Assembly (NCBI GenBank): GCA_017408395.1
Contig: JAFQUQ010000004.1
Span: 1 to 52,768, forward strand
Source of the DNA: Oscillospiraceae bacterium
Lineage (GTDB): Bacteria; Bacillota; Clostridia; Oscillospirales; Ruminococcaceae
Length of the DNA stretch: 52,768 nt
Reading direction: 5' to 3'
Shown here one piece after another: positions 1 to 52,768 of the stretch; the stretch's first letter is position 1; each line of letters begins with the position of its first letter. Both the position numbers and the translations under genes were made by a program. Below the pieces are notes generated by a model. It searched no databases. It worked only from the letters and a program-made list of their open reading frames with translations, and was not told the origin of the DNA.

Positions 1-141
1 AAATTCCTTGCCTTAGAGGCGCTCCGCAAGGGGTGAATTCAAAAACAGTCCAGTGGACTGTTTTTGAAGAGGGGACGCCCTGCAAGAGAGGGCGTCCCCT
101 AAATTTGTGCATTATAACATATCGTTGCACCTTTTTCTACA
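1..141. repeat. Left copy of terminal inverted repeat (141 bp)
   Basis: This stretch is the exact reverse complement of 52628-52768. It contains a GAATTC-flanked hairpin, an 11-bp stem built on AAAAACAGTCC/GGACTGTTTTT, and a second 11-bp stem GGGGACGCCCT/AGGGCGTCCCC. Read outward on the minus strand it also carries TGTTATAAT, an extended -10 hexamer, with a weak TAGAAA -35. It looks like a dispersed intergenic palindromic repeat at which assembly stopped. Homology ends at base 141, apart from a few further chance-level matches. Confidence 0.8.
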
Positions 142-149
142 ACCTGAGT

Positions 150-179
150 CTGCGGATAACCGTTTCCGCAGGCTTTTTT
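150..179 (+). terminator. Intrinsic-terminator-like hairpin
   Basis: The stem CTGCGG/CCGCAG around a 10-nt loop is followed by GCTTTTTT on the plus strand. It is oriented to stop transcription entering from the left repeat. On the minus strand, where carD ends, no U-run follows, so it does not obviously terminate carD. Confidence 0.45.
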
Positions 180-196
180 GCGTAAAAAACACAATT

Positions 197-712
197 TTAT
201 TGTACCGAACCGATATTTTCAATTTCCGCTGTAATAAAATCCGTTACTTCTTCAGGCTTAATGCCAAGCACCACGGAAAATTCCTGACACATCAGATTTT
301 CTGCGGCTTTAAGTGCTTTTTCATCAGCGGCGGCAAGGCGTTTTCCGCTTGCCATACGCTTCTGACGCTGGTCATAGACCGATTTTATAAGGCAGAAAAG
401 GCGGTCATAGTTATCGCTTTTGAGCAGGTCGGTAAAAATTTCACGTCTTTTGCCGTTATCGTTGTCCCAGGTTATTTCAATACTTGGAATTCTATGGATT
501 ATAGCGTGTATATCCTCTTTTGAGATAAGCTTTCTGACCTTTTCGCCGATGGTTTCGGCAGGGATATAGTAGGTGGAATTATCGGAGTTGTAGGGGATAA
601 GGCGGACATATTCCGCTGTGTGGATACCGTCAAAGCTGCGTTTTTCCGTGCCGTCGATACGGCAGATACCTGTTGAGCCGTACATAACATATTCGCCGTT
701 TTCAAATGGCAT
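197..712 (-). CDS. CarD/CdnL-type transcriptional regulator
   Basis: The protein is about 171 aa and begins MPFENGEYVMYGSTGICRI. That opening is the RNA-polymerase-interacting domain shared by CarD/CdnL and the Mfd/TRCF RID fold, followed by an all-helical C-terminal half with basic residues. Family members bind the RNA polymerase beta subunit and stabilise open promoter complexes. The frame stays open upstream to 877, but ATG 712 is preceded by a clear AAGGAG site at good spacing, whereas the upstream extension is arginine-rich and unlike the family. It is the second gene of a minus-strand pair with the Cys-rich protein 14 bases upstream. Family assignment is fairly secure; target genes cannot be inferred. 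Confidence 0.85.
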   Translation of the reverse strand: MPFENGEYVMYGSTGICRIDGTEKRSFDGIHTAEYVRLIPYNSDNSTYYIPAETIGEKVRKLISKEDIHAIIHRIPSIEITWDNDNGKRREIFTDLLKSDNYDRLFCLIKSVYDQRQKRMASGKRLAAADEKALKAAENLMCQEFSVVLGIKPEEVTDFITAEIENIGSVQ

Positions 713-726
713 AGCAAATTCTCCTT

Positions 727-972
727 TTATTTCCACGGCATAGCACCGCCGTAGTATTTTTTTGAAATTCTGAGCTGTTCTTCCTCGCTCAAGGCGTTGA
801 GTCTGCGCCGCCAGTTTTCCGCCGCACGCTTTTCGTCGTCGGAGGTGTGGGCAAAAGGGCAGCCTGTGCCTGTGCAATAGCCGGTGTTAAGCAGTGTACA
901 CGCTCCTTTTTCGTCAAGGGAGCTGCAATCGGGAAGGGCAAGCATATCGGTTTTGACCGCTGTATTTTTCAT
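727..972 (-). CDS. Small Cys-rich protein of unknown function
   Basis: This is an 81-aa protein with four cysteines in the first half, around residues 16, 25, 33 and 38 (DC, AC, YC, GCPF). The arrangement could bind a metal or Fe-S cluster. A charged helical stretch follows (DDEKRAAENWRRRLNALSEE) and the tail is GGAMPWK. I do not recognise a named family. It is the promoter-proximal gene of a pair with the carD-type gene, so the two are probably co-transcribed. The RBS is weak (GGTGAA). The ORF is supported by position and composition more than by homology. Confidence 0.6.
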   Translation of the reverse strand: MKNTAVKTDMLALPDCSSLDEKGACTLLNTGYCTGTGCPFAHTSDDEKRAAENWRRRLNALSEEEQLRISKKYYGGAMPWK

Positions 973-1110
973 AAATTCACCGTCGTATCTGCTTTGTGTG
1001 CATTTTTCCTCATTATGTATATTCTATCATAATTTCAAAATATTTTCCAAGGCGTTTTTGCACAAATTAAACGGTGTCTTTATTAAACAAAATCAATAAC
1101 AAACTGACGC

Positions 1111-1920
1111 TAAAGTTTAGGTCAACCCTTTTCAAAGGGTTGCGGAATCCAAAGGCAGAGCCTTTGGCGAGGTTAAGGGCGAGGAGCCCTTAGCAAACCC
1201 AAGCAAAACAAAAGCGCAATTCAGCGTAAAAGGCAAGGATGAGAAAAGTAAATCTTTTCAATAATCTTAAGTGGTACGTCAATCTGAATTGCGCTTAAGT
1301 TTTAAACGGTATAAACAAAATTAACCCTCATCCTGCAAAGAAAAAGAGCGTAAGCGGTTTTTTCTTTGTAGGATGACACCACTAATCAACTGTAAACCGT
1401 CTTCTGCAAATTTAATCTCTGCTATAAAAGAAAAGAGCGAAGCGTGTTTTCTTTTATAGCAGACACAGCGAAAAATGATTACAATGAGAAATTATCTGCG
1501 TCGATTATACAATGTGTAAATCAATTGCCTTCAAATACAAACTGTTATTTCAGTTTGTCACAGTAAAAAAGAAAAACGCTACGCTCTTTCTTTTTTGCTG
1601 TGAGGTTTTGTTTGCGGAGGACGGTCTGTTTTTTATTTTGCCTGTCGTTACAAATCGAAAAACGCTTACGCTTGTTTTCGACTTGTAACGAGATTTTATT
1701 TTGCTTAACACAGTTAAAATTTTAGCGCAATTCAGATTAACGTACTACTTAAGATTATTGAAAAGATTTACTTTTCTCATATTTGGTTTTTACTCTGAAT
1801 TGCGCTTTCGTTTTGCTTTTTGCTTTGCTTGGGTTTGCTAAGGGCTCCTCGCCCTTAACCTCGCCAAAGGCTCTGCCTTTGGATTCCGCAAGCCTTTGAA
1901 AAGGCTTGACCTAAACTTTA
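1111..1920. repeat. Hairpin-array element, copy 1
   Basis: This is a quasi-palindromic, non-coding element bounded by TAAAGTTTAGGTCAA and its complement. Inside the ends each arm has three short hairpins and one 81-nt long hairpin flanked by GCGCAATTCAG/CTGAATTGCGC (1214-1294 and, inverted, 1725-1805). The core has four hairpins with oligo-purine stems: D 1329-1375, F 1418-1463, H 1559-1602, J 1646-1690. Their tips are GCGTAAGC, GCGAAGC and, read on the minus strand, GCGTAGC and GCGTAAGC. No credible ORF is present. This is the only copy not in a convergent junction; it lies between the divergent carD operon and hflX. Confidence 0.9.
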
Positions 1921-2019
1921 ATGTCGATTTTGTGCAGCTTTATCGGCAATCTGACTAGTCCATCCCATAAAATAATTACGCATTAAGCATTACGAATTAC
2001 GCATTATTAAAATTTTTAC

Positions 2020-2048
2020 TTGACAAATCGGCGAATATGGAGTATATT
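2020..2048 (+). promoter_or_regulatory. hflX leader promoter
   Basis: TTGACA and TATATT are separated by 17 bases. Transcription would start near 2055, giving an approximately 220-nt leader before hflX. Confidence 0.75.
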
Positions 2049-2095
2049 AAGCTTATGTTGTTTCAAACAGCAAATAATTTAAGGAGGCGGACAAA

Positions 2096-2164
2096 GTGTT
2101 CATTAAGTTAAGATCAGATTTTACAGCAGAATATTCAAACAAGGAAGTCCGTCTGTCATTTTAA
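2096..2164 (+). CDS. Putative hflX leader peptide (22 aa)
   Basis: A strong AAGGAGG site sits 6 bases before a GTG that opens a 22-codon ORF (starting MFIKLRSDFT, ending EVRLSF). It is followed after 36 bases by a terminator-like hairpin and then by hflX. The 3' part of the ORF contains GGAAG (2143-2147), which can pair with CTTCC of the terminator stem. It also contains GTCTGTCAT (2151-2159), a perfect complement of 2235-2243 downstream. This is the layout of a translation-controlled attenuator, as known for the Listeria HflXr gene. The peptide itself is probably only a sensor. Confidence 0.65.
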   Translation: MFIKLRSDFTAEYSNKEVRLSF

Positions 2165-2200
2165 GCCGAAGTATGGCATTTTAAGGCAATAAAGTTGTGT

Positions 2201-2224
2201 GCTTCCATAAGGGAAGCTTTTTTT
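2201..2224 (+). terminator. Attenuator hairpin upstream of hflX
   Basis: The stem GCTTCC/GGAAGC has a 5-nt loop and is followed directly by seven T residues, 51 bases before the hflX start and within its own transcript. Its position means it must be read through for hflX expression. Confidence 0.65.
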
Positions 2225-2275
2225 ATGCCCTCTTATGACAGACTGAACAGTACGGAATGTACGGAAAGGATTTAT

Positions 2276-3526
2276 ATGGAAATTATACAGACTAACGAAA
2301 TAAAACCGAAAGTTATCCTTGTCAGCGCTGATACGGGGGAATTTGACGCAGAGCGTTCAATGAAGGAACTGGAGGAGCTTGCTTCAACGGCAGGCGTAGA
2401 GGTGGTTGCAACGGTCACACAGAAACGCCCCACATATGACACCGCAACCTGCATAGGCTCAGGCCGTCTTGACGAGCTTGGGGACGAGGCAAGGGCAATG
2501 GGGATAGACCTTGTTATCTTTGACCACGAGCTTACGGCAAACCAGACCCGTAACATTGAGCGTATACTTGATATAAGAGTAATCGACAGAACAACTCTCA
2601 TTCTCGACATTTTCGCTCAGCGTGCACGTACCAAGGAAGGCCGTATCCAGGTTGAGCTTGCACAGCAGAAATACCGTCTTGCACATCTTGCGGGAAAGGG
2701 TATCGAGCTTTCACGTTTAGGCGGAGGTATCGGCACAAGAGGTCCGGGTGAGTCGAAGCTTGAAACGGATAAGCGTCACATAAGACGCCGTATCGAAATT
2801 CTCACCGATGAGCTTAAGGAGCTTGAAAAACGCCGTGAATTCCACCGTGTACGCCGCAGAAAGGATAACGTTATCGTAGGTGCGATAGTTGGCTATACAA
2901 ACGTAGGTAAATCTACTTTAATGAATGCGCTGACCGATGCAGGGGTGCTTGCGGAAGATAAGCTTTTCGCAACCCTTGACACGACCTCCCGTGCCCTTGA
3001 ACTCCCCGACGGAAGAAGCGTCCTGCTTGTTGACACGGTAGGTCTTGTACGCAGACTGCCCCACAATCTTGTTGAAGCTTTCAAAAGCACCCTCGAAGAA
3101 GCCGCAAACGCTGATATTATCATAAATCTTATTGACATCAGCGCCGATGACGGCTACGAACAGGCACAGGTCACAGCCGAACTGCTTAAAGAGCTTGGCT
3201 GTGAGGGCATACCGATGGTAAATGTTCTCAACAAGGCGGATAAGCTTCCCGAAGGTGCAAACATTCACTGTGACGGCTCAACGGTGCTCATTTCCGCAAA
3301 AAAGCGTGAGGGACTTGACCGCCTGCTGGATTGCATCGCACGAAATCTTCCCGAAACCGCAAGAAGGGGCACTTTTGTTATACCTTACGACAAATCATCA
3401 CTGCTTAATACTATCCGTATAGACGGCAAGATTTTCACCGAGGAGTACACCGCCGAGGGTACTCTCATTGACGCACTGGTTGACCTTAAAATTTACCATA
3501 TGGTAGAGCAGTATGAGCAGGCTTAA
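2276..3526 (+). CDS. hflX: GTPase HflX
   Basis: HflX is a ribosome-associated GTPase that splits stalled 70S ribosomes. The 416-aa protein shows the HflX N-terminal domain, the glycine-rich motif GGGIGTRGPGESKLE (about 149-163), a coiled-coil of about 165-195, the Walker A GYTNVGKST (about 206-214), DTVGLVRRLPH (switch II region) and NKAD. ATG 2276 is chosen because GGAAAGGAT precedes it and family proteins start at about this point; the frame remains open to 2195 but that part overlaps the attenuator. Expression appears controlled by the leader peptide and attenuator at 2096-2224. Homology is clear. Confidence 0.95.
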   Translation: MEIIQTNEIKPKVILVSADTGEFDAERSMKELEELASTAGVEVVATVTQKRPTYDTATCIGSGRLDELGDEARAMGIDLVIFDHELTANQTRNIERILDIRVIDRTTLILDIFAQRARTKEGRIQVELAQQKYRLAHLAGKGIELSRLGGGIGTRGPGESKLETDKRHIRRRIEILTDELKELEKRREFHRVRRRKDNVIVGAIVGYTNVGKSTLMNALTDAGVLAEDKLFATLDTTSRALELPDGRSVLLVDTVGLVRRLPHNLVEAFKSTLEEAANADIIINLIDISADDGYEQAQVTAELLKELGCEGIPMVNVLNKADKLPEGANIHCDGSTVLISAKKREGLDRLLDCIARNLPETARRGTFVIPYDKSSLLNTIRIDGKIFTEEYTAEGTLIDALVDLKIYHMVEQYEQA

Positions 3527-3582
3527 GCTGTCCCGATATTGATACAATTTAAACTGTAAAACCGCTTTTTTGCAAATAACTA

Positions 3583-3611
3583 TTGACGTTTCAATCGTAA
3601 AATGGTAAAAT
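3583..3611 (+). promoter_or_regulatory. recA promoter
   Basis: TTGACG and TAAAAT are separated by 17 bases, about 50 bases before recA. A GTTCG half site lies downstream near 3627, but no full CGAACN4GTTCG LexA box is present. Confidence 0.65.
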
Positions 3612-3661
3612 AATATCAACACAGATGTTCGATTTTTAAGTGAAGGGATTGATTTTTACAA

Positions 3662-4888
3662 ATGGCACCAAAGAAAACCGCTGAAAAAGAAGCAGTTGTA
3701 AAGCTTACAAACGAAGAGGACAAGAAGAAAGCCCTTGATGCGGCTATCCATCATATAGAAAAGCAGTACGGCAAGGGTGCGGTAATGCGCCTTGGTCAGG
3801 CAGTCGATTTTCAGGTTGACGCTGTCCCGACAGGCTCAATGACTCTTGATATGGCACTGGGTATAGGCGGCGTTCCCAAGGGACGTATCGTTGAGATATA
3901 CGGACCCGAAAGCTCAGGTAAAACCACCGTTGCTCTCCAGATCGTTGCCGAGTCGCAGAAGGCAGGCGGCATTGCGGCATTCATCGACGTTGAACACGCT
4001 CTCGACCCTGTTTATGCAAAGGCTCTGGGTGTAAACATCGACGATATGCTGGTATCACAGCCTGACAGCGGCGAGCAGGCTCTTGAAATTGCAGAAGCTC
4101 TCGTAAGATCGGGCGCTATCGACTGTATCGTAATCGACTCCGTTGCGGCTATGGTAACAAAGGCTGAAATTGACGGTGAAATGGGCGACACTCACGTTGG
4201 TCTGCTTGCAAGACTTATGTCACAGGCAATGCGTAAGCTTACATCGGTTATTTCAAAATCAAACTGCGTTGCCATTTTCATCAATCAGGTACGTGAAAAG
4301 ATCGGCGTTATCTACGGCAACCCCGAAACCACCACAGGCGGACGTGCGCTTAAATTTTACAGCTCCGTAAGAATTGAAGTGCGCAAGGGCGAGGCTATCA
4401 AGGTAAACGGCGAAACTATCGGCGCAAGAACAAAGTGCAAGGTCGTAAAGAACAAGGTTGCACCGCCGTTCAAGGAATGTGAATTTGACCTTTACTTCGG
4501 CAAGGGTATTTCAAGAACGGGCGAGGTAGTTGACCTTGCGGTTGAATATGAGATAATCCAGAAAAGCGGTGCGTGGTTCTCCTATGACGGAAATAAAATC
4601 GGTCAGGGACGTGACAACACCAAGGAGTACCTGGCTTCAAATCCCGACATTATGAAGGAGATCGAAGAAAAGATCAAGATAAGATGTCAGGAAGAAATCG
4701 AAAAGAACAAGAAAAATGCCAAGTCCAAGGCTTCAAAGGCAGAGGACGAGGTTGCGGCAGCAGCGGCAGAGGCGGCAGCTGAAGCTTCGGAAGAAGCTCC
4801 CGCACCGAAGAAGCTCAAGCCTGTAAAGTCGGTGAACGTTGAAATCGACGCCGAGGACGACTTTGAAGAATTCACACCCGTCAAGTAA
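3662..4888 (+). CDS. recA: Recombinase RecA
   Basis: RecA is the ATP-dependent strand-exchange protein and SOS coprotease. The 408-aa sequence has Walker [10 protein letters not shown] (81-89), the Walker B region [11 protein letters not shown], loop L1 around [20 protein letters not shown] and loop L2 around [25 protein letters not shown]. It is longer than the usual 340-360 aa because of a low-complexity tail after about 340. The tail is a Lys/Ala/Glu-rich stretch and then an acidic end ([15 protein letters not shown]), consistent with the regulatory acidic tail of RecA. It is followed after 2 bases by recX, so the two form an operon. Confidence 0.98.
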
Positions 4889-4890
4889 TT

Positions 4891-5508
4891 ATGCTGATAA
4901 GATCCGTTGAAAAATTCAAAGGCTCTACCGTCTGCATTGAAATTGAAGGCTATGACAACGTTTATGTAAACGAAAAAATTGCGGCGGAATACTGCTTAAG
5001 AGCAGGGATGAACATTCCCGAAAGTGCCGTTGAGGAAATCACGGCGGCTGACCTTGAAAGGAAGGCAAAGGAGCGTGCAATGTATCTGCTGACGGACAGG
5101 GACTATTGCTTTGTGGAGCTTTACCGTAAGCTGGAAAAAAGCTATTCCCACGAAATAAGCCTGTCGGTGTGCAGAAAAATGGCGGAGCTTGGGTTTGTGA
5201 ATGATACAGCCTATGCGGAAAAATATGCACGTCAGCTTTTTGAGGTAAAGAAGTTCGGCTTTTACAGAGCGAAGCAGGAAATGAAGCGTAGAGGGCTGCC
5301 GGATAATGTCATAGAAAATGCGGTTGAGCCGTATCTTGACAGGGAGAGCACAGCGGAAAGGCTGGAAGAGCTGATAGATAAGAAGTATGCACGGTATCTT
5401 ACGGATGAAAAGGGCGTGCAGAAAGTGAAATCCGCACTTGTGAGGATGGGATACAGCTATGACAGCATAAACTCCGCATTGAAAGCATACATCACAGACG
5501 AATACTGA
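4891..5508 (+). CDS. recX: Regulatory protein RecX
   Basis: RecX binds RecA filaments and modulates their activity. The 205-aa protein has the typical three-helix repeats, for example YLLTDRDYCFVELYRKL, ICRKMAELGFVNDTAYAEKYARQ-like segments and EMKRRGLPDNVIENAV. An approximately 50-residue N-terminal extension (IRSVEKFKGSTVCIEI) matches the N-terminal region common in Firmicute RecX. It begins 2 bases after recA, with the RBS embedded in the recA 3' end. Its TGA stop lies 3 bases before hairpin-array copy 2. Confidence 0.92.
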   Translation: MLIRSVEKFKGSTVCIEIEGYDNVYVNEKIAAEYCLRAGMNIPESAVEEITAADLERKAKERAMYLLTDRDYCFVELYRKLEKSYSHEISLSVCRKMAELGFVNDTAYAEKYARQLFEVKKFGFYRAKQEMKRRGLPDNVIENAVEPYLDRESTAERLEELIDKKYARYLTDEKGVQKVKSALVRMGYSYDSINSALKAYITDEY

Positions 5509-5511
5509 CAA

Positions 5512-6317
5512 TAAAGTTTAGGTCAAGCCTTTTCAAAGGGTTGCGGAATCCAAAGGCAGAGCCTTTGGCGAGGTTAAGGGCGAGGAGCCCTTAGCAAACC
5601 CAAGCAAAACAAAGAAAAAAACAAAGCGCAATTCAGCGTAAAAGGCAAAGATAAGTAAAACTATCAGGTTTCTACTATCTTTAAAAGCCCGTCAATCTGA
5701 ATTGCGCTTAAATTTTTATCGTATTAAACAAAATCATCCCTCATCAGATAAAGAAAAAGAGCGGAAGCGGTTTTTTCTTTATCTGATGACACACCCAATC
5801 AACTGCAAACAAACCCTTGCAAACCCAATCTCTACTATAAAAGAAAAGAGCGAAGCGTGTTTTCTTTTATAGTAGACACAGCAAAAAAGAATTACGTTAA
5901 GGAAATACAGATAGCTATTATACAATATGTAGATATTTTCGGGGAAACGAATTGTTATTTCAGCTTGTCACAGCAAAAAAGAAATGTCGCTGCGCTCTTT
6001 CTTTTTTACTGTGAGATTTTATTTGCAGGGGACGGTTTATGCTTTTATTTGATTTGTCGTTACAAATCGAAACCGCTTACGCTTGTTTTCGATTTGCAAC
6101 GAGGTTTTATTTTGCTTAAACAGTTAAAATTTTAGCGCAATTCAGACTAATGTACCACCAAAGATTACGAAGATATGTTTATTTTCTCATCTTTTGGGGT
6201 TATGCTGAATTGCGCTTTGGTTTTGCTTAGACTTGCTAAGGGCTTTGCCCTTAACCCACAAGGGCTCTGCCCCTTGACCCCGCAAGCCTTTTGAAAAAGG
6301 CTTGACCTAAAACTTTA
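5512..6317. repeat. Hairpin-array element, copy 2
   Basis: It has the same order of modules as copy 1: arm hairpins, long GCGCAATTCAG hairpin, D, F, H, J, inverted long hairpin, arm. Stem D (5742-5788) uses CATCAGAT/ATCTGATG where copies 1 and 3 use CATCCT(G/A)C/(G/C)..AGGATG-type pairs, so both sides have changed together. Its tip is GCGGAAGC. The tip of H on the minus strand is GCGCAGC. It fills the junction of convergent recX and the MaoC-type gene, and its right terminus supplies the TAA stop of the latter. An open frame across 5857-6135 is a by-product of the repeat. Confidence 0.9.
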
Positions 6318-6749
6318 ATATTGCCCTCTGCGTTTTACCACGGCTTCGGTGACGCTTGTGAAAACCAGTGTGCCATCCTGATTTACGGTATTGATTGTAA
6401 GCTCTACGATGCCATTTCTTGCATTTCTCTCCGTAAGCTTTGATATGGTAAGCGTTCCCGTGAGGGTATCGCCTGCAAAAACAGGCTTGAACCACTCGAT
6501 TTTTGTGGATTTGCCTGCGATAAGCTCTTCGCCGAAAAGGTCAACCTCAAGATATTTTGCCCAGACCGCCATTGCAGACATAACCCCCGGGGCGATAAGC
6601 TGTCCGAAGGGAGTGGAACGGGCGTATTCCTCGTCGGTATGGAGGGGAATATTGTCATATTTACGTGCAAAATCCATCATTTCCTCCTTGTCGATAACGG
6701 CAGGGGGGATTTTTATTGTGTCGTTGAGTTTAAAATCGTCAAAGTACAT
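6315..6749 (-). CDS. MaoC/hot-dog fold dehydratase family protein
   Basis: The 144-aa protein has a MaoC-like hydratase hot-dog fold. The signature is DNIPLHTDEEYARSTPFGQLIAPG, containing the Asp and His used by (R)-enoyl-CoA hydratases, followed by GKSTKIEWFKPVFAGDTL. Members hydrate or dehydrate acyl thioesters or act as 3-hydroxyacyl-ACP dehydratase-like proteins; the substrate here cannot be read from sequence. AAGGATGG precedes the ATG. The last codon and stop (QY then TAA) run into the terminus of hairpin-array copy 2, so the C-terminus was probably shaped by the insertion. Confidence 0.85.
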   Translation of the reverse strand: MYFDDFKLNDTIKIPPAVIDKEEMMDFARKYDNIPLHTDEEYARSTPFGQLIAPGVMSAMAVWAKYLEVDLFGEELIAGKSTKIEWFKPVFAGDTLTGTLTISKLTERNARNGIVELTINTVNQDGTLVFTSVTEAVVKRRGQY

Positions 6750-6795
6750 TTTTTACCATCCTTATCTGTTTTAAACGGCAGGTGCCGCTTTAATT

Positions 6796-6824
6796 AATAT
6801 ACTTCCGCAGGCAGGATTTGTCAA
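6796..6824 (-). promoter_or_regulatory. Promoter of the MaoC-type gene
   Basis: On the minus strand TTGACA and TATATT are 17 bases apart. It is back to back with the rfbB promoter at 6831-6860, with only 6 bases between the two -35 boxes. Confidence 0.7.
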
Positions 6825-6830
6825 GCAGGA

Positions 6831-6860
6831 TTGACAGAAGCCGCAGAAAAATGTTAAAAT
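6831..6860 (+). promoter_or_regulatory. rfbB promoter
   Basis: TTGACA and TAAAAT are 18 bases apart on the plus strand, 30 bases before the rfbB start. Confidence 0.6.
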
Positions 6861-6889
6861 TCAAGCAGTACATTCTGCGGAGGTTTGAG

Positions 6890-7843
6890 ATGAAATTACT
6901 TGTAACGGGCGGGGCAGGCTTTATCGGCTCCAATTTTATTTTACATATGCTTGAAAAATACGGCGGACTGCGGATAATCTGCCTTGACAAGCTGACCTAT
7001 GCGGCGGATGTTTCCTATCTTAAAAAGGTATGGGAAAAGGAAAATTTCCGCTTTGTGAAGGGGGACATCTGCGACAGGGAGGCGGTTTATTCTCTGTTTG
7101 CGGAGGAAATGCCTGACGCTGTTGTAAACTTTGCCGCAGAAAGCCACGTTGACCGTTCTATCGGCTCTCCCGAAATTTTTCTGCAAACAAACGTTACGGG
7201 TACGTCGGTGCTGATGGACGCCTGCTTAAAATACGGTACAGGCCGTTTTCATCAGATTTCCACCGATGAGGTCTACGGCGACCTGCCTGCTGACCGTCCC
7301 GACCTGCTTTTTACGGAGGAGTCGCCTTTGCGTCCCAGCTCTCCTTACAGCAGCTCAAAAGCGGCGGCGGATATGCTCGCTCTGGCTTATTTCCGCACCT
7401 ACGGTCTTCCCGTAACTATCACACGCTGCTCAAACAACTACGGTCCCTTCCAGCATACGGAAAAGCTTATCCCGATGGTGGTTTCAAAATGCCTTTCGGG
7501 GGAGAAGATACCCGTTTACGGCAGAGGTGAAAACGTCCGTGACTGGATACACGTTTCCGACCACTGCACCGCAATTGAAGCTGTGCTGTCAGAAGGCAGG
7601 ACAGGGCAGGTCTACAACGTGGGCGGAGGCTGTGAAATGCGGAATATCGACCTTGTAAAAATGATATGCTCTCTGACGGGCAGAGATGAAAGCCTGATAG
7701 AGTTCGTACCCGACAGAAAGGGACACGACCTGCGGTACGGCATTGATTACAGCAGGCTTGAAAAAGAAACGGGTTGGCATCCGCGGACAGACTTTGCCGA
7801 AGGATTGAAGAAAACCGTGGAGTATTATGAAAAAATACTGTAA
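6890..7843 (+). CDS. rfbB: dTDP-glucose 4,6-dehydratase
   Basis: This enzyme converts dTDP-glucose to dTDP-4-keto-6-deoxyglucose, the second step of dTDP-rhamnose and other deoxysugar pathways. It is an extended short-chain dehydrogenase of 317 aa: NAD-binding GGAGFIGSN (7-15), the family triad-like T125-D126-E127 (STDEVYGD), YSSSK (153-157) with catalytic Tyr and Lys, and RCSNNYGPFQHTEKLIP, which is diagnostic for RfbB. ATG 6890 is chosen over upstream starts because GGAGG precedes it and the Rossmann motif follows immediately. No other dTDP-rhamnose gene is adjacent, so the rest of the pathway must be elsewhere. Confidence 0.93.
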   Translation: MKLLVTGGAGFIGSNFILHMLEKYGGLRIICLDKLTYAADVSYLKKVWEKENFRFVKGDICDREAVYSLFAEEMPDAVVNFAAESHVDRSIGSPEIFLQTNVTGTSVLMDACLKYGTGRFHQISTDEVYGDLPADRPDLLFTEESPLRPSSPYSSSKAAADMLALAYFRTYGLPVTITRCSNNYGPFQHTEKLIPMVVSKCLSGEKIPVYGRGENVRDWIHVSDHCTAIEAVLSEGRTGQVYNVGGGCEMRNIDLVKMICSLTGRDESLIEFVPDRKGHDLRYGIDYSRLEKETGWHPRTDFAEGLKKTVEYYEKIL

Positions 7844-7849
7844 AAGCCG

Positions 7850-7878
7850 TTGTAATTTGCAATATTATGTGATATAAT
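7850..7878 (+). promoter_or_regulatory. Promoter of the rRNA methyltransferase gene
   Basis: TTGTAA and TATAAT are 17 bases apart, about 50 bases before the ORF at 7929. Confidence 0.65.
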
Positions 7879-7928
7879 TAATCTGTATACGACTGTTTAA
7901 ATGTAAATTTTAAAGGACGGCTGAATTT

Positions 7929-8837
7929 ATGGCATATAACAACAAGCCCCGTTACGGCGAAAAACGTTCGGATGAACGCAGAAACGGCGGCAGATACAAT
8001 AAAAATAACAGCAGACCTGACAGAAGACAGGACAGAGCCGAGAACGTCCGTGAGGAAGTTTACGGCAGGGAGGATGCCGATTTTTCCGAAAGCACTCCTG
8101 CTGACAGAGGTTACATCATCGGACGAAATCCTGTTATCGAGGCGCTCAAATCGGGCAAGCAGATAGACACCCTTTACGTAAACAGCGAGGCGGGGGGCAG
8201 CATAGGTCTTATCTGCCGTATGGCGAAGGAACGTGACGTTGTTGTAAAGCAGGTCAGCGAAACAAAGCTCAGCGCAATGGCTGACGGTGCTTCACATCAG
8301 GGCGTAATCGCTGTGGGAGCCTGTGCGGAATATGTTTCCGTGGAGGACATCCTCAACGTTTCAAAGGAAAAGGGCACCGACCCGTTTATTATAATCTGTG
8401 ACGAAATCGAAGACCCCCACAACCTCGGCGCAATTATCCGTACCGCAGAAGCGGCAGGCGCAGACGGTGTTATCATACCGAAACGCCGCAGTGCTTCACT
8501 CAATCAGACGGTTTACAAAACCTCCGCAGGTGCGGCAAGCTGGCTGCCCGTTGCGAGAGTTTCCAACATCCCTGCCGCCATTGACGAGCTTAAAAAGCAG
8601 GGTGTATGGGTTTACGGCACCGACGCCAAGGGCGAGGATTACACAAAGACCGATATGACAGGTCCCATTGCGCTTGTCATCGGCTCCGAGGGCTTCGGTA
8701 TGGGCAGGCTTGTTGAGGAAAAATGCGATTTCCTTGTAAGACTCCCTATGAACGGAAAGATAACCTCTCTTAATGCGTCCGTTGCGGCAGGCATATTTAT
8801 GTATGAAGCCGTAAGACAGAAGGCGCTTAAGAAATAG
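7929..8837 (+). CDS. rlmB: TrmH-family 23S rRNA 2'-O-methyltransferase (RlmB type)
   Basis: This is a SPOUT methyltransferase of 302 aa. Residues 1-60 are an Arg/Asn/Glu-rich disordered tail (RRNGGRYNKNNSRPDRRQD). It is followed by the substrate-binding domain (YIIGRNPVIEALKSGK) and the knotted catalytic domain with motif 1 NLGAIIRTAEAAGADGVI, motif 2 VIGSEGFGM and motif 3 LPMNGKITSLNASVAAGIF. RlmB methylates G2251 of 23S rRNA in E. coli; the exact nucleotide here is inferred from family only. AAAGGAC precedes the ATG. It is followed after 23 bases by the large membrane protein gene, suggesting co-transcription. Confidence 0.88.
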   Translation: MAYNNKPRYGEKRSDERRNGGRYNKNNSRPDRRQDRAENVREEVYGREDADFSESTPADRGYIIGRNPVIEALKSGKQIDTLYVNSEAGGSIGLICRMAKERDVVVKQVSETKLSAMADGASHQGVIAVGACAEYVSVEDILNVSKEKGTDPFIIICDEIEDPHNLGAIIRTAEAAGADGVIIPKRRSASLNQTVYKTSAGAASWLPVARVSNIPAAIDELKKQGVWVYGTDAKGEDYTKTDMTGPIALVIGSEGFGMGRLVEEKCDFLVRLPMNGKITSLNASVAAGIFMYEAVRQKALKK

Positions 8838-8860
8838 TAAGAGATAAGGAGCGAATAACT

Positions 8861-11656
8861 TTGGCTGACAAAGGTTACTCGATTGACGATATACTCAACG
8901 AATATTCGGGCAGTACGGGTTCGGGAAGCAAAGCTGACCTTGATGAGCTGCTGAACGATTACGGCTCTAAAAAATCAGGCGGCTTTTCAACGGATAAGGT
9001 CACTCTTCATAACACGGATATTTTCGAAAAGCCTGTGACCCCTGACCTGAGCGATATTAAAATTGAGCTTACGGGCAATATTCCTGCGCAGAAAAAGGAA
9101 AGCGAAGACAGCGGCTTTGAGAAAAAATACGAGCAGCTCAACGAAAAGGTCAACGCTATAAAGGAGCGCACAGAGGAAGAACGACAGGAGAAAAAGGCTC
9201 CTGCCGTGAAAAAGCCTGACCGCAGCTTCTCCGAGAAAATGGAGCAGGGCGTGGTTTATGAGGACGAAAAGAAGGAAAAGGAGTCCCTTGCCGACAGATT
9301 TACACGTCTTAAAAAGGGCGGAGAGCAGGAAAAACCACAGGAAAAGCCTGCCGAAGCTCCTGCACCGAAAAAGCCTGCAAAGGAAAACCCATTTGATAAG
9401 TACGAGGGAATTTCCGACGACGTACAGGCTGAAGAAAAGCCTGACCCGTTCAGCAGCGGCGTTATCAAAAAGGAAAAAAGCCTTGACGATATTCTGGCGG
9501 AATATGCACCCAGCGATACAAAGAAAAAACACAACAAGGACTATACCCAGCATAAGGGTCTGACGGGATTTTTCACAAGAATGCTCCCCGATGACCTTGC
9601 AAATCAGGGAAATACCGAGCTTATTGACGGTATGATGCGTATGAAGAAGGAGCGTATGTCCAGAACTCAGCACATATCTCCTATCGAGCGTAAATCCATT
9701 TCCGACATCGACCTTAATCTCGATGATAAAATCATCCCCGATACCGCACAGCTCAATATTGACAAGGAAAACAGCGAGCTTATCAAGCTTAACGAGCTTA
9801 AAGAACGCCGCAGCAAGAAAATCAAGGACTTCGTTCTCGTGGGCGACGAGGAAGAGATTGCGGAAGCTGAAGCCGAGGAAACACAGGGCGTTCAGCGTGA
9901 AATAGAGGACTTTGAAGCTTTCGAGGACGCTCCCTCTGTTGCGGCGGATATAGAACAGCTTAAAAATTCTCTTGTAATGCGTATGCTGGTGCTGCTCATA
10001 TGCTTCGGCGCAAGCGCTTACATTGCCATTGCAAACGATACGGGAAACCTCCCTATTCCTGAGCTTTTCAATAAAAAAACACAGGTCAACACATACCTGT
10101 TTGTAAACGCCATAATCGGTCTGCTGGCGGCATTTGCGTCATATAACGTAATATCCTGCGGACTTTCAAAGCTCATTTCGATGAAAGCGGACTGCGACTC
10201 CCTTTGTGCGGTTGCGGCTGTAACAAGCATTGCAAGCTCAATGATAATGTTTGCAAACCCTACCCTTGTGCAGTACAGTTTAGTCCATATCTACATCACG
10301 GCGGCAATATGTGCGCTGATGTTCAATACGGCAGGAAAGATGCTGATAGTGACCCGTACACAGCGAAGCTTCCGTTTTGTTTCGGGAGGAAGCGAAAAAT
10401 ACGCATTGTTTACGGTTGAGGATGAAGAAAAGGCACAGAATTTTACAAGAGGCGCTCTCCGTGATTTCCCTCGCCTTGCTTCAATGAGAAAGACGGAATT
10501 CCTGACGGACTTCCTTAAAACCGCCTACGCTTCCGACAGCACGGACAAGTTCTGCTGCCTGTTTACACCTATTGTAATTGTAGCGGCGCTTATAGTTGCA
10601 CTGCTTGCAGGCTTTACAGCAAACAACGATTTCGGTGCATCAAGCATTTATATAGGTCTGGCGGCGTTTGTGGGATGCGTTTCGATGTGCTCTGCATTTT
10701 CAATGATGCTGGTTGTAAATATGCCTATGGCAAAGGCGTCGAAGAAGAACGCCGAGTTCCACGGTGCCGTTATCGGCTACGACTGCATAGAGGAATTTGC
10801 CGATACCAACAGTATTCTTGTGGATGCGACACAGCTTTTCCCTCAGGGAAGCGTAAATCTTTCCGCAATCAAGGTTTTCTCCGATACGAGAATTGACGAG
10901 GCTATCGTTGAAGCGGCAAGCCTTACAAATCAGGCAGGCAGTATTTTAAAGAATATGTTCTACGATATAATCGCAGGCAAGACCGAGCTGCTCAACCCTG
11001 TTGAAAGCTATATTTTCGAGGACTCAATGGGACTTTGCGGCTGGATAAACAACAAGCGTGTGCTTCTTGGCAACCGTGAGCTTATGATAAATCACAGCAT
11101 AGAGGGCATACCATCCGTTGCAAAGGAGCAGGAGTACACCAAAAACGGACGCTCTGCGGTTTATCTTTCCATTTCGGGTGAGCTTTCCGCAATGTTCGTG
11201 GTTGAGCTTAAACCGTCCCTTGAAGTAAAGCAGGCGCTTGCAAATCTCCAGAAGCAGGAAATTTACACGGTGGTACGTTCCGTTGACTCCCTTGTCACAA
11301 TAAACCACCTGTCGGAGCTTTTTGATATTTCCCCTGAGTTCTTCAAGCTGCTTCCGTTCAGAAGCCACAAGGATTTCGACGAGGTCGTGACCTATCAGCC
11401 TAAACAGCACGCAACCGTTGCGTGTACGGGAAATTTTGCGGCGCTGTCCTCACTTGTTTTAAGCTGCCGCAATTTAAGAGGTACTATCTCAACGGGTATT
11501 GCAATTGAAGCTGTGGCAATACTGCTGGGCATTTTAATATGCCTTGCGATGGTAATTTTAAAATCCTTCGGTGAAATAACCGTTACTATGACGATCACCT
11601 ACAATCTTATTTTCACAGCGGTACTGCTGGTATTCCAGTTCTTCCGCAAAAATTAA
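8861..11656 (+). CDS. P-type-ATPase-like membrane protein with degenerate phosphorylation site
   Basis: This is a 931-aa protein starting at a TTG preceded by AAGGAG. Residues 1 to about 365 are hydrophilic, Lys/Glu/Pro-rich and probably disordered. They contain three copies of a short acidic motif: IDDILNEY (8-15), LDELLNDY (27-34) and LDDILAEY (208-215). Five or six hydrophobic segments follow. A cytoplasmic region then resembles the P- and N-domains of P1-type ATPases: SILVDATQLFPQG aligns with the DKTGT phosphorylation site (Asp655 kept, KTGT lost), then GWINNKRVLLGNREL and GRSAVYLSISGELSAMFVVEL. The hinge TGDN is not recognisable. Two C-terminal membrane segments complete the P-type order. 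It is probably a non-transporting relative; function unknown. Confidence 0.75.
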   Translation: MADKGYSIDDILNEYSGSTGSGSKADLDELLNDYGSKKSGGFSTDKVTLHNTDIFEKPVTPDLSDIKIELTGNIPAQKKESEDSGFEKKYEQLNEKVNAIKERTEEERQEKKAPAVKKPDRSFSEKMEQGVVYEDEKKEKESLADRFTRLKKGGEQEKPQEKPAEAPAPKKPAKENPFDKYEGISDDVQAEEKPDPFSSGVIKKEKSLDDILAEYAPSDTKKKHNKDYTQHKGLTGFFTRMLPDDLANQGNTELIDGMMRMKKERMSRTQHISPIERKSISDIDLNLDDKIIPDTAQLNIDKENSELIKLNELKERRSKKIKDFVLVGDEEEIAEAEAEETQGVQREIEDFEAFEDAPSVAADIEQLKNSLVMRMLVLLICFGASAYIAIANDTGNLPIPELFNKKTQVNTYLFVNAIIGLLAAFASYNVISCGLSKLISMKADCDSLCAVAAVTSIASSMIMFANPTLVQYSLVHIYITAAICALMFNTAGKMLIVTRTQRSFRFVSGGSEKYALFTVEDEEKAQNFTRGALRDFPRLASMRKTEFLTDFLKTAYASDSTDKFCCLFTPIVIVAALIVALLAGFTANNDFGASSIYIGLAAFVGCVSMCSAFSMMLVVNMPMAKASKKNAEFHGAVIGYDCIEEFADTNSILVDATQLFPQGSVNLSAIKVFSDTRIDEAIVEAASLTNQAGSILKNMFYDIIAGKTELLNPVESYIFEDSMGLCGWINNKRVLLGNRELMINHSIEGIPSVAKEQEYTKNGRSAVYLSISGELSAMFVVELKPSLEVKQALANLQKQEIYTVVRSVDSLVTINHLSELFDISPEFFKLLPFRSHKDFDEVVTYQPKQHATVACTGNFAALSSLVLSCRNLRGTISTGIAIEAVAILLGILICLAMVILKSFGEITVTMTITYNLIFTAVLLVFQFFRKN

Positions 11657-11667
11657 ATAAAAATAAT

Positions 11668-11700
11668 CTGCCGTATCTTACATTTCGTAAGGTACGGCAG
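11668..11700. terminator. Bidirectional intrinsic terminator
   Basis: A stem of about 14 bp (CTGCCGTAtCTTAC pairing with GTAAGgTACGGCAG) with a short loop lies between convergent genes. It has A-rich sequence on the left and TTGTTT on the right, so it can serve both strands. Confidence 0.8.
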
Positions 11701-11704
11701 TTGT

Positions 11705-12784
11705 TTATTCCGCTGTAAATTCAAAATCAACGGAAACGATTATTTCATCAAGCTTAACGGGAATATCGGGAAGGGTACGGATATATTCAAAGGCATCCAT
11801 TGTGTCGCTGATGTCTTCGGTGATAACCTCCCAGCGTCTGTTGGTCTTGGGGTCATAGTATCCTATGCGTTCAGGCTGTGTATTTTCATAGAAGGTTTTC
11901 CCTTCAAATGTTTTTAAGTATTCCGCCGCCTTTAATATATCGTCTCCGTTTTCGGAGGTGATATATATTTCGGCACAGGATGACCTATCGAGAACAAGAG
12001 AATCGGGCATAACGAATTGAGAAGCGGGTATCTGGCGGCTGCTTGTCCAATCCCTGCAGTAGCCGAGCTCTTTAAATTCTGAAACGGCTTGCTGAACGTT
12101 TTCATCGGTATTGCAGGAGTCAGTCCACAGAGAGATTTTCGATTTTCCTGTTTCGGAATTAAATTCAATTTTACCTCTGATATAGTAAAAATCGTATTTA
12201 TCGCATATTTCTATTGTTTTAAGCACTGCTTCACGGCTGTACGGACATTCCCCATCAAAACGGTAACTGAAATATTCGGAAGTATCCGCTTTGCTTGGAG
12301 CGACCCAGCCGTCATAGCTTTTTTCTGTCAGCAGATTTTGCGGTATAAGAGCATAAATGTAATAACGTGTCTGAAATACGGGGTCACTTATGATTCCCCA
12401 GCTGTACAGTCCGGACAGCAGCTCAGACTGCGGTTCTGCTTCGGGGGGATGTGCTTCATACGGCAGGGTAAGCGTGTTTCCGCTGATAGTTACGTCCCCT
12501 GCTTCAAACGGCACACGGTCAGAGTACTGAAAAGGAATAACAGCAAGAGCATATTTGTTGAAGTCAATTTTTTCGGGAATAGCATCCTCCTGCATATATC
12601 TGCGGAAAATTTTATACTCTCTTTTTGAAGTTATAAGGTAGTTGTGCTCATATGCTTCAAAGCCGTGAACATAATTATTGGTATGTATAACGTTGGTGGA
12701 AATTTCGAGGGGAGCAGTATCATAGGGAATAAGTGCCGTGACTATTGTCAGCAAGAACAGCAGCGATAAAACAAGCTTTTTCAT
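11705..12784 (-). CDS. Secreted protein of unknown function
   Basis: The protein is 359 aa with an N-terminal signal peptide (MKKLVLSLLFLLTIVTALIP). The mature part is acidic and rich in aromatic residues, with patterns such as YLITSKREYKIFRRYMQ and YYIYALIPQNLLTEKSYDGW. I do not recognise a domain. The start is supported by AAAGGATGG. It is the downstream gene of an operon with the CotH-domain lipoprotein (41 bases apart), so the two products probably act together at the cell surface. Confidence 0.7.
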   Translation of the reverse strand: MKKLVLSLLFLLTIVTALIPYDTAPLEISTNVIHTNNYVHGFEAYEHNYLITSKREYKIFRRYMQEDAIPEKIDFNKYALAVIPFQYSDRVPFEAGDVTISGNTLTLPYEAHPPEAEPQSELLSGLYSWGIISDPVFQTRYYIYALIPQNLLTEKSYDGWVAPSKADTSEYFSYRFDGECPYSREAVLKTIEICDKYDFYYIRGKIEFNSETGKSKISLWTDSCNTDENVQQAVSEFKELGYCRDWTSSRQIPASQFVMPDSLVLDRSSCAEIYITSENGDDILKAAEYLKTFEGKTFYENTQPERIGYYDPKTNRRWEVITEDISDTMDAFEYIRTLPDIPVKLDEIIVSVDFEFTAE

Positions 12785-12825
12785 AAAACCATCCTTTCGT
12801 GTTGTGTACGTATACAGACAATGCT

Positions 12826-14361
12826 TTAACCGTCGGTTTCTTCATTCCACATCTTATCAAGCCAGGTTATTCTTCCGTCAACAAATTCCGCAATATCGGC
12901 GGCGGAATCTATACGCCAGGCCTCGTCGCCAAGGTCATTTTCAAGTGTGACAAGCTCCTCACAGACCTCGGTCACTACATTGTTAAGGGAACGGTCAGAT
13001 TGCAGGAATACCCATTTTTCCTTTACCATATCCCTGAACCAGTCAGCCTTCATAAGCAGGGTAAGCCAGATGTTTGAACGGTCGGCACCGTCAAAGGTGT
13101 AGTCCTGAAAAGCGCCGCCGTAGTAACGGTCCTTGGAGCTGCCCTCGTAGCCCCAGTTGAAATCCCACGGCGCAAGGAAGGTGAGCCTGTTATAAATGCT
13201 TGTTTCGCTGAAATCCACAGCCATAAAAAAGCTGCCCTCGCCAACGTCGTAATTATGCACAAGCTCTTCAAGGATAAGCATATTTACAACCGAATCAAGG
13301 TCCATAACGGCTTCTGCGGCTTCCTTTGGAGTGCTGTAAACGCCCTCTGCGGAAACAACGTCGTAATTTTCATCAAACATAAACAGCCTGCCGTTTTCCA
13401 CCGCTTCATACACTATTTTAAACACGCCCTCGGTGTATTTTGCAATAAACTCACGCTGTTCATCGGAAACGGTGTCACTTTTAATGGTATAGCTGTCAGC
13501 AACAACATTTCTGGTAGTACCTACAAAATCGGTAAGCTGAATGTTGTCGTAATCAAGGGTAAAATACGGCTCGGACGGGTCGTTGCCTGCGTAGTGGTCG
13601 ATTTCAAGGAAATAGCCGATGTCGGCAGATGTTTCATCCTTGGCAGGCTCGTGAAGAGTGACTCTGCCCTCAGCCGCCTGATTTTGTTCGCAGAGGAGAT
13701 ATATGCCCTTGTATTCGCCGTTTATGTAAACATTGACAAAGGCGCAGTCGGAGCTGTAATATTCGCCCTGAAATATTTCTTCCGCAAGACTTAAAGCCAT
13801 AAAATCGGAAATAAGGTTCCAGTTTGATTTAAGCAGCACCCAGCTTTTGTATTCAAGCCCGTCGTGAAGACCAAGCATATTCTGCGGCTGTGTAAATTTT
13901 ATACGGTAGGGCTTTTCCTTGCCTTCCGCAGAGGAATTGCCTCGCACCTTGACGCCGCCCTCTGCCGTAAGGCGGAATTCATCACCGCAGTTGAAAATGT
14001 CGATAACGGAGTCGTTGTAGGTTTCCTTTGAAAGAACAGGCTCGCCGTCGTAAGTGAAGATATGCACCGCAGGCTTTTCCATTTTATCGCAAATTTCACC
14101 TAAAAGCTCGTCCACACGTTCTGCCGCTTCGGCGTACTGCTCCATAACAGGGGAGGGCAGTATTTCTTCGGCAGTTGTTTCGGTTGTCGTAACGGCGGTG
14201 GTTTCCTCTGTAACAGAAGTTGTTGTTACGGTTTCGGAAGAAACGGCGGATGTGGTCAAAGCTGTGGTTTCCTGCGGCACAGGCTCTGTTTTATTACAGC
14301 CTGCAAGCATCAGGACAGCAGTAATAAAGGATATTGCACAAATTATATTTTTACGGCACAT
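12826..14361 (-). CDS. CotH-domain lipoprotein
   Basis: A 511-aa lipoprotein: signal peptide with lipobox LMLAGC (Cys22), a Thr/Glu-rich linker of about 23-75, then a CotH kinase-like domain. Typical segments are GVKVRGNSSAEGKEKPYRIKF, SWVLLKSNWNLISDFMALSL, VNVYINGEYKGIYLLCEQ and FLAPWDFNWGYEGSS. CotH proteins are protein-kinase-like. In Bacillus CotH phosphorylates spore-coat proteins, and ruminococci carry many extracellular CotH-domain proteins, some attached to cellulosomes. No dockerin is present here, so membrane anchoring is expected. Its promoter carries a perfect 9-bp inverted repeat over the -10 box. Confidence 0.88.
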   Translation of the reverse strand: MCRKNIICAISFITAVLMLAGCNKTEPVPQETTALTTSAVSSETVTTTSVTEETTAVTTTETTAEEILPSPVMEQYAEAAERVDELLGEICDKMEKPAVHIFTYDGEPVLSKETYNDSVIDIFNCGDEFRLTAEGGVKVRGNSSAEGKEKPYRIKFTQPQNMLGLHDGLEYKSWVLLKSNWNLISDFMALSLAEEIFQGEYYSSDCAFVNVYINGEYKGIYLLCEQNQAAEGRVTLHEPAKDETSADIGYFLEIDHYAGNDPSEPYFTLDYDNIQLTDFVGTTRNVVADSYTIKSDTVSDEQREFIAKYTEGVFKIVYEAVENGRLFMFDENYDVVSAEGVYSTPKEAAEAVMDLDSVVNMLILEELVHNYDVGEGSFFMAVDFSETSIYNRLTFLAPWDFNWGYEGSSKDRYYGGAFQDYTFDGADRSNIWLTLLMKADWFRDMVKEKWVFLQSDRSLNNVVTEVCEELVTLENDLGDEAWRIDSAADIAEFVDGRITWLDKMWNEETDG

Positions 14362-14384
14362 AAAACCGCCCCTTTCAACATCAT

Positions 14385-14421
14385 CTGTTTAAATTATAGT
14401 ATCTTTAAACAGCATTGTCAA
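14385..14421 (-). promoter_or_regulatory. cotH-operon promoter with overlapping operator
   Basis: On the minus strand TTGACA (14416-14421) and TATAAT (14393-14398) are 17 bases apart, a consensus promoter. A perfect inverted repeat CTGTTTAAA (14385-14393) / TTTAAACAG (14404-14412) straddles the -10 hexamer, as expected for a repressor site. Confidence 0.7.
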
Positions 14422-14444
14422 CCGAGAAAGAAACTTTTACATAA

Positions 14445-14473
14445 TTGACAAACCACCGCCGCCGTGGTATAAT
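14445..14473 (+). promoter_or_regulatory. tatD promoter
   Basis: A perfect consensus TTGACA, 17-base spacer, TATAAT promoter. The spacer holds the small dyad CCAC/GTGG. Confidence 0.85.
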
Positions 14474-14507
14474 CACAATGATTTTATTTAAGTGAAAGGA
14501 AAATTTT

Positions 14508-15287
14508 ATGCTTGAATTCATAGACTCACACGCACATTACGACGATGAACGCTTTGACGAGGACAGGGAACAGCTTATACTTTCCCTTGCGGAAAAGGGC
14601 GTAAAGAATGTGGTAAATATAGGGTGTACCCTTGAACGCTCGGAGAAATCCATTGAGCTTGCGGAGAAGTATCCGTTTATGTATGCGGCGGTAGGAATTC
14701 ACCCGTCCGACGTGGGGGATACACCTGCGGATTATCTTGAAAAGCTGGAGAAGTGGGCGGAAAACCCGAAGGTGGTAGCTATCGGCGAGATAGGTCTTGA
14801 CTATCATTACGAAGATTACGACAGGGATCTGCAGATTAAATTTTTCGAGGAACAGCTTGACCTTGCGGAAAAGCTGGGTCTGCCCGTTGTGATACATTCC
14901 CGTAACGCAACCGAGGATACAATGAACATTTTACGCAGAAGGGGAAAAGTAAACGGCGTAATGCACTGCTTTTCGGGGTCTGCGGAAACAGCAAAGCAGG
15001 TGCTTGAGCTGGGAATGAACATCAGCTTTACGGGGGTGCTTACGTTTAAAAATGCGAAGAAAGCATTGGAAGCGTTGGCTGTCGTGCCGATGGAAAGGCT
15101 TATGCTTGAAACGGACTGTCCCTATATGGCACCTGAGCCGCATAGGGGAAAGAGATGTGACAGCTCGATGATAGTCAATGTTATAAATAAAATTGCGGAG
15201 GTCAAGTGCATTTCGCAGAAAGAAATTGCCGATATAACCGCCGAAAATACACGACGTCTTTTCTTTAAGATGGCAGATAAAGTTTAG
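14508..15287 (+). CDS. tatD: TatD-family metal-dependent DNase
   Basis: A 259-aa TIM-barrel metallohydrolase of the TatD family, which has 3'-5' exonuclease or DNA-repair activity. Metal ligands are visible: DSHAHYDD near the start (His8, His10), GEIGLDYHY (Glu), HSRNA (His), HCFSG (His) and ETDCPYMAPEPHRGKR (Asp). GTGAAAGGAAAA precedes the ATG. The C-terminus ends MADKV followed by a TAG that belongs to the terminal motif of hairpin-array copy 3 (AAAGTTTAG), so the last codons derive from the element. Confidence 0.92.
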   Translation: MLEFIDSHAHYDDERFDEDREQLILSLAEKGVKNVVNIGCTLERSEKSIELAEKYPFMYAAVGIHPSDVGDTPADYLEKLEKWAENPKVVAIGEIGLDYHYEDYDRDLQIKFFEEQLDLAEKLGLPVVIHSRNATEDTMNILRRRGKVNGVMHCFSGSAETAKQVLELGMNISFTGVLTFKNAKKALEALAVVPMERLMLETDCPYMAPEPHRGKRCDSSMIVNVINKIAEVKCISQKEIADITAENTRRLFFKMADKV

Positions 15288-16134
15288 GTCACCCGACACT
15301 AAAGTTTTAGGTCAAGCCTTTTTCAAAAGGCTTGCAGGGTTGAGGGGCAGAGCCCCCACAGGTTAAGGGCAGCGCCCTTAGCAAGTTTAAGCAAAACAAA
15401 AAGCAACACAAAGCCGCAATTCAGAGTAAAAACCAAAGGTTAAGAAAAGAGAGTCTTTTCAATAATCTTTGGTGGTATGTCAATCTGAATTGCGGCTAAA
15501 TTTTAAACGTTACAAACAAAACTAAACCTCATCCTACAAAGAAAAAGAGCGTAAGCGGTTTTTTCTTTGTGGGATGACACCACCAATCAACTGTAAACAA
15601 TCCCATACAAACTCAACCTCTGCTATAAAAGAAAAGAGCGAAGCGTGTTTTCTTTTATAGCAGACACAGCAAAAAATGATTACAATAAGAAATTATCTGC
15701 GTTGATTATACAATGTGTAAACCGATTGTCTGCAAATACAAACTGTTATTTCGGCTTGTCACAGCCAAAAAGAAATGTCGCTTCGCTCTTTCTTTTTGGC
15801 TGTGAGGTTTAATTTGCAGATAACGGTTTGTGATCTGGTCTGGCTTGTCGTTACAAATCGAAACCGCTTACGCTTGTTTTCGACTTGTAACGAGATTTTA
15901 TTTTGCTTAAAAAAGTTAAAAATTAAGCGCAATTCAGATTAATGTACCACTTAAGATTATTGAAAAGATTTACTTTTCTACTCTTTGGTTTTTACTCTGA
16001 ATTGCGCTTTAGTTTTGCTTAGGATTGCTAAGGGCTCCTCGCCCTTAACCTCGCAAGGGACGCTGTCCCTTTGAACCCTGCAACCCTTTGAAAAGGGTTG
16101 ACCTAAACTTTAATGTCGGGCGACCTAAACTTTA
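15278..16134. repeat. Hairpin-array element, copy 3 (doubled ends)
   Basis: Core D (15530-15576), F (15619-15664), H and J are in the same order as copies 1 and 2. The left long hairpin ends in GCCGCAATTCAG/CTGAATTGCGGC while the right one ends in GCGC/GCGC, so pairing is kept within each hairpin rather than between arms. Both ends carry the terminal TAAAGTTTAGGTC motif twice (left at 15278 and 15300, right ending at 16112 and 16134). The outermost copies provide the TAG stops of tatD and of the convergent MATE gene. Confidence 0.9.
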
Positions 16135-17510
16135 GTGTCCTCCAGCTCCAGCTTTTTCATCGCTCTGAACTCAAATGCTACCATTCCCAATGTCACCGCC
16201 GCAGAAAGAAAATCCGCTACGGGACCTGTATAAATTATTCCGTCTATTCCGTAAAACAGCGGTAATATTACCATTAACGGCAGGAAAAATATTATCTGTC
16301 TTGTAAGTGAAAGAAATGTACCCTTTATGGGCTTGCCTATGGAAGTGAAAAAAGTCGTTGTTATCGGCTGTACTCCGTTTATCCAGGTGAAAAGCAGGAA
16401 TATACGGAAAAATTTTATGCCGAATTCAAAATAACTCTCCGTGCCCTCTCCGAAAAGCGACATAATTTCTCTCGGAAAAATCTGAAATGCCGCAAATGCC
16501 ACCAGCGAAATCGCCGTACCTGTTATAATTGCAAGGCGGTATGCTTCACGCACCCTTTTGTACTGTTTAGCACCGTAATTGAAGCTTTCGATCGGCTGTG
16601 TACCCTGTCCAAGTCCGATTACGATGGCAAACATTATCTGGTTTACCTTCATTACTATTCCGGATGCCGCAAGAGGTATGGACGCACCGTATTCTGAAAG
16701 TGCACCGTAATGTTTAAGGGAGTTGTTTACAACGATCTGCACTATCATCATTGCTATCTGATTAAAAAATGACGCCGCACCGATGGAAACTATCTTTTTA
16801 AGGTAAACAGCTTTAATGCTGAAATGCTCCTTTGTAAGCGGCACGGTTTTAAAGCGGAAAAGATAAACAATGACTATGGCTGTTGAAATGACCTGTCCGA
16901 TCACCGTTGCGTAAGCTGCACCTGCCATTCCCCAGTCGAGCACCATTACAAACCAGGCGTCAAGCACCGTGTTTACAACTGCACCGATTATATTGCAGAA
17001 CATAGACATTCCAGGACTGCCGTCTGCTCTGATAAGATGACAGCCGCCCGTTGTTATAATTAAAAACGGAAAGCCCACAGCCGTTATACGCACATATTCC
17101 TGTGCATACGGCATAACATCGTCAGGTGAGCCGAACAGCACAAGAAGGGGCGTAAGGAAAATTTCCGTCACAGCACAGAGAAAAACGCCGCTTAAAGCAA
17201 GCATCACAACCGAATTTCCCACAAAATACGGCGCGCTTTTCCTGTCCCCTCTGCCCATAGTAAGATTAAAGCAGGACGCACCGCCTATGCCGAAAAGAAG
17301 CGCCAGCGAAATACAGGAGGTTGAAAGCGGAAAGGCTACATTCGTTGCGGCATTTCCCAGCGTTCCCACAGCCTGTCCGATGAAAAGCTGGTCAACTATA
17401 TTGTAAAGCGCACCCACAAGCATTGCAATTATGCTGGGCACGGAAAATTTAACCATCAGCTTTGAAACCTTTTCACTGCCGAGAGGGTTGTTTTTTATTG
17501 CTTCATTCAT
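16125..17510 (-). CDS. MATE-family efflux transporter (MepA-like)
   Basis: A 461-aa membrane protein with about twelve transmembrane segments in the two-fold MATE arrangement. Family features include PSIIAMLVGALYNIVDQLFIG in the first helix, the GIGGASCFNLTMGRGDRKSA region, and the second-half equivalent GLGQGTQPIESFNYGAKQYKRVREA. MATE proteins export cationic drugs or metabolites in exchange for Na+ or H+; the substrate is unknown. AAAAGGAG lies somewhat far (about 12 bases) from the ATG. The last residues TKV and the TAG stop come from hairpin-array copy 3. Confidence 0.92.
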   Translation of the reverse strand: MNEAIKNNPLGSEKVSKLMVKFSVPSIIAMLVGALYNIVDQLFIGQAVGTLGNAATNVAFPLSTSCISLALLFGIGGASCFNLTMGRGDRKSAPYFVGNSVVMLALSGVFLCAVTEIFLTPLLVLFGSPDDVMPYAQEYVRITAVGFPFLIITTGGCHLIRADGSPGMSMFCNIIGAVVNTVLDAWFVMVLDWGMAGAAYATVIGQVISTAIVIVYLFRFKTVPLTKEHFSIKAVYLKKIVSIGAASFFNQIAMMIVQIVVNNSLKHYGALSEYGASIPLAASGIVMKVNQIMFAIVIGLGQGTQPIESFNYGAKQYKRVREAYRLAIITGTAISLVAFAAFQIFPREIMSLFGEGTESYFEFGIKFFRIFLLFTWINGVQPITTTFFTSIGKPIKGTFLSLTRQIIFFLPLMVILPLFYGIDGIIYTGPVADFLSAAVTLGMVAFEFRAMKKLELEDTKV

Positions 17511-17636
17511 TTTAAACAGCAGACTCCTTTTTATTAACTCTCATTATTTCTTATAAATTTACATCACAATATATAAATATACAACTTTTTACACTTTTTT
17601 TCAAGGCTCAGATTTCACATAATATTTAAGCAAATC

Positions 17637-17665
17637 TTGATTTGTTCCGTTTATTATGATATAAT
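17637..17665 (+). promoter_or_regulatory. Promoter of the RibD/DHFR-like gene
   Basis: TTGATT and TATAAT are 17 bases apart, 22 bases before the start codon. Confidence 0.75.
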
Positions 17666-17687
17666 TGACATAAAAAGGAGGGGCTTT

Positions 17688-18383
17688 ATGAACAGACCAT
17701 ATATAATTTGTCATATGATGACTTCCATAGACGGAAAGGTTACGGGAGATTTTTTAAACAGACCCGAATGTGAAGAAGCTGTAAATGCTTACTATGAAGT
17801 AAACCGTCAGCTGAGTGCAGACGCCTTTGCCTGCGGCAGAGTAACAATGGAGGAAAGCTTCACAAAGGGCGAATACCCCGACCTTTATGATTATGCAACG
17901 GACAGAATTCCACGTCAGGACTACATAGCAAATCCCAAAGCAGGCTTTTATGCAGTTGCTTTTGACCGTTTCGGACGACTGGGCTGGACATCATCAAAAA
18001 TCAAGGACGACGACCCCGGCTATTCAAACGCCCACATTATCCAGGTAATGTGCGAGGTGGTTTCCGATGAATACTTGAATTATCTGCGTAAAACAGGGGT
18101 TTCATACATTTTTGCAGGAGAAATTGAGCTTGACCTGTCCGTAGCCCTTGAAAAGCTTAAAAAGCTGTTCGGGATTGAAACGATGCTTCTTGAAGGCGGC
18201 AGTCTGCTTAACGGTTCCTTTGCAAGAGAGGGATTTGTTGATGAAATAAGCCTTGTCGTTGCACCTGTCACCGCAGAAGCCGACGACAAACCGCTTTTTG
18301 ATGAAGGAATAATGAGCAGCTTCAGTTTAAGTGAGGTTGAAAAAATGAACAATTCATCAGTATGGCTGAGATATAAAAAGTGA
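17688..18383 (+). CDS. RibD C-terminal / dihydrofolate-reductase-like protein
   Basis: A 231-aa single-domain protein of the RibD-C reductase family: N-terminal PYIICHMMTSIDGKVTGDF, then DAFACGRVTMEE, and LLEGGSLLNGSFAREGFVDEISLVVAP, the typical NADPH-fold elements. Riboflavin-pathway RibD reductase domains and many stand-alone reductases share this fold. No rib genes are nearby, so a riboflavin role is not supported. ATG 17688 is chosen for the AAGGAGG site before it, although the frame is open further upstream across the promoter. Hairpin-array copy 4 begins 6 bases after the stop. Confidence 0.85.
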   Translation: MNRPYIICHMMTSIDGKVTGDFLNRPECEEAVNAYYEVNRQLSADAFACGRVTMEESFTKGEYPDLYDYATDRIPRQDYIANPKAGFYAVAFDRFGRLGWTSSKIKDDDPGYSNAHIIQVMCEVVSDEYLNYLRKTGVSYIFAGEIELDLSVALEKLKKLFGIETMLLEGGSLLNGSFAREGFVDEISLVVAPVTAEADDKPLFDEGIMSSFSLSEVEKMNNSSVWLRYKK

Positions 18384-18389
18384 CGACAT

Positions 18390-19192
18390 TAAAGTTTAGG
18401 TCAAGCCCGACATTAAAGTTTTAGGTCAAGCCTTTTTCAAAAGGCTTGCGAGGTTAAGGGCGAGGAGCCCTTAGCAATCCTAAGCAAAACAAAAAGCAAA
18501 AAGGAAGCCGCAATTCAGCGTAAAATCCAAAGATGAGAATGAAAGATAATCTCAATAATCTTTGGTAGTACGTCAATCTGAATTGCGGCTAAATTCTTAC
18601 ATCTTTAAATAAAATAAAATCTCGTTACAAGTCGAAAACAAGCGTAAGCGGTTTCGATTTGTAACGACAAGCCAGACCAAATCACAAACAGACCTCTGCA
18701 AATTAAACCTCACAGCCAAAAAGAAAGAGCGAAGCGACATTTCTTTTTGACTGTGACAAGCTGAAATAACAGTTTGTATTTACAGACAACCAGTTTACAA
18801 ATTGTATAGTTAGCGTATGTAATTCCCCTACGTAATTCTTTTATAGCAGAGGGGGAGTTGGTACGGGATTGTTTACAGTTGATTGGTGGTGTCATCCCAC
18901 AAAGAAAAAACCGCTTACGCTCTTTTTCTTTGTAGGATGAGGGATGATTTTGATTATCACAGTTAAAATTTTAGCCGCAATTCAGATTGACATACCACCA
19001 AAGATTATTGAGATTATCTTTCATTCTCACCTTTGGTTTTTACTCTGAATTGCGGCTTTGTGTTGCTTTTTGTTTTGCTTAGGATTGCTAAGGGCGCTGC
19101 CCTTAACCCATAAGGGCTCCTCGCCCTTAACCTCGCAAGCCTTTTGAAAAAGGCTTGACCTAAAACTTTAGTGTCGGGCGATCTGAACTTTA
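18390..19192. repeat. Hairpin-array element, copy 4 (core inverted, F damaged)
   Basis: The arms match the other copies, but the core runs J-H-G-F-D, opposite to copies 1-3. Only one half of hairpin F remains (near 18832-18850). Both ends carry the terminal motif twice, the right outer one degenerate (GATCTGAACTTTA). The long hairpins use GCCGC/GCGGC ends, and the inner stem uses TGAGA/TCTCA instead of GAAAAG/CTTTTC, again with both sides changed. The outer right CTTTA supplies the TAA stop of the GH5-type gene. Confidence 0.9.
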
Positions 19193-20356
19193 CTTTCCAT
19201 TCGGATAGATTTTATCGGGGATGGTTTCTGCCATCTTGTTTGTTGCTGCTGCGGTCAGGTCAAATCTGTACCAGCCCGTTTCTTCGTCATCTCTCGGTTC
19301 CATCCACACCATTATGCCGTTCCAGCCGTTTTCGTGGGATTTGAGATATTTATCGGTTACGCTTATTCCGAGTGTACTTTCATCGTCATTCGGTGTTTCT
19401 CCGACTACGCACGGTTTTGTTCCGTCCATACCGTAATCTGTTGGTGTCTGGTCAAAAGGCATTCCGTATGTTGCCTTCATCCAGCCGTAATAATGCGGAC
19501 TGTAAAAATCAAGGTAGGCATTTTCGTTGCCTGTGATTTCTTTTAAGAATTCGTCGGTAAGGTGGTTGCCGCTGTATTTGTCGGAGTTGTATTTCGGCAT
19601 ACCCATACCTACTGTTACCAAGGTATCGCAGTTTTCGTGGATGGTTGCGGCACATTTACCGAAGAAGTAAGCAAGGTGTTCAAGTCCTATCTTGCCGCAT
19701 TCCGCATTTTCCGTAACCCAGTCAGGCTCGTTCATAATGTCGATGGAGAAAAGGTACTCGTTTGCGCCGTAGCGTGTACAGAATTCCTTGACGTACATTT
19801 CAGCGTAAAGGTCGGTGTATTCCTTGGTCTGGAGAAGTGTACGCCACTGGTCGTAGCCGCCGTTAGGCTCTTTGAAGTGGTCGAATGAAGTGAGGGTAGC
19901 CATAATGTAGACCTGATGCTTTTCAGCAAGTGCAAAAAGCTTGTCAAGGTCTGTCCAGTGGGCGTCGTTTACAGCCTGAGGCTCGCCTGTTGATTTAAGA
20001 CGGACGATACTTTCGCCGTTGCAGTTGACCCATATTCTTGTGGAGTTGATGTTGTTTTCAGCAAGAAGCGCAAAGGTTTTATCCCAGTGCTCCTCGTCCA
20101 TCTGTCCCGAAAAGTCGTTCCATTTGTGCCAGGGGGTGTTTACGCCGTTTGACCACCATTCCTTTCCGTTCACCATAAACTTTGTGCCGTCTACCGTAAT
20201 TCGTGCGGATACGGCTTCGGGCGCTTCGGTTACGGTTGCAGTAGTTTCGCTGACGGTCTGTTCAGCTTCGGGAGCGTCCTTTCCGCAGGCTGTTACAGAA
20301 AGCGCAAGCATTGCGGAAAGTGCAATTGCAGATATTTTTTTAAAATTTAAAAGCAT
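19190..20356 (-). CDS. GH5-type glycoside hydrolase lipoprotein (mannanase/cellulase-like)
   Basis: A 388-aa clan GH-A TIM-barrel enzyme. The signal peptide has lipobox LSVTAC (Cys24), so it is membrane-anchored outside the cell, followed by a Thr/Glu linker of about 25-48. Barrel residues visible: TRIWVNC, DIMNEPDW with acid/base Glu210, YSPHYYGW with a conserved His, PCVVGETPN with nucleophile Glu320, and GIMVWMEPRDD. The overall pattern resembles GH5 beta-mannanases or related cellulases; specificity is not certain. AGGAGG precedes the ATG. The TAA stop is formed by the end of hairpin-array copy 4, giving a terminus of YPNGK. Confidence 0.82.
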   Translation of the reverse strand: MLLNFKKISAIALSAMLALSVTACGKDAPEAEQTVSETTATVTEAPEAVSARITVDGTKFMVNGKEWWSNGVNTPWHKWNDFSGQMDEEHWDKTFALLAENNINSTRIWVNCNGESIVRLKSTGEPQAVNDAHWTDLDKLFALAEKHQVYIMATLTSFDHFKEPNGGYDQWRTLLQTKEYTDLYAEMYVKEFCTRYGANEYLFSIDIMNEPDWVTENAECGKIGLEHLAYFFGKCAATIHENCDTLVTVGMGMPKYNSDKYSGNHLTDEFLKEITGNENAYLDFYSPHYYGWMKATYGMPFDQTPTDYGMDGTKPCVVGETPNDDESTLGISVTDKYLKSHENGWNGIMVWMEPRDDEETGWYRFDLTAAATNKMAETIPDKIYPNGK

Positions 20357-20420
20357 AATAACCTCCTGTTGATTTTAAATCAGATATTGATAAAAGTATA
20401 TTTTAATGCCTATTGTTATT

Positions 20421-20449
20421 ATTTTATCATCATAATATCATAAAGTCAA
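20421..20449 (-). promoter_or_regulatory. Promoter of the GH5-type gene
   Basis: On the minus strand TTGACT and TAAAAT are 17 bases apart. It is divergent from the promoter at 20475-20503. Confidence 0.65.
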
Positions 20450-20474
20450 CCGATTTATTTGCACAAATTGTCCA

Positions 20475-20503
20475 TTAACAAACGGGAGATTATGTGTTAT
20501 AAT
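20475..20503 (+). promoter_or_regulatory. Promoter of the TIM-barrel protein gene
   Basis: TTAACA and TATAAT are 17 bases apart, about 40 bases before the start. Confidence 0.7.
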
Positions 20504-20544
20504 ATCATTGGTAAATTATCTTTAAACGGAAAGGAAGTGTGTAT

Positions 20545-21750
20545 ATGTTTTTTAAGGTTGCTGTTATAGCGCAGGCCGCTGTTCTTACGGCAAACTTTGC
20601 TCTTGGAACAAACCGCCTTGTGTTTACTCCGAAAGAAAACACAGGTGCTGTTCTGAATGTGCATAAGGGCTGGGTACAGCAGATCGACAGCGTATACGCA
20701 CTCAGAAGCAGTTCTGCCGATATTTCCAACGTTGTCTATACCGCTTTCGACTGGGACGACATCGAAAAAAGCAAGGGCGTTTACGACTGGACTGCCGTTG
20801 ATAATATGCTCGCCGAGTGTAAGGCAATGAACAGGACCTTTGCATTCGGAATTCTCCCTGCCGACTCCGATGACCCCGACAAGGGCGGACTGGTGCCCGA
20901 TTATGTTTACGACGAGGGCTGTGAATTTGTTACGGCACAGGACGGCTCTGAACTGAGAACTCCCGTGTGGGAGGATGAAGCTTACCTTTCAGCTTCAAAG
21001 GAGCTTGTAAAGGCAATCGCAAAAAGATATGACGGCAATCCCGTTATTGAATATATCGACATTTCAACCTTCGGCAACAAGGGTGACTGGAGCGCAGACG
21101 GTCTGAACGGAAGCTCTATGCCGTCCGCTGAAGTGCAGAAGGATATGCTTAAATTCTGGGCAAATTCCTTCTCCGATACACAGCTTGCAGTAAGCGGAAA
21201 TGCGGCTTCGGCATACGCTGAAAGCCTTGGTATCGCTTATGAAGCAAACGCAGTCGGAAAAACCGCTGAGGTTTTACGCTCGGATATCGAAAAGGGCGGA
21301 TATTCCTTTGTTACCGCCGACAGCGCAGCTATGCAGAAGCTTGGCACAGAGTTTATGCAGGAAATGCAGAACAAAATCGGTTACAGCTTCGTTGTTAAAT
21401 ACGCAAATTTACGCTACGAAAAGGGCGACGCTGTCCTTTCGGTAAAGATAAAGAATACAGGCACGGCTTCACAGCTTTTCAGCTTTAATCTGGGTGCTGC
21501 GATCACCGATGAAAAGGGTGAGATATTCACTCAGACAGGCGCAAAACAGCTTATCAGAGGCGGTACCTTCGGAGCAGGTGAGGAAAAGACCTATGAGATC
21601 AAATTCCCACGTTCCGATATTCCCAATAAGAATAATGTCTTTATTGCGGTTGGTGCGTTCGAGCTTTCGGACAGCACAGCTCCGTCGGTAAAGTTTGCGA
21701 ATAAGCCTGATAATGACAAAAATTATCTCATTTTAGGCGTAATAAGATAA
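20545..21750 (+). CDS. GH42/GH-A-like TIM-barrel protein with C-terminal beta domain (DUF4832-like)
   Basis: About 401 aa. A hydrophobic N-terminus (MFFKVAVIAQAAVLTANFAL) may act as a signal. NVVYTAFDWDDIEKSKGVYDWTAVDNMLAEC is the usual first-strand region of clan GH-A barrels, where residues describe a person-like framework of W..E..G.Y.W. PVIEYIDISTFGNKGDW follows at a later strand. The C-terminal approximately 110 residues form a beta-rich domain (VVKYANLRYEKGDAVLSVKIKNTG) like that in DUF4832 proteins. No clear catalytic Glu pair could be assigned, so hydrolytic activity is unproven. ATG 20545 is preferred to GTG 20539 because of RBS spacing. Divergent from the GH5-type gene. Confidence 0.65.
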   Translation: MFFKVAVIAQAAVLTANFALGTNRLVFTPKENTGAVLNVHKGWVQQIDSVYALRSSSADISNVVYTAFDWDDIEKSKGVYDWTAVDNMLAECKAMNRTFAFGILPADSDDPDKGGLVPDYVYDEGCEFVTAQDGSELRTPVWEDEAYLSASKELVKAIAKRYDGNPVIEYIDISTFGNKGDWSADGLNGSSMPSAEVQKDMLKFWANSFSDTQLAVSGNAASAYAESLGIAYEANAVGKTAEVLRSDIEKGGYSFVTADSAAMQKLGTEFMQEMQNKIGYSFVVKYANLRYEKGDAVLSVKIKNTGTASQLFSFNLGAAITDEKGEIFTQTGAKQLIRGGTFGAGEEKTYEIKFPRSDIPNKNNVFIAVGAFELSDSTAPSVKFANKPDNDKNYLILGVIR

Positions 21751-21754
21751 AAAT

Positions 21755-21796
21755 AAAATGCAGGTCGGACTTTTAAAAGCCTGACCTGCATTTTTT
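21755..21796. terminator. Bidirectional intrinsic terminator
   Basis: The stem AAAATGCAGGTC/GACCTGCATTTT, with internal CTTTTAAAAG pairing, is followed by a T-run. It lies between the convergent TIM-barrel gene and dtd and overlaps the dtd stop. Confidence 0.85.
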
Positions 21797-22229
21797 ACTC
21801 CAGTATGATCGTGAAAGGTCCGTCGTTGAGAAGCTCCACCTTCATATCTGCACCGAAAATTCCCGTTTCAACGACCTCTATTTCCTTTCGGCAGAGGTCT
21901 GCAAAATATTCGTAAAGCCGTTCCGCTTCCTTAGGCTCCTTCGCCATAAGAAAGTTGGGACGGTTTCCTTTTCGGCAGTCGGCATAAAGCGTGAACTGTG
22001 AAATCACCAGCAGCTCGCCGCCCACATCTTTAAGGGACAGGTTTGTTTTGCCGTTGCTGTCGGAGAAAATCCTCAGCGAAACAAGCTTCGCCGCCAGACG
22101 TTCACACTCCGCCTCGGTATCGTCCTGACCTATGCCTACAAGCACAAGATAGCCGTTCCCGATTTTTCCGCAGATATTGCCGTCAACCTTTACGCTTGCG
22201 TGTTCAACACGCTGTACTACAAGCTTCAT
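21795..22229 (-). CDS. dtd: D-aminoacyl-tRNA deacylase
   Basis: Dtd removes D-amino acids mischarged onto tRNA. The 144-aa length is normal for the family. Diagnostic motifs are [17 protein letters not shown] at the N-terminus, [17 protein letters not shown] (the SQFTLY motif) and [10 protein letters not shown], the NxP-type Gly-cisPro motif at the C-terminus. It lies 14 bases downstream of nrdG and probably belongs to the nrdD-nrdG-dtd transcript. Confidence 0.95.
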
Positions 22230-22243
22230 AATATGCTCCTGTT

Positions 22244-22795
22244 TTATTTTTTAGTCGCTAATCTCTGTGAAGCGGTCAGACCGTAAAGGACGGTCTTTCC
22301 CGTTTCAAGGCTCTTTTTTACATCAATGACACGCTGATTTGATGAGCCTCGGAAGGACAGGGTTATGTCCTTTAAATCCTCCTTGAACTCTCCGTCAACC
22401 AGCACGTCGATCATAGACAGCATCTCGTCCGTAACCTCGCACCGTGCCCTGCTTTCTTCAAGCAGCTCCTTGTCAAAAAGGTAGCCCGTATAGCACCACA
22501 CGTTTTTTTCGGGACAAGCCTGTTTAAACTTACGCAGAAGCTTGACAAGCTCACGCTGATTTTCAGGCTCGAAAGGCTCTCCTCCAAGCAGCGAAAGACC
22601 GTCTATGTAGTCAAATTCAAGCATTTTTATAATGCTTTCCTCAGTTTCATCGGTGTAGAGTCTGCCGTAGGAAAAGTCCCACGTTTCAGGATTGAAGCAC
22701 CCCTTGCAGCAGTGTGTGCACCCCGACACGAACAGGGAAACACGCACGCCCTCGCCGTTGGCAATGTCAAAATTCTTGATTTCACCGTAAAACAT
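22244..22795 (-). CDS. nrdG: Anaerobic ribonucleotide reductase activating protein
   Basis: NrdG is a radical SAM enzyme that installs the glycyl radical on NrdD. The 183-aa protein has the radical SAM cysteines Cys26, Cys30 and Cys33 in [16 protein letters not shown], and [15 protein letters not shown] for SAM binding. Its start codon overlaps the last base of nrdD, showing translational coupling. Confidence 0.95.
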
Positions 22796-24966
22796 TACAG
22801 ATGAAGCACCCTCTCCTTGATTTCCTGAGTTCTTCCCTGATTCCAGAACTGAGTGCCTATGTAGCCGCAGGTTCTTCTTGCAACGTTAATGGTGTCCTGA
22901 TTGCGGTTCTTGCAGTTAGGGCATTCCCATACAAGCTTGCCGTCGTCCTCGACTGCCATAATTTCGCCGTCGTAGCCGCAGTTCTGGCAGTAGTCGCTCT
23001 TTGTGTTAAGCTCGGCATACATAATGTTGTTGTAAATAAACTTCATTATCTTTATTACGGCAGGGATGTTGTCCTGCATATTGGGCACCTCAACATAGCT
23101 TACCGCGCCGCCCGGAGAAAGACGCTGGAATTCCGACTCGAATTTAAGCTTGGTGAAAGCGTCGATTTCCTCTGTAACATGAACGTGGTAGCTGTTTGTG
23201 ATGTAATTTTTATCGGTCACGCCCTTGATTATGCCGAAACGCTTCTGTAAGCACTTGGAAAATTTATACGTTGTGCTTTCAAGCGGTGTGCCGTAAAGGG
23301 AGAAGTCCATATTTTCTTTTTCCTTCCACTTTTTGCAGGCGTCGTTCATATGCTGCATAACGCTGAGTGCAAAAGGCTTGGCTTCCTCGTCGGTATGGGA
23401 TTTGCCCGTCATAAACTTTACGCACTCGTAAAGTCCTGCGTAGCCGAGGGAAATTGTGGAATATCCGCCGTAAAGAAGCTTGTCGATAGGCTCGCCCTTA
23501 CCAAGACGTGCGATAGCGCCGTACTGCCATAAAATAGGAGCAGCGTCGGAAAGGGTACCCTTTAATCTTTCGTGGCGGCACATCAAAGCACGGTAGCAAA
23601 GCTCCAGTCTTTCGTCAAAAATCTTCCAGAATGAGTCCATATCTCCTCTTGAAGAAAGTGCAACGTCCACAAGGTTTATTGTAACTACGCCCTGATTGAA
23701 GCGGCCGTAGTACTTAGGCTTGCCGTTTTCGTCAACATAAGGTGTAAGGAAGCTGCGGCAGCCCATGCAGGGATAGCAGTTTCCGTTGCCGTTCCTGTCA
23801 ACTTTAAGCTCAAGCATCATCTTTTCGCTGATGTAGTCGGGCACCATTCTTCTTGCCGTACACTTTGCCGCAAGCTCGGTAAGGTAGAAATATTCGGAGC
23901 CTTCCTCGATGTTGTCGTCCTCAAGAACGTAGATAAGCTTAGGGAATGCAGGTGTTATCCACACGCCCGCCTCATTTTTTACGCCCTGATAACGCTGGCG
24001 GAGCATTTCCTCTATAATAAGTGCAAGGTCCTTCTTTTCCTGAGGATTTTTAGCCTCGTTAAGATACATAAAAATTGAAAGGAAGGGTGCCTGACCGTTT
24101 GTTGTCATAAGAGTTATGACCTGATACTGCATTGTCTGGACGCCCTTTTCGATTTCGCTGTGAAGACGTCTTTCAACGATTTCCGCAAGCTGTTCCTCGC
24201 TTGGTTTAAAGCTGAGAAGGGACATTTCTTCAAGCACCTCGCAGCGTATCTTTTCTCTTGATACCTGTACAAAAGGTGCAAGATGGGAAAGGCTTATGCT
24301 CTGACCGCCGTACTGGTTGCTGGCAACCTGAGCGATTATCTGTGTTGCAATGTTGCAGGCGGTAGAGAAGCTGTGTGGCTTTTCGATTAAAGTTTCGCTG
24401 ATGACAGTACCGTTCTGAAGCATATCCTCAAGGTTTACAAGGTCGCAGTTATGCATATGCTGTGCGAAATAGTCGGAGTCGTGGAAATGGATAATGCCCT
24501 CCTTGTCGGCGTCAACGATGTCCTGTGGGAGAAGCAGACGCTTTGTGATGTCACGGCTTACCTCGCCTGCCATATAGTCACGCTGAACGCTGTTTACAAC
24601 AGGGTCCTTGTTGGAATTTTCCTGAATTACCTCTTCGTTGTTGCATTCGAGAAGGGTAAGAATTCTGTCGTCAGTGGTGTTTGCCTTACGGATAAGGGAA
24701 CGGTTGTAACGGTATTTAACGTAACGTCGTGCAACCTCAAAAGCGCCCTTTGACATGATCTGGTTTTCGACCATATCCTGTATTTCTTCAACGGACACGG
24801 CTCTGTTCATTTTGCCGCAGCGGTATTCGATGTAATCTGCAATATCTTCGATCTGTTCGTTGTTAAGCTCAATTTTATCGGAAGCGTTGTTAGCCTTTGT
24901 AACAGCGTTGACGATTTTGCTCATATCAAAATTTTCTTCCGAACCGTTTCTCTTAATAATTTTCAT
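22795..24966 (-). CDS. nrdD: Anaerobic ribonucleoside-triphosphate reductase
   Basis: NrdD reduces ribonucleoside triphosphates to deoxyribonucleotides using an oxygen-sensitive glycyl radical. The 723-aa protein has an N-terminal ATP-cone (IIKRNGSEENFDMSKIVNAV), the central barrel, a C-terminal zinc site (YCQNCGYDG and ECPNCKN), and RTCGYIG with radical Gly701 near the end. AAAGGACGGAG precedes the ATG. Its presence indicates anaerobic DNA precursor synthesis. The upstream intergenic region carries NrdR-like boxes and two palindromes shared with the divergent Crp-type gene. Confidence 0.97.
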   Translation of the reverse strand: MKIIKRNGSEENFDMSKIVNAVTKANNASDKIELNNEQIEDIADYIEYRCGKMNRAVSVEEIQDMVENQIMSKGAFEVARRYVKYRYNRSLIRKANTTDDRILTLLECNNEEVIQENSNKDPVVNSVQRDYMAGEVSRDITKRLLLPQDIVDADKEGIIHFHDSDYFAQHMHNCDLVNLEDMLQNGTVISETLIEKPHSFSTACNIATQIIAQVASNQYGGQSISLSHLAPFVQVSREKIRCEVLEEMSLLSFKPSEEQLAEIVERRLHSEIEKGVQTMQYQVITLMTTNGQAPFLSIFMYLNEAKNPQEKKDLALIIEEMLRQRYQGVKNEAGVWITPAFPKLIYVLEDDNIEEGSEYFYLTELAAKCTARRMVPDYISEKMMLELKVDRNGNGNCYPCMGCRSFLTPYVDENGKPKYYGRFNQGVVTINLVDVALSSRGDMDSFWKIFDERLELCYRALMCRHERLKGTLSDAAPILWQYGAIARLGKGEPIDKLLYGGYSTISLGYAGLYECVKFMTGKSHTDEEAKPFALSVMQHMNDACKKWKEKENMDFSLYGTPLESTTYKFSKCLQKRFGIIKGVTDKNYITNSYHVHVTEEIDAFTKLKFESEFQRLSPGGAVSYVEVPNMQDNIPAVIKIMKFIYNNIMYAELNTKSDYCQNCGYDGEIMAVEDDGKLVWECPNCKNRNQDTINVARRTCGYIGTQFWNQGRTQEIKERVLHL

Positions 24967-25030
24967 CTGCTCCGTCCTTTCTTTTCATAAACTTATATAA
25001 AACCGTATTCCGGTCAATCTTCCCTATAAA

Positions 25031-25064
25031 TGGCATTTTACGACAAAGCCCGTTAAAAATGCCA
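25031..25064. repeat. Inverted repeat in nrdD upstream region
   Basis: TGGCATTTT (25031-25039) and AAAATGCCA (25056-25064) form a 9-bp inverted repeat separated by 16 bases. It falls just downstream of the likely nrdD -10 box, so it could be a leader hairpin or an operator. Confidence 0.5.
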
Positions 25065-25073
25065 GTATAGATT

Positions 25074-25091
25074 ATTATAACCGTTAACGGT
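25074..25091 (-). promoter_or_regulatory. nrdD -10 box with palindrome
   Basis: On the minus strand TATAAT (25074-25079) directly follows the perfect 12-bp palindrome ACCGTTAACGGT (25080-25091). No good -35 hexamer sits at 17 bases, which is compatible with an activator-dependent promoter. Confidence 0.5.
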
Positions 25092-25100
25092 AAAATTTGC

Positions 25101-25131
25101 TGTTGCAAATGCAACAATTTTGTGTTATAAT
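25101..25131 (+). promoter_or_regulatory. Promoter and operator of the Crp-type gene
   Basis: TTGCAA (25103-25108) and TATAAT (25126-25131) are 17 bases apart. The perfect palindrome TGTTGCA-AA-TGCAACA (25101-25116) covers the -35 box, a likely site for the Crp-type regulator itself. Confidence 0.6.
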
Positions 25132-25174
25132 TCAATATATAGTGTTGTGTATTTTTAAATTTATCAATATATGG
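25131..25174. promoter_or_regulatory. Paired NrdR-box-like sites
   Basis: TTCAATATATAGTGTT (25131-25146) fits the NrdR consensus ACACwATATwTwGTGT over most positions. A second, weaker site with the same CAATATAT core lies at 25165. The cores are 32 bases apart, three helical turns, the usual spacing of NrdR box pairs. They lie between nrdD and the Crp-type gene. Confidence 0.5.
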
Positions 25175-25184
25175 GGGTTTAAAA

Positions 25185-25814
25185 ATGTTTGATTTTAATC
25201 GGTCAAAGCGTCCCGAAAGCACGGTGCTGACGGCGTTTGCGGCTAAAAACAGGCTTGCGGTGAGGAGTCTGGGCAGGCGTGAGATGCTGTCCTGGGAGGG
25301 TGAAAATCGGGACACCATATATATTGTTTTAAGCGGAACGGCGTATATTGCCGAGATAAATGAAAGCGGAAAAAAGAACATTCTGGAGTTTTTTACCTGC
25401 GGAGATGTTATAAACAGCGGAATGTTCCCCGACATTCACACGGGAAGCTACTCCTGTCTTTTTGCACATTCGGGCTGTGAAATTGCCGTGTGGTCCTTTG
25501 GGAAGCTTGCGGAGGCCTCGTCAAAGGGGGACATGACGGCGGCACAGCTTATGAACAACATCTGCGGAATAACGGGACGGGTGTTTATACACACCAGTAT
25601 TTTACAGCAGCGTACCATTGAGGATAAGCTTATGACATTTTTCTGCCATTTAAGCAGGGAAAACGGCGGAAATACCTTCACTGTCCCTGTTTCCTACACC
25701 GACCTTGCGGATTATCTTGCTGTTGACAGAAGCGCAATGATGCGTGAGCTGCGACGTCTTAATGATACGGGAAAAATCACTTCGGACAAACAAAATATAA
25801 CTTTATCCGACTGA
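25185..25814 (+). CDS. Crp/Fnr-family transcriptional regulator
   Basis: A 209-aa protein with an N-terminal cyclic-nucleotide-binding-type beta barrel (IYIVLSGTAYIAEINESGKKNILEFFTCGDV), a dimerisation helix of about 120-150, and a C-terminal winged helix with SYTDLADYLAVDRSAMMRELRRL as helix-turn-helix. The N-terminal Cys cluster of Fe-S FNR is absent, so oxygen sensing by that route is unlikely. GGGGG precedes the ATG. It is divergent from nrdDG with shared regulatory DNA, so control of anaerobic metabolism or of its own gene is plausible. Confidence 0.85.
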   Translation: MFDFNRSKRPESTVLTAFAAKNRLAVRSLGRREMLSWEGENRDTIYIVLSGTAYIAEINESGKKNILEFFTCGDVINSGMFPDIHTGSYSCLFAHSGCEIAVWSFGKLAEASSKGDMTAAQLMNNICGITGRVFIHTSILQQRTIEDKLMTFFCHLSRENGGNTFTVPVSYTDLADYLAVDRSAMMRELRRLNDTGKITSDKQNITLSD

Positions 25815-25866
25815 TTTGTTAAAAAACATATAATTTTCTGTGCTGTGAAATGACATTTTTTATGAA

Positions 25867-25935
25867 ATGTACACATATTAACATTGTTGTTTGTTAAAAA
25901 AGGATATTTACATATTAAACGTTTTAGTGTAAAAT
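25867..25935 (+). promoter_or_regulatory. Pullulanase promoter with spacer operator
   Basis: TTTACA (25907-25912) and TAAAAT (25930-25935) are 17 bases apart. The near-palindrome TTAAACGTTTTAG (25915-25927), of LacI/CcpA type, lies inside the spacer. ATGTACACAT at 25867-25876 is repeated upstream of the sugar ABC locus. Confidence 0.6.
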
Positions 25936-25969
25936 TATAGTATATCACTAATTGTTATGGGGTGTTTAA

Positions 25970-27928
25970 GTGTTTTCACATATCGACGCTAAATATGCTT
26001 ACGAGGGCAATGACCTCGGTGCAACATATACAAAGGAAAAAACTATGTTCAAGCTGTGGGCGCCTGAAGCGGAGGCTGTTTCCATACATCTTTACCGTAC
26101 CTGCAAGGAAGAAAAGCCTTACCGCAATCTGCCTATGAAAAAGGGAAAGAACGGCGTGTGGTCCAAGGAAGTTTTCGGCGACCTTGACGGCGTATACTAT
26201 ACATATATGGTAACAAACGACGGCCTTGAACAGGAAACTATCGATATTTACGCCAAGACCGCAGGTGCAAACGGCGCAATGGGTATGGTGCTCGATTTCC
26301 AGAAGTGCAACCCCGCAGGCTGGGAAAATCAGGGCTACGTTCCCCTTGAACATTACACCGACGCCTGCATTTACGAAATGCACATCAGAGATTTTTCCAT
26401 CGACCCAAGCGGTCATTTCTGCTATAAAGGACGCTTCCTTGCGTTTATTGAAAAGGGACTCGTAAACGACGCAGGCGACTCTGTCGGTATCGACCACCTT
26501 AAAGAGCTGGGCGTTACTCACGTTCACCTTATGCCTGCCTTTGACTACGCTACCGTAGATGAAACACAGGTGCACAAGCCGCAGTTCAACTGGGGCTATG
26601 ACCCTCAGAATTACAACGTTCCCGAAGGCTCATATTCGACCGACCCCTTTGACGGCAAGTCAAGAGTTGCAGAGTTCAAGCGTATGGTTTACGCTCTTCA
26701 CAGAGAAGGTATCGGCGTAATTATGGACGTGGTTTACAATCACACCTACGCAACGGCGGACTCCTGCTTCACAAAGACTTACCCCTGCTATTACTACCGC
26801 CAGTGGGACAACAAGCTTAATCTTTACGCAAACGGCTCAGGCTGCGGCAATGAGCTTGCAACCGAGCGTGCAATGGTGCGTAAATATATCATCGACAGCC
26901 TTGTGCACTGGATGACCGAGTATAAAATCGACGGCTTCCGCTTTGACCTTATGGGACTTTACGACAACGAAACCATAAACGAGGCGTACCGTGTCCTGCA
27001 CGAGATAAATCCTAACGTTATAATGTACGGTGAGGGCTGGACAGGCGGCGACACACCCCTTGAATGGGAAAAGCGCTGTATGAAGCTCAATGCAAGATTT
27101 ACACCGAATGTAGCTTATTTCAGCGACGATTTCAGAGATACCGTCAAGGGCAACAACTTTGAAAACAAGCAGAAAGGCTATGTAAACGGTGCCTGCGGCT
27201 CGGAAGATTTTGTCCGTGAGATTATGTCGGGACGAATTCCGCATCCGCAGCTGCCTAATCTTACAAAATATTCCTGGGCAGACCATCCTACACAGACTGT
27301 AAACTACGTGGAAGCTCACGACAACCTGACCCTCTGGGATAAGCTTTACTACACAAACCCCACCGCAAGCGTTGAAACGCGTATCAAAATGGATAAGCTT
27401 GCGGCGGCAATGGTTTTCCTTTCACAGGGTATCCCGTTTATTCAGGCAGGACAGGAGTTCCTCCGTTCAAAGCCGTTCCCGGGCGGTATGGTTTTCGACC
27501 ATAACAGCTATAAATCCCCCGACGCTATCAACAGCTTAAAATGGAACAGAAAATCCGAGTTCCGCAGTGTTTTTGAGTATTATCAGGGTCTTATAGCCTT
27601 CCGTAAAGCACATTCCGCATTAAGAATGTACGACAACAGCCAGGTTGCGGAAAATTTATGGTATCTGGATAATCTTCCTCAGCACGTTGTAGGCTTTATC
27701 CTTAAAAATGACAATCTTTTTGAGGAAATGATAGTCTTTATCAATCCTAACGAATATTCCGTAAAGCTTCACGCATTCGGCGAATACGGCGTCTACATAG
27801 ACAGCAACTGTGCAGGCGTAAGACCAATGCGCACCGTAACAGGCGATTACGACCTCGACCCGTTAAGCGTTATCGTCCTCGGCAGAGAAAGAGAAGAATA
27901 TCTGGAAAACAGCCACGTTACAGACTGA
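25970..27928 (+). CDS. pulA: Type I pullulanase (GH13, CBM48)
   Basis: This enzyme hydrolyses alpha-1,6 branches of pullulan, starch or glycogen. The 652-aa protein starts at GTG and has no signal peptide, so it is intracellular and probably debranches stored or imported glucans. The CBM48 domain is about 15-105 (MFKLWAPEAEAVSIHLY). The GH13 barrel carries NWGYDP (207-212, the type I pullulanase signature is YNWGYDP), MDVVYNHT, GFRFDLMG with nucleophile Asp326, MYGEGW with acid/base Glu355, and EAHDN with Asp451. A beta domain ends the protein. It lies 155 bases after the Crp-type gene but has its own promoter. Confidence 0.94.
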   Translation: MFSHIDAKYAYEGNDLGATYTKEKTMFKLWAPEAEAVSIHLYRTCKEEKPYRNLPMKKGKNGVWSKEVFGDLDGVYYTYMVTNDGLEQETIDIYAKTAGANGAMGMVLDFQKCNPAGWENQGYVPLEHYTDACIYEMHIRDFSIDPSGHFCYKGRFLAFIEKGLVNDAGDSVGIDHLKELGVTHVHLMPAFDYATVDETQVHKPQFNWGYDPQNYNVPEGSYSTDPFDGKSRVAEFKRMVYALHREGIGVIMDVVYNHTYATADSCFTKTYPCYYYRQWDNKLNLYANGSGCGNELATERAMVRKYIIDSLVHWMTEYKIDGFRFDLMGLYDNETINEAYRVLHEINPNVIMYGEGWTGGDTPLEWEKRCMKLNARFTPNVAYFSDDFRDTVKGNNFENKQKGYVNGACGSEDFVREIMSGRIPHPQLPNLTKYSWADHPTQTVNYVEAHDNLTLWDKLYYTNPTASVETRIKMDKLAAAMVFLSQGIPFIQAGQEFLRSKPFPGGMVFDHNSYKSPDAINSLKWNRKSEFRSVFEYYQGLIAFRKAHSALRMYDNSQVAENLWYLDNLPQHVVGFILKNDNLFEEMIVFINPNEYSVKLHAFGEYGVYIDSNCAGVRPMRTVTGDYDLDPLSVIVLGREREEYLENSHVTD

Positions 27929-28292
27929 CACGGACGATAAAGTTTTAGGTCAAGCCTTTTTCAAAATGGCTTGAAAGCAAACTGCGTTTGCTTGGGTTCA
28001 AAGGGACAGAGCCTTTGGTGGGTTAAGGGCAAAGCCCTTAGTAATTCCAAGCAAAACTAAAGCGCAATTCAGAGCAAAACCCAAAGGTTAAGAAAAGTTA
28101 ATCTTTTCAATAATCTTAAATGGTACGTTAATCTGAATTGCGCTTAAATTTTACCCTGTTAAGCAATACCTACCCTTGATTTTGATTGAAAATAAGCGAA
28201 AGCGTTTTTCAATCAAAATCAACAAAGCCAATATAAAAAGGAACTATTATCCACTATACCCATAATCCCCCTCGTATCCCATATATTTTGCA

Positions 28293-28321
28293 TTGAAAAC
28301 AAGGAAAAATTCTGTTATAAT
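28293..28321 (+). promoter_or_regulatory. Promoter of the 20-aa peptide gene
   Basis: TTGAAA and TATAAT are 17 bases apart, with a TG extending the -10 (TGTTATAAT). Confidence 0.75.
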
Positions 28322-28372
28322 TAAGACAATCCCGGGAGAAAAATACAAAACAGCGAAAGGAGAATAAAAATT

Positions 28373-28435
28373 ATGTGCAACATTTTCACATCCCTTTGTG
28401 AGGCTCTTAAGTCATTTTTCTCATTCTGTGCGTAA
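28373..28435 (+). CDS. 20-aa Cys/Phe-rich peptide
   Basis: The ORF encodes MCNIFTSLCEALKSFFSFCA. AAAGGAG lies 10 bases before the ATG, a clear promoter is 52 bases upstream and a strong intrinsic terminator begins 15 bases after the stop, so this is a complete unit. The peptide is hydrophobic, has three cysteines (2, 9, 19) and could form an amphipathic helix with one Glu and one Lys. I do not recognise it. Possibilities are a small membrane peptide or type I toxin, a signalling peptide, or a peptide made by an RNA with another role. It sits inside hairpin-array copy 5, unlike any other copy here. Confidence 0.65.
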   Translation: MCNIFTSLCEALKSFFSFCA

Positions 28436-28450
28436 TTGAGTGACATACAT

Positions 28451-28487
28451 AAAGCCTGCCGCAAATTTACTGCGGCAGGCTTTTTTT
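28451..28487 (+). terminator. Intrinsic terminator of the peptide gene
   Basis: AAAGCCTGCCGCA pairs with TGCGGCAGGCTTT around a 7-nt loop and ends in a T7 run. Confidence 0.9.
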
Positions 28488-28773
28488 AGCTGTAATCTTT
28501 ATTTGTTTTGTCGTTGCAAATCAGAAACGCTTACGCTTTTTCCGATTTGCAACGAGGGTTTGTTTAGTTTAAAACGGATAAAAATTAAGCGCAATTCAGA
28601 TTAACGTACCACTTAAGATTATTGAAAAGATTAACTTTTCTTAACCTTTGGGGGTTACTCTGAATTGCGCTTTAGTGTTGCTTTTGGTTTTGCTTGGGTT
28701 TGCTAAGGGCGCTGCCCTTAACCTTGCCAAAGGGACATTGCCCCTTTGGAATCCCTGAGCCGCCTTTGGCGGA

Positions 28774-31182
28774 TTAACCGAGAGTTACTACGATTTCGTT
28801 TTCGTCAGCAAGTTCTGCTGCAGGGAGGTAGTTGCCTTCGATTGTTTTGCCGTTGATTACGATGGACTTAACGCCGCTTTCAACGTGGTCAGGGTTGTTG
28901 AATGTCATAGAGAGCTTCTTGCCTCTGAATGTCTTTTCAACAGAGTAGCTGTCCCATTCGGATGGAATGGAAGGAGCGATCTTAAGACCGTCAGCGTCAG
29001 GACGCATACCGAGGATACCTTCTACACAGCCAACCATAACTGTTGAAGCTGTACCTGTGAGCCAGTGAACGTGTGAACGTCCTTCGAATGGTGAACGTGT
29101 GGATTCTGTGAACTGACCGTGAGCGTATGGCTCGATAACTCTGATCTCAGCCTTGTCGTTGAGAGCAGCAGGGGAGGATTCGAGGAAGTATTCGAATGCT
29201 CTGTTACCGTGGCCGAGGAGGGATTCAGCGAGAATTGCCCAGCCCTGTGACTGAGAGAAGATACCGCCGTTTTCCTTTGTATCAGGGTTGAAGATGTGCA
29301 TAAGAGCACCGTCAAAGTAATTCTTAACGTATGGTGGTTCAAGAAGCTTTACGCCGTAAGGTGTGTTGAGGATCTCGTGAACGGAGTCCATTGACTTTTC
29401 AGCCTGTTCCTTGGAAGCAAAGCCTGAGATTACGCCCCAGCTCTGTGGGTTGAGCCACATATTAGCTTCTGGGTCCTTCTTAGCGCCTACGATAACGCCG
29501 TCTTCACGGATACCTCTGATCCATCTGTCTTCGTCCCAGCACTTGTCGAGGGAAGCACCCAGCTCGCCCTGTACCTTATCAAGGTAAGCAACGTATTCTG
29601 TGTCGCCCTTTTCAACAGCGTAGCCCTTGAGAACTGTCATAGCGTAGTAAAGCTGGAATGCAACGAATGTGGATTCGCCCTTCTTGCCCATTCTTAAGCA
29701 GTCGTTCCAGTCAGCGTGGAGACCTGCAGGCATACTGTGGTCGCCGAGGTGTGTCATAGAGAAGTTGATAGCTCTCTTAAGGTGGTCGTAAACAGTGCCT
29801 TCGCCGCCGTTTGAATATACGATAACTTCGTCGAGGAATGCCTTGTTGCCGCTTTCGCCGATGTACTTAACGATAGTCGGGAAGAGCCAGAGAGCGTCGT
29901 CTGCACGGTAGGATGGGTGGCCTGTTTCCTTAGCGTAAACGGAATTTTCGTCGTTTTCGTCAGGGCAGGTTTCGTGGCCTGCGTTGTGGTCAAACTTAAC
30001 AAGTGGAAGACCTGCGCCGTTGTCAACCTGTGCGGAGAGCATAAAGCGGATCTTTTCAGCAGCAAGCTCAGGGTCAAGGTGGATGATACCCTGGATGTCC
30101 TGAACTGTATCACGGTAGCCGTAGCCGTTTCTTAAACCGCAGTAGATGAAGGAAGCAGCTCTTGACCAGATGAATGTGATGAAGCAGTTGTAAGCGTTCC
30201 AAACGTTGATCATATTGTTGAATGCATCGTTAGGAGTCTTGACCTGGAAGTTGCCCAGCTTCTTGTGCCAGTATTTCTTGAGCTCCTTGATGTCAGCGTC
30301 AGCCTTGCCTGCAACCTTGTATTCGTTGAGGATAGCAGTAGCTTCAGCGTTGTCCTTCTGACCCACGATGTAGATAAGCTCGATAGTGCCGCCTGCACCG
30401 AGAGTTACAGCAGACTGGAGAGCACCGCAGGCATTAGCGTTATAGTTGAGAACATTGTCGCATCTGCCGCTTTCAACAGCGATAGGGTTGCTGTATGTTC
30501 TGTAATTGCCGATAAAGTGGTCAAGGGAACCGTTGTAGCCGCAAACGTCAGCGCCTACCATACCGAAGAAACGTTCTCTGTGGTTGGAGCCTGTTTCGTC
30601 CTTGCCGCTGTTTTCGTTGATGTGCTGGAGGATCTTGTTTTCTTCAAAGGTAGTTCTTGTAATGAACTGTGTGTACTGGAGGTTTACCTGATCCTGTTCG
30701 TAGTTGTTTTCGTTTGTGAATTCACAGAAGCCGTAAACGGAGAGGTGTTTTTCGGCGTTGGAAGTATTTGTAATGATAGCTCTCCAAACTTCATAAGTCT
30801 TGTTGAGAGGAACGTAATATGTAACCTCGGAGTGAACGTCAGCGTAGTCAGCGGAAATTATTGTATAAGCAGTACCGTGGCGGCATTCGCTCTTGTATGT
30901 GTCAACAGGCTTGCCTACAGGCTGCCAGGAAGCGGACCAGTAGTCCTTTGTGTCGTTATCTCTGAGGTAGATAAATCTGCCCGGGAGAGACATATTGGAA
31001 TTGAAGCGGTAACGGAGGATACGGCCGTTTGCGCCTGATTTTACGAAGCTATAGCCTGCTGCGTTGTTGGAAATGATTGCACCGTATTCAGGAGAACCCA
31101 GATAGTTTACCCAAGGTGCAGGTGTAGCAGGGTTAGTGATAACATATTCTTTATTTTCGAGATCAAAATGTCCGAACTGCAT
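28774..31182 (-). CDS. GH94 phosphorylase, probably cellobiose phosphorylase
   Basis: The family cleaves beta-linked disaccharides with phosphate, giving glucose 1-phosphate and saving ATP. The 802-aa protein begins MQFGHFDLENKEYVITNPAT, close to cellobiose phosphorylases, with the N-terminal beta-sandwich followed by an (alpha/alpha)6 barrel. HADWNDCLRMG (489-499) holds the catalytic Asp494, and GYGYRDTVQDIQ is also conserved. It lacks a signal peptide and is cytosolic. ATG 31182 is chosen for AAGGAG before it; the frame is open to 31227 but that lies in the leader. Cellobionate or other phosphorylase specificity cannot be excluded. The gene is convergent with pulA, separated by copy 5. Confidence 0.88.
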   Translation of the reverse strand: MQFGHFDLENKEYVITNPATPAPWVNYLGSPEYGAIISNNAAGYSFVKSGANGRILRYRFNSNMSLPGRFIYLRDNDTKDYWSASWQPVGKPVDTYKSECRHGTAYTIISADYADVHSEVTYYVPLNKTYEVWRAIITNTSNAEKHLSVYGFCEFTNENNYEQDQVNLQYTQFITRTTFEENKILQHINENSGKDETGSNHRERFFGMVGADVCGYNGSLDHFIGNYRTYSNPIAVESGRCDNVLNYNANACGALQSAVTLGAGGTIELIYIVGQKDNAEATAILNEYKVAGKADADIKELKKYWHKKLGNFQVKTPNDAFNNMINVWNAYNCFITFIWSRAASFIYCGLRNGYGYRDTVQDIQGIIHLDPELAAEKIRFMLSAQVDNGAGLPLVKFDHNAGHETCPDENDENSVYAKETGHPSYRADDALWLFPTIVKYIGESGNKAFLDEVIVYSNGGEGTVYDHLKRAINFSMTHLGDHSMPAGLHADWNDCLRMGKKGESTFVAFQLYYAMTVLKGYAVEKGDTEYVAYLDKVQGELGASLDKCWDEDRWIRGIREDGVIVGAKKDPEANMWLNPQSWGVISGFASKEQAEKSMDSVHEILNTPYGVKLLEPPYVKNYFDGALMHIFNPDTKENGGIFSQSQGWAILAESLLGHGNRAFEYFLESSPAALNDKAEIRVIEPYAHGQFTESTRSPFEGRSHVHWLTGTASTVMVGCVEGILGMRPDADGLKIAPSIPSEWDSYSVEKTFRGKKLSMTFNNPDHVESGVKSIVINGKTIEGNYLPAAELADENEIVVTLG

Positions 31183-31237
31183 TTTTAAAACACTCCTTAA
31201 AATTAAATTAGGTTTACCCCATTGCATTAGTACTTAC

Positions 31238-31266
31238 ATTTTAACATCTGTAAACGATTATTGCAA
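31238..31266 (-). promoter_or_regulatory. GH94 promoter with cre-like operator in spacer
   Basis: On the minus strand TTGCAA (31261-31266) and TAAAAT (31238-31243, with TG extension) are 17 bases apart. TGTAAACGATTATT (plus strand, 31249-31262) resembles the CcpA cre consensus and lies in the spacer. Confidence 0.65.
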
Positions 31267-31274
31267 GGGGATTT

Positions 31275-31318
31275 AAAAAAATTCACAATTTCAAACGATT
31301 AAAGTTGTGATTTTTTTA
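31275..31318. repeat. Dyad upstream of GH94 and tadA
   Basis: TCACAA (31283-31288) and TTGTGA (31305-31310) bound a 28-bp imperfect palindrome with AAACGATT at its centre, flanked by A6 and T7. It could be an operator for either divergent gene, or a hairpin with terminator-like form on both strands. It shares the AAACGATT motif with the GH94 spacer operator. Confidence 0.5.
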
Positions 31319-31384
31319 TGAATGCGTGAAATTTAAGGAGTAAAAATACATTTTATGTAAACAGGATTAAATTTTTGCAGGCTG

Positions 31385-31413
31385 TTGCAATTTGCGGAAA
31401 ATAAATATATACT
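31385..31413 (+). promoter_or_regulatory. Promoter of the tadA-GNAT gene
   Basis: TTGCAA and TATACT are 17 bases apart. Transcription near 31420 leaves a short leader before the first usable start codons. Confidence 0.65.
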
Positions 31414-31450
31414 ATATATAAAGGTTGTGATTGAAACGGATACTATATAT

Positions 31451-32401
31451 ATGTATATGAAACGGGCACTTGAGCTTGCACAGCTTGCGGCTGACGAGGG
31501 AGAAGCTCCCATAGGTGCGGTTGTGGTGCGTGACAGGGACGGCAAAATCGTAGGCGAGGGCAGAAACAGCCGTGAAAAAGCGAAAAACGCCCTCGGACAC
31601 GCCGAAATTTCCGCAATAGACGAGGCCTGTAAAACTTTAGGCGGCTGGCGGCTGTCGGGGTGCACCCTTTATGTTACCCTTGAACCCTGTCCCATGTGCA
31701 CGGGTGCTGTCATAAACGCACGCATTGACAGGGTAGTTTACGGCGCTTATGATAAAAAAGCAGGTTCTCTCGGCTCTGTGGCGGATTTTTCTAAACTGCC
31801 CTATAACCATAAACCCGAAATCATAGCGGGGGTAATGCAGGAGGAGTGCGAGGGGATTTTAAAGGAATTCTTCAGAAATTTAAGGAGTGCAAAGAAAATG
31901 AACGATGTAAAGCTTATTCCCGTTGAAACGGATGAGCAGATAAAGGTCTGTGCGGAAATTGCCGATGAGATCTGGCACGAGTGGTTCCCGTCCATTCTTA
32001 CGGCGGAGCAGATAGATTATATGGTGGACAAGTTCCAGTCGGTAAAGGCAATGACGGAGCAGATACGTTCCACAGGCTACAAATATTATTTTATCCACCG
32101 CAACGGCGTTCATATGGGCTACACCGCAATACACGCCGAGGAGGACGGCAGGCTGTTCCTTTCCAAAATCTATCTTAAGAAAGAGTACAGAGGGAAGGGC
32201 TATGCAGGCAAAACCTTTGCATTTTTAAAGGAATACTGCTTAAACAACGGCTTAAAGGCAATATGGCTCACAGTAAACAAGAACAATGCAAGCTCCATTG
32301 CAGTTTACGAAAAGACAGGCTTTAAGCTTATAGGCGAGGGCGTGACGGACATCGGAAAAGGCTTTGTGATGGACGATTATTTCTATCAGCTGGATGTGTG
32401 A
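31451..32401 (+). CDS. tadA: tRNA adenosine deaminase TadA fused to a GNAT acetyltransferase
   Basis: One open frame of about 316 aa. Residues 1-145 are TadA, which makes inosine at the tRNA-Arg wobble base: APIGAVVV, zinc site His50 with Glu52 (GHAEISAID) and PCPMC (Cys80, Cys83). From Met150 a GNAT domain follows (MNDVKLIPVETDEQIKVCAE, then LSKIYLKKEYRGKGYAGKTF with the R-G-x-G-x-A CoA motif). TAAGGAG (31881-31887) lies 10 bases before the Met150 codon, so the GNAT part could also be made separately from ATG 31898. The N-terminal start is uncertain because no strong RBS is seen; GTG 31427 is an alternative. Confidence 0.85.
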   Translation: MYMKRALELAQLAADEGEAPIGAVVVRDRDGKIVGEGRNSREKAKNALGHAEISAIDEACKTLGGWRLSGCTLYVTLEPCPMCTGAVINARIDRVVYGAYDKKAGSLGSVADFSKLPYNHKPEIIAGVMQEECEGILKEFFRNLRSAKKMNDVKLIPVETDEQIKVCAEIADEIWHEWFPSILTAEQIDYMVDKFQSVKAMTEQIRSTGYKYYFIHRNGVHMGYTAIHAEEDGRLFLSKIYLKKEYRGKGYAGKTFAFLKEYCLNNGLKAIWLTVNKNNASSIAVYEKTGFKLIGEGVTDIGKGFVMDDYFYQLDV

Positions 32402-32408
32402 GGTTAAA

Positions 32409-32849
32409 ATGATACGATTTTTTAAAGCAGAGGACAGGGACTTTTTCCTCAGTACCGCAGATGAATTCTACCACACGGACGCAGTTGAAAAGCCTCTGCC
32501 GACAGAAAAGCTTGAAGCGGATTTTGATGAGATAATGCGGTCGGACGTGTATCTGGAAGGGTTTATAATGGAGTACGGCGGCGAAAATGCAGGCTACTGC
32601 ATTACGGCAAAGACCTTTCATACGGAGGCAGGCGGTCTGTCGGTGTGGATAGAGGATATTTACATTAAAAAGGAATACCGTGGAAAAGGTCTGGGGACGG
32701 AGCTTTTCGATTTCCTGCATAAACACTACGGCGGCAGAGTAAAAAGGTTCCGCCTTGAAGCCGAGCCTGAAAACGAAATTGCCGTGCGGCTCTATGAAAA
32801 ACAGGGCTTCCGTGTGCTGCCCTATATGCAGATGATAAAGGATTTTTAA
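32409..32849 (+). CDS. GNAT-family N-acetyltransferase
   Basis: A 146-aa protein with the GNAT fold: IRFFKAEDRDFFLSTADEFY at the start, VWIEDIYIKKEYRGKGLGTELFDFL carrying motif A (R-G-K-G-L-G), and RLEAEPENEIAVRLYEKQGF for motif B. The acceptor is unknown. It starts 7 bases after the tadA-GNAT gene and is probably in the same operon. The start at 32409 is preferred to GTG 32394, which overlaps the upstream gene. Confidence 0.85.
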   Translation: MIRFFKAEDRDFFLSTADEFYHTDAVEKPLPTEKLEADFDEIMRSDVYLEGFIMEYGGENAGYCITAKTFHTEAGGLSVWIEDIYIKKEYRGKGLGTELFDFLHKHYGGRVKRFRLEAEPENEIAVRLYEKQGFRVLPYMQMIKDF

Positions 32850-32870
32850 GTTTAGCGAGGCAAAATTATT

Positions 32871-33875
32871 ATGCTTGTAAACAGCAATGAATATCTTGAA
32901 ATAGTAAACAATATAAAAAGCAATATCCGCTCAGCTCAGTATAAAGCGGCTGTTGCTGCAAACCGGGAGCTTATTCTCCTGTATTGGAATATAGGAAAAA
33001 TTATAAATGACCATAAATCATGGGGGAGTAAATTCGTTGAAAATCTTGCACGGGATATAAAGCTGGATTTTCCTGACATGAAAGGTTTTTCAGTGAGAAA
33101 TCTTAAATATATGTCCAAGCTTGCAGCAACCTATGATGATACTGAATTTGTGCAACAGGTTGTTGCACAAATTCCCTGGGGACACAATGTGGTGGTTCTT
33201 GATAAAATCAACGAAGGTTCCCAAAGAAAATGGTATCTTAATCAAATCATAGAGAACGGCTGGTCAAGAAATATTCTTGTTCACCAGATAGAATCCGATT
33301 TGTACGGCAGACAGGTCCTTGCTGACAAGATCAGCAATTTTAATAATAAACTTGCTGATACGCAAAGTGAATTAGCGGTTCAGACTATGAAAGATCCGTA
33401 TATTTTTGATTTTATACCGCTTAAGGCTGATATGGTTGAGCGTGATATCGAAAATGAACTGGTCAAGAATGTTACGTCGCTTTTGCTGGAGCTTGGAAAG
33501 GGATTTGCGTTCCTTGGAAATCAATATCATATTGAGATAGGCGGTGAGGATTTTTATCTTGATCTGCTTTTCTATAATCTGAATTTGCGGTGTTATGTGG
33601 TTATTGAGCTGAAAACAGGGGAGTTCAGACCTGAATATGCAGGCAAGCTGAATTTTTATTTATCTGCGGTAGATTCGGAACTGAAAAAAGACGAAGATAA
33701 TCCGTCCATAGGTCTGCTGCTGTGTAAAAGTAAAAATAATATTATTGCTGAATATACCTTGAGAGATATGAGCAAGCCGATCGGAGTCAGCGAGTACAAG
33801 GTTACAAGAACTCTTCCTAAGGAACTGGAGGAGACTTTGCCGTCGGAAGAGGATATTCAGAAGAGAATAAAATAA
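32871..33875 (+). CDS. DUF1016 (YhcG-type) PD-(D/E)xK nuclease protein
   Basis: A 334-aa protein with an N-terminal helical DUF1016 domain ([44 protein letters not shown]) and a C-terminal nuclease domain. The likely catalytic residues are Asp231, Glu246 and Lys248 ([26 protein letters not shown] region). Family members occur with restriction-modification and other defence genes, but here it stands alone among housekeeping genes. Its base composition is more AT-rich than its neighbours, which suggests recent acquisition. RBS is weak. Confidence 0.88.
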
Positions 33876-33897
33876 TGTATGTCGGAAAAGGAATCAT

Positions 33898-34974
33898 ATG
33901 AGTAATTTACAGAATGGAATAAAAACAGACAGCGTCCGTCTTTCCGAGGACGGCGGCGCTGTAATAATAATCGACCAGACGGAGCTTCCGAACCGTACCG
34001 TTTATCTTGAGCTTAAAACGGCTGAGCAGGTTTACGAGGCGATACAGAAGCTTCGTGTCAGAGGAGCTCCCGCTATCGGAATTTGTGCAGGCTACGGTAT
34101 GTATGTAACTGCGCAGGCACTTGATTTAAGCAGCTACGGAAATTTTTACAGTGCGTTTAAACAGAAAAAGGACTATATAAATTCATCACGTCCTACCGCT
34201 GTAAATTTAAGCCACGCTCTTGAAAGAATGGAGCGTATCGTTAAGGAAAACGACGGTCTTTCTCCCGTGGAGATACTCCCTCTTTTAAAGGAAGAAGCGG
34301 AAAATATCCACAAGGAAGATATTGAAATGTGCAAAGCCATTTCCGAGTACGGTCTGACTCTCGTTAAGGACGGTGACGGTATACTTACACACTGCAATGC
34401 TGGTCCTCTTGCAACTTCAAGGTACGGTACGGGACTGGGTACGCTTTTTCTCGGCAAGGAGAGAGGTTACGAGTTTAAGGTGTGGTGCGATGAAACACGT
34501 CCTCTGCTTCAGGGCGCAAGGCTTACAGCTTACGAGCTTTTCAATGCAGGTATAGACGTGACCCTTATCTGCGACAATATGGCTTCAACGGTAATGAAGC
34601 AGGGGAAGATAAATGCGGTTTTCGTAGGCTGTGACAGGGTTGCGGCAAACGGTGACACCGCAAATAAGATAGGTACAAGCGGTGCGGCGGTGCTTGCAAA
34701 GCATTACGGCATACCGTTCTATGTTTTCTGCCCGTCGTCAACAATAGATTTTACCTGCGAAACGGGGGAAGACATAAAAATCGAGCTGAGAAGCCCAGAC
34801 GAGATAAAAACAATGTTTTTCAGCGAGCCGTCTTCACCTGAGGGGGTAAAATGCTATAATCCGTCCTTTGATGTGACGGACGGCGAGCTTATTACGGCAA
34901 TAGTGACGGAAAAGGGAATATGCCGTCCGCCGTTCAGAGAAAGTTTATACAAAATGTTCAGGAAAGAGGAATGA
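33898..34974 (+). CDS. mtnA: S-methyl-5-thioribose-1-phosphate isomerase
   Basis: MtnA converts methylthioribose 1-phosphate to methylthioribulose 1-phosphate in methionine salvage. The 358-aa protein contains [31 protein letters not shown] with catalytic Cys166, [18 protein letters not shown] with Asp246, and [18 protein letters not shown] precedes the ATG. The stop overlaps the start of the amidohydrolase gene (ATGA), showing coupling. No other mtn gene is in the window. Confidence 0.93.
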
Positions 34975-36269
34975 TTACTATGGGTATAAGATTTTACAAC
35001 TGCCGTATACTGACTTTAAAAGATTATAATATAGTATGGGGCGAGGTGCACACCGACGGGGATAAAATTTCTTACGTTGGAAGTGAAAAGGACGCTCCGA
35101 AGGACGTTAAGTTTGAGCGTGAGATAAATTTAAACGGCAATCTGATTATGCCGTCATTCAAAAATGCACACACCCACTCTGCAATGTCCTTCCTGCGTTC
35201 CTATGCGGACGACCTGCCGCTGAACGACTGGCTCTTTCAGCAGGTTTTCCCTATGGAAGCAAAGCTTACGGGGGATGACATCTACCGTCTTGCAAAATTA
35301 TCCTTTGCGGAATATCTCACAAGCGGCATAACAGCCTGCTTTGATATGTATTTTGAGCCTGATTTTATGGCAAGGGCTGCCGATGAAACAGGGGTGCGTA
35401 CAATAATGTGCGGCTCCGTTGCAGGCTCTGCGGACGAGTGCGACGCCGCACTTTTAAAACTGGATACACTATATAATAAGTTTAAAAATCACAGCGAGTA
35501 CGTCAGCTACCGTTTAGGCTTCCACGCAGAATATACCACCGACGTTTCCATTATGAAGGGTATCGCCGACCTTTCGAGGAAGTATAAACAGCCCGTTTAC
35601 ACGCATAATTCGGAAACTGCGTCCGAGGTGCAGGGCTGTAAGGAGCGTCACAACGGAATGACTCCTACGGAGCTTATGGAAAGCCTTGGTATGTTTGAAT
35701 ACGGCGGCGGCGGCTTCCACTGCGTGCATATGAGCGATAAGGATCTGGGAATTTTTAAGCAGAGAGGGCTGTGGGCGGTGACAAATCCGGGCTCGAATTC
35801 CAAGCTTGCAAGCGGAATTGCGCCTTTGTGCAGAATGAATGAAACGGGCATAAATCTTGCAATCGGCACGGACGGTCCTGCAAGCAACAACGCTCTGGAT
35901 ATGTTCCGTGAAATGTATCTTGCAACGGTGCTCCAGAAGCTTAAACTTGACGATGCGGCGGCAATGCCTGCGGATATTGTGCTGGGTATGGCTTCAAAGG
36001 GCGGTGCTCTTGCAATGGGTTTAAACGACTGCGATACCATTGAAGAGGGCAAAAAGGCTGACCTTATCGTAATCGACCTTAATCAGCCCAATATGCAGCC
36101 TGTCAACAACATTGTTAAAAATATAGTATACAGCGGCTCGAAGTCGAATATTCAGCTTACAATGTGCAACGGACGTGTGCTTTATGAAAAGGGCGAGTTT
36201 AAAACGATGGACATTGAGCGTGTTTATGCGGAAGCGGCGGAGTGCACCGAGAGGATGAAGAAGGAGTAA
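34971..36269 (+). CDS. Amidohydrolase, MTA/SAH deaminase-like
   Basis: A 432-aa amidohydrolase-superfamily protein close to 5-methylthioadenosine / S-adenosylhomocysteine deaminases (MtaD/DadD type). Metal and catalytic residues: [10 protein letters not shown] (His67, His69), [22 protein letters not shown] and [11 protein letters not shown] (Asp). ATG 34971 is chosen because it overlaps the mtnA TGA and is preceded by GGAAAGAGG. The coupling with mtnA suggests a route from methylthioadenosine to methylthioinosine and then, via a phosphorylase not seen here, to the MtnA substrate. Guanine or other aminohydrolase activity is possible. Confidence 0.85.
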
Positions 36270-36283
36270 TTTGAAAAAAACGC

Positions 36284-36312
36284 TTGACAAAACCCATATC
36301 AGATGATATAAT
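36284..36312 (+). promoter_or_regulatory. Distal promoter of the surface-protein gene
   Basis: Perfect TTGACA, 17-base spacer, TATAAT, about 310 bases before the ORF. Confidence 0.8.
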
Positions 36313-36329
36313 CAGCAAAGCGATATTCG

Positions 36330-36420
36330 TCACGAGTTATTACAAAGCGGTTACGAAAATGTCAGCGCTGTAACTCCTTAAACACCGTCGGAAGCTTAAA
36401 AAGCTCACTTTTTGGTGAAA
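36330..36420 (+). other. Structured leader between two promoters
   Basis: GAGTTATTAC...GCG can pair with CGC..GTAACTC (about 36335-36376), enclosing GTTAC/GTAAC as an alternative. A second hairpin (CACC...GGTG with AAGCTT..AAGCT inside) follows. It could be a regulatory leader or a small RNA made from the distal promoter. No known riboswitch was recognised. Confidence 0.35.
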
Positions 36421-36470
36421 AGTGTACAGCATAAATGAAAATCTGTTTTAAAATTTGGTGCAGATGTACA

Positions 36471-36499
36471 TTGACACTTTCGTAATTGGGTGGTAGAAT
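36471..36499 (+). promoter_or_regulatory. Proximal promoter of the surface-protein gene
   Basis: TTGACA and TAGAAT are 17 bases apart, about 120 bases before the start codon. Confidence 0.7.
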
Positions 36500-36621
36500 A
36501 ATAGCGTGATATAAAGAAAGCGTTTAAGTAACCTTTCGGAGTATCGCAAGTAATATAGATTTCCATTACATATTTGGAAATATATAAAGAAAAAACGAAA
36601 CAAAACAAGGAGGAATTTTTC

Positions 36622-38397
36622 ATGAACATGAAAAAGACAATCGCTGCAGTAGCAGCATGCGCAGTAGCTACATCTGCAATGGCTACAACAGTTTTCGCTG
36701 ATGATTCAGTATCTCTCAAGTACAACCTCGTTCGTAACGTATACTCCGTTGAACCAGGTTCCGTAACATTCTCCACACAGATCGAACACCTTTCTGATAC
36801 AACAGCTAAGGACTTCGTTCAGATTCAGCTCAAGGATATTTCCGGCAACCTCAAAGAAGAAGATGCTAAGTGGACTGTATCCGGTAACACACTTACAGAT
36901 AACGTAAGAGACAAGGCATTCAACTTTGTTGATTTCATCGATGGTACACACTCTTGGGAACTCAACGCAAGCTCATGGGTTAAGTCTCCATACAACGGCA
37001 CATCCGTTATGACTATCCCTGTTGATGACAAGGGTATCAACCCAACAACAGGCGGTTTCACAGCTACAGTTGCAGTAACAACTCCACACCTTGGTTCTGA
37101 CTGGAATGGTGCTGACCTCGCTGCTGAAATGTCCTACACAGTAGGCGCTGGCCTTGCTGATCTCGTTGTAACAGATGCTAAGGTATTAGCTCTCAACCCA
37201 GTATGGGCTGCTGATCACGATCCAGCTCCAACAGTAGAAGGCAAGATCGTTGTTAAGGAACTTGCTCCTGCTTACGACGTTGCTGACGGTGCTTTCATCA
37301 AGTACGATATCAACGACAACAAGGTTCTCGATGCTAAGGAAGACAAGACAGTTTCTGAACTTTACGCTGTACCAAACGTAATCGCTGCTCTCGAAGCTGG
37401 CACAGATGATGCTAAGGAAGCTATCAACTTTGCAGATGATGAAGCTGTAAAGGTTATTCTCCACACTGTAATGTCTGCATGGTCCGCTACAAGCGAAAAG
37501 GTTACTAAGTACCCAATGCTCACAAACTACAACACAACATCCCGTGGTGCTAATTACAAGACAATCACATCCACAGAAAACGATACAGGTAACCTCTACG
37601 TTACAGCTGCATATCCAGAGAACATCGACGGTGCTCTCACAAACATCCTCGAATACCTCTCTGCTGATGACATGAGCCTCATCTCAAAGGGCAAGTCCTA
37701 CATCAACGTTGTTCCAGTAATCAACGACGTAATCGCTAACTACGATGATGTTACATTCACATTCAACACAGCTGCTGACGGCGTAAACGCTAAGGGTGAA
37801 TACGACGCTAACGGCGACAAGCAGTACACTAAGTTTGCTCAGCACCTCTACAACCTCTACGGTGATGAAAACACAGAATATGTTTACTCTTCTTCTTATG
37901 ACTGGACAGGTTACAACCTCTGGGCTGGCGCTCTCGTTGTAAACGGCAACCTCACAATGAGCCTCCAGGATACAAACGTATTCGACTACGGTGCTACAAC
38001 ACTTTCCTTCAACTGGACAGACGCTATCGACGGTGCTGTTGTTAACACATATGCAACATACCTCACAAAGATGCAGCTCGCTACATCTTACATCTGGTTC
38101 TGGGATTCCCTCGAAGTAACAGGTGCTAACACAGAAGCTGAAGACGTTGCTTCTGACGCTGGCGTTGAAGCTGACGAAGACGTTATCGAAGAAGACGTTG
38201 AAGAAGATGTTGTTGAAGAAGACATCGAAGAAGACGTTGTTGAAGAAGACGTTGAAGAAGACGTTGTAGTTGACGAACCAGTAGTAGAAGATGTTCCTGT
38301 AGTTGAAAACCCAGGTACAGGTAACGCTCCTGTAGCACTCGCTGTAATTCCAGTAGCTCTCGCTGCTGCTGCAGTAGTTGCTAAGAAGAGAGGCTAA
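36622..38397 (+). CDS. Abundant cell-wall-anchored surface protein
   Basis: A 591-aa secreted protein. Signal peptide MNMKKTIAAVAACAVATSAM ending near TTVFA; a large beta-rich acidic ectodomain rich in Thr, Asn and aromatic residues; an approximately 35-residue acidic stretch of imperfect EEDVVEED/EEDIEED repeats (about 535-570). It ends with a sortase-type signal NPGTG, a hydrophobic segment (APVALAVIPVALAAAAVVA) and KKRG. Codon choice is strongly restricted (CCA, ACA, GCT, AAG, CTC) compared with its neighbours, and it has two good promoters, AAGGAGG and tandem terminators. All of this points to very high expression. It may be a major coat or adhesion protein; no family was recognised. Confidence 0.8.
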   Translation: MNMKKTIAAVAACAVATSAMATTVFADDSVSLKYNLVRNVYSVEPGSVTFSTQIEHLSDTTAKDFVQIQLKDISGNLKEEDAKWTVSGNTLTDNVRDKAFNFVDFIDGTHSWELNASSWVKSPYNGTSVMTIPVDDKGINPTTGGFTATVAVTTPHLGSDWNGADLAAEMSYTVGAGLADLVVTDAKVLALNPVWAADHDPAPTVEGKIVVKELAPAYDVADGAFIKYDINDNKVLDAKEDKTVSELYAVPNVIAALEAGTDDAKEAINFADDEAVKVILHTVMSAWSATSEKVTKYPMLTNYNTTSRGANYKTITSTENDTGNLYVTAAYPENIDGALTNILEYLSADDMSLISKGKSYINVVPVINDVIANYDDVTFTFNTAADGVNAKGEYDANGDKQYTKFAQHLYNLYGDENTEYVYSSSYDWTGYNLWAGALVVNGNLTMSLQDTNVFDYGATTLSFNWTDAIDGAVVNTYATYLTKMQLATSYIWFWDSLEVTGANTEAEDVASDAGVEADEDVIEEDVEEDVVEEDIEEDVVEEDVEEDVVVDEPVVEDVPVVENPGTGNAPVALAVIPVALAAAAVVAKKRG

Positions 38398-38506
38398 TTC
38401 CATACCGTTCAAAACGGTGTGCAATGCGCAAATCTTCGTGAAAAATAACTTATAACTTTAACATACGATGTTAAATGTATAACGTTATTCTAACATCAAA
38501 CTTTCA

Positions 38507-38547
38507 GACCGCTGTACGGTGCAGAACGTACAGCGGTCTTTCTTTTT
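38507..38547 (+). terminator. Strong intrinsic terminator
   Basis: GACCGCTGTACG/CGTACAGCGGTC (12 bp, 8-nt loop) is followed by TTTCTTTTT. Confidence 0.9.
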
Positions 38548-38603
38548 GCAGAATACCACCCCTGATCTGAAGCTCAGAAAAGGGTGGTATTCTGCTTTTA
38601 TTT
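38548..38603 (+). terminator. Second tandem terminator
   Basis: A perfect 14-bp stem GCAGAATACCACCC/GGGTGGTATTCTGC with an inner CTGA/TCAG pairing, followed by TTTTATTTG. It abuts the first terminator and insulates the ABC locus from the surface-protein gene. Confidence 0.85.
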
Positions 38604-38643
38604 GTACACTTTGCACAATCGGGATATACCAACCTACTCCTTT

Positions 38644-38672
38644 TTGACTAATCTAAAACGTTTTAGTAACCT
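38644..38672 (+). promoter_or_regulatory. LacI-type operator, possible upstream promoter
   Basis: CTAAAACGTTTTAG (38653-38666) is a perfect 14-bp CG-centred palindrome. It lies exactly between TTGACT and a weak TAACCT, 17 bases apart, 75 bases upstream of the main promoter. Confidence 0.6.
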
Positions 38673-38740
38673 AATAAATTACAATAATGTTATATTGTGT
38701 GAACAAAAGCGTAATAATGTACAAAATCGTTTTTGTCGCC

Positions 38741-38769
38741 TTGACAAGGCTTATGCAAATTGATATAAT
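38741..38769 (+). promoter_or_regulatory. Main promoter of the sugar ABC locus
   Basis: Perfect TTGACA, 17-base spacer, TATAAT, giving an approximately 130-nt leader before the binding-protein gene. Confidence 0.85.
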
Positions 38770-38798
38770 TATAATACGACTCAATGACTTTTCATCAG

Positions 38799-38839
38799 AT
38801 GTGTACATAACTATCACGTTTTACATGAGATGTACACAT
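38799..38839 (+). promoter_or_regulatory. Paired ATGTxTACAT-type sites in the leader
   Basis: ATGTGTACAT (38799-38808, perfect palindrome) and ATGTACACAT (38830-38839) are 31 bases apart, three helical turns. ATGTACACAT also occurs upstream of pulA at 25867. Confidence 0.45.
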
Positions 38840-38908
38840 TTTTGTATTCTGTTGAATGAGTTAGACAATACAGATATTTGCGATTTTATATGAAAGGTGG
38901 TCTATCTG

Positions 38909-41791
38909 TTGTCGAAGAAAACAAATTTAAGGAGAATTGTTTCCGCTGCAATCGCTGCATTGCTGTGTGTGTCCGTTTTTGCAACCGTACCTGTAACGGC
39001 TGAAAACACAAACACCACTTCGGCAGAGGAAACAACGCTGTTTGTCAAGCAGAAAACTTACAGCGAATATTACGATGAAATTGCCAATGTGGCAAGACCC
39101 GACGAGGAAGCTCAGCTGAATTTTGTTGACGCTGTTGACGGTGCTGAGGTTGAGGTCGGAAGCTACGAAGGCAAGGACAATGTAGTAATCTGGAAAAATG
39201 AAGAGGGTACTCTCAACTTTGAGGTGGATGTTCCGAAAGCGGGCGCTTACAGCTTAGAAATGTCCTATATCCAGATCGAAGGCGGCACTGCAACTTCCGA
39301 AGTTTCCGTGCTCATTAACGGCGAGTCACCATATGACTCCGCAGGACGTGTAAATGTTCCGAGAATCTGGACAAGCGACGGCCCGATCTATCAGGACAGT
39401 AAGGACAATGACGTGCGTCCTCCGCAGGTTGAAAAGCCTATGTGGAATGTTACCGCTTTCAAGGATGAAGACGGTCTTTTTAATGAGCCGCTTCTTTTTA
39501 ATCTTGAAGAGGGTAAAAACACCATTTCTCTCTACTCTGAACGTGCGATGTTTGCTATCGAGTACATTAAAATTTATAATGTAGGCGAGTATGCGGCTTA
39601 TTCCAAGCCTTCCGAAAGCGAGCTTTCCGCTAATGCAGGCACTGAAAACATCAAGCTTCAGGGTGAAAATTACGCTTATACAAATTCACAGACTCTTTTC
39701 CCGACTTATGACAGAGGTAACTACCTTACAGAACCTTCCCATCCTACAAAGCAGCGCTACAATACAGTCGGCGACGGCACATGGGATAATTCGGGTCAGG
39801 CTATTACATGGGAATTTACTGCTGAAACAGCAGGTTACTACAAGCTTAATCTTAAGGCTCGTCAGAATGAGCTGAGAGGTCTTTTCAGTAACCGCCGTGT
39901 TTATATTGACGGTGAAGTTCCTTCCGAGCCTTTCTCTGAAATCAAGTTCTACTACGATGACGACTGGTGTGCAGTAACTGCCGAGGATGAAAACGGCGAA
40001 CCTGCTTACTTCTATCTTGACAAGGGCAAGCATACCATTACTCTTGAATGTATCCCGGGCGACATCGGTGAGTCCATGCGTAAACTGGACAGCATCGTTT
40101 ACGAAGCTAACCAGTACTATATGCAGATCCTTATGATCACAGGTCCTTCTCCCGATAAGTACACCGACTATAACGTTCATAAGGAAATTCCTGAGCTTCT
40201 CGAAAGATTTGAAGTTCTCGGCAACCTTCTCAGAAAAGAGAGAGCTGTTATCGAAGAGCTTGCAGGTATCGAAGGCTCCGAAGCTGCTGCGCTTGACCGT
40301 CTTGCTGACGTTTTTGACAAGTGCATAAAGCGTCCTTATAAAATTCCAAGTTATATCGGCACTATCAAGGATAACGTTACTGCTGTTTCCTCATGGATGC
40401 GTCAGTACAGAAGCCAGCCTCTTGAAATCGACTTTATCGAAATCGTTCCTGCAAACAATGAGCCGACTTCTGTAAAGAAGAACTTCTTCAAGGACTTTGC
40501 TTTCGGTCTAAAGGCACTCTGGGGCTCCTTCTTTGAAGACTATACCGTTCTTTCTGATGTAACAGAAAATTCCATCAACGTATGGGTCGGTATCGGTCGT
40601 GACCAGACAAACGTTATCAAGCAGATGACTGACTCCCAGTTCTCAACAGAATACGACATAGATGTTTCCGTAAACCTTGTACAGGGTACTATTATGGAAG
40701 CTGTTCTCGCAGGCAAGGGTCCTGACGTTGCTCTGTTTATCGGCGGCGAATTCCCGATAAACCTTGCTATCAGAGGTCTTATCCAGCCTGTAAACAATCT
40801 CCCTGATTATGACGAAGTAGCTGCTCGTTTCCAGAAAAACGCAACTGTTATGTATACATACGACGGAGATGTTTACGGTGTGCCTATCACACAGACATTC
40901 CCTATGATGTTCTATCGTAAGGATATGCTTGCTGAGGTTGGTATTTCCGAGCCTCCTGCAACATGGGAAGAGCTTATCGACATTCTTCCTGCTCTCCAGA
41001 GAAAGTATATGCAGCCGGGTCTTGTTCTTCCTGGTAACGTAAACGGTACTGCCGTTTCTCCTGCTACCGAATCCGGTCATACTTTCGCTCTCCTTATGCT
41101 CCAGACAGGTACAAACTATTATAACGCAGACCAGACCGCTACAAACTTTGACAGTCAGGCAGCTGTTGACGCTTTTGCTACATGGACTGACTTCTATAAT
41201 GTTTATAAGTTTGACCAGGTTTACGACGGCTTTACACGTTTCAGAACAGGTGAAGCTCCTATCGTAATCCAGAACTACTGTACATTCTATAACCAGCTCA
41301 ATACTGCTGCCCCTGAAATCAAGGGACTCTGGGACTTCGCTCCTGTTCCCGGCACAGTACAGGCTGACGGTACTATTTCTAATGCCGCAAACTCCAACGG
41401 TTCAGGCGCTATCATTCTCCGTGACTGCAAGAATGTTGAAGCTGCGTGGACTTATATCAAGTGGTTTACAGAAACTGACACTATGGTTGAATACGGTCAG
41501 AACGTTGAAGGCGTAATGGGTCCTCTCGGACGTTTTGAATCCGCAAATATGGAAGCTCTTGAAAAGCTCAACTGGTCCAAGAATGACCTTGAAAAGATTA
41601 TGGGTCAGATGAATCAGCTGGAAGAAATTCCAATCGTTCCGTCAGCTTACGTTGTAACACGAAGCATTATGAATGCGTTCCGTGCTGTTGTTAACGATAA
41701 GGAAAATGCGAGAGAAACTCTCAGACTTTACAATATCGACATTAACAACGAAATTACAAGAAAACGTGAGAATCTCGGACTTGATTCTTAA
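38909..41791 (+). CDS. Sugar ABC transporter binding protein fused to N-terminal carbohydrate-binding-like domains
   Basis: About 960 aa, far longer than the usual 400-450 aa of solute-binding proteins. Signal peptide (KKTNLRRIVSAAIAALLCVS), then two beta-sandwich domains resembling CBM6/CBM35 modules. The first, about 70-225, has LNFEVDVPKAGAYSLEMSY and FAIEYIKIYN. The second, about 250-400, has ITWEFTAETAGYYKLNLKAR and KHTITLECIPGDIGES. A helical linker (about 405-505) and a C-terminal family 1 binding protein (about 550-955) follow, with GPDVALFIGG, YGVPITQTFPMMFYRKDML and NGSGAIILRDCKNVEAAWTYIKWF. TTG 38909 is preferred because the earlier GTG overlaps the AAAGGTGG site. First gene of the locus. 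Confidence 0.85.
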   Translation: MSKKTNLRRIVSAAIAALLCVSVFATVPVTAENTNTTSAEETTLFVKQKTYSEYYDEIANVARPDEEAQLNFVDAVDGAEVEVGSYEGKDNVVIWKNEEGTLNFEVDVPKAGAYSLEMSYIQIEGGTATSEVSVLINGESPYDSAGRVNVPRIWTSDGPIYQDSKDNDVRPPQVEKPMWNVTAFKDEDGLFNEPLLFNLEEGKNTISLYSERAMFAIEYIKIYNVGEYAAYSKPSESELSANAGTENIKLQGENYAYTNSQTLFPTYDRGNYLTEPSHPTKQRYNTVGDGTWDNSGQAITWEFTAETAGYYKLNLKARQNELRGLFSNRRVYIDGEVPSEPFSEIKFYYDDDWCAVTAEDENGEPAYFYLDKGKHTITLECIPGDIGESMRKLDSIVYEANQYYMQILMITGPSPDKYTDYNVHKEIPELLERFEVLGNLLRKERAVIEELAGIEGSEAAALDRLADVFDKCIKRPYKIPSYIGTIKDNVTAVSSWMRQYRSQPLEIDFIEIVPANNEPTSVKKNFFKDFAFGLKALWGSFFEDYTVLSDVTENSINVWVGIGRDQTNVIKQMTDSQFSTEYDIDVSVNLVQGTIMEAVLAGKGPDVALFIGGEFPINLAIRGLIQPVNNLPDYDEVAARFQKNATVMYTYDGDVYGVPITQTFPMMFYRKDMLAEVGISEPPATWEELIDILPALQRKYMQPGLVLPGNVNGTAVSPATESGHTFALLMLQTGTNYYNADQTATNFDSQAAVDAFATWTDFYNVYKFDQVYDGFTRFRTGEAPIVIQNYCTFYNQLNTAAPEIKGLWDFAPVPGTVQADGTISNAANSNGSGAIILRDCKNVEAAWTYIKWFTETDTMVEYGQNVEGVMGPLGRFESANMEALEKLNWSKNDLEKIMGQMNQLEEIPIVPSAYVVTRSIMNAFRAVVNDKENARETLRLYNIDINNEITRKRENLGLDS

Positions 41792-41809
41792 AAGAACGGA
41801 GGGTTCCCT

Positions 41810-42775
41810 TTGGCTGAACAGATTCAGAAAAAAGAAATTCTGTTAAGAGAAGAGCAGAAGCATACTTTTAAGGAAAATTTCCATTATACACTCCACGAAA
41901 TGAAGCGTAACAGCATGTGTTATGTAATGCTTGCACCGTTTATGATCTTCTTTCTCCTGTTTACGGTAATTCCTGTAATTATGGCTCTGCCTATCGGCTT
42001 TACAGATTTCGATATGGCGCATTTCCCGCCTAAATTTATCGGCTTTGATAACTTCTATGCAATGTTCATCGAAGACGACGTATTCATCGGTTCTATCAGA
42101 ACAACACTTATCTTTGCTATCTTCACAGGTCCGCTCAGTTATGCGCTGAGCTTCCTGCTGGCATGGCTCATCAACGAGCTGCACCCTGTGCTTAAGACAG
42201 TGTTCACACTTATCTTCTATGCACCATCAATGGCAGGTAACATCTACTTCGTATGGCAGCTTATCTTCTCAGGTGACTCCTACGGTTACCTCAATGCGGC
42301 TCTTTCCACACTGGGTATCACAACAGGTGCCGTTCAGTGGCTTACAGACGCAAACTATGTTCTCCCTTGTGTAATTGTTGTACAGCTCTGGGTTTCCATG
42401 GGTGCAGGCTTCCTTGCGCTCCGTGCAGGCTTCCAGGGTATTGACAAGTCAATGTACGAAGCAGGCGCTATCGAGGGTATCAAGAACAGAACACAGGAAC
42501 TTATCTTCATTACGATCCCTTCAATGGGTCCTCAGCTCATGTTCGCTGCTGTAATGCAGATCGTTTCCTCCTTCACAGTTGATATTGTAGGACGTTCCCT
42601 CGCAGGCTTCCCATCAACTGACTATAAGGTACATACTATTATGACTCACGCATTCGACTATGGCTGGGTTCGTTACGAAATGGGCTACGCTTCAGCTATC
42701 TGCTTTGTACTGTTCATTGCAATGCTGGTGTGCAACAAGCTTATCAGTAAGATTCTCGGCAAATATATGAACTAA
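41810..42775 (+). CDS. Sugar ABC transporter permease, pair 1 (MalF type)
   Basis: A 321-aa inner-membrane protein with six predicted membrane segments. The EAA-loop EAGAIEGIKNRTQELIFITIPSMGP contacts the ATPase. It starts at a TTG preceded by GGAGGG, 18 bases after the binding-protein gene. It forms the channel with the next permease. No ATPase gene is present in the locus, so a shared MsmX/UgpC-type ATPase encoded elsewhere is expected, as usual for this transporter class in Firmicutes. Confidence 0.92.
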   Translation: MAEQIQKKEILLREEQKHTFKENFHYTLHEMKRNSMCYVMLAPFMIFFLLFTVIPVIMALPIGFTDFDMAHFPPKFIGFDNFYAMFIEDDVFIGSIRTTLIFAIFTGPLSYALSFLLAWLINELHPVLKTVFTLIFYAPSMAGNIYFVWQLIFSGDSYGYLNAALSTLGITTGAVQWLTDANYVLPCVIVVQLWVSMGAGFLALRAGFQGIDKSMYEAGAIEGIKNRTQELIFITIPSMGPQLMFAAVMQIVSSFTVDIVGRSLAGFPSTDYKVHTIMTHAFDYGWVRYEMGYASAICFVLFIAMLVCNKLISKILGKYMN

Positions 42776-42791
42776 AAGGGGTGAGATCATA

Positions 42792-43766
42792 ATGGCTAAG
42801 AAAAAAGACTTGAAACCGTCTGAGATAGCAGCACAGCTTGAAGCTGAAAACGCTGCGGCTCTTGAAGCCCTCAGAAAAAGACGTGAAAAAGAGCACAGAA
42901 AAATGGAAAAATCCAAGGGTACCAACAAGCGTGTAGGTAAGTCCTGGAAGAACGACATCGGCATTTTCCTGCTGCTTACATTCCTGGGCTTATTTATGAT
43001 TGCACCGATTTACATTGCTATTGTAACATCAATCAAGCCTGTACAGGAAATCTTCATCATGCCGCCTCGTCTTTACGCTATGGACCCGACGGGCGACAAC
43101 TTCAAGGATCTGTTCGTTGTTGCAAACAACTCCTGGGTACCTTTCTCCAGAAACGTATTCAACAGTATCTTTGTTACAGTAACAGCTACCGTTCTTCACG
43201 TTGTATTTGCTTGTATGGCGTCGTTTATTCTTGCTAAGTGCAGATTCCCGGGCGTTAAGCTTATCAACAAGATAGTAGTTATCGCACTTCTCTTCAACTC
43301 AACAGTTACTTACATCATGCAGTACATTGTTATGGCAAATCTCGGTATGATCAACACATATTCCGCACTTATCCTTCCTCTTATCGCTTCCTCAATGGGT
43401 CTTTACCTTATGATCCAGAGCGTAGGTCAGATCCCTGACGCTATGATCGAAGCTGCAAAGGTTGATGGTGCAGGTCTTATGCGTATATGCTGGGGCATCG
43501 TAATGCCGAACTCTAAGCCTGCTATTATGACAATTATCATCTTCCAGTTCCAGGCTGCTTGGAACTCAACGGGCGGTAACCTCGTTTATGATGAGGCACT
43601 TAAGACAATTCCGACAGTAGTTCAGCAGATCGCTGCAGCAGGTATCGCAAGACAGGGTGCTATCGCAGCTTCCGCAGTTGTACTTATGGTACCGCCTCTT
43701 GCAATCTTTATTGCAGCTCAGAGTAACGTTATGGAAACTATGGCTCACGCCGGTATGAAGGATTAA
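42792..43766 (+). CDS. Sugar ABC transporter permease, pair 1 (MalG type)
   Basis: A 324-aa permease with a charged cytoplasmic N-terminus (residues 1-55, EALRKRREKEHRKMEKSK) and six membrane segments. EAAKVDGAGLMRICWGIVMPNSKPA is the EAA loop typical of the MalG/ThuG side. It follows permease 1 by 16 bases with AAGGGGTGA as RBS. Confidence 0.92.
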   Translation: MAKKKDLKPSEIAAQLEAENAAALEALRKRREKEHRKMEKSKGTNKRVGKSWKNDIGIFLLLTFLGLFMIAPIYIAIVTSIKPVQEIFIMPPRLYAMDPTGDNFKDLFVVANNSWVPFSRNVFNSIFVTVTATVLHVVFACMASFILAKCRFPGVKLINKIVVIALLFNSTVTYIMQYIVMANLGMINTYSALILPLIASSMGLYLMIQSVGQIPDAMIEAAKVDGAGLMRICWGIVMPNSKPAIMTIIIFQFQAAWNSTGGNLVYDEALKTIPTVVQQIAAAGIARQGAIAASAVVLMVPPLAIFIAAQSNVMETMAHAGMKD

Positions 43767-43802
43767 TCTTCCGTGGGCAGAATATTTGGAAAGGGTGATA
43801 AT

Positions 43803-45284
43803 ATGACAGGCTTGAAAAAGCTTATTTCATTGGCTTCGGCTGCTGCGCTTGCGCTTTCAATGTGCACAGTAAGTGTTTCAGCTTCCGAGGCATACGACCC
43901 TTATAACTACGACAGATGGGGCGACGCTATTTCCTCACAGGCAGGCTATACTGCCGACGGTTTCGTTGACGGAAATACCATCGGATGCGGCACAATGAAT
44001 GAACCTGCCGACATCTTCGTTTCACACGACGACCTTGTTTATATCGTGGATAAGGGAAACAACAGAATTATTGTAACTGACCTTGAGTTTAATCTCGTTA
44101 AGGTTATGGAAGACTTTAAACTCAACGGTGAGTCAAGTCCTCTTAAAAAGCCTACGGGTATTTTCGTAGACCGCTTCACAGACCTTATCTATATTGCCGA
44201 CAATGAAAACGGACGTGTTATCAAGTGTGACACAGACGGCAATATCCTTAAGGAATTCGGCAGACCTGAAAGTGAGCTTTACGACGCTGAGCTTACCTAC
44301 AACCCTAACAAGGTTCTCGTAGATAAGGCAGGAAATGTTTATATCGTTGTACGTTCTGTTACAAAGGGTGCGGTTATGTACAACAGCGACGGTAAATTTC
44401 TCGGCTTCTACGGTGCAAACCGTGTTGAACAGACTGCTGAAGTTCTTGCAAACGCATTCTGGAATCTGATTTCCACAGACGAACAGAGAGAGCGTACTGC
44501 AAAGAACACTCCTATCGGCTTCACAAACTTCGACATCGACGAGCTGGGCTTTATCTATACGGTTACTGAATCCACAGAAACCACAACCGACCTTGTAAAG
44601 AAGCTTAATCCGAGAGGCGACAACATCCTCGACTCCCTGGGTGCGGCTGATATGACATTCGGTGATATTCCCCCTGCTTATTACTCAATTTACGCTAAGA
44701 ACTCAAGCCTTACCGACATCGACCTCGGTCCTAACGGTGAGCTTAACATCCTCGACTTCCAGCACGGACGTATTTTCCAGTACGACAAGGAATGCTGGCT
44801 CCTGTTCATTATGGGCGGCACAGGCGAACAGCTTGGTACCTTCCGTTCAGCAACCGCTATCGAAAGCCATGATGACAAGCTTTACGTTGTGGACTCCCGT
44901 AAGAACGGCGTAACAATCTTTACAAGAACAACCTTCGGTGAGATCGTTACAGAGGCTGCTAATCTTTACAACGACGGTAAGTACGAGGAATCCCTTGAAC
45001 CCTGGAAGAGCGTTCTTAAGTATGACGGTAACTACCGCCGTGCTTACATCGGTATCGGCAACGCTCTGTTCAACAGATTTGAATACAAGGAGGCTATGGA
45101 ATATTTTGAAATTTCCATCAGCCGCGGCCGTTACAGCAGAGCCTTCGAAGGCTATCGTGATGAATGGCTCAAGGAAAACTTCACAGCTATTATGATAACA
45201 ATAATCGTTGTGGTTGTTGCATTCCTGGTGCTCGGTCACTTAAAGAAAAAAGGCAAGCTTAAATTTTTGAAAGGTGGTGCTTGA
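43803..45284 (+). CDS. Membrane-anchored NHL-repeat beta-propeller with TPR
   Basis: A 493-aa protein: signal peptide (LKKLISLASAAALALSMC), then NHL-type propeller blades (DLVYIVDKGNNRIIVTD, DLIYIADNENGRVIKCD, LYVVDSRKNGVTIF). A TPR pair follows at about 395-450 (ESLEPWKSVLKYDGNYRRAYIGIGNALF, YKEAMEYFEISISRGRYSRA). A C-terminal membrane helix (IMITIIVVVVAFLVLG) has a basic tail. The propeller would lie outside the membrane and may bind glycan or another surface protein. ATG 43803 follows AAAGGGTGA. It sits between permease pair 1 and the Yip1 gene with no promoter between. Confidence 0.85.
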   Translation: MTGLKKLISLASAAALALSMCTVSVSASEAYDPYNYDRWGDAISSQAGYTADGFVDGNTIGCGTMNEPADIFVSHDDLVYIVDKGNNRIIVTDLEFNLVKVMEDFKLNGESSPLKKPTGIFVDRFTDLIYIADNENGRVIKCDTDGNILKEFGRPESELYDAELTYNPNKVLVDKAGNVYIVVRSVTKGAVMYNSDGKFLGFYGANRVEQTAEVLANAFWNLISTDEQRERTAKNTPIGFTNFDIDELGFIYTVTESTETTTDLVKKLNPRGDNILDSLGAADMTFGDIPPAYYSIYAKNSSLTDIDLGPNGELNILDFQHGRIFQYDKECWLLFIMGGTGEQLGTFRSATAIESHDDKLYVVDSRKNGVTIFTRTTFGEIVTEAANLYNDGKYEESLEPWKSVLKYDGNYRRAYIGIGNALFNRFEYKEAMEYFEISISRGRYSRAFEGYRDEWLKENFTAIMITIIVVVVAFLVLGHLKKKGKLKFLKGGA

Positions 45285-45285
45285 T

Positions 45286-45915
45286 ATGCTGGATTTGACA
45301 CAGGGACAGTTCGTTAAACACGTTATTACGCACCCCTTTGAGGGATTTGAAGACCTCAGATGGAAAAAGAGCGGCTCAATGAAAATCGCAATCGTTATCG
45401 TGTGCCTTCTCTTCTTCCAGCAGGTAGCTTTCAGCCGTCTGTACGGCTTCCAGTATTACTCTGATTACGATAAAATTTTCAACATCGTACCGTATATCTT
45501 CCGAAGCTTCGTGCTTTTCGGTGTATGGGTAGTTGCAAACTGGGCAATGTGTACTCTCTTTGACGGAGAGGGCTCGATGAAGAACATCTTCATTTACAGT
45601 GCGTATGCCTTGATACCGTATATTTCAGGCTATCTCATAGGCACAGTTCTTTCGCACTTCCTTATTGAGGATGAATACATCTTCATTCAGGCATTTGAAA
45701 TCATAGGACTCTGCTGGAGCTTCGTTCTGGCAATTTCCGCAATGAAGGCTGTGCATCAGTTCAGCTTCGGCAAAACGATAGCCCTTATTCTTCTTACACT
45801 TGTGGCTATGGTCGCTATGCTGTTCCTTCTCGTACTCCTTCTCACATTATTCCAGCAGGTACTCATATTTGTATTCTCAATCTATACAGAGCTTTCTTAC
45901 AGACTGAGAGTTTAA
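45286..45915 (+). CDS. Yip1-family membrane protein
   Basis: A 209-aa integral membrane protein with about five hydrophobic segments and the Yip1 pattern HPFEGFEDLRWKKSGSMKIA, then FGVWVVANWAMCTLFDGEGSMKNIFIYSAYALIPY. It starts one base after the NHL gene stop with AAAGGTGG inside that gene. Bacterial Yip1 proteins are often encoded with NHL and DUF5696 proteins and sugar permeases; a role in assembling the complex is an inference. Confidence 0.85.
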   Translation: MLDLTQGQFVKHVITHPFEGFEDLRWKKSGSMKIAIVIVCLLFFQQVAFSRLYGFQYYSDYDKIFNIVPYIFRSFVLFGVWVVANWAMCTLFDGEGSMKNIFIYSAYALIPYISGYLIGTVLSHFLIEDEYIFIQAFEIIGLCWSFVLAISAMKAVHQFSFGKTIALILLTLVAMVAMLFLLVLLLTLFQQVLIFVFSIYTELSYRLRV

Positions 45916-45943
45916 ACTTAAATCGAAAAGTGGTGATAAATCA

Positions 45944-48220
45944 ATGCAGATTAAATTAAAGAAGATCCTCGCAGGCGTCTGCTGTCTGGCAATGATGTTC
46001 TCCCTTTGTGCAATCCCTGCTGTTTCTGAGGACGCACAGGCTGACACCGCTGCCGCAGAAGAGGCTGAGGAGGAGGCAAGGGACGAGGATGTCGTTATCC
46101 GTACCGAAGATGAGTGTATGGCTATGATGGAGCTCATCACAGAAAACGACAAGCTTGCTCTTTACCTTAACGATGACGAAGATACTATTGCACTCGTAGA
46201 TAAAAATACAGGCAAGATCTGGTGGCAGAACCCTATCAATGCGGACGCTTCCACAGGTAAAAAGGCTCAGATACAGGAGCTTAAAGCAGGTATGACCCTT
46301 ATCTACGGTGAGCCTTCCAAGAGAAGAACAACCACCCAGAACAGTAAAGTAAAGGGTAAGGTTAAATACAAGAAGACCTCCAACGGTCTTGAAGCAACAT
46401 ACAAGTTTGCTACCGCAGAGATCACGATTCCTGTTGTTTATACTCTTGAATCCGACCATCTCAAGCTTCACGTTGATACAAAGGCTATCACGGAAGAAAA
46501 CGCAGACAAGATCACAACAAATCTTGCTTTCATGACAACCTTCGGTGCTGCAACAGAAGAAGAAGAGGGCTACTTTGTAGTTCCTGACGGAAGCGGTGCA
46601 CTCATCAACTTCAACAACGGCAAGACAGGTCTTAAGGTTTATGAGGGTAAGGTTTACGGCGATGATATTACTGCCGTTTCACTTACAGCTCCCGCTGTTA
46701 CACAGCAGGTTTACCTCCCTATGTACGGTATCGTAAAGGGCAACAGCGGTATGATGGTAGTTGCTGACAAGGGTGACACCTGTGCAACCATCAACGCTTA
46801 CGTTGCAGGTCAGAACAAGACCAGCTACAATACCTGCTACTTTGATTTCGAGCTGAGAACCAACGACGAATACCTCATGGGCGGCGACGCTAACCCTCTT
46901 AAGGTATTTGAAAAGAGAGGTATCCTCGTTCCTGAAATCGAAGTAAGATACTATCCTGTATCAAACGACGACAAGGGCGATATTGACTATGTTGATATTG
47001 CTGATAAGTACAGGGATTACATCACAACAGAAGAATACGGCGTTACAAAGTCCGAAACTGTTGCTGAAAGCCCGCTCTACGTTGATTTCTACGGTGCTGT
47101 TATGAAGCAGGAGTCCGTTCTCGGCGTTCCTGTAACAATGCAGCATAAGGCTACAACCTTTGATGAGGCTCAGGATATTCTTGAGCAGCTCAATGCAGGC
47201 GGTGCTGACAATATCGTTGTAAACTACAATCAGTGGACAACTGCCGACATCAAGGAAAAGGTTGCGGATAAGGCTAAGCCTGCTTCAAAGCTTGGCGGCA
47301 AGTCTGCATTCAACGACCTTTTAAGCTACGCAGAAAGCAACAACGTTGATATTTACCCTGCTGTAGACAACCTCACATTCAGATCAAGCCTCGGCTACTG
47401 GACAATGACAAGCACAGCGGTAAGAGTATCAAACGCTTATTCCAGACAGCTTACATATGACCTTGCTTACGGTATCGAAAACAAGTTCTACGACGCTCTT
47501 TCACTTCTCTCTCCGAGAATGTATGAAAAGATGTTCGGAAATCTTGCTGACAGCTACAGCAAGTACGGTCTCACAAACATCTCCGTAGGCTCAGCTTCAA
47601 CTGCTATCTACGGTGACTACGGCAGAAATTCCGTATCAAGAGAAATGGCAAAGGGCATCCTTCAGGAAAACTACGCTCTCCTTGATTCAAAGGTAGGCTC
47701 CGTTCTTGCTGACGGTGCAAATGCTTACATTCTCCCATATGTAGACCACATTACAAACGTACCTCTCAATTCCAGTAAGTTTGATATTTTCGATCAGGAC
47801 ATTCCGTTCTATCAGATCGTTATGCACGGTCTCAAGTCCTACTCCACAACAGCTGTAAACGGCGACGCTCAGCTTGCTGAGATCATCCTCAAGGCTGTTG
47901 CTTCAGGCAGCAACCTCAGCTTTGACCTTATTGCCGACGAAGCAAACGAGCTTAAGGATACACGCTACGACGTTTACTACTACGCTGACGCTCAGTACTG
48001 GACAGACGACGCTGCAAGCTGCTATAAGTTTGCAAGCGAGATCCTCAGCGATGTTTCAGACAAGAAGATCGTTGAATACAACATCATTTCTGACGACGAG
48101 ATCGAAACTGTTTACGAAAACGGTACAAAGATCAGAGTAAACATTGCTGAAAGAAAAGTTGACAAGAACGGCAAGACTTACAGCCTGTACGATTACATCG
48201 GAAAGGAGGTCATAGGCTGA
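45944..48220 (+). CDS. DUF5696-type secreted protein
   Basis: A 758-aa protein with signal peptide (KKILAGVCCLAMMFSLC) and an acidic linker (ADTAAAEEAEEEARDED). The N-terminal half is a beta-rich domain (NDKLALYLNDDEDTIALVDK, IWWQNPI, GYFVVPDGSGALINFNNG). The C-terminal half looks like a TIM-barrel (ADNIVVNYNQWTTADIKEK, NVDIYPAVDNLTFRSSLGYW, GANAYILPYVDHITNVPL). I believe this is DUF5696. A substrate-binding or glycoside-hydrolase-like role is plausible but unproven. It lies in the middle of the locus, 28 bases after the Yip1 gene. Confidence 0.75.
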   Translation: MQIKLKKILAGVCCLAMMFSLCAIPAVSEDAQADTAAAEEAEEEARDEDVVIRTEDECMAMMELITENDKLALYLNDDEDTIALVDKNTGKIWWQNPINADASTGKKAQIQELKAGMTLIYGEPSKRRTTTQNSKVKGKVKYKKTSNGLEATYKFATAEITIPVVYTLESDHLKLHVDTKAITEENADKITTNLAFMTTFGAATEEEEGYFVVPDGSGALINFNNGKTGLKVYEGKVYGDDITAVSLTAPAVTQQVYLPMYGIVKGNSGMMVVADKGDTCATINAYVAGQNKTSYNTCYFDFELRTNDEYLMGGDANPLKVFEKRGILVPEIEVRYYPVSNDDKGDIDYVDIADKYRDYITTEEYGVTKSETVAESPLYVDFYGAVMKQESVLGVPVTMQHKATTFDEAQDILEQLNAGGADNIVVNYNQWTTADIKEKVADKAKPASKLGGKSAFNDLLSYAESNNVDIYPAVDNLTFRSSLGYWTMTSTAVRVSNAYSRQLTYDLAYGIENKFYDALSLLSPRMYEKMFGNLADSYSKYGLTNISVGSASTAIYGDYGRNSVSREMAKGILQENYALLDSKVGSVLADGANAYILPYVDHITNVPLNSSKFDIFDQDIPFYQIVMHGLKSYSTTAVNGDAQLAEIILKAVASGSNLSFDLIADEANELKDTRYDVYYYADAQYWTDDAASCYKFASEILSDVSDKKIVEYNIISDDEIETVYENGTKIRVNIAERKVDKNGKTYSLYDYIGKEVIG

Positions 48221-48221
48221 T

Positions 48222-49124
48222 ATGGCTAAAATGCATTTATCCTACGAAAAGAAAAAAGGCCTTTACGGCTATGGCTTCATTGCACTCTGGTTTATCGGTG
48301 CGCTGATGTTCTTCATTATCCCGGTGTGTCAGTCCTTCTACTACTCATTCAATGACGTTAAGCCTGAAACCGGTTATCTTGCAAAATCCTGGGTAGGTCT
48401 TGCAAACTACAAGAGAGCTTTTATGACCGACCCTACCTTCAGACAGAACCTTGTTACAGCTCTTGAGAATATGGCGTTCAACCTTCCTGTTATCATCATC
48501 TTCTCAATGTTCGTAGCAATCATCATCAACCAGAAGTTCAGAGGAAGAACATTTGCAAGAGCAGTATTCTTCATGCCTGTTATCATCGCAACAGGTCCTG
48601 TTTACGCAATCATCACAGGTAACCTCGATACAAACGGCAACAACAACGCTGAACAGTTCTCAACAATGTTTGAAACAGACATGGTTGACCAGCTTCTGGA
48701 ATTCGTAGGTATCTACGGTTTCGGTACAAAATTCACCGAGCTGCTGACAACGCTTACTTCCGACATCCTTAACCTCGTTTGGAAGTGCGGTATTCAGATC
48801 ATCATCTTCCTTTCAGCTTTACAGGGCATCCCTACATCTGCTAAGGAAGCCGCAGCTATCGAAGGTGCAACATCATGGGAATTCTTCTGGAAGATCACAC
48901 TTCCTTACGTTTCACCTATGATCCTCGTAAACATCGTTTACACAGTAATCGACGCATTTACAGACCCTACAAACGAAGTAATGATCCGTGTGCTTGACGT
49001 ACAGAGTGACTGGCAGTACGGTTACTCGGCTGCGCTGGCGTGGAGTTATTTCGGAATTATCCTTGCAGCTCTGGGTATTATCTTTGCGATAATGAACAAG
49101 CTTGTATGGTATGAAGGCGAATAA
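48222..49124 (+). CDS. Sugar ABC transporter permease, pair 2 (MalF type)
   Basis: A 300-aa permease with six membrane segments and EAA loop EAAAIEGATSWEFFWKITLPYVSPM. The start lies 1 base after the DUF5696 stop; AAAGGAGG is inside the upstream gene. It is the MalF-type half of a second channel distinct in sequence from pair 1. Confidence 0.92.
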   Translation: MAKMHLSYEKKKGLYGYGFIALWFIGALMFFIIPVCQSFYYSFNDVKPETGYLAKSWVGLANYKRAFMTDPTFRQNLVTALENMAFNLPVIIIFSMFVAIIINQKFRGRTFARAVFFMPVIIATGPVYAIITGNLDTNGNNNAEQFSTMFETDMVDQLLEFVGIYGFGTKFTELLTTLTSDILNLVWKCGIQIIIFLSALQGIPTSAKEAAAIEGATSWEFFWKITLPYVSPMILVNIVYTVIDAFTDPTNEVMIRVLDVQSDWQYGYSAALAWSYFGIILAALGIIFAIMNKLVWYEGE

Positions 49125-49139
49125 GGAGGCGGAGTAAAT

Positions 49140-50216
49140 ATGGCAGCAAACACAATGGTCTCCGGCTTCTTAAAGAAATTCAAGCCGGAAAAGAAATACA
49201 AGGAACCCAAGCTTACAAGAAGCGAGAAGAAGGAAAGATTCAAGAAGCGTCTTGAATCCCTTACTCCCGCAGAACAGAAGTACCTTAAGAGAAAGCAGTT
49301 TTTTGAAGCTGTATGGCCTGTTTTCAGAGCAGTAATTGTTTTCGGTCTTTGCTTCATCATTCTCTATCCTCTTATCTTCATGGTATCTTCCGCATTCCGT
49401 CCCCGTGCTGAAATGAACGACCCGACTATCATGTGGATCCCTAAGACATTCACTATGTCCAACATCAAGGACGCTATCAGGGCAATGGACTTCTGGAACA
49501 CACTCAAGAACACTCTTATTCTTAACATCGGCTGTTCACTTGTACAGGTTCTTACCTGTGCCCTCACAGGCTACGGCTTTGCACGATTCAAGTTCAAGGG
49601 CAAGAGCATACTTTTCTTCGTGGTAATCATGATGATCCTCGTTCCATCACAGATCATCCTTATCCCACAGTATATGTTCTTCCGTTACTTCAACCCACTG
49701 GGCATTTACAATATGATCACAGGCAACTACATTAACCTCATCAACACAGCGGTTACAATGTATTTCCCTGCATTTACCGCAAACGGTATCCGTGCAGGCC
49801 TGTTCATCTATCTGTTCAGACAGTCCTTCAGAGGACTTCCTAAGGAACTGGAAGATGCAGCTTATCTCGACGGCTGCTCACCATTCAGAACCTTCGTACA
49901 GGTTATGATACCAAACGCAGGTTCAACCTTCCTTACAGTATTCCTTCTTTCAGTTGTATGGTACTGGAACGACTACTATGTAAGTACATCCTTCTTTACC
50001 GACAACAGAACTATCGCCCTCATGCTCAAAAACCTCGATGCTAACCTCACACGAATAATCTTCGATAACGGTAACATTCAGGTTAACGTTCGTGAGCTTA
50101 TAGTATGGATGGAATCCGGCTGTCTGATTTCAATTACACCTATGCTGATTATGTACATACTCCTTCAGAAAAACTTCACCGAAGGTATTGCACGTTCAGG
50201 TCTTACAGGTATGTAA
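49140..50216 (+). CDS. Sugar ABC transporter permease, pair 2 (MalG type)
   Basis: A 358-aa permease with a long basic cytoplasmic N-terminus (about 1-60, KKFKPEKKYKEPKLTRSEKK) and six membrane segments; EAA loop EDAAYLDGCSPFRTFVQVMIPNAGS. Its RBS is AAGGAGG. It ends the membrane-protein part of the locus and is followed by an intrinsic terminator. Confidence 0.92.
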   Translation: MAANTMVSGFLKKFKPEKKYKEPKLTRSEKKERFKKRLESLTPAEQKYLKRKQFFEAVWPVFRAVIVFGLCFIILYPLIFMVSSAFRPRAEMNDPTIMWIPKTFTMSNIKDAIRAMDFWNTLKNTLILNIGCSLVQVLTCALTGYGFARFKFKGKSILFFVVIMMILVPSQIILIPQYMFFRYFNPLGIYNMITGNYINLINTAVTMYFPAFTANGIRAGLFIYLFRQSFRGLPKELEDAAYLDGCSPFRTFVQVMIPNAGSTFLTVFLLSVVWYWNDYYVSTSFFTDNRTIALMLKNLDANLTRIIFDNGNIQVNVRELIVWMESGCLISITPMLIMYILLQKNFTEGIARSGLTGM

Positions 50217-50236
50217 ACACAGCCTTACAAAGAGTT

Positions 50237-50270
50237 ATCGGGGCAGCTTAAAAGGCTGTCCCGATTTTTA
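50237..50270 (+). terminator. Intergenic terminator before the GH95 gene
   Basis: ATCGGGGCAGC pairs with GCTGTCCCGAT (one G-T wobble, 7-nt loop) and is followed by TTTTTATTTT. Only 24 bases separate it from the GH95 start, leaving no room for a separate promoter. Confidence 0.85.
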
Positions 50271-50294
50271 TTTTAAATTAAAGGAGCAAATCCT

Positions 50295-52559
50295 ATGAAT
50301 AAATCAGAACTTTTATGGTATAAACAGCCTGCGGAAAACTGGGACCAGGCTCTTCCCGTGGGCAGCGGCAGAATAGGCGGTATGATTTTCGGCAGAGTAA
50401 ACGATGAGCTTATCCAGCTTAACGAGGATTCCATCTGGTCGGGCGGCTTCCGTTACAGAAACAACTCCAAGGCCTACGATAACCTTGAAAAAATGCGTAC
50501 CCTTATCCGTGAGGGCAAGACTAAAGAAGCAGAGGACCTGTGCGGCGACGCTTTTTACGGCACAAACGAAAATCAGCGTCACTACCAGCCTCTGGGCGAC
50601 CTTCACATCTGGCAGAGCACAGGTGATGTTACAGATTACAAGCGTACCCTTGACCTTTCAACGGCGGTTTCAACGGTAGAGTTTACATCTGACGGCGTAA
50701 ACTATAAGCGTGAGGTTTTTATTTCCTACCCCGATAACGTTATGGCGGTTTACTTTACAGCAAGCGAAAAGGGTAAGATAAACTTTGTTTCCGTAATCGA
50801 CGGCAAGGACGACAATTACGACAAGAACGAAGCTTACGACGAAAACACCCTCCTCTTTACAATGTCCGACGGTATTCCTTATGCCGCAGTTGTGTCCGTT
50901 TCATCAGAGGGCGGCACAGCAAAGACCGACGCTAACCGTATAAAGGTTGAAAACGCAGACAGCGCATTGCTTGTGCTTGCCTGCCAGACCTCTTACAGAA
51001 CGGGCGATTACGAAAACTTAGCAAAATGTCAGGCGAAAAAGGCACTGAGAACAGGTGCGGAGAAGCTTAAGGAACGTCACATTGCAGATTATAAAAAGCT
51101 TTACGACCGCTGTGATTTTAAGCTTAACGACAACAGCGGCGGCAATTCCGAAAAGCCTACCGATGAAAGATTAAAGCTTGTCCGTGAGGGCGGCAAGGAT
51201 AACAAGCTGGTTGAGATGTACTTCAATTTCTCACGCTACCTTATGATTGCAGGCTCAAGAGAGGGTACGCTTCCGCTTAATTTACAGGGCATATGGAACA
51301 AGGATATGTGGCCTGCGTGGGGCGGCAAGTACACCATAAATATCAACACCGAAATGAACTACTGGGGCGCAGAGATACAGAACCTTCCTGAGTGCCACAC
51401 GGCGCTGTTTGACCATATCGAGCGTATGAGAGAAAACGGCAGAGTTACCGCAAGGGAAATGTACCGCTGCAAGGGCGCTGTTTGTCATCACAACACCGAC
51501 ATCTGGGGCGATACCGCACCGCAGGATAAATGGCTGCCGGGTACTCTCTGGTCAATGGGACTTGCGTGGCTGTGCCTGCATATTTACGAGCACTATCTTT
51601 TCACAGGCGACAAGGACTTCCTTGCTGAAAAGTACGACACCTTAAAGGAAGCGGCGGAATTTTTCGTTGACTATCTTATTGAGGACGACAAGGGCAGACT
51701 TATAACAAGTCCATCCGTTTCCCCCGAAAACACATACATCACCAAGGACGGCGCATACGGTACTATCTGTCAGGGTCCGTCAATGGACAGCCAGATTTTG
51801 AACTGTCTGTTCAAAGCGGTGTATGAGTCTGCGGATATTTTAGGCATCGACAAGGATTTTGCCGACAAGGTGCGTGAAATGCGTTCAAGACTGCCTGAGC
51901 CTGAAATCGGACAGTACGGTCAGATTATGGAATGGGCGGAGGATTACGATGAAGCAGAGCCGGGACATCGTCACATTTCACAGCTTTTTGCGCTCTATCC
52001 TGCCGACATCATCTCTAAACACAACACCCCTGTTCTTGCAGATGCGGCTGTTGCGACCTTAAACAGACGACTTTCCCACGGCGGCGGTCACACAGGCTGG
52101 TCGAGAGCGTGGATAATCAATATGTGGGCAAGACTCTACAACGGCGAAAAGGTAGGGGAGAACGTGAGAGCGCTCCTTTCCAACTCCACCAACCCCAATA
52201 TGTTCGATATGCATCCTCCTTTCCAGATCGACGGAAACTTCGGCGGCGGTGCAGGTATCGCAGAAGCCGTTTTACAGAGCCACAGCGGCGAGATAAGCTT
52301 CATCCCTGCTGTACCGTCCGAATGGTCGGAAGGCAGCGTAAAGGGCATTATCGCAAGAGGCGGCTTTGAAATAAGCTTTGACTGGCAGGACGGCAAGGTT
52401 AAAAATGCCGTGATAATTTCAAAGTGCGGCAACCCCTGCACAATTTACGGTAATGCAAACGTAAAATGCGGCGGCGCAGATGTTGCTGTAAACAATGCAG
52501 ACGGACAGACAAGCTTTGCAACCGAAAAGGGTGCGGCTTACGAAATTTGCTTTATGTAA
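50295..52559 (+). CDS. GH95 family glycoside hydrolase (alpha-L-fucosidase type)
   Basis: GH95 enzymes are inverting alpha-1,2-L-fucosidases or alpha-L-galactosidases. The 754-aa protein has no signal peptide and should act in the cytosol on imported oligosaccharides. N-terminal beta domain LPVGSGRIGGMIFGRVNDELIQLNEDSIW; the catalytic (alpha/alpha)6 region has NINTEMNYW (349-357), EWAEDYDEAEPGHRHISQL with likely acid Glu546, and HPPFQIDGNFGGGAGI with Asp646. AAGGAG precedes the ATG. Its transcription must pass the terminator at 50237-50270. Together with the transporter it suggests uptake of fucosylated plant (for example xyloglucan or pectin) or host glycans. Confidence 0.9.
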   Translation: MNKSELLWYKQPAENWDQALPVGSGRIGGMIFGRVNDELIQLNEDSIWSGGFRYRNNSKAYDNLEKMRTLIREGKTKEAEDLCGDAFYGTNENQRHYQPLGDLHIWQSTGDVTDYKRTLDLSTAVSTVEFTSDGVNYKREVFISYPDNVMAVYFTASEKGKINFVSVIDGKDDNYDKNEAYDENTLLFTMSDGIPYAAVVSVSSEGGTAKTDANRIKVENADSALLVLACQTSYRTGDYENLAKCQAKKALRTGAEKLKERHIADYKKLYDRCDFKLNDNSGGNSEKPTDERLKLVREGGKDNKLVEMYFNFSRYLMIAGSREGTLPLNLQGIWNKDMWPAWGGKYTININTEMNYWGAEIQNLPECHTALFDHIERMRENGRVTAREMYRCKGAVCHHNTDIWGDTAPQDKWLPGTLWSMGLAWLCLHIYEHYLFTGDKDFLAEKYDTLKEAAEFFVDYLIEDDKGRLITSPSVSPENTYITKDGAYGTICQGPSMDSQILNCLFKAVYESADILGIDKDFADKVREMRSRLPEPEIGQYGQIMEWAEDYDEAEPGHRHISQLFALYPADIISKHNTPVLADAAVATLNRRLSHGGGHTGWSRAWIINMWARLYNGEKVGENVRALLSNSTNPNMFDMHPPFQIDGNFGGGAGIAEAVLQSHSGEISFIPAVPSEWSEGSVKGIIARGGFEISFDWQDGKVKNAVIISKCGNPCTIYGNANVKCGGADVAVNNADGQTSFATEKGAAYEICFM

Positions 52560-52600
52560 TGCATTAACGGGCGGAATCAATTTCCACCCGAAAAGTCAAA

Positions 52601-52621
52601 GACGGCACAAAACGTGCCGTC
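52601..52621 (+). terminator. Hairpin after the GH95 gene
   Basis: An 8-bp stem GACGGCAC/GTGCCGTC with loop AAAAC, 41 bases after the stop. There is no T-run, so it may slow or end transcription or protect the 3' end. Confidence 0.45.
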
Positions 52622-52627
52622 TCAGGC

Positions 52628-52768
52628 TGTAGAAAAAGGTGCAACGATATGTTATAATGCACAAATTTAGGGGACGCCCTCTCTTGCAGGGCGTCCCCTC
52701 TTCAAAAACAGTCCACTGGACTGTTTTTGAATTCACCCCTTGCGGAGCGCCTCTAAGGCAAGGAATTT
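52628..52768. repeat. Right copy of terminal inverted repeat (141 bp)
   Basis: Exact reverse complement of 1-141, with the same three hairpins. On the plus strand it carries TGTTATAAT pointing out of the window. Confidence 0.8.

What the first reader, a model, noticed from the sequence alone, without database searches (positions are those of the whole stretch)
1111..28772. A dispersed family of approximately 800-bp hairpin-array elements, five copies in 52 kb
Copies at 1111-1920, 5512-6317, 15278-16134, 18390-19192 and 27938-28772 share one plan. The ends are TAAAGTTTAGGTCAAGCC; each arm has about three short hairpins and a long hairpin bounded by (GC)GCAATTCAG (81 nt in copy 1), and the core has four purine-stem hairpins in copies 1-3. 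The whole is a quasi-palindrome with no ORF except in copy 5. Size, modular folding and density exceed ordinary REP/BIME or simple MITE elements known to me. It could be a non-autonomous mobile element, a structured RNA or a DNA-topology element; which of these is inference.
Basis: partly seen in the sequence, partly recalled or inferred. Interest (0 to 1): 0.85.

Follow-up and report, generated by a model that had tools for sequence, protein, structure and literature searches.

The report
Palindromic hairpin arrays replacing gene terminators
A few related gut bacteria carry dozens of roughly 800-base, two-sided arrays of RNA-like hairpins that start right at the stop codons of genes, often between two genes that face each other, where related genomes often have an ordinary transcription terminator.

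Summary
The five copies are real and belong to a larger family: many full and partial copies in the same 1.85-Mb genome (98 matches, both strands counted) and the same plan in two congeners. A copy is two arms back to back: tip hairpins, an ~80-nt long hairpin, and core hairpins CTC-stem-AGCGNRAGCG-stem-GAC whose stems covary strongly. Arms are anchored at gene 3' ends: 29 of 41 arm ends lie -9 to +31 nt from an in-sense stop. In ~355 kb of a congener, elements or fragments lie in 9 of 39 convergent, 11 of 195 tandem and 1 of 39 divergent gaps. Several orthologous gene ends carry a plain terminator instead. I found no target duplication, no recent full-length copies among those fetched, and no matching ends on the transposases examined. 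Best reading: a slowly spreading non-autonomous repeat that took the place of intrinsic terminators and serves as structured 3' UTR, probably with outward-facing terminators. Transcription, termination and mobilising enzyme are inferred. No Rfam match; seven paper searches listed no description. Nearest kinds: REP/BIME and MITE.

The parts
1111..1920 (.). Copy 1, full two-armed element; lies between divergent genes (CarD-type gene and HflX-type GTPase)
5512..6317 (.). Copy 2, full element between convergent recX-type gene (stop 5508) and MaoC-type gene (stop within the element end)
15278..16134 (.). Copy 3, full element with nested double ends on both sides, between convergent TatD-type and MatE-type genes
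18390..19192 (.). Copy 4, element with nested ends and three core hairpins, between convergent RibD-type and GH2-like genes
27938..28772 (.). Copy 5, element whose core is mostly replaced by other sequence; between convergent alpha-amylase-type and GH94 genes; right tip differs
1214..1294 (+). Long hairpin of the left arm of copy 1 (81 nt, GCGCAATTCAG...CTGAATTGCGC)
   Evidence: fold
1725..1805 (-). Long hairpin of the right arm of copy 1 (81 nt)
   Evidence: fold
1328..1377 (+). Core hairpin, copy 1, left arm
1417..1464 (+). Core hairpin, copy 1, left arm
1557..1604 (-). Core hairpin, copy 1, right arm
1644..1692 (-). Core hairpin, copy 1, right arm
5741..5790 (+). Core hairpin, copy 2 (others: 5830-5877 +, 5967-6015 -, 6056-6103 -)
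15529..15578 (+). Core hairpin, copy 3 (others: 15618-15665 +, 15758-15806 -, 15847-15894 -)
18621..18668 (+). Core hairpin, copy 4 (others: 18709-18757 +, 18891-18940 -)
28510..28556 (-). Core hairpin, copy 5 (a partial one at 28185-28213 +)
28373..28435 (+). 20-codon ORF in the core of copy 5, with promoter-like and Shine-Dalgarno-like sequence upstream and a terminator-like hairpin downstream

Best explanation
These are copies of a modular, non-autonomous repeat found in three of the six congeneric genomes sampled. The unit is one arm: gene stop codon, tip hairpins, long hairpin, then one or more core hairpins. The full element is two such arms back to back. An arm usually sits directly behind a stop codon, in the place where other gene ends, or the orthologous gene end in a relative, often carry an intrinsic terminator. 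In most cases no room for another terminator is left between stop and arm, so the flanking transcript must run into its arm, which is then the 3' UTR (inferred from position; no RNA data). Core hairpins are kept by selection on folding of a single strand, probably the one in which the neighbouring gene reads in. Reading on, the polymerase meets hairpins followed by T-rich sequence in the far half, which I take to be the terminator; if so, an arm carries the terminator that stops the opposite transcript before it invades the neighbouring gene. Spread was by an unidentified enzyme or by recombination. Arms and hairpins are exchanged or duplicated as modules. Shown: anatomy, covariation, position, differing occupancy. 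Inferred: transcription, termination, mobility mechanism.
For: Position: 29 of 41 arm ends (four nested ends counted twice) lie -9..+31 nt from an in-sense stop; 11 face a gene start, 8 of them at 69-416 nt and 3 at -24..+1 nt (probably miscalled genes); one is at a contig end. In G005, of element ends (elements >=250 bp) 22 of 29 on the stop side are within 35 nt and 14 of 15 on the start side at 84 nt or more. Convergent bias 9/39 v 11/195 tandem (3 of the 11 are fragments of 50 bp or less) v 1/39 divergent. Terminator-like sites in 15 of 23 element-free convergent gaps v 14 of 92 random stretches, and in 2 of 18 stop-to-element leaders. By eye, at least seven orthologous ends show a plain terminator instead of the element. 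Covariation: 89.4% of cells paired v 73.4% shuffled; score 0.454 v 0.194, and 0.09-0.17 when slid. G-U v A-C cells 22:4 in the own genome, 24:4 in G005. Terminator-like sites in the far half, 28 of 28 in 12 own elements. Modules: among 15 own loci the three stretches of >=150 nt at >=90% identity are two arms and one core piece; a one-armed element has five tandem ~82-nt core units.
Against: No transcriptome. Only 6 of the 12 own elements have a far-half terminator-like site in both directions; the other 6 in one direction only. In ten G005 and one G002 entries 24 sites are far, 8 near; without two elements entered twice, 21 and 6 by my count. The consensus scan of window 1000-20000 found 25 sites v 21.9 expected, only 2 inside elements. 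Counting distinct (position, type) pairs, G-U v A-C is only 12:6, and the long hairpin folds better in the opposite direction in G005 (38 of 46), possibly a composition effect. At one filled G005 gene end (L104) a terminator-like hairpin remains before the arm, and several orthologous ends without the element show no terminator but a close same-strand gene. Copy 1 lies between divergent genes. Mobility: no target duplication, no recent copies, no enzyme. Site sharing (2 in both, 2 own only, 0 G005 only, 20 neither) fits slow vertical inheritance too.
Confidence: 0.45

Rival explanations
1. A MITE-like transposon without host function. The hairpins are recognised as folded single-stranded DNA by an unseen transposase, and insertions survive best just behind stop codons between convergent genes.
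For: Inverted ends, many copies in one genome, differing occupancy of orthologous gene ends, core hairpins in 3 of 41 genomes. The apex accepts GNA and GNNA loops, which I recall as very stable DNA mini-hairpins; the strand asymmetry fits ssDNA as well as RNA.
Against: No target duplication; no near-identical full-length copies among those fetched; no match to PF01797, PF05598 or PF01609 in the 71%-complete own genome and no matching ends at the 17 PF05598/PF01609 loci of congeners. Chance survival does not easily explain ends within ~30 nt of stops, often on both sides, with no terminator between in most cases.
Confidence: 0.27
2. An immobile, ancient 3' UTR regulatory RNA: a host protein or RNase binds the repeated AGCGNRAGCG hairpins and controls mRNA stability; the copies are kept alike by gene conversion.
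For: Strong covariation with conserved apex and flanks, about 24% divergence among copies with structure kept, shared sites in two species.
Against: The ten window genes checked have no common function; no core hairpins found in three congeners; a number of orthologues do without it.
Confidence: 0.16
3. A DNA-topology or nucleoid element that works as a double-stranded cruciform.
For: Large inverted repeats between convergent genes, where positive supercoils collect (general knowledge).
Against: Arm-arm complementarity is hardly maintained (78% within v 76% between copies); one-armed elements exist; stem mismatches are strand-asymmetric.
Confidence: 0.07

Closest known systems
REP/BIME elements with RAYT (TnpA_REP) transposases
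   Same: Intergenic palindromes, many copies, arranged in composite structures (starts of abstracts of PMC2817692 and PMC12306157 seen in the listing, of PMC3733652; the rest recalled).
   Different: Arms of several different hairpins, ~800 bp in all, mostly anchored within ~30 nt of stop codons; no Y1 transposase match in G000 or G002, only weak ones in G003 and G005, and clear ones in G001 and G004, which have no core-hairpin match.
MITEs
   Same: Non-coding, inverted ends, many copies.
   Different: No target duplication, no matching ends on the transposases examined, no recent copies among those fetched, multi-hairpin modular interior.
IS1272 and the inverted repeat-replacing mode of transposition (PMC5678879, passages read)
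   Same: There the target inverted repeat is replaced; the paper also discusses a 25-bp duplication at one end, recalling the 22-24 nt nested ends here.
   Different: No PF05598 match in G000; those of congeners lack these ends. No empty site of the same gene pair was found, so replacement is inferred.
BOX/RUP repeats of Streptococcus pneumoniae (PMC3049150, listing and start of abstract only)
   Same: Small interspersed repeat families of a Firmicute; modular build recalled.
   Different: Other lineage; sequences and position at stop codons were not compared.

Membership tests
REP/BIME with RAYT | 20-40 bp palindromes dispersed in intergenic DNA | tested here: inconclusive
   Dispersed hairpins yes, but as parts of an ~800-bp ordered array
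REP/BIME with RAYT | RAYT (Y1 transposase) in the genome | tested here: not met
   PF01797: no match in G000 (71% complete) and G002 (81%), weak in G003 and G005, clear in G001 and G004 which lack core hairpins
MITE | Terminal inverted repeats | tested here: met
MITE | Target site duplication | tested here: not met
   Mean longest shared flank word 3.6 v 3.6 in swapped pairs, 11 elements
MITE | Autonomous partner with the same ends | tested here: inconclusive
   Only PF01797, PF05598 and PF01609 were searched; the 17 PF05598/PF01609 loci (some overlapping) show no matching ends; the PF01797 loci were not checked for ends
IS1272-type stem-loop replacement | Target inverted repeat lost at the filled site | tested here: inconclusive
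   Terminators sit at several orthologous gene ends and in only 2 of 18 leaders beside elements, but no empty site with both flanks
IS1272-type stem-loop replacement | IS1182-family transposase (sought as PF05598) | tested here: not met
   0 matches in G000 and G002; matches in G001, G004, G005 without these ends
Known structured RNA (Rfam 15) | Match above gathering score | tested here: not met
   0 matches in the window
Intrinsic terminator | GC-rich stem followed by a U-tract | tested here: inconclusive
   Far-half sites in at least one direction in 12 of 12 own elements, in both directions in 6 (home-made score); consensus scan gives only 2 sites inside elements
Intrinsic terminator | Ends transcription in vivo | not testable with these tools
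   No RNA data

The most novel reading that the evidence does not exclude
A two-headed mobile 3'-end cassette: a selfish or domesticated repeat whose niche is the bidirectional terminator between convergent genes. It replaces the terminator, often supplies the stop codon at its tip (7 of 29 stop-side ends), gives each neighbour a covarying hairpin-array 3' UTR and pays its way with outward-facing terminators.
Probability: 0.32. Interest if true: 0.75.

Novelty: new variant of a known kind. Interest (0 to 1): 0.57.

Why it matters
If true, a repeat family colonises transcription terminators themselves, so that dozens of unrelated genes share a structured, possibly mobile mRNA 3' end. That would let one test directly whether a dispersed repeat can take over termination at many genes, and which protein or enzyme reads the conserved AGCGNRAGCG hairpins. 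Parts of the related element B, in most cases including the tip hairpins shared with these elements, occur far more widely (16 of 61 genomes, 12 of 56 genera), so the recruitment of a common short repeat into a large element could be traced.

Tried and rejected
Rfam: nothing. Phage records with copy 1, and IMG/VR with the long-hairpin pattern: nothing, so no sign of phage carriage. PF01797, PF05598 and PF01609: none in the own genome; no matching ends at the 17 PF05598/PF01609 loci. Other transposase families and reverse transcriptases were not searched. Target duplication: none. Inversion between elements as the reason for different convergent partners: dropped, because convergent partners were conserved in 0 of 6 cases without elements too (0 of 20 in all). 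Search for recent full-length copies to map ends: none among the fetched elements. Orientation test by folding energy of the long hairpin: the first run mixed both orientations; the corrected run gave the opposite direction in G005 (38 of 46) and nothing clear in the own genome (14 v 8), so I do not rest on it. Tip hairpins fold better in the gene-sense direction in 24 of 24 arms, without a composition control. G-U v A-C with gapped stem alignment: own 16:2, G005 28:4, G002 1:0; many of the G005 cells are one inherited change. Gene-pair synteny among the loci first fetched: none. One search stopped with an error after printing the small ORF; the rest was repeated.

Limits: genes were called by a greedy longest-ORF script, not a trained caller. 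The own-genome loci were chosen because they match copy 1, and the G002 and most 8-kb G005 loci because they hold the long hairpin. The G005 stretches come from contigs picked because they had a match; the G004 stretches from three contigs that had one. The covariance model was built from 31 own, 5 G005 and 1 G002 hairpins, so diverged forms elsewhere may be missed. The terminators at orthologous ends were judged by eye.

Full report
WHAT IS THERE. The window is one whole contig (C25) of a 1.85-Mb, 61-contig, 71%-complete genome. All five copies exist. Copy 1 used as a query gives 98 matches in the same genome, from full copies (the best at 83% identity) to single arms and tips; because the element is palindromic many places match on both strands. 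The pattern GCGCAATTCAS-N45-75-STGAATTGCGC hits 97 stretches in 84,980 species genomes; of the 80 listed, 67 are in these two genomes, 2 in another Ruminococcus MAG, 1 in a goat-rectum Ruminococcus MAG and 10 in scattered unrelated bacteria. IMG/VR has none.

ANATOMY. Reading from a gene into the element, an arm has tip hairpins, then an A-rich linker (in the own genome), then the long hairpin, then core hairpins. The tip hairpins have interchangeable variants such as CAAAGG-CAGAG-CCTTTG and CAAGGGGA-CAGCG-TCCCCTG. Core hairpins read CTC-stem-AGCGNRAGCG-stem-GAC, with some variation at the apex. The other arm is the same in inverse orientation. Between the innermost core hairpins is a variable centre. 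Arms of different copies differ by about 24%. Among 15 own loci, three stretches reach 90% identity over 150 nt: two are single arms shared by different copies, one is a piece of core. One G005 element is one-armed with five tandem core units of about 82 nt. So arms and hairpins, rather than the 800-bp palindrome, seem to be the units of change.

STRUCTURE IS SELECTED. Among 36 distinct core hairpins of the own genome, the 12 outermost pair positions show up to four Watson-Crick types each. On a covariance-model alignment (59 rows, 49 distinct, 520 cells, a few weak matches included), 89.4% of cells pair, against 73.4% in shuffles; the covariation score is 0.454 against 0.194, with 0 of 500 shuffles as high, and 0.09-0.17 with slid partners. 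That alignment was fitted to the structure and so leans towards it; the register count was not. Opposites that are not Watson-Crick are G-U rather than A-C when read from gene to centre: 22 v 4 cells in the own genome (3 other) and 24 v 4 in G005 (16 other); as distinct position-type events 12 v 6. This points to folding of one strand, RNA or ssDNA, rather than a double-stranded cruciform. The events are few and copies are related, so this is suggestive only.

POSITION. Of 41 arm ends in the own-genome loci, 29 follow an in-sense stop codon by -9 to +31 nt, 11 face a gene start and one a contig end; four nested ends are counted twice. Flanking genes in the window are unrelated: recX, MaoC, TatD, MatE, RibD-type, GH2-like, alpha-amylase, GH94, HflX and CarD types. 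In about 355 kb of G005 (contigs picked because they held a match), elements or fragments lie in 9 of 39 convergent, 11 of 195 tandem and 1 of 39 divergent gaps; three of the tandem ones are fragments of 50 bp or less. Convergent gaps with an element measure 312-914 nt, those without one 88 nt at the median. The window itself has two convergent gaps of ~45 nt without an element (11656/11705 and 21750/21795), each with a plain terminator-like hairpin.

TERMINATORS REPLACED. In 23 element-free convergent gaps of G005, 15 have a terminator-like site near a stop, against 14 of 92 random stretches; in the 18 leaders between stop and element 2 have one, and 14 of the 18 leaders are 35 nt or shorter. 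Orthologous gene ends printed show the element in one species and, judged by eye, a plain terminator in another: the window's GH94 gene against L172; own L035 against G005 L123; own L022 against G004 L150; G005 L049 and L081 against the own genome; G005 L179 against G004 L163; G002 L011 against G005 L121. Against this, the filled G005 end in L104 keeps a terminator-like hairpin before the arm, and at several ends without the element a same-strand gene follows closely and no terminator is seen. Tallies, with the element (or element B) within 60 nt in the first species, and element / none / contig end in the second: own to G005 4/5/0; own to G004 1/4/0; own to G002 2/3/0; G005 to own 4/5/0; G005 to G004 1/9/0; G005 to G002 1/2/1; G002 to own 2/0/2; G002 to G005 1/3/0; G002 to G004 0/2/0; G004 to own 1/0/0; G004 to G005 1/0/0. 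Many of these loci were fetched because they hold an element. In the G005 stretches, own-genome orthologues give 2 in both, 2 own only, 0 G005 only, 20 neither. Some sites are thus probably older than the split of the species.

WHERE TRANSCRIPTS COULD END. With a simple hairpin-plus-T-tail score, all 28 candidate sites in 12 own elements (both strands) lie in the far half, most of them at the core or long hairpin of the opposite arm; one is the terminator of the small ORF in copy 5. Only 6 elements have such a site in both directions, 6 in one. In ten G005 and one G002 entries, 24 are far and 8 near; without two G005 elements entered twice, 21 and 6 (my count). The stricter consensus scan of window 1000-20000 finds 25 sites against 21.9 expected, 2 of them inside elements. 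I read this as outward-facing terminators for the opposite transcript. It is inference, and the weakest part of the model.

MOBILITY. For: copy number, narrow distribution (core hairpins: 52 in G000, 72 in G005, 12 in G002, 0 in the other 38 of 41 genomes, including congeners G001, G003 and G004, with a model built from the first three), and differing occupancy. Against: no target duplication, no recent copies among those fetched, no PF01797, PF05598 or PF01609 match in the own genome and no matching ends at the PF05598/PF01609 loci of congeners. In IS1272 the target inverted repeat is replaced and a 25-bp end duplication is discussed (PMC5678879, passages); this mode would fit the nested 22-24 nt ends and the lost terminators here, but its enzyme was not found.

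RELATION TO KNOWN THINGS. It looks most like REP/BIME or MITE repeats, but fails the enzyme or duplication tests made here. Seven paper searches listed no description of it by title or abstract; passages of only one paper were read. I call it a new variant of a known kind. Parts of element B, which shares the tip hairpins, occur in 16 of 61 genomes; in G023, G031 and G042 only its other part matches.

Noticed in passing
window 1-148 and 52621-52768; L045 about 1395-1660: A second repeat (element B, ~270 bp, ends GTCGAAAAAGTTGCAC) shares the tip hairpins. In the copies read, its ends lie beside terminator hairpins of neighbouring genes. It sits at many contig ends (73 matches in the genome, short palindromic ones included), and parts of it match in 16 of 61 genomes of 12 genera.
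   Followed up: partly
window 28373-28435: 20-codon ORF (MCNIFTSLCEALKSFFSFCA) with promoter-like and Shine-Dalgarno-like sequence and its own terminator-like hairpin inside the core of copy 5; no similar peptide in the other loci fetched.
   Followed up: partly
G005 loci L169 35-202, L174 8593-8759, L182 874-1041, L176 8687-8850; L171 4120-4352 and L178 6371-6604: Other short repeats of ~165 and ~232 bp, about 91-99% identical, in the congener.
   Followed up: no
G002 and G004 gene ends, e.g. L071, L096, L160: Runs like AATTCGGAATGCGGAATTCGGAATT directly behind stop codons, a further 3'-end repeat in the genus.
   Followed up: no
window 38161-38310: Acidic tandem repeat (GAAGAAGACGTT units) inside the 607-codon ORF 36574-38397.
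   Followed up: no
window 2097-2162: Short ORF behind a Shine-Dalgarno-like sequence just upstream of the HflX-type gene, possibly a leader peptide (read by eye).
   Followed up: no
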